Of a stretch of 19,356 nt of DNA, positions 1-19,356 are shown piece after piece; position 1 is the first letter of the stretch, and each line of letters starts with the position of its first letter. The stretch lies in contig JAEOUJ010000178.1 in assembly GCA_016839405.1 (NCBI GenBank), positions 1 through 19,356 on the forward strand. Reading direction: 5' to 3'. The position numbers and the translations under genes are program-made. The notes under the pieces are model-generated. The model did not search any database, was not told the DNA's origin, and saw nothing but the letters and a program-made list of their open reading frames with translations. The stretch is from Candidatus Gerdarchaeota archaeon. Lineage in GTDB: Archaea; Asgardarchaeota; Heimdallarchaeia; JABLTI01.

Positions 1-87
1 ACGATTTTCAAACACTCCAACAAGTGACTCAAAATTGATTCTAGTGTCAACTACACATACTAAAAAAAATATTCAATAAAAAAATAT

Positions 88-140
88 GATGCAACAGGAC
101 ACACACTTCTTCTTGAAGGGCGAGAAGTCCGGTTTGGCAA
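88..140 (+). repeat. Dispersed intergenic repeat, copy 1
   Basis: This copy has the leader gatgcaacagg, the conserved block acacacttcttcttgaag, and then agaagtccggtt. The right end is degenerate after position 140, without the GGACACGCT end seen in the best copies. The pairing CTTCT / AGAAG is intact. It lies about 160 bp upstream of the first gene. No gene is visible in 1-300; the rest is A/T-rich sequence with a TATA-like stretch before 301. The leader matches that of copy 7, so these two may form a subfamily. Confidence 0.85.
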
Positions 141-270
141 TAAATTTCTATTTGAGAAGTTACTATTGACTGAATTAGTTTTATTTGGCTTTTTTCTTTT
201 AAATTCAATTATAAAGTAGATTTGATTTTTGTCTAGAGACATAAATCCAAAAAAATAATAAACTTATTTT

Positions 271-297
271 AATATTTTATATTAATAAGGAGGGTGA
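271..297 (+). promoter_or_regulatory. Probable archaeal promoter and Shine-Dalgarno before the TTG-start gene
   Basis: An AT-only TATA-like stretch (aatattttatatt, from 271) is followed by a strong ribosome binding site, aaggagggtga at about 287-297. The spacing to TTG at 301 is good. The ribosome site is what decides the TTG start. The promoter assignment is an inference from position and composition. Confidence 0.45.
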
Positions 298-300
298 TAC

Positions 301-612
301 TTGAATAAGTATGGACTTTTAGTTAGATTAAAGGAATTACCTGAATGGATATGGGATAGGATTACTTTAGTTGCGTATTTGATAATAAATGGCGATACTG
401 TAGCAGCTAAAGCAATACAAATTGCTCCTAATGAAAAATTTTTCAAAGTCATAGCTGAACATGTAGATGCTTACATAAAGGATGGTAAAATGCCTCCTGA
501 ACCTATAGCAACAGCTATTCTCAATTTCGCTGATGATTTAATGGCAAACGGAAAAATGACTATTAGAACTGGCGATTACATAGCAATACAAAATCATATT
601 CGGAAAAAATAA
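301..612 (+). CDS. Small protein of unknown function upstream of a radical SAM enzyme
   Basis: This is a 103-residue protein starting at TTG, chosen because a strong aaggagggtga site sits just upstream. I recognise no family. It has no signal peptide, no cysteine and no clear membrane helix. The first half is rich in aliphatic and aromatic residues (PEWIWDR near residue 14) and the whole looks mainly helical. The stop is followed at once by a T-rich run (ccttcttttttttatt), which could end transcription. Only about 70 bp separate it from the radical SAM/SPASM gene. It could therefore be a partner or substrate of that enzyme, as small genes next to SPASM enzymes often are. It lacks the usual hallmarks of a peptide precursor (Cys-rich or Gly-rich core, Gly-Gly leader), so this is only a possibility. 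Confidence 0.7.
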   Translation: MNKYGLLVRLKELPEWIWDRITLVAYLIINGDTVAAKAIQIAPNEKFFKVIAEHVDAYIKDGKMPPEPIATAILNFADDLMANGKMTIRTGDYIAIQNHIRKK

Positions 613-684
613 CATCCTTCTTTTTTTTTATTAATCCAGATATTAATGAAATATATTATGATTAATAATTTGAAAGGTGATTAT

Positions 685-1722
685 ATGGTTTTTGAAGGAT
701 TTCCTTTTATTGTTGGTTGGGAATTAACACTAAAATGTAATATAAGATGTCGTCACTGTGGCTCTTCTGCTGGTATACCAAGGGAAAATGAGCTGACTTT
801 AAAAGAATCATTATCGATATGTGACCAATTTCCAGATCTTTTAGTTCAAGAAGTTAATTTCACAGGTGGAGAACCATTATTGTGTCATTTTTGGGATAAA
901 TTGGCTGGTTACTTAACTGATTTAGGAATAAAAACTAAAATTCTAACAAATGGATTAACTTTAGATAAAGAAATCATAAAAAGAATAAAAGAAGTTGAAA
1001 TTGAAGGTATTGGTATAAGCTTAGATGGTCTTGAAAAGACTCATAATCACATTCGAGGAAGAGAAGGACTTTTTCAAGAAGTTATAAAAGCAATTAAACA
1101 AGTATTGGAGAATGATATTCCCTTAACAATAATTACAACAGTAAATGCGCTTAATATTGGGGAACTATCTAGAATGTATGATTTATTGCAAACACTAGAT
1201 GTTAAACAATGGCAGATACAGCCAATTTTTCCTTTTGGGCGTGGGAAAATTTCATCTGATCTTTTATTTCCTATAAAAACATATATGCAATTAGGCTATT
1301 TCGTGAAAAAACATATCTCTAGAAACCGCGAAAATGGTTTAAAATTAATACCAGCTGATAGCTATGGTTACTTTACTGAGCTAGATGAGAGAGAACGACC
1401 TTGGAGAGGATGTTCAGCTGGAATTGTTTCAGTTGGCATCACTAGTAATGGTAAGATTAAAGGTTGTCTTTCACTTCCAGATGAAATAATTGAAGGTGAT
1501 TTACGAAAAAATGATTTATGGGATATATGGTTTAATCCAAATTCCTTCTCTTATACTCGGCAATTTAAAAAAGAACATTTAGGTGATAATTGTAAGACCT
1601 GTGATAAAGCAAAACAATGTCAAGGCGGGTGTTCAGCTATGTCATATGGTAGTACAGGTAAATTTCATAATGATTTATATTGTTTTTATGGAATAAAGAA
1701 CTCAAAAAATAGGAATATCTAG
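685..1722 (+). CDS. Radical SAM protein with SPASM domain
   Basis: This is a 345-residue cytoplasmic iron-sulfur enzyme. The radical SAM cluster motif CX3CX2C is at C18, C22 and C25 (CNIRCRHC), and the SAM-binding GGEP is at residues 61-64. A C-terminal SPASM domain carries seven cysteines (C243, C261, C303, C306, C312, C316, C333), the pattern for auxiliary 4Fe-4S clusters. Families with this layout mature peptides or modify heme and cofactor precursors (PqqE, MftC, anSME, NirJ/AhbD types); the substrate cannot be read from sequence. An upstream ATG at 646 is in frame, but ATG 685 is preferred because aaaggtga lies 5 bp before it. The core begins within 20 residues of that start, as is usual. 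It ends with TAG, so TAG acts as a normal stop here. It may be co-transcribed with the small gene upstream. Confidence 0.92.
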   Translation: MVFEGFPFIVGWELTLKCNIRCRHCGSSAGIPRENELTLKESLSICDQFPDLLVQEVNFTGGEPLLCHFWDKLAGYLTDLGIKTKILTNGLTLDKEIIKRIKEVEIEGIGISLDGLEKTHNHIRGREGLFQEVIKAIKQVLENDIPLTIITTVNALNIGELSRMYDLLQTLDVKQWQIQPIFPFGRGKISSDLLFPIKTYMQLGYFVKKHISRNRENGLKLIPADSYGYFTELDERERPWRGCSAGIVSVGITSNGKIKGCLSLPDEIIEGDLRKNDLWDIWFNPNSFSYTRQFKKEHLGDNCKTCDKAKQCQGGCSAMSYGSTGKFHNDLYCFYGIKNSKNRNI

Positions 1723-1790
1723 ATTAAAACATTTCTGAAAAAGTAACATAATATGCCATTACAAATATATTACTAACATAAGTTTATAGT

Positions 1791-1840
1791 AACGAGCTTC
1801 ACTTCTTTTTTAAGGGCTAGAAGTTCGGTTCGGGAAGGAT
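1791..1840 (+). repeat. Dispersed intergenic repeat, copy 2
   Basis: The copy reads cacttcttttttaagggc, then agaagttcggttcgggaa and ggat. Compared with the best copies, the 3' hairpin arms are GTTC / GGAT instead of GTCC / GGAC. This keeps pairing through G-U and changed pairs, and is mild support for a selected RNA or single-strand structure. It sits 88 bp upstream of the first surface-protein gene. The left part (leader) is diverged. Confidence 0.75.
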
Positions 1841-1865
1841 AAGATTAGATTAAAAGTTTAAAATT

Positions 1866-1921
1866 TTTTACCGAAAACTAAATGAATTCTAAAGTGCAAA
1901 TAAATACAATTTCGGGGTGGG
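1866..1921 (+). promoter_or_regulatory. Conserved promoter/leader of surface-protein gene with TTCGGGGTGGG ribosome site
   Basis: This stretch is nearly the same as the one before the paralogue at 13386. Both contain taaatgaattctaaagt, an AT-rich TATA-like segment, then ttcggggtggg and ataaatg-like spacing to ATG. The third paralogue on the minus strand has the same ttcggggtggg just before its start. The GGGGTGGG block must serve as the ribosome binding site, which is unusual beside the plain GGAGG sites used by other genes here. Shared regulation of the family is an inference. Confidence 0.6.
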
Positions 1922-1927
1922 AACTAA

Positions 1928-4564
1928 ATGAAAAAATATAGAAGTTTTTTAATAGTTTTCATATTAATTATGAGTATTTTTCTTAGCTTTGCGAAAATTG
2001 AATCGAAAGAAAAAGAAACAGGAAATGATTTATTATTCCAACCTCAAGCAATAGGAGTGTATGAAAAATGGAGTTATACCACAGGGGATTGGATTCTTTC
2101 TTCATCAGTAGTAGCAGATCTAGATGCTAATGGAATCTTTGAGGTATTAATAGGGTCTTTTGATCAAAGGCTATATTGTTTAAATCAAGTAGGTGGTTTT
2201 GTTTGGAATTTTACAACTGGTGATATGATTTATTCTTCACCATGTGTTGCAGATCTTAATGCAGATGGTAAGCTTGAAATTCTTATTGGATCTTTTGATC
2301 AAAAACTCTACTGTTTAAATTACACTGGAGACGAAATGTGGAGTTACCTAATAGGTGATTTTATCTGGTCATCACCTTGTATTGCTGATATTGATAATGA
2401 TGGTTCATTAGAGGTTTTAATAGGTTCAAATGATGATAAGCTGTATTGTATTAGTAACTCAGGTACTCTAGAGTGGAGTTATCAGACAGATAATGATATA
2501 GAATCCACACCAGCAGTTGCTGATTTAAACTCAGATGGTTTCTTGGAAGTATTAGTTGGATCACGTGATAATAAATTATATTGCCTAAATTGCTTTGGTG
2601 ATTCTGTATGGAATTATACAACAGCAAACCAAATTACCGCTTCTCCTACAATAACAGATTTAAATGAGGATGGAACTTATGAAATTTTAATTGGATGTCA
2701 TGATTACAAATTGTATTGTATAGATCATACAGGAGTGCAAGAATGGAATTATACAACTTTTGGAATGGTTGGATATTCTGCAGCAGTTGCTAATCTTAAT
2801 GGTAATAGTTACAAAGAGGTTATAATAGGTTCAAATGATGGAATGCTTTACTGTCTTGATTGGTTAGGTAATTTAGTTTGGGATTTTACAACAAGTAGTG
2901 GAATATCTAATGGACCAACTATTGCTGATTTAGATGGAGATAGTTCATTTGAAGTTTTATTTGCACTAGATTTTGGAGGTCTCTATTGTATAAGTCATCT
3001 CGGAGTTGAGGAATGGTACTGTTCAATTGGTGGAGGATTTTATTCAACACCAACAATTTTTGATTTAGATAATGATGCTATTCTGGATATTGTAATTGGA
3101 GGATTGGATAACAAAATATACTGTATTGGTTTAACAGGCGTAAGTTCAAGCGGTGATAATCCATGGTATTGTTATCATGGTTCAGTTTTCCATACAGGAC
3201 AAATGGATAGCGATAGCGATTATATGGATGATTTAACTGAAGTGTTCTATAATACTAATCCATTAAACAATGACACGGATTTTGACAATATAGAAGATTG
3301 GATTGAAATACATTACATCGGTACAGATCCAACAGATGGAGATATGGATAATGATGGTCTTTTTGATGGAGATGAATTATTTATTTATAACACAGATCCT
3401 TTTGATGCTGATTCGGATGATGATATTTTAAATGATGGTGCTGAAGTTTTAGTTTATAGTTCAGATCCTAATGATACAGATACAGATGATGATTTAATGC
3501 CTGATGGGTGGGAAGCTTCAAATGAATTAAATCTACTAGTAGATGATGCTAGTTTAGATAAAGATGAAGATGGATTAACAAACTTTGAAGAATACAGTAT
3601 TGGAACCTTAGCTAATTATAATGACTCAGACACAGATGGTATGCCTGATGGATGGGAGGTTGATAATACACTGAATCCATTAATTAATGATGCTTATAGT
3701 GATAAAGATACAGATGGATTACTTAATCTTGAGGAATATATTAATAATGCTGATCCAAATGATCCTGATACGGATGATGATCTTATACTTGATGGTTGGG
3801 AGGTAAGTAATAATTTGAATCCTCTTTATGATGATTCTTTAGAAGATCCTGATGAAGATTTTTTGATTAATATAGATGAATATACAAATAATTGTGACCC
3901 TCAAGATCAAGATACAGATGACGATGAATTAATAGACGGGGAAGAAGTAATAATTTATGGAACAGATCCCACTAAAAATGACTCTGATTATGATCATATG
4001 CCTGACGGTTGGGAAGTTTCCCACTCTTTAAATCCTCTGCTTGATGATGCAGCAGGTGATGCAGATATTGATAATTTAAATAATTTGAACGAGTTTTTAG
4101 AAGGACTAGATCCTCAGAATCCCGATACCGATGCAGATGCATTATTTGATGGTGATGAGTTATTAATTTACTTAACGGATCCATTAGATTATGATAGTGA
4201 TGATGATAATCTTTCTGATGGTGAAGAAGTTAGCTTAGGAACAGATGGATACTATACAAATCCAAATAAAGCTGATTCTGATGAAGATGGTTACAGTGAT
4301 GGCATTGAAGCAAATTATGGAACTAATCCTAATGATCCATATGATTATCCTGTAATTACAGATCTCCCTCCAGAAATTATTACTTTGCCACCAGAAACTA
4401 TAACATTTCCACCTGAAACCATTACACAAAATAATACAAAGACTATAACAGAAGAAATTGGATTTATTTTTTCATTTGTATTAATTTCAACAATTATTGG
4501 CATTACAATTCTTGTAATATTATTAAGAAAAAAACGAAATTATATGAGGAGGGTTATTAAATGA
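1928..4564 (+). CDS. Anchored surface protein: eight-repeat propeller head, 12-module acidic stalk (paralogue 1)
   Basis: The 878-residue protein has an N-terminal signal peptide (about residues 1-25). Eight repeats of about 47 residues follow, up to about residue 425. Each combines a PQQ-like strand set (YCLN..G..W.YTTG) with an FG-GAP-like calcium loop (ADLDxDGxxEVLxGSxD), which predicts an eight-bladed beta-propeller. Residues 426 to about 810 hold 12 Asp-rich modules of thrombospondin-type-3/dockerin-like form (DxDxDGxxDGxE...TDPxD), probably a calcium-stiffened stalk. A PPETIT-rich neck, one membrane helix (about 844-866) and a basic tail follow, so the head should face outside. The start is fixed by ggggtggg. 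Its last codons overlap the next gene (ATGA), implying an operon. It has the longest stalk of the five paralogues. The role is likely adhesion or ligand binding; the ligand is unknown. Confidence 0.9.
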   Translation: MKKYRSFLIVFILIMSIFLSFAKIESKEKETGNDLLFQPQAIGVYEKWSYTTGDWILSSSVVADLDANGIFEVLIGSFDQRLYCLNQVGGFVWNFTTGDMIYSSPCVADLNADGKLEILIGSFDQKLYCLNYTGDEMWSYLIGDFIWSSPCIADIDNDGSLEVLIGSNDDKLYCISNSGTLEWSYQTDNDIESTPAVADLNSDGFLEVLVGSRDNKLYCLNCFGDSVWNYTTANQITASPTITDLNEDGTYEILIGCHDYKLYCIDHTGVQEWNYTTFGMVGYSAAVANLNGNSYKEVIIGSNDGMLYCLDWLGNLVWDFTTSSGISNGPTIADLDGDSSFEVLFALDFGGLYCISHLGVEEWYCSIGGGFYSTPTIFDLDNDAILDIVIGGLDNKIYCIGLTGVSSSGDNPWYCYHGSVFHTGQMDSDSDYMDDLTEVFYNTNPLNNDTDFDNIEDWIEIHYIGTDPTDGDMDNDGLFDGDELFIYNTDPFDADSDDDILNDGAEVLVYSSDPNDTDTDDDLMPDGWEASNELNLLVDDASLDKDEDGLTNFEEYSIGTLANYNDSDTDGMPDGWEVDNTLNPLINDAYSDKDTDGLLNLEEYINNADPNDPDTDDDLILDGWEVSNNLNPLYDDSLEDPDEDFLINIDEYTNNCDPQDQDTDDDELIDGEEVIIYGTDPTKNDSDYDHMPDGWEVSHSLNPLLDDAAGDADIDNLNNLNEFLEGLDPQNPDTDADALFDGDELLIYLTDPLDYDSDDDNLSDGEEVSLGTDGYYTNPNKADSDEDGYSDGIEANYGTNPNDPYDYPVITDLPPEIITLPPETITFPPETITQNNTKTITEEIGFIFSFVLISTIIGITILVILLRKKRNYMRRVIK

Positions 4565-6327
4565 GTAAAAATAAACAAGGAATTATCCTTATCATTTTAT
4601 TATTTGTATTTACTTGTAATTGTAAAATGATTACTGAAGTTAAGAAGAGTATTGTGGAGTTAGATTCAGAGCCAATTCCTCCAATTATGGGTGTTTTTGA
4701 AAAATGGAGTAAATATATTGGGTCTTGGGCTTTAAACTCACCAACTTTTATAGATTTAAATAGAGATGGAAAACTCGAAATTTTTATTGGTTCATCAGAT
4801 TTTAATCTATATTGTTTAAATTTTTCTGGAAATGAAATTTGGAGTTATACATCGACTGACAGTATTGATTCTACTCCAGCAATAGCTGATATTGATAATG
4901 ATAATTTATTTGAAATATTGGTTGGATCTATGAACAATAAATTTCATTGTTTGGATCAAACTGGAGAAGTAGAGTGGAGTTTCACGACAGGCAATTCTAT
5001 TATATCTTCACCAGCAATAGCTGATATTGATGATGATGACGAATTTGAAATTCTTGTAGGATCCACAGATTCTAAGTTCTATTGTTTAAATCACACGGGA
5101 GGTTTGGAATGGAGCTATACAACTGGGGGATCTTGCCAAGCATCTTCAGCTATAGGAGATTTAGATGGAGATGGTACAATGGAAATACTTGTAGGATCAT
5201 TTTATGATAAACTATATTGTTTTAATCATTCAGGTGGAATAGAATGTGATTATACTTCAGGTGATGCAATTTTTTCATCTGCTGCAATTGCAGATTTAGA
5301 AGGCGATGGTTCATATGAGATACTAGTAGGATCACAAGATCAGATTGTTTATTGTTTAAATCACACGGGAGGTTTGGAATGGAGCTATTTAACTGATGAT
5401 TTGATAATTTCTTCACCAGCAGTAGCTGATTTAAATGGAGATGGATATTTAGAAGTTCTCATTGGATCAGCTGATAATAGACTTTATTGTCTAAATTATA
5501 CTGGTGGAGTTGAATGGTTCTATACAACTGGAGATGATATATGGTCTTCTCCCACTATAGCAGATCTTGATGGAGATACATCATTAGAAATAATAGTCGG
5601 TTCTCATGACTATAACATCTATTGTATTAGTCATAATGGAACATTAGAATGGAGTTTCCCAACATTTGGTGAGATTTGGTCTTCTCCAGCAGTTGCAGAT
5701 CTCGATGATAATGGAGTTTTAGAAGTTCTTTTTAGTTCTAATGAAGGTTATCTATATTGTCTTGGATTAACAGGTACAAGTTTAAGTGGAGATAGCCCAT
5801 GGTATTGTTTTCGAGGATCGGTTTTTCATACTGGACAGATGGATTTCGATAGTGATTTTTTGGATGATCTCACTGAAAGTTATTATGAAACGAATCCATT
5901 GAAAAAAGATACTGATAATGATAATTTGAATGATAATTATGAAATTCATTATACTTTTACAAATCCACTAAATAATGATACTGATAATGATAGTCTTTTA
6001 GATGGTGAGGAAGTTGTAGTAGGATTAGATGGGTATATCACTGATCCAAATGACAGTGACTCGGATGACGATGGCTTTGGAGATGGTGTAGAAGCTAATT
6101 TTAATACTAATCCAAATGATCCTAATGATTATCCTCAAGCAACAACTCCACCACCTATAACTATCACTCCACCTCCGGTGACAATAACTCCTCCACCTAA
6201 TACCTTTACTCTTAATGAAACAATTACTGTAACTGTTCAAGCTGGTTTCATTTTCTCATCATTAATTATCACAACAATAATCGGGATTACTACAATAAGG
6301 CTTCTCTTTAGAAAACGACGAAAATAA
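4561..6327 (+). CDS. Anchored surface protein: eight-repeat propeller head, 4-module stalk (paralogue 2)
   Basis: The 588-residue protein starts within the stop of the gene before it (ATGA overlap). Its own aggaggg site lies inside that gene's end, so the two are probably coupled and co-expressed. The N-terminus has a hydrophobic signal (about residues 8-20) with two close cysteines (FTCNCK), unlike the other paralogues. Eight propeller repeats run to about residue 426. The Asp-rich stalk has only four modules, the shortest in the family. A PPP(I/V)TIT neck, a membrane helix (about 561-580) and a RKRRK tail close the protein. Asn-X-Thr/Ser sequons recur at the repeat joints. A hairpin terminator follows the stop. 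Pairing of a long-stalk and a short-stalk member in one operon suggests they work together or as alternatives. Confidence 0.9.
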   Translation: MSKNKQGIILIILLFVFTCNCKMITEVKKSIVELDSEPIPPIMGVFEKWSKYIGSWALNSPTFIDLNRDGKLEIFIGSSDFNLYCLNFSGNEIWSYTSTDSIDSTPAIADIDNDNLFEILVGSMNNKFHCLDQTGEVEWSFTTGNSIISSPAIADIDDDDEFEILVGSTDSKFYCLNHTGGLEWSYTTGGSCQASSAIGDLDGDGTMEILVGSFYDKLYCFNHSGGIECDYTSGDAIFSSAAIADLEGDGSYEILVGSQDQIVYCLNHTGGLEWSYLTDDLIISSPAVADLNGDGYLEVLIGSADNRLYCLNYTGGVEWFYTTGDDIWSSPTIADLDGDTSLEIIVGSHDYNIYCISHNGTLEWSFPTFGEIWSSPAVADLDDNGVLEVLFSSNEGYLYCLGLTGTSLSGDSPWYCFRGSVFHTGQMDFDSDFLDDLTESYYETNPLKKDTDNDNLNDNYEIHYTFTNPLNNDTDNDSLLDGEEVVVGLDGYITDPNDSDSDDDGFGDGVEANFNTNPNDPNDYPQATTPPPITITPPPVTITPPPNTFTLNETITVTVQAGFIFSSLIITTIIGITTIRLLFRKRRK

Positions 6328-6330
6328 GTT

Positions 6331-6363
6331 GAAAGCTATTTAAGCTTTCACTATTTTATTTTT
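6331..6363 (+). terminator. Hairpin terminator after the two-gene surface operon
   Basis: The arms gaaagct and agctttc (7 bp, loop attta, 6331-6349) are followed by a T-rich tract. They lie four bases after the stop of paralogue 2. The form matches an intrinsic terminator on the plus strand; archaea mostly need only the T-rich part. Confidence 0.7.
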
Positions 6364-6366
6364 ATA

Positions 6367-6425
6367 ATACTCAGGGCACACACTTCTTCTTGAAGGGCTA
6401 GAAGTTTGGTTCGAGAGGGACAAAC
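6367..6425 (+). repeat. Dispersed intergenic repeat, copy 3
   Basis: The copy has atactcagggcacacac, then cttcttcttgaagggc, then agaagtttggttcgagag and ggac. The 3' arms GTTT / GGAC still pair through two G-U pairs. It sits between two convergent genes, downstream of both, so it cannot be a promoter element for either. It is on the plus strand like all other copies. Confidence 0.85.
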
Positions 6426-6428
6426 TTC

Positions 6429-6463
6429 TAATTAGAAAAAAATTAACCTCTATTGAGGTTAAT
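6429..6463 (-). terminator. Terminator of minus-strand surface protein, overlapping its stop
   Basis: A 9-bp perfect hairpin (arms 6442-6450 and 6455-6463, loop tatt) contains the stop codon of the minus-strand gene. On the minus strand it is followed directly by a run of eight or more T. The hairpin overlaps the coding end. Confidence 0.75.
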
Positions 6464-8461
6464 CTTTCGCTTTTTGATTGATTTAATAACAATAAATGTG
6501 AAGCTAAGGGCAATTATTGTAATAAATAAGCTACCTAGAAATGGTACTACACTTGTTGGTGTATCGGGTGTGGTAGCTCCTGGATTATCTTCCGGATCAG
6601 TAGGATCTGTTCCCTCAAGATATTCCTCGTAATCTGAATAAGTATCATCGTCGGTGTCAGGATCTAAGGGATCTGTTAAGTAACCATCAGCTCCCAAATT
6701 AACCTCTTCGTGATCATCTAAACCATCATCATCGGTATCATTATTGGTCGGATTTGTTCCTAAAGTGTACTCTAAATAATCATTTAGTAAGTCATTGTCG
6801 GTATCAACATCATTAGGATTAGTAAAGTATCCATCAGTACCCAATGTAACTTCTTCATAGTCATCCAATCCATCATTATCTGAATCAGTTTCTCTAGGAT
6901 TTGTTATGTAGCCGTCTAAACCACTTGTTACTTCTTCTAAATCATCAAGTCCATCACCATCACTATCGTTACTATAATAGAGTGTATGATAAATCATTAA
7001 CTCTTCATAATTGGTTAGCAAATCATTGTCATTATCAACAAGTCCATCAGCGACTAATGGATCAAGTCCAGCTAACACTTCGTGCCCATCAGGTATTAAA
7101 TCACCATCTGAGTCAGCATTTGAACTAATAGTTCCATAAAACTCTTCATTCGAATCATCTAGATAATCACTATCACTGTCCATTTGTCCTGTACGGAAAA
7201 TAGATCCTCGGAAAGTATACCATTGTTGAGGACCAGAAGTAACAACACCTGTTAAACCAAGGCAGTAAAGCTTTGCATCATAACTTCCAAATACTACTTC
7301 CAATATACCGTCAGCATCAAGATCTGCAACAGCAGGAGAAGACTGAATCTGACCACCTGTTGTGTAGCTCCATTCCACCCCACCAGTGTGATTCAAACAA
7401 TAAAGCTTGTAATCAAGTGATCCAATTAGCACTTCTAAAGTATTATCGGAATCTAGATCAGCAATAGCAGGAGAGGTTACAATATCATTACCTGTTGTGT
7501 AGTTCCATTCTTCTGTTCCTGAATGACTAAGACAGTAAAGTTTGTTATCATATGACCCAAACACCACTTCCGGTGTACCATCATTATTAAGGTCAGCAAT
7601 AGCAGGAGAAGAATGAACTTCATTACCAGTTGTGTAGCTCCACTCTAAACCACCAGTGTGATTCAAACAGTAAAGACTGTTATCATAAGATCCAAAAAGC
7701 ACTTCTAAGGTAACATCACTATCAAGATCTGCAACAGCAGGAGAAGTAATAGCACCACCTGTAGTATAGCTCCATTCCAAACCACCAGTGTGATTCAAAC
7801 AATATAACTTCCCATCAAATGATCCTACAAGTACTTCTAAGGTGCTATCAGCATCCAAATCAGCAGTAGTAGGAGAACCAGTTATAGCATGACCTGTTGT
7901 GTAGCTCCATTCCAAATCACCGAGATGATTCAAACAATAAAGATTATCATCATGGGAGCCAATAAGTATTTCAGAAGTACCATCCCCATCAAGATCAGCA
8001 ATAGCAGGAGAAGATATTACTGTGGCACCAGTTGTATAGTTCCACACCACCCCACCAGTATGATTTAAACAGAAAAGCTTGTAATCATCACTTTTCGCTA
8101 CTAGCACTTCTAAAAGTCCATCTCTATCAAGATCAGCTACAGCAGGTGAAGAGCGCATCCAAATGCCAAATATAGAGCTCCACTCCACACCACCTGTGTG
8201 ATTTAAACAATAAAAATTGCCATCATTGGAACCAACAAGCACCTCTAAAAAACCATCGCTATTAAGATCTGCTGCAGTAGGAGAAGTTGGAATGACATGA
8301 CCTGTTGTGTAGCTCCATTTTTCATATACTCCCATTGCTTGAGGGAGATAAGCAATGTTATTTGTTGTTTCTTCTTTTTTTGCTTCAAAATTTATTGGTT
8401 TTATGAAAGTAATTAAAATTAATATGAAAACTAGCATCAAATTTTTATTAACTTTATTCAT
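6443..8461 (-). CDS. Anchored surface protein: eight-repeat propeller head, 7-module stalk (paralogue 3)
   Basis: The 672-residue protein has a signal peptide (about residues 1-26), then PQAMGVYEKWSYTTG, the family's first-blade signature. Eight propeller repeats run to residue 426. Seven Asp-rich stalk modules follow, several of the longer form with an extra DGYxTNP loop, then a short Pro/Thr neck, a membrane helix (about 640-662) and a Lys/Arg tail. The blades are the most regular of the family: YCLNHTGG, WSYTTG and SSPA(I/V)ADLD recur almost unchanged, which suggests recent internal duplication or gene conversion. The start is fixed by ttcggggtgggtgc on the minus strand, the same leader as paralogues 1 and 4. 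It is convergent with the operon to its left and has its own terminator. Confidence 0.9.
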   Translation of the reverse strand: MNKVNKNLMLVFILILITFIKPINFEAKKEETTNNIAYLPQAMGVYEKWSYTTGHVIPTSPTAADLNSDGFLEVLVGSNDGNFYCLNHTGGVEWSSIFGIWMRSSPAVADLDRDGLLEVLVAKSDDYKLFCLNHTGGVVWNYTTGATVISSPAIADLDGDGTSEILIGSHDDNLYCLNHLGDLEWSYTTGHAITGSPTTADLDADSTLEVLVGSFDGKLYCLNHTGGLEWSYTTGGAITSPAVADLDSDVTLEVLFGSYDNSLYCLNHTGGLEWSYTTGNEVHSSPAIADLNNDGTPEVVFGSYDNKLYCLSHSGTEEWNYTTGNDIVTSPAIADLDSDNTLEVLIGSLDYKLYCLNHTGGVEWSYTTGGQIQSSPAVADLDADGILEVVFGSYDAKLYCLGLTGVVTSGPQQWYTFRGSIFRTGQMDSDSDYLDDSNEEFYGTISSNADSDGDLIPDGHEVLAGLDPLVADGLVDNDNDLLTNYEELMIYHTLYYSNDSDGDGLDDLEEVTSGLDGYITNPRETDSDNDGLDDYEEVTLGTDGYFTNPNDVDTDNDLLNDYLEYTLGTNPTNNDTDDDGLDDHEEVNLGADGYLTDPLDPDTDDDTYSDYEEYLEGTDPTDPEDNPGATTPDTPTSVVPFLGSLFITIIALSFTFIVIKSIKKRKINLNRG

Positions 8462-8516
8462 TTTGCACCCACCCCGAATGTATAATATATTTACTATTCA
8501 TTATTAATTTATTTTT
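8462..8516 (-). promoter_or_regulatory. Promoter/leader of minus-strand surface-protein gene
   Basis: Read on the minus strand, an AT-rich block (aaaaataaat, then atattatac) leads to attcggggtgggtgc and the ATG. The last part is the same ribosome site as in paralogues 1 and 4. The upstream part is less similar than those two are to each other. Confidence 0.5.
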
Positions 8517-8529
8517 CGTAAAAAAATAG

Positions 8530-8580
8530 AATCAGGACACACACTTCTTCTTGAAGTGTTGGAAGTTCATTTTGTAAGAA
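8530..8580 (+). repeat. Dispersed intergenic repeat, copy 4 (degenerate right end)
   Basis: The copy reads atcaggacacacac, cttcttcttgaag, then ggaagttcattttg. The CTTCT / GGAAG arms still pair with one G-U, but the GGTTCG block is lost. It lies between two minus-strand genes while itself being on the plus strand. The rest of the gap 8462-8689 shows only AT-rich sequence besides the leader. Confidence 0.75.
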
Positions 8581-8689
8581 TTATAATTTGAAACAGGAAT
8601 TGTTATTAAAAAATAGTCGATAATAATATAGCTAAAAGTTTGTTTATCAAAAAAAAGGATAAAATCCCTTAATAAAGGGATTTAAAAAA

Positions 8690-9133
8690 CTATGATCCTT
8701 TGACATCTTCTAATACAAAACCATAACGGTTTACAAATAAAGTGGAAAGATCTACCTTTGCTGTTATATTCATTGTGCATATAGTATCAAAAAATCCATA
8801 ACCAAAAGGATGCATTACATCATCAGGATTATGGGTAATTTCAATATCTCTCAACACCTTAACTTCTATTGTTTCATTTGCATTAACCAATTCAATTTCG
8901 AAATCTTCTGATTCAAAACTAGTAGCTGGTCCATGTTGAATATTTCCTTTCAATTCTTTCAAAGGAAATGGATTTTTATTAAACAAAGAAACAGTAATGG
9001 TAACATTATCACCTTGACGAATATCTGCGGGTTGACCATCTACTAATCTTTGATTCGTTACTGTATTTTTGAAGAAAATATTTGCTTGTATTCCACTTAT
9101 CAAGGCATCTACAGCATTTGTTATTCTTATCAC
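8690..9133 (-). CDS. Small beta-rich protein of unknown function
   Basis: This is a protein of about 147 residues. The first usable start is GTG at 9133, but agaggtg overlaps that codon, so the true start is uncertain. There is a stop nine codons upstream on the minus strand and no better start between. No signal peptide or membrane helix is seen. Alternating polar and hydrophobic residues, with pieces such as GDNVTITVSLFNKNPFPLK, resemble beta-sandwich (CARDB- or Ig-like) domains. This is a fold-level guess only. The upstream repeat copy and paralogue 3 lie beyond its 3' end. I do not assign a function. Confidence 0.7.
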   Translation of the reverse strand: MIRITNAVDALISGIQANIFFKNTVTNQRLVDGQPADIRQGDNVTITVSLFNKNPFPLKELKGNIQHGPATSFESEDFEIELVNANETIEVKVLRDIEITHNPDDVMHPFGYGFFDTICTMNITAKVDLSTLFVNRYGFVLEDVKGS

Positions 9134-9159
9134 CTCTTTATGAAATCTAGAGGAGGTTT

Positions 9160-9234
9160 ATGAATAATGATTACTTCCAATTCACAGAAAGAAGTAAATA
9201 CCCTCCAAGTAATATAAAAACTCTTTTCCTTTAA
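9160..9234 (+). CDS. Possible 24-residue small ORF with a strong ribosome site
   Basis: The sequence agaggaggttt stands directly before ATG at 9160, and a 24-codon frame (MNNDYFQFTERSKYPPSN..., ending LFL) runs to TAA at 9234. The Shine-Dalgarno is as good as those of the clear genes. Length and lack of homology leave it weak. It diverges from the minus-strand gene at 9133, so the GGAGG may instead be chance. Confidence 0.2.
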   Translation: MNNDYFQFTERSKYPPSNIKTLFL

Positions 9235-9315
9235 AATTTTGTGCCGGGACAAAAATATTTATGTTTAAAAAAAATATTTCACCAAAATTCTGTAGGAAAT
9301 GTAAAAGCAATATTT

Positions 9316-9424
9316 GATCTTTTTATTTTGTCGTCAGAAACAGATTAAGTGCAATTAGAATAAGATACTCAGGATACACACTTCTTCTTGAAGGTCTAGA
9401 AGTCCGGTTCGGGAAGGACATGCT
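9316..9424 (+). repeat. Dispersed intergenic repeat, copy 5 (long form)
   Basis: This is a full-length copy. The left module gatctttttattttgtcg...agaaacagatta spans 9316-9347, a spacer follows, and the core gatactcaggatacacac ... ggttcgggaaggacatgct spans 9364-9424. Arms GTCC / GGAC and CTTCT / AGAAG are intact. A weak outer pairing is actca (9366-9370) with tgagt about 65 bp downstream. It lies in the 488-bp gap 9134-9621; apart from this copy and a doubtful 24-codon ORF I see only AT-rich sequence there. Confidence 0.88.
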
Positions 9425-9621
9425 ATTTAATTTTGAGTTTATGGTTTTTATCGGAAAATTTGTGGGAAAATTATTTGAACATAAATTACTTAACTATTTT
9501 GGGAAGATAGTCACATACAATTATTTACTTTTGAATTGGAAAAGTGAATAGGAGATTACTCATTATTGAGAAATGAATGTCTTCTCATCTAAAATTCCCA
9601 AAGCTAATAAGGAGGGTTGAT

Positions 9622-10347
9622 ATGCCAAGTGGGAAATTAGTGTTAATTATACCAAAGAAGGTAACTGAAGAAGGTATAGAGAAGTTAAGCAAAGAGCTTG
9701 AAGAAAATAAAGTTGAAATCTTAGGAAAAGATGAGAACCTAATTATCGCAAAATGGGATAATGAAACTAAGAAAGCTGTAGGTAAAGGACTAAGTATCAA
9801 AAGCTTCCATCCTGAAAAGATTAAAAATTCAATACTCAAAGAGCTTCCAGAATCATCAGCACGTATTGGTCATCTGTGGAATTGGAGCATAGACAAGAAG
9901 GGTAAAAAAGTTACTGAAAAAGAAGTTAATGAATTAATGAAAAAACTTCACTTAGAAATAAAAGACGATCAAGTGACTGACAAATTAACTAAAAAAGTCA
10001 TCGGGAAACTAGAAAAAAGTGAAGAAGAAAAAGGAGAAGGAAATTGGTACTTGTATCAAATCAGAGGATGGCAAAGAATACCAGGTTGGTTCGGATATTG
10101 GGAGAAAATCTATTGCTGGACATATACTTACACTAATAGCACACGAACAAGTCGCTTAACAGTAGATTACCTTCTCGCAGAAGTTGATGGTCCTAATCAT
10201 TATGCCTGGGATTCTCGTTATCAAGGTTCGGTTGCTTATGCAGAACATTGGGTATATATTTGGTTAGGTATTGGTGCTGGCGGTACTGCTCATTCACATG
10301 CAAGAGAGGGTTCAAGTAGTCTTGACCTTACAAATAGGATATTGTAA
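9622..10347 (+). CDS. Orphan two-part protein: charged N-terminal half, aromatic C-terminal half
   Basis: This is a 241-residue protein from ATG 9622, chosen because aaggaggg precedes it with good spacing; an in-frame ATG at 9577 lacks a site. Residues 1-140 are rich in Lys and Glu with alternating strands and helices and end in a highly charged linker. Residues 141-241 are very different: many Trp and Tyr (for example IRGWQRIPGWFGYW), Thr/Ser-rich strands, then a small-residue segment (LGIGAGGTAHSHAREG) with three histidines. It has no signal peptide, no membrane helix and one cysteine (C165). I recognise no family. The C-terminal half could be a beta-rich binding or exported domain; that is a guess from composition. 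It is followed by the NTF2-like gene on the same strand with a 250-bp gap, so a shared transcript is not certain. Confidence 0.8.
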   Translation: MPSGKLVLIIPKKVTEEGIEKLSKELEENKVEILGKDENLIIAKWDNETKKAVGKGLSIKSFHPEKIKNSILKELPESSARIGHLWNWSIDKKGKKVTEKEVNELMKKLHLEIKDDQVTDKLTKKVIGKLEKSEEEKGEGNWYLYQIRGWQRIPGWFGYWEKIYCWTYTYTNSTRTSRLTVDYLLAEVDGPNHYAWDSRYQGSVAYAEHWVYIWLGIGAGGTAHSHAREGSSSLDLTNRIL

Positions 10348-10460
10348 TGAAGAATAATTAATGGAAAATGAAATGGTTATTCAAGTGGTAGATGTAATAA
10401 AAGACAAAGTTGAGCACAAATGTTTCAATGATTCTTTTATAATTCTACCATTTCTTCTTT

Positions 10461-10477
10461 TTAATGAATTTCATTAA
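10461..10477. repeat. Short perfect palindrome between two genes
   Basis: The arms ttaatgaa and ttcattaa surround a single T. It may be a weak hairpin or a protein-binding operator in the gap 10348-10597. This is the only longer gap besides 15249-15519 that lacks a repeat core. Nothing else is seen there apart from a 38-codon frame without ribosome site. Confidence 0.25.
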
Positions 10478-10597
10478 GAAATTATTTTCCATGAAATAAC
10501 TTGAGTGATAATTCAAAACGTTTAAGTGAAAACAAGAAGCTAATATTGCGGAAATTTTTCAGCAAGGGAGAAGAATTGTAGCATGGAGGGTGACACA

Positions 10598-10960
10598 GTG
10601 GTGACAAATCCACAAGTTGAGAAAGAAATTAAAAATCTTCTAAATAAAATATTTGAAAGTATGAAAAAGAAGGATATTAAAGCGTACTTATCTTTTCTTG
10701 ATGAAAGTGAACATATCGTAGCTTATGGATCAGAACCTGGCGAAAGATTTGTTGGCTACAATAATATTAAGGAAGCAATCAAAAAAGATTGGGAACGCTA
10801 TGATGAGCTTGCCCTTACAATAGAATGTCTAAAAATCGGTTCAAAAGGGAATGTTGCCTGGGTGGCTTCTGAAGTTCTTGTTAACCTCAAATTTGGAGGG
10901 CAAGAAATGAGCGCCCCTGCTAGGAATACTATGGTTTTCATTAAGAAAAATGGCAAGTAG
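10598..10960 (+). CDS. NTF2/SnoaL-like domain protein, cut short by an in-frame TAG
   Basis: The product is about 120 residues from GTG 10598, preferred because ggagggtga precedes it (ATG 10583 is in frame but overlaps that site). The sequence has the NTF2/SnoaL_3-like (nuclear shuttle-like ketosteroid isomerase) pattern: an N-terminal helix pair with KKDIKAYLSFLDE, a GERFVGYNNIKEAI segment, then strands NVAWVASEVLV and NTMVFIKKNGK. Family members normally continue directly with a Trp and a final strand. Here the codon after NGK is TAG, and the same frame then reads KLIQGHFSLP, just such an ending, up to a TAG at 11012. So this is a nonsense mutation of TGG to TAG, a decaying gene, a base error, or readthrough. 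Catalytic function cannot be inferred; many such proteins are small-ligand binders. Confidence 0.75.
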   Translation: MVTNPQVEKEIKNLLNKIFESMKKKDIKAYLSFLDESEHIVAYGSEPGERFVGYNNIKEAIKKDWERYDELALTIECLKIGSKGNVAWVASEVLVNLKFGGQEMSAPARNTMVFIKKNGK

Positions 10961-11014
10961 AAATTAATTCAAGGACATTTCTCACTCCCAATAGCTACCT
11001 CAGAAGGCATGTAG
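10961..11014 (+). pseudogene. In-frame C-terminal remnant of the NTF2-like gene
   Basis: These 17 sense codons follow the premature TAG in the same frame, starting KLIQGHFSLP and ending GM before TAG at 11012-11014. They match the expected last beta-strand of the SnoaL-like domain. The terminator hairpin starts only 15 bp after this second stop, which supports 11014 as the original gene end. Confidence 0.6.
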
Positions 11015-11029
11015 TCTACTTTCTTCTTT

Positions 11030-11074
11030 AGAGGTCTTCTTTTTCCTAAAGATCTCTGAATTATTTTTTTTTTT
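11030..11074 (+). terminator. Intrinsic-type terminator after the NTF2-like gene
   Basis: The arms agaggtctt (11030-11038) and aagatctct (11049-11057) pair over 9 bp with one G-U. They are followed by a run of 11 T at 11064-11074. It is the clearest terminator in the window and marks the end of the upstream plus-strand unit. Confidence 0.8.
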
Positions 11075-11102
11075 GATTTTAAATATCTAATTTATCTTGA
11101 AC

Positions 11103-11207
11103 GATCTTTTTATTTTGATGTTAGAAAAAATCAGTGAAATAAGATGCTCAGGACACACACTTCTTCTTGAAGGGCTAGTAGTACGGTTCGTGAAGGACAC
11201 GCTGAGG
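11103..11207 (+). repeat. Dispersed intergenic repeat, copy 6 (long form)
   Basis: The left module gatctttttattttgatg is at 11103, and the core gatgctcaggacacacac ... ggttcgtgaaggacacgctgagg at 11143-11207. An outer stem pairs ctcag (11147-11151) with ctgag (11202-11206), closing the whole core. The 3' hairpin arm is changed to GTAC and the inner arm to AGTAG, so the inner pairs are weakened. The gap 11015-11508 holds this copy and the terminator; between 11208 and 11496 I see nothing but AT-rich sequence. Confidence 0.88.
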
Positions 11208-11508
11208 TGGTAAGTACCTGATAACTGATATTAGATTATAATGATAATTTTTTCTCTTACTAATTCTTCATCCAAATAGTTGTTTATCGTATTTCCCCGA
11301 TAATTTTGCTAAAAAAACTAATTGATAATAAAATGGAAAAATAAATAAAACAAAGTGAGATTATGTTTTTGAGGAACGAATGGTTAGGATTTTCATTAAA
11401 ATAGATACAGGAAATGGCTAAGGATTCCTCGATCTTTAATTGTTAATTTTAAATTTCATTTATAGTTTAGTTAGTAATGAATTAATTACAAAAAAATGGA
11501 GGACTTAT

Positions 11509-12147
11509 TTGAACAATAAATTAAAAAAAATATTAATGATGAGTATTTTATTAATCACTAATTTTGTTTTACTTTCCTCTGCAAGTTATTTGGCTTCTAA
11601 CAGACAATTCGATATTGATTGGATATTTCCATATGATGATGCAATTGTTAAAACAAGAATACGATTTTTCGGTCAGTTTTGGACTGATTTATGTGAACTT
11701 CCACCTGGTACAACATGTGATGATTTTAGAAGTGGATATGTAGGTAATTATAGTGATTTTAATTATATAGGTGTCTATATTATGATTGGATTATCTTTTG
11801 TATCATTACTGATTGGCATTGTGTTTACATTCAAACCTAAAATAAGTTGTATAATTAATATCGTTGGAGCATTTTTTGGATTGGTTGCACTGGGGTTATT
11901 TATACCATTACGTAATAATATAAATCATCCTCTTACAGATTTCTTTTCAAATTTTGACCCAGCATTACAGCTTACAGCTGCATTCTATTTTAGTATCATA
12001 ATTTTCATCACAATTCTTGTCATTGGAATAATTACTCTTTACAAAAATTTCAGTCCTAAATATCTTGAAAAAGAGGTAGAAGTCCTTGAAGAAAAATTAT
12101 CAGAACGTTCTAGTAAAAGATTATCTGATATCAGTCAAGAAAAATAA
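11509..12147 (+). CDS. Four-helix membrane protein with claudin-like first loop
   Basis: This is a 212-residue protein from TTG 11509, supported by atggagga just upstream; a longer TTG start at 11440 has no site. Membrane helices lie at about 8-28, 87-108, 111-134 and 157-178, with the first loop of about 58 residues and a charged C-terminal tail with a coiled-coil-like KEVEVLEEKLSER. The first loop has W38, then GQFW (55-58), C62 and C70. Eukaryotic claudin/PMP22 proteins share this topology and the order W...GLW..C...C (claudin-1: W30, GLW 49-51, C54, C64); the W-to-first-C distance, 24, is the same. This resemblance is read by eye and may be convergence. The C62-C70 pair would form an outer disulfide. 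No other function is suggested by the neighbours. Confidence 0.8.
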   Translation: MNNKLKKILMMSILLITNFVLLSSASYLASNRQFDIDWIFPYDDAIVKTRIRFFGQFWTDLCELPPGTTCDDFRSGYVGNYSDFNYIGVYIMIGLSFVSLLIGIVFTFKPKISCIINIVGAFFGLVALGLFIPLRNNINHPLTDFFSNFDPALQLTAAFYFSIIIFITILVIGIITLYKNFSPKYLEKEVEVLEEKLSERSSKRLSDISQEK

Positions 12148-12213
12148 AAAATGAAATAAAAAATGAACTCATCTTCTAACAATTACATCCTCTCCCAAAT
12201 AATAACAATACTT

Positions 12214-12279
12214 GATGCAACAGGACACACACTTCTTCTTTAAGGTCTAGAAGTCCAATTCGGTAATGACACGCTGAAG
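12214..12279 (+). repeat. Dispersed intergenic repeat, copy 7
   Basis: The leader gatgcaacagg is the same as in copy 1. Then come acacacttcttctttaagg, agaagtccaattcggtaa and gacacgctgaagt. The CTTCT / AGAAG stem is intact; the GTCC / TGAC pair is broken at one place. It lies between two convergent genes. The surrounding gap 12148-12444 shows only AT-rich sequence and a loose aaatctc / gagattt inverted pair before the minus-strand gene's end. Confidence 0.85.
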
Positions 12280-12420
12280 TTAATTATTTGGAATCTCAGG
12301 ATAATGTTTAGGGGGAAATAGGCAGTAATTTTTTTTACTAATAATTCTCTTTGATGGGAGATAGAGTAAGTAATAAATCTCATTATGGAAAATAAAATTA
12401 AGCTTAAAAATAAGAGATTT

Positions 12421-12444
12421 TTTTAGAAAAGAAAAAAAGAAAAA
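12421..12444 (-). terminator. T-rich tract after the minus-strand membrane gene
   Basis: Directly after the stop, the minus strand reads tttttctttttttctttt and then ctaaaa. Archaeal RNA polymerase can end at such T-rich tracts without a hairpin. The assignment rests on composition and position. Confidence 0.4.
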
Positions 12445-12924
12445 TTAGTTGAGTTCGATACTTTTACTTATACCACCTAGAAATCCAGAAAGAGCATTCA
12501 ATAAAAGAGAAATAACTGTAAAAACAACACAAATAAGCAAACCATGTCCCCAGATAAAACGACTTGTAACATCAGTAATATAATCACTCATATCAACACC
12601 AAAAGTTGTAAAGAAGAATAAATTATATTTATGATCCCAATAGAAAGTACTAATAATCAAGACCATACTGAAAATAAAGAATCCTAAACTTGCAAACAAA
12701 CCACTAAAAACACCTAATTTTGCATTACAAACAATTCGACCTGCAATAAATCCTCCAACAGGTATTACACAAACAAATGCAAATAATGTTATTTTACCAC
12801 CTCCTGATCCTCCTATATAATAAGGCGCAATTGCATAAATGAAATAGATAAGAGTAAATAACAAGAAGCTAGTAAAAGCTCCAACAATAGATGAAATAAA
12901 TACAGAAGAAACGTTTTTTTTCAT
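12445..12924 (-). CDS. Four-helix integral membrane protein, unknown function
   Basis: This is a 159-residue protein. ATG at 12924 is preferred over GTG at 12939 because gtgagga stands just before it on the minus strand. There are four predicted membrane helices (about 7-36, 41-62, 68-95, 124-150). Small-residue motifs, GGFIAGRIV in helix 2, KLGVFSGLFASLGFF in helix 3 and SGFLGG at the end, resemble small archaeal membrane families of the DUF5518/TIGR04086 kind. This is a resemblance, not an identification. The loop after helix 1 has a GGSGGGK stretch. It is convergent with the claudin-like gene, so the two do not share a transcript. Confidence 0.75.
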   Translation of the reverse strand: MKKNVSSVFISSIVGAFTSFLLFTLIYFIYAIAPYYIGGSGGGKITLFAFVCVIPVGGFIAGRIVCNAKLGVFSGLFASLGFFIFSMVLIISTFYWDHKYNLFFFTTFGVDMSDYITDVTSRFIWGHGLLICVVFTVISLLLNALSGFLGGISKSIELN

Positions 12925-12992
12925 ATTTTCCTCACACACTGTTTATTATATTTTCACTTCTTCAAAATGAAGTAGTAATTAAAAAGCAAAAA

Positions 12993-13011
12993 TGCTTCTA
13001 AAAAGGAAGCA
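12993..13011. repeat. Short hairpin upstream of the minus-strand membrane gene
   Basis: The arms tgcttc and gaagca (plus a T-G pair) surround a loop of five A. It lies in the 461-bp gap 12925-13385. A second weak inverted pair (acttc / gaagt) lies just left of it. Between 13012 and 13175 I see no gene or other structure. Confidence 0.3.
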
Positions 13012-13175
13012 AGTATAATCCTCCCTACACTATATATATTTAATATACTAAAAAAGATAACGGAAAAAATTTACGACAGAAACTGTTATTTATCTAAATC
13101 TATTGTTGTAACGCATTCTATTTCGTTCCCCATAGCCTGAACCACAATTCATACGAATATGTCCTTTTCTTAAGT

Positions 13176-13306
13176 GGTCTTTTTATTTTGTCGTCGGAAA
13201 CAGATTAGTCTTAACTAAAAGGTAGTAAGAATATAAAAAATAAAATGCAAAGCACACACTTCCTCTTTAAGGTCTAGAAGTCCGGTTCGTGAAGGACACG
13301 CTTAGG
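13176..13306 (+). repeat. Dispersed intergenic repeat, copy 8 (long form)
   Basis: The left module ggtctttttattttgtcg with cggaaacagatta is at 13176-13207. A spacer longer than in copies 5 and 6 follows, then the core from 13245: atgcaaagcacacac, ttcctctttaagg, agaagtccggttcgtgaa and ggacacgct. The GTCC / GGAC hairpin is intact. It lies 80 bp upstream of paralogue 4, matching the place of copy 2 before paralogue 1. Confidence 0.88.
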
Positions 13307-13324
13307 AGAGATTCTTGAGTTTTT

Positions 13325-13379
13325 TTCACCAAAAAATAAATGAATTCTAAAGTTCAATTATATACACTTTCGGGGTGGG
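13325..13379 (+). promoter_or_regulatory. Conserved promoter/leader of surface-protein paralogue 4
   Basis: This is nearly identical to the leader at 1866-1921: taaatgaattctaaagt at 13337-13353, then tatatacac, then ttcggggtggg just before ATG 13386. The TATA-like tatata is too close to the ATG if the GGGGTGGG is in the transcript. The AT-rich aaaaaataaat further up is therefore the better TATA candidate. Unresolved from sequence alone. Confidence 0.55.
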
Positions 13380-13385
13380 TGCTAA

Positions 13386-15248
13386 ATGAGAAAAACAAGA
13401 AAAAGTTTGATACTAATAATTATGCTAATCATATTTATTTTTGTTAAACCAATGAATTTTGAAGCGAAAAAAGAAGAAATAACAAAAGACATTGAATTTC
13501 TACCTCAAGCAATGGGAGTGTATGAAAAATGGAATTACACAACAGAAACTGTAATCAAATCATCACCAACGGTTATTGATCTTGATGGCGATGGTTTTCT
13601 AGAAGTACTTGTTGGTTCAGATGGTAATTACACATATTGTTTTAATCATACTGGTGGTCTAGAATGGAAATATAAGACAGAGCGTGTAGGTTGGTCCTCA
13701 CCTTGTGTAGCTGATTTAGATGGAGATAACATGCTAGAAGTTTTGATAAGTTCATTTGATGCGAATAAACTTTTTTGTTTAAACCACTCTGGTGGTTTGG
13801 AATGGAGCTATGCTGTAGGAGATCATGTAGGTTCTACTCCAGCGGTCGCTGATCTTGAAGGGGATGGTAAACAAGAAGTTTTAGTTGGATCAGATGATGG
13901 CAATCTTTATTGTATAAGTCATTTAGGAAATAAAAAATGGAATTACACAACTGGTGGTTTTATTCATTCTTCACCTGCAATTGCTGACCTTGATTGGGAC
14001 GGTACATTAGAAATACTTGTAGGTTCAAGCGATGGTAATTTTTATTGTTTGAATCACAAAGGAGTAGCAGAATGGAGCTATACAATTGGAGGAAATATTT
14101 TCTGTTCTCCTACTATTGCAGATATTGATGCAGATGGTTCTTTGGAAGTATTGGTAGGATCTTCAGCACCTATTTTTCCTAATGGTTTTTACTGCTTCAA
14201 TAATACTGGGGTAGAATGGAGTAAATTTTTTGATGGTATATATACTTCTCCAGCTGTAGCTGATCTTGATGGAGATGGACTAATGGAAGTCCTTTTTGGA
14301 TTGGATTTGAGTTGGCTTATCGGTTTAGATTGTTTTGGTACATATACTTATACGTATAGTAGTTTTAATTCGGTACATTCCTCTCCTGCAATTGCGGATC
14401 TTGATGGGGATGGCAAACTGGAAGTGTTATTTGGTGATCATAGCGGTGTGCTTTGGTGTTATAATTACACAAGTTATTATAGGTGGCACTATGATGCAGG
14501 TGGTCAAATTTTATCTTCTCCAGCTGTGGCTGATTTAGATGGCGATGGTATTCTAGAAATTTTGGTAGGATCAACTAATTCCAGATTCTATTGTTTAGGT
14601 TTATCTGGCGTTAGTTCCAGTGGGGATGCTCCTTGGTATTGTTTTCGTGGATCAGCTTTCCGTACTGGGCAGAAAGATAGTGAAAATGATTATTTAGATG
14701 ATTTAACTGAAAGTTTTTACAACACTGATCCTAAAGATCCTGATACTGATCATGATGATCTAAATGATTTCGATGAGATCTTTATTTATCATACTAATCC
14801 TACAGAAAGCGATGTTGACAATGATATATTACTTGACGGCAAAGAACTTGCTGTTGGTACTGATCCCTTTGATGATGATACTGACAATGATGCACTGATT
14901 GATGGTTATGAAGTAAATGGGTTTTACAGCCCATCAAATCCTGGTGCAAATGCTACTGGATATGTACATACTAATCCCCTTAAACCAGACTCAGATGGAG
15001 ATACTTACATTGATAGCGTTGAGATTTATTCTAATACCGATCCAAACGATCCTTTAAGCATTCCAGAACCAGAAACAATAACATTTCCACCGGTTACTGT
15101 TACTCCTCCCCCAGAAACAATAATCATAACTCAAAATAATACCATTACAACGACAGTTGAAACGGGTATCATTTTTTCATCAATTATTATCACAGCAATT
15201 GTTGGAATAACTACCTTAACGCTTCTCCTCAGAAAACGACGAAGATAA
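13386..15248 (+). CDS. Anchored surface protein: eight-repeat propeller head, 5-module stalk (paralogue 4)
   Basis: The 620-residue protein has a signal peptide (about residues 1-26), PQAMGVYEKWNYTT as first-blade signature, and eight propeller repeats to about residue 429. Repeats 5 and 6 have insertions and depart from the family pattern (for example DLSWLIGLDCFG), so this head may have a distinct binding face. Five Asp-rich stalk modules follow; module 4 is extended by a GANATGYVHTNP loop. A PPPETI neck, a membrane helix (about 594-614) and a RKRRR tail end it. The start is fixed by ttcggggtggg. Its leader and upstream repeat resemble those of paralogue 1, so the unit appears to have been copied together with its upstream region. 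A hairpin terminator follows. Confidence 0.9.
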   Translation: MRKTRKSLILIIMLIIFIFVKPMNFEAKKEEITKDIEFLPQAMGVYEKWNYTTETVIKSSPTVIDLDGDGFLEVLVGSDGNYTYCFNHTGGLEWKYKTERVGWSSPCVADLDGDNMLEVLISSFDANKLFCLNHSGGLEWSYAVGDHVGSTPAVADLEGDGKQEVLVGSDDGNLYCISHLGNKKWNYTTGGFIHSSPAIADLDWDGTLEILVGSSDGNFYCLNHKGVAEWSYTIGGNIFCSPTIADIDADGSLEVLVGSSAPIFPNGFYCFNNTGVEWSKFFDGIYTSPAVADLDGDGLMEVLFGLDLSWLIGLDCFGTYTYTYSSFNSVHSSPAIADLDGDGKLEVLFGDHSGVLWCYNYTSYYRWHYDAGGQILSSPAVADLDGDGILEILVGSTNSRFYCLGLSGVSSSGDAPWYCFRGSAFRTGQKDSENDYLDDLTESFYNTDPKDPDTDHDDLNDFDEIFIYHTNPTESDVDNDILLDGKELAVGTDPFDDDTDNDALIDGYEVNGFYSPSNPGANATGYVHTNPLKPDSDGDTYIDSVEIYSNTDPNDPLSIPEPETITFPPVTVTPPPETIIITQNNTITTTVETGIIFSSIIITAIVGITTLTLLLRKRRR

Positions 15249-15254
15249 GTTAAT

Positions 15255-15287
15255 GTGAAAGCAATTAGAACTTTCACTTATTTTTTA
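15255..15287 (+). terminator. Hairpin terminator after paralogue 4
   Basis: The arms gtgaaag (15255-15261) and ctttcac (15271-15277) are followed by ttattttttaaat. The distance from the stop is the same as at the end of paralogue 2, and the arms resemble it (gaaag / ctttc). Confidence 0.7.
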
Positions 15288-15315
15288 AATATTTATAAAG
15301 CAATGTTTCTCTAGC

Positions 15316-15347
15316 GATCTTTTTATTTTGTCGTCGGAAACAGATTA
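15316..15347 (+). repeat. Detached left module of the dispersed repeat
   Basis: The sequence gatctttttattttgtcg followed by tcggaaacagatta is the same as in copies 5 and 8, but no acacacttcttc core follows. The bases 15348-15400 are AT-rich with only loose likeness to a core. It shows the left module is a unit of its own, or that the core was lost here. Confidence 0.8.
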
Positions 15348-15466
15348 AATTCAAATAAGATAAAAAAAGATTGCAAATATTATCTAGAAATCTAATTATA
15401 TAGATGAATATAAGTAAATAATTAAGCTAAAAGTAAATGAACAACATTTATTTAAATTAATTAGTG

Positions 15467-15509
15467 TGTATAAAAACCGTTTTTTGTATTTAATTAGGAA
15501 AAAGGAGGA
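15467..15509 (+). promoter_or_regulatory. Promoter and ribosome site of the coiled-coil protein gene
   Basis: A TATA-like tgtataaaaac (15467-15477) lies about 27 bp before the expected transcript start, and aaaggagga stands at 15501-15509, about 10 bp before ATG 15520. This favours ATG 15520 over the in-frame GTG at 15466, which would overlap the TATA box. Confidence 0.5.
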
Positions 15510-15519
15510 ATTAAAACGG

Positions 15520-16917
15520 ATGAATAATAAATTACTCATTCCATTAATTATTGTTTCAGTTAGTGGTTTAACAGTAAGTGGATCGTTTTCAGGTTTGTTT
15601 ATTGCTAAACAAGTAAAATACAACCAATTAACAAATACTTTTGATGATTTGTCAGGTGACTATCAATCTCTTTTCAATACTCATGAAGAGTTAGTTGGCG
15701 ATTTTGAGGAATTATCAAGTGATTATCAAACAATTCTTGATGATTATAATTCTTTAATAGAACAATATGATATACTCGAGGGAAACATCACCACTCTACA
15801 AACTGCTTACGATACTTTGAATGCAAGTTATTTAGCTTTACAAAATCTTTTCAATGATTTGCAAACAGATTATAATGATCTATTACAACAATACAATGAT
15901 CTTTTAAGTGATTATAATGATCGAGAGGAAGATTTTGGGGATCTTGAACAAAATTATAATGACCTATTAACTCAGTATAATGCTTTACAACAATCATTTA
16001 ATGATTTATTAAGCGATTTTAATGATTTATCACTAGCTTATGATGATTTACTAATCAACTACAATGATCTACAAGATCAATATGATGTTTTAGAGTTAGA
16101 ATTAATAGCATTACAAAATGCAATAATACAATTAATTTTACCAGCTCAATATACCGATTTCGCAGAAGCTGTTAGAAGATATTATTTACCAATATATCTA
16201 GGTGGTAAAACAGACAAAACTTATTGGATGGCTTTTGCTGAATATTGCAGAGATGTCATATTACATGATTCCTATCAAGAAAATTCCTTTTCAGATGTTT
16301 CTGATGCCTTTTCAGATTGTTTGAAATATGGTTCTAATACAATGAATTTAGCATGGTATATAATGTACAATACCTTTTATGATTGGTTACCTAATTGGGA
16401 TGGCTGGGGATTAACAGGTAATGAATTTACTGATTTAGAAACATTAACACAATGGTGTATTGATGAAATCGATTATGAATATGATACTCATATTACAGTT
16501 GGACAAGAATATTTTACTTATGATTACATCAAATTCCCTGTTGAAACAGCTTTTAGAACTTTAGGCGATTGTGAAGATCAAGCAATATTATGTGCAGCTT
16601 ACTTAGAATCATGTGGATTTGAAACAATGGTTTTGATAAGTCATGATCCTGATCATCCTGTACGTGGCCCATTTTATCATGGTAGTCTAATGGTTCATAT
16701 AGAAGATACAACGACTTTTCACTTACTATATCCAGCTTCATTGTGGAGTTTTGGTTCTAGCGATCCCTACTATCCTGATTATACTTGGTGTTGGCTTGAT
16801 CCTACTTGGGACATTCCTTTTGGTCAATTTATACCCTGGGTAGTTGAATATGGTGGTTCAATCAGCTTTGATGTTTTAAGTGCAGCTATTTGTGACATAG
16901 ATGGTATTATAGTTTAA
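15520..16917 (+). CDS. Anchored coiled-coil protein with transglutaminase-like cysteine domain
   Basis: This is a 465-residue protein. One N-terminal signal-anchor helix (about 5-29) is followed by a long coiled coil (about 33-205) built from seven-residue units such as YNDLLxx, repeated many times and lacking Pro. A globular C-terminal half follows. It contains LGDCEDQAIL with C351, GSLMVH with H393 and WLDPTW with D427. The order Cys-His-Asp is that of the transglutaminase/papain-like fold. The His-to-Asp distance (34) is longer than in many members, so I infer a transglutaminase-like cysteine peptidase or peptide-modifying domain rather than a true transglutaminase. The domain should be held away from the membrane, probably outside, by the coiled coil. 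Its substrate could be the nearby surface proteins, but nothing proves that. Confidence 0.85.
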   Translation: MNNKLLIPLIIVSVSGLTVSGSFSGLFIAKQVKYNQLTNTFDDLSGDYQSLFNTHEELVGDFEELSSDYQTILDDYNSLIEQYDILEGNITTLQTAYDTLNASYLALQNLFNDLQTDYNDLLQQYNDLLSDYNDREEDFGDLEQNYNDLLTQYNALQQSFNDLLSDFNDLSLAYDDLLINYNDLQDQYDVLELELIALQNAIIQLILPAQYTDFAEAVRRYYLPIYLGGKTDKTYWMAFAEYCRDVILHDSYQENSFSDVSDAFSDCLKYGSNTMNLAWYIMYNTFYDWLPNWDGWGLTGNEFTDLETLTQWCIDEIDYEYDTHITVGQEYFTYDYIKFPVETAFRTLGDCEDQAILCAAYLESCGFETMVLISHDPDHPVRGPFYHGSLMVHIEDTTTFHLLYPASLWSFGSSDPYYPDYTWCWLDPTWDIPFGQFIPWVVEYGGSISFDVLSAAICDIDGIIV

Positions 16918-16994
16918 TACATATTGAATGGTGGATTCTCTCTCTTTTTTGTGATAAAAAGATAACAATTGCTAGGTTTTTATTAATTAAAATT

Positions 16995-17048
16995 CATCAA
17001 GACACACACTTCTTCTTTAAGGGTAAGAAGTCCAGTTCGGAAAAAATA
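16995..17048 (+). repeat. Dispersed intergenic repeat, copy 9
   Basis: The copy reads catcaagacacacac, ttcttctttaaggg, agaagtccagttcgg, then a run of A instead of GGACACGCT. The CTTCT / AGAAG stem is intact. Before it, 16918-16994 holds a pyrimidine run (ctctctcttttttg) that may end the upstream transcript. Confidence 0.8.
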
Positions 17049-17116
17049 CATTAAAATTGTAAGAACAAGCAATTTGAGAATCATCTAAAATTTCAGAAGT
17101 TTTATCTTACGCATAA

Positions 17117-17160
17117 ACCTTATAATTCATCCATCTTTGTTTTAAGATATCTCAAGAGGA
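17117..17160 (+). promoter_or_regulatory. Promoter and ribosome site of the dehydrogenase gene
   Basis: The TATA-like aaccttataatt (about 17117-17128) and caagagga (17153-17160), six bases before ATG 17167, fit an archaeal promoter and leader. Confidence 0.5.
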
Positions 17161-17166
17161 TTAGAT

Positions 17167-18303
17167 ATGAAAGTTGTCGTTTTAGGAGTAGGATATTCAG
17201 GTAATGTTATAGCAAGAGATTTAGCAGAAGATCCCTCAAATGAGGTTACTATAGTTGATATTAACCAAGAAGTTTTAGATAAACTAAAACAAGACTATGA
17301 TCTTCATGGAATATGTGCAGATTTATCCAATCCAAATACAATCAAAGATATTGTGAAGGATTTTGATTTAGTAATAGGAGCTCTTCCTTATTTCTTAGGT
17401 TATAAGGCTATTAAAGCAGTTATTGAAGCAGGAAAGAATATGGTAGATATTTCATATTTCGAGGAAGATGCATTAAGCTTAAATGAATTAGCAAAGGAGA
17501 AAGGAGTTACAGTTGTTGTTGACTGTGGAGTAGCTCCAGGCTTAAGTAATATCATACTTGGTTATATTGATTCAATCTTAGATAAAACAGAGAGTTTCCT
17601 ATGCTATGTAGGGGGATTACCAGTAGAAAGAAACTGGCTTTTTGATTATAAATCACCTTATCCACCTATTGAAGTACTAGAGGAATACATCCTAACTGCG
17701 AGATATATTGAGAATGGTAAGATAGTTGAGAAACCTGCATTATCTGAACATGAATTAATGGAGTTTCCAGAAGTAGGAACACTAGTAACCATTAACACCG
17801 ATGGTCTTAGAACTCTCATAAAGACAATGAATATCCCTTTCATGAAAGAAAAAACACTAAGGTATCCAGAGCATATAGAAAAGATGAAAATGCTAATAGA
17901 AGCAGGATTCCTCAAAACAGAGGAAATTAATGTAAAAGGAAAAATGATCAAACCAATTGAGTTAACTCATAGACTTCTAGTTGATCATTGGATGTTTGAA
18001 GAAGGAGATGAAGATTTTACTGCTATGAAGATAATTATTGAAGGAATAAAGGATGGCAAGAAACTACGTTATACCTATGATATGTTTGATAAGTATGATA
18101 AGGAGAAGGGCATTTTATCTATAGCAAGAACAACAGGTTATACATGTACAGCAATTGCTCAAATTATACTTGAAGGAAAATTCAAAGAAAAAGGAATCAT
18201 TCCTCCAGAACTATTAGGAAAACATTCAGAAGTCTTTAACCAATTTATTGAATATTTACAGAAAAGAAATGTGATATTTAAGGAAACTATCGAAGAACTG
18301 TAA
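17167..18303 (+). CDS. Saccharopine dehydrogenase-like / lysine dehydrogenase-like oxidoreductase
   Basis: This is a 378-residue cytoplasmic enzyme of the saccharopine dehydrogenase family. An N-terminal Rossmann fold has G7xG9xxG12 (GVGYSG) and D31 at the end of strand 2, which points to NAD(H) rather than NADP(H). The family segment DCGVAPGLSN is at residues 119-128. A C-terminal TTGYTCTAIAQIILEGK, followed by GIIPPELLG, is typical of the archaeal and bacterial lysine dehydrogenase-like branch. The reaction is probably oxidation of an amino acid or saccharopine-like imine; the exact substrate is not readable. Length is normal for the family. No related pathway gene lies beside it. It is the only ordinary metabolic enzyme besides the radical SAM protein in this window. 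Confidence 0.9.
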   Translation: MKVVVLGVGYSGNVIARDLAEDPSNEVTIVDINQEVLDKLKQDYDLHGICADLSNPNTIKDIVKDFDLVIGALPYFLGYKAIKAVIEAGKNMVDISYFEEDALSLNELAKEKGVTVVVDCGVAPGLSNIILGYIDSILDKTESFLCYVGGLPVERNWLFDYKSPYPPIEVLEEYILTARYIENGKIVEKPALSEHELMEFPEVGTLVTINTDGLRTLIKTMNIPFMKEKTLRYPEHIEKMKMLIEAGFLKTEEINVKGKMIKPIELTHRLLVDHWMFEEGDEDFTAMKIIIEGIKDGKKLRYTYDMFDKYDKEKGILSIARTTGYTCTAIAQIILEGKFKEKGIIPPELLGKHSEVFNQFIEYLQKRNVIFKETIEEL

Positions 18304-18378
18304 GACTAAAACAATATATAGTAATTAATGGATTTTATTAGAAATTCTGTTCATTTGTAGCGAAAATTTTCTCAAACT

Positions 18379-18526
18379 GTCTTTTTGATTTATCGTCTGA
18401 AATATGAATCTATTTGAAATTCAAATCAGTAATAAGATGCTCAGGACACACACTTCTTCTTTTAGAGTCGAGTAGGCCATTTAAGTAATGACCGCTTAAG
18501 TACTAAGTACAGGTAGGCTGAGCATC
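18379..18526 (+). repeat. Dispersed intergenic repeat, copy 10 (with 9-bp closing stem)
   Basis: A diverged left module (tgtctttttgatttatcg) is followed by the core gatgctcaggacacacac and ttcttcttttagag. Inner parts are changed (gtaggccatttaag), but the outer arms gatgctcag (18436-18444) and ctgagcatc (18518-18526) pair perfectly over 9 bp. So the closing stem is kept where the inner sequence has drifted. It lies between convergent genes. Confidence 0.82.
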
Positions 18527-18530
18527 AAAA

Positions 18531-18567
18531 GAAGGAAAAAGGAAATTTATTTTGTTAATTTCCTTTT
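18531..18567 (-). terminator. Terminator hairpin overlapping the end of paralogue 5
   Basis: An 11-bp perfect stem (18537-18547 with 18557-18567) is formed from the last codons and stop of the minus-strand gene and the bases after it. A pyrimidine stretch (tttttccttctttt) follows on the minus strand. As in paralogue 3, the hairpin overlaps the coding end. Confidence 0.6.
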
Positions 18568-19356
18568 ACGTAAAATGAATATAGTTACTAAAATAGTAAG
18601 GAATGAGAAAGCTACAGTTGAAATTCCTATAGCAGTTTGTACGGTAATAGTTTCTGTTATAGTTTCAGTTTCAGGAGGAGGGGTGATCGTTATCGTTTCC
18701 GGTGGAGGTGTAACAGTAGCAGGAGGAGGGGTTATTGTAACTGCTGGAAAATCATCAGGATCATTTGGATCCGTTCCTTCTGTCACCTCAAAATAATCAG
18801 TATACCCATCATCATCAGAGTCACAGTCATGTGGATTAGTACCGATTGTATATTCCTCAATGTTGGTTAAACCATCATAATCATCATCATTTCCAGTATC
18901 ATCTACTAGAGGATCTAAACCATTATCCACTTCCCACGCATCAGGCATGAGGTCATCATCAGAATCCTCATCATTAGGATTTGTACCTTCTTGATACTCT
19001 TCTAGATTTGTTAAACCATCAAGGTCCTCATCACCTGAAGCATCGTCTAGTAGTGGATCAAGAGTATTGTCGAATTCCCAATCGTCGGGCATCAAGTCAT
19101 CGTCAGAATCAACATCATGAGGATCAGTTCCAAGAGTATTAACCTCAAAACCATCTATTAAGCCATCTTTATCTGTATCATTATCTATGGGATTAGTCAA
19201 ATAATAGTATATTTCATCCCAATCTTCTAACAAATCACTGTCTGAATCTTTGTTTTGAGGATTAGTGCCAAAGAAACTCTCAGTTAGATCATCCATGTAA
19301 TCACTGTCACTGTCCCTTTGTCCTGTTCGAAATGCTGATCCTCGGAAACAATACCA
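18547..19356 (-). CDS. Anchored surface protein, C-terminal part (paralogue 5, truncated by window edge)
   Basis: The frame stays open to the right edge (position 19356), so the N-terminal head lies outside the window. What is visible (about 269 residues) begins with WYCFRGSAFRTGQ, the segment that closes the head in all paralogues. Six Asp-rich stalk modules follow (two of the longer DLMPDxWE type), then a PPPETIT neck with three Pro-rich blocks, a membrane helix (TAIGISTVAFSFLTILVTIF) and RKRKLTK. An internal ATG at 19296 is not the true start. It is on the minus strand, facing the dehydrogenase. Confidence 0.9.
   Translation of the reverse strand, partial: WYCFRGSAFRTGQRDSDSDYMDDLTESFFGTNPQNKDSDSDLLEDWDEIYYYLTNPIDNDTDKDGLIDGFEVNTLGTDPHDVDSDDDLMPDDWEFDNTLDPLLDDASGDEDLDGLTNLEEYQEGTNPNDEDSDDDLMPDAWEVDNGLDPLVDDTGNDDDYDGLTNIEEYTIGTNPHDCDSDDDGYTDYFEVTEGTDPNDPDDFPAVTITPPPATVTPPPETITITPPPETETITETITVQTAIGISTVAFSFLTILVTIFILRKRKLTK

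What the first reader, a model, noticed from the sequence alone, without database searches (positions are those of the whole stretch)
88..18526. Ten-copy non-coding repeat family, all on one strand, about one per intergenic gap
A structured sequence (consensus about gatgctcaggacacacac, ttcttcttgaagg, ctagaagtccggttcgg, gaaggacacgct) occurs at 88, 1791, 6367, 8530, 9364, 11143, 12214, 13245, 16995 and 18436. All copies are plus strand, although neighbouring genes point both ways. Copies lie upstream, downstream and between convergent genes, so they are neither simple promoters nor terminators. I found no reverse-strand copy. A uniform direction with ten copies is unlikely by chance. Candidate roles: a strand-biased mobile element, recombination sites, or small RNAs.
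Basis: seen in the sequence. Interest (0 to 1): 0.8.

Follow-up and report, generated by a model that had tools for sequence, protein, structure and literature searches.

The report
Gene arrays punctuated by 23S rRNA tails
The repeats are shortened copies of the end of the 23S ribosomal RNA gene and the spacer just after it, and in some Heimdall archaea they separate long rows of exchangeable genes, seen in two genomes to begin at the 23S gene itself, which looks like an undescribed gene-collecting site.

Summary
In detail: ten copies, all plus strand. They are not a small RNA. Each is the reverse complement of the 3' end of archaeal 23S rRNA plus its trailer, cut to a variable length on the 23S side. 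The family matches 9 of 9 genomes held of one Heimdallarchaeota family (1-54 copies; the single one of G006 is its own 23S end). Copies lie in arrays: 161 of 162 neighbouring pairs share a strand (145 of 146 without the doubtful bin G015) while ORFs point both ways, 127 versus 108. In two genomes the array begins at the 23S 3' end. Gene+tail units recur beside different neighbours: pairs sharing the gene side differ in truncation by a median of 3.5 positions, pairs sharing the other side by 15, random pairs by 19. Another genome of the class, with a different trailer, shows one like duplication. attC boxes are absent and RVT_1 matches 0 of 9 genomes. Best reading: DNA is captured at the 23S 3' end, leaving truncated tails, and units are shuffled by recombination between tails. 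The enzyme is unknown; a divergent XerA-like recombinase is a weak candidate.

The parts
89..143 (-). Trailer plus about 7 model positions of 23S
   Evidence: nhmmer model 5-58, E 4.1e-13
1786..1856 (-). 23S-tail copy 2, trailer plus 23S end to model position 75
   Evidence: E 2.9e-13
6365..6427 (-). 23S-tail copy 3, to model position 65
   Evidence: E 8.8e-15
8527..8574 (-). 23S-tail copy 4, trailer only (model 4-51)
   Evidence: E 2.5e-6; 49.3 bits with the first profile
9363..9424 (-). 23S-tail copy 5, to model position 64
   Evidence: E 8e-19
11142..11228 (-). 23S-tail copy 6, to model position 89; 11193-11228 aligns to the terminal part of G001 23S
   Evidence: E 4.9e-24; blastn 83% to positions 232-267 of the last 269 nt of 23S
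12218..12286 (-). 23S-tail copy 7, to model position 77
   Evidence: E 2e-19
13243..13311 (-). 23S-tail copy 8, to model position 73
   Evidence: E 2.1e-19
16996..17082 (-). 23S-tail copy 9; by eye secure to about 17052, weak beyond
   Evidence: E 2e-15
18435..18526 (-). 23S-tail copy 10, longest in the window; 18485-18526 aligns to the terminal part of G001 23S
   Evidence: E 7.9e-17; blastn 81%
301..1722 (+). unit between copies 1 and 2: ORF 301-612 without Pfam match and a radical SAM/SPASM protein
1928..6327 (+). unit between copies 2 and 3: ORF 1928-4564 (Pfam not run; shares 135-nt repeats with the next gene) and a FG-GAP/beta-propeller protein
6443..8461 (-). unit between copies 3 and 4: FG-GAP/beta-propeller protein
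8690..9133 (-). unit between copies 4 and 5: ORF without Pfam match
9577..10960 (+). unit between copies 5 and 6: ORF without Pfam match and a SnoaL-like protein
11440..12147 (+). unit between copies 6 and 7: ORF without Pfam match
12445..12939 (-). unit between copies 7 and 8: ORF of 164 aa (Pfam not run)
13386..16917 (+). unit between copies 8 and 9: ORF 13386-15248 (Pfam not run; shares the repeats of the FG-GAP genes) and a transglutaminase-like protein
17167..18303 (+). unit between copies 9 and 10: saccharopine dehydrogenase-like protein

Best explanation
The window is part of a gene-cassette array, by its relatives that of a Heimdallarchaeota-type archaeon. Each boundary is a truncated copy of the 3' end of the 23S rRNA gene plus the 3' strand of its pre-rRNA processing stem (the trailer), in one orientation. 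SHOWN: identity with the 23S end; one-sided truncation; uniform strand with mixed gene orientation; arrays beginning at the 23S 3' end in two genomes; reuse of the same gene+tail unit with different neighbours; linkage to the two flanks lost inside the trailer. INFERRED: new DNA is captured just downstream of 23S, held on one side by homology with the 23S end or trailer and joined on the other side illegitimately somewhere in the last tens of bases of a 23S end. The live 23S gene stays whole and the older, now truncated, tail is pushed downstream (a form of homology-facilitated illegitimate recombination). The tails then act as short stretches of homology through which units are exchanged between arrays and between related genomes.
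For: Repeat = 23S end: the G001 23S ends at C98:102769 and its own end scores as a copy at 102723-102810; 57 of 59 BLAST hits of the last 269 nt of 23S (four native ends included) end within 7 nt of the mature 3' end. The whole 23S gave, outside native genes and those terminal pieces, one further piece of 32 nt. Array begins at 23S in G001 C98 and G007 C95. 161 of 162 same-strand neighbours; ORFs 127/108; 2 of 215 copies inside an ORF of at least 120 aa. Units: left-only pairs (gene next to the truncated end shared) differ in truncation by a median of 3.5 model positions (75 of 100 within 10), right-only pairs by 15 (44 of 120), random pairs by 19 (1625 of 5000), native ends left out. Example: the unit at L026_2799, L031_4436 and L028_1487 (91-98% over 500 nt, three genomes) has different right flanks; L019_13406 and L027_1154 share the right side (97% over 500 nt) but are cut at positions 34 and 97. 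Left linkage fades below position about 57, right linkage above about 40. Another genome of the class, G014, has a 105-nt, 96% copy of its own trailer 10 kb downstream of 23S, same orientation, cut on the 23S side. RVT_1 in 0 of 9 genomes.
Against: The illegitimate join has not been seen: no before/after pair of genomes was found. Tail lengths are concentrated within tens of bases, which a random join need not give; later erosion is possible (one composite tail with an internal deletion, L043 near 5602-5687). A quarter of left-only pairs (25 of 100) differ in truncation by more than 10 positions. Only two native loci link array and 23S directly; all other array contigs, the window included, are linked by sequence alone. 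Some copies lie elsewhere (G001 C98 at 55-56 kb and G007 C95 at 20.6 kb, opposite strand to 23S). The regions beyond the last copies of G001 C80 and G005 C33 are not syntenic. In G011, G012 and G015 no duplicated 23S end was found in 3, 39 and 16 kb downstream.
Confidence: 0.55

Rival explanations
1. Integron-like site-specific recombination: a recombinase acting in trans recognises the trailer core, with the 23S trailer as primary site and the tails as cassette sites. Candidate: a divergent XerA-like tyrosine recombinase with an extra segment before box I.
For: Anatomy of the arrays. The recombinase matches 6 of 54 genomes of the class at E<=1e-20, all 6 among the array-bearing ones; 27 close homologues (63-99% identity), then a drop to 32%; those whose source name gives an organism are Asgard, Heimdall- or Thorarchaeota.
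Against: 3 of the 9 family genomes (G002, G006, G008; drafts) and G015 have no match. It sits in a conserved chromosomal neighbourhood without a repeat (six loci; one chance-level hit, E 0.4) and may simply be this family's XerA (NF040815: 115 bits in G001, 118-125 in four homologues, cut-off 220); 17 of 54 genomes of the class carry a match over that cut-off. Linkage is lost over a stretch, not at a point, and the trailer-centre haplotype follows neither flank: 11 of 17 left pairs, 6 of 12 once five pairs with native or native-like 23S ends are dropped, 5 of 15 right pairs, 0.506 at random, with 110 of 193 copies classifiable. By my reading, copies cut at position 34 lack the second half of any inverted core. 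G014 shows the architecture with 0 NF040815 matches.
Confidence: 0.2
2. Integrative elements, each with its own integrase, using the 23S 3' end as att site and stacking up in tandem (as at tRNA genes or SCC at rlmH; recalled).
For: Displaced 3' ends in the gene's orientation; G014's 10 kb insert with 105-nt direct repeats looks like an integrated island.
Against: 79 of 155 intervals hold one ORF of at least 120 aa and 27 hold two; none of the 10 PF00589 matches in G001, G004, G005 and G007 lies on a contig known to hold copies (the list for G005 and G007 was cut); truncation points are scattered.
Confidence: 0.12
3. Retroposition: 5'-truncated cDNA copies of the 3' end of pre-23S rRNA, SINE-like.
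For: Variable 5' truncation with a common 3' side near a U-run, and only 23S 3' terminal pieces.
Against: RVT_1 in 0 of 9 draft genomes; uniform strand within arrays while genes are mixed; tails shared between genomes as part of gene units; in G005/G007 the common sequence runs about 110-150 nt further.
Confidence: 0.06
4. A functional element in its own right (small RNA, terminator or insulator) spread between genes.
For: Almost never inside ORFs (2 of 215); T-rich stretch after most trailers (by eye, output partly cut).
Against: No Rfam match, empty RNAalifold consensus, identity with 23S.
Confidence: 0.05

Closest known systems
[quoted passage not shown]
   Same: A variable island beside 23S; the authors propose that the flanking rRNA genes promote exchange by homologous recombination.
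   Different: The passages describe a 48 kb, mainly cell-surface island flanked by the rRNA genes, and mention no rRNA pieces between individual genes.
Vibrio T6SS orphan immunity gene arrays and Rhs orphan 3' regions (PMC5361080, passages read)
   Same: Successive insertion next to an anchor, older material pushed downstream; homology-facilitated illegitimate recombination proposed.
   Different: Protein-gene anchor, toxin-immunity cargo; here the anchor is 23S and the cargo is varied.
Integron gene-cassette arrays, including archaeal integrons, enriched in Asgard (PMC9668308, passages read)
   Same: Arrays of small gene units, each with a site in one orientation; units found in different orders.
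   Different: No attC R-box pairs (1 of 193 copies, 2 of 193 controls); sites are 23S tails; genes point both ways; linkage lost over a stretch.
Integrative islands at tRNA 3' ends (recalled)
   Same: Gene 3' end duplicated in the same orientation.
   Different: No PF00589 match on the array contigs examined; many tails of different lengths.

Membership tests
Integron | attC sites with paired R boxes (RYYYAAC ... GTTRRRY, recalled) | tested here: not met
   1 of 193 copies versus 2 of 193 control windows; sequence boxes only, no attC covariance model was run
Integron | IntI-type integrase | tested here: inconclusive
   PF00589 matches exist; four homologues of the shared one score 31-37 bits with the integron integrase model TIGR02249, cut-off 265; draft genomes
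Integron | Single fixed crossover point | tested here: inconclusive
   Left linkage fades below position about 57, right linkage above about 40; several events may be superimposed
Integron | Array of one-orientation sites between reusable gene units | tested here: met
Retroposon/SINE | Reverse transcriptase in the genome | tested here: not met
   RVT_1 0 of 9 draft genomes; it rang in 3 of 14 control genomes
Retroposon/SINE | Constant 3' end with variable 5' truncation | tested here: inconclusive
   5' truncation variable; the 3' limit is alike within G001-G004 by eye but lies further out in G005/G007
Homology-facilitated illegitimate insertion scars | Truncated anchor remnants in anchor orientation downstream of the intact anchor | tested here: met
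   G001 C98 and G007 C95; G014
Homology-facilitated illegitimate insertion scars | Before/after pair showing one homologous and one illegitimate junction | not tested
   No near-isogenic pair turned up among the genomes used
23S-flanked hypervariable island (SAR11 type) | Island directly beside the 23S gene | tested here: met
   Two genomes directly; others fragmented
Structured RNA family | Covarying consensus structure or Rfam match | tested here: not met

The most novel reading that the evidence does not exclude
Heimdall archaea possess a dedicated gene-capture platform in which the 3' end of the 23S gene serves as the primary acceptor and its truncated copies as cassette sites. It would be a functional counterpart of the superintegron that evolved independently, perhaps driven by their divergent XerA or by pre-23S processing-stem structures extruded in the DNA, and used also by another lineage of the class with a different trailer.
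Probability: 0.3. Interest if true: 0.92.

Novelty: new variant of a known kind. Interest (0 to 1): 0.82.

Why it matters
It gives a concrete site and a sequence signature for how some Heimdall-type archaea (close to the ancestry of eukaryotes; recalled) collect and reshuffle accessory genes. The tails mark unit borders, so array genes can be listed and traced between species, and the question of what moves genes in these archaea becomes directly testable. It also suggests that rRNA gene ends can seed gene-cassette arrays, and warns that MAG assemblies may break at such tails, as the G006 and G005 contigs do.

Tried and rejected
Small RNA/structured RNA: Rfam on the window and six loci, RNAalifold on 36 copies; nothing. 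A tRNA gene: none in the window. Viral origin: exact core pattern in 0 viral contigs. Integron attC: R-box test negative. Retroposition: no RVT_1 match. Replichore bias: rejected because the strand flips within contigs G001 C98 and G007 C95. Common distal boundary of arrays: no synteny between G001 C80 and G005 C33, three weak protein matches only. Defence-island reading: 135 ORFs of at least 100 aa from 13 loci gave 166 Pfam and 114 PADLOC families, of which only the top 25 each are shown, without one dominant function. G015 was first counted as array-bearing (10 of 58); its own 23S has another 3' end and trailer and gives no hit with the repeat profile, so those contigs are probably mis-binned and I rely on 9 genomes. 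A long-window duplex test of leader and trailer was weak (-46.4 and -41.1; best of 200 shuffles -50.2 and -42.7); shorter windows gave z -3.3 and -3.5, with 2 and 1 of 500 mononucleotide shuffles as good. The 4.5 kb upstream of 23S, searched as a control, did hit other loci (for instance 90% over 2.6 kb in G015 L092, about 65% over 0.9-1.5 kb elsewhere); I read these as shared genes, not as rRNA pieces, and did not follow them up. G013 was uninformative (its 23S end was not placed).
Full report
What is in the window. Ten plus-strand copies are present; no minus-strand copy reached the thresholds. Scores are far from chance (E 2.5e-6 to 4.9e-24), although window copies helped to build the model; the repeat finder sees them without a model. 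The window has 14 main ORFs, 10 plus and 4 minus, no tRNA and no Rfam match above chance level. No whole genome is held for it, so its assignment to a Heimdallarchaeota-type archaeon is inference from the relatives below.

Where else it occurs. One scan of the species-genome collection with a 19-letter core gave 16 stretches; 14 lie in four MAGs titled Heimdallarchaeota (three) or Asgard group (one), and the two others, a Bacteroidales and a Halobacillus, are single core matches. A 36-copy sequence model found 63, 19, 22 and 31 copies in those four genomes (E<=0.01) and at least one in 9 of 9 genomes of the family (E<=1e-4; 1 to 54 copies). The single copy of G006 is its own 23S end at a contig end, so eight genomes show extra copies. 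In the class it found 10 of 58 genomes, the family's nine and G015. G015's own 23S has another 3' end and trailer and no hit with the profile, so its copies probably sit on mis-binned contigs.

What it is. The longest copies read, on the opposite strand, as the 3' end of archaeal 23S rRNA. Rfam LSU_rRNA_archaea places the G001 23S at C98:98488-102769 and the G007 23S at C95:25794-29052; each gene's own end is itself scored as a copy, at 102723-102810 and 29006-29095. By position, model positions above about 52 are mature 23S and those below are the trailer. The trailer pairs with the leader before 23S on short windows (z -3.3 and -3.5; 2 and 1 of 500 shuffles as good), less clearly on long ones. 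In G014, another genome of the class, 25 trailer bases have an exact complement just upstream of 23S. I therefore read the trailer as the 3' strand of the pre-23S processing stem; such stems are described for archaea in PMC8339473 (passages).

Truncation is one-sided. Of 59 BLAST hits of the last 269 nt of the G001 23S in the fetched loci (E<=0.01, four native ends included), 57 end within 7 nt of the mature 3' end, with starts scattered. The whole 23S gave, apart from native genes and these terminal pieces, one further 32-nt piece, in a composite tail at L043 5655-5686, which points to an internal deletion. In 193 copies the far end falls at model positions 30-39 in 7, 40-49 in 15, 50-59 in 18, 60-69 in 20, 70-79 in 42, 80-89 in 22 and 90-98 in 69, four native ends included. 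Copies lacking the core would escape the model.

Arrays. On 52 contigs, all fetched because they hold copies and including the window and six doubtful G015 contigs, there are 215 copies (E<=0.003). 35 of the 37 contigs with two or more copies are uniform; 161 of 162 neighbouring pairs under 15 kb share a strand, 145 of 146 without G015. Of 155 intervals, 79 hold one ORF of at least 120 aa, 24 none, 27 two and 25 three or more; these ORFs point with 23S in 127 cases and against it in 108. The median gap is 1.3 kb, and 2 of 215 copies lie inside such an ORF. In G001 C98 copies run from the 23S end to near the contig end 27 kb on; in G007 C95 three copies, the native end included, lie in the 7 kb from the 23S end to the contig end. 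Two copies at 55-56 kb of C98 and one upstream of 23S in C95 have the opposite strand, so this is not a replichore effect. The G006 and G005 contigs break in or at the 23S end. Cargo is varied: 135 ORFs matched 166 Pfam families with no family in more than 6 ORFs.

Units shuffle. Among 193 copies, 124 pairs share the side next to the truncated end (here called left, rRNA sense), 153 share the other side, and 10 pairs are on both lists. With native ends left out, left-only pairs differ in truncation point by a median of 3.5 model positions (75 of 100 within 10), right-only pairs by 15 (44 of 120 within 10), random pairs by 19 (1625 of 5000 within 10); for alignments of at least 200 nt the figures are 3 (66 of 84) and 20 (16 of 49). 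So the truncation point travels with the left gene. Exceptions exist (25 of 100). Many right-only pairs in G005/G007 rest on about 110-150 nt of extra common trailer rather than on shared genes. Pairs are not independent. Across 38 selected left and 44 right pairs, left linkage is above background down to position about 57 and right linkage up to about 40; between them both are close to background. The haplotype in the centre of the trailer, classifiable in 110 of 193 copies, agrees in 11 of 17 left pairs (6 of 12 once pairs with native or native-like 23S ends are dropped) and 5 of 15 right pairs, against 0.506 at random. Thus a unit is gene plus truncated 23S tail plus part of a trailer, and exchange happens inside the trailer, apparently not at one point. 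That suits homologous exchange, or several superimposed events, better than one fixed site, but does not exclude the latter.

Recurrence. The profile does not recognise the 23S ends of G012, G014 and G015. In G014, 105 nt of its own trailer recur 10 kb downstream in the same orientation at 96%, cut on the 23S side; a second, 76% match over 71 nt lies about 0.8 kb closer to 23S. The insert carries, by my reading, SIR2/TPR-type and TnpB-type proteins (no family search was run). As a control the same comparison finds tails in G001 and G007. G012 gave, in 39 kb, only hits that I read as low-complexity; G011 one 39-nt hit of spacer beyond the stem in 3.3 kb; G015 none in 16 kb; G013 was uninformative.

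Mechanism. RVT_1 matches 0 of 9 draft genomes, against retroposition. The attC boxes are absent, against an integron. The only tyrosine recombinase that I found shared among array-bearing genomes is a 351-360 aa XerA-like protein (298 aa, cut by a contig end, in G007), matching 6 of 54 genomes of the class, all in the family; G002, G006 and G008 of the family have no match. It sits in a conserved neighbourhood without repeats, may be the family's ordinary XerA, and is a candidate only. I favour capture at the 23S end by a homology-facilitated illegitimate join followed by exchange between tails; the first step is inferred. The closest precedents are SAR11 HVR2 (PMC2217521) and Vibrio immunity-gene arrays (PMC5361080).

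Is it in print? Five searches of open full text with terms on integrons, Asgard or Heimdallarchaeota, 23S, islands and cassettes listed no paper whose title or abstract start describes 23S-tail arrays; only the best 2 to 20 papers of each were listed. In the archaeal integron paper the word rRNA does not occur in the main text. Subscription papers and preprints are not covered.

Noticed in passing
window 9319-9347, 11106-11133, 13179-13207, 15319-15347, 18381-18410: A second short repeat (CTTTTTATTTTGTCGTCGGAAACAGATTA and variants with up to 8 differences); four of the five lie within about 100 nt of a 23S-tail copy, the one at 15319 does not. Also found with up to 5 differences in L010/L022, L024, L027, L048, L056 and L059. 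Its role is unknown.
   Followed up: partly
window 1928-8461, 13386-15248, 18547-19356: Several genes sharing FG-GAP/135-nt repeats in both orientations inside one array stretch, including an inverted pair 76% alike (8224-8484 and 13363-13623).
   Followed up: no
L070/L024 and L047: The G001 23S is 4282 nt against 3259 nt in G007; a stretch of about 850 nt, shared with G006, looks like an intron or a large expansion.
   Followed up: no
L090-L095 and L102: G015 carries contigs with the family's tail copies although its own 23S has another trailer; probably a mixed bin.
   Followed up: partly
L103 9271-19634: A 10 kb insert downstream of 23S in G014, bounded by 105-nt direct repeats of the trailer, with SIR2/TPR-like and TnpB-like genes by my reading.
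   Followed up: partly
G013:C45:7923-7973 and G023:C432:39695-39744: Partial matches (90-92%) to only the downstream half of the G014 trailer query; possible further displaced tails in other genomes of the class, or native trailers.
   Followed up: no
L084, L085, L086, L087: A lineage-restricted XerA-like tyrosine recombinase with an extra Cys-containing segment before box I (by my reading).
   Followed up: partly
L043 6294-8917 and L092 5359-7973: 2.6 kb upstream of the G007 23S is 90% alike to a stretch of a G015 array contig.
   Followed up: no
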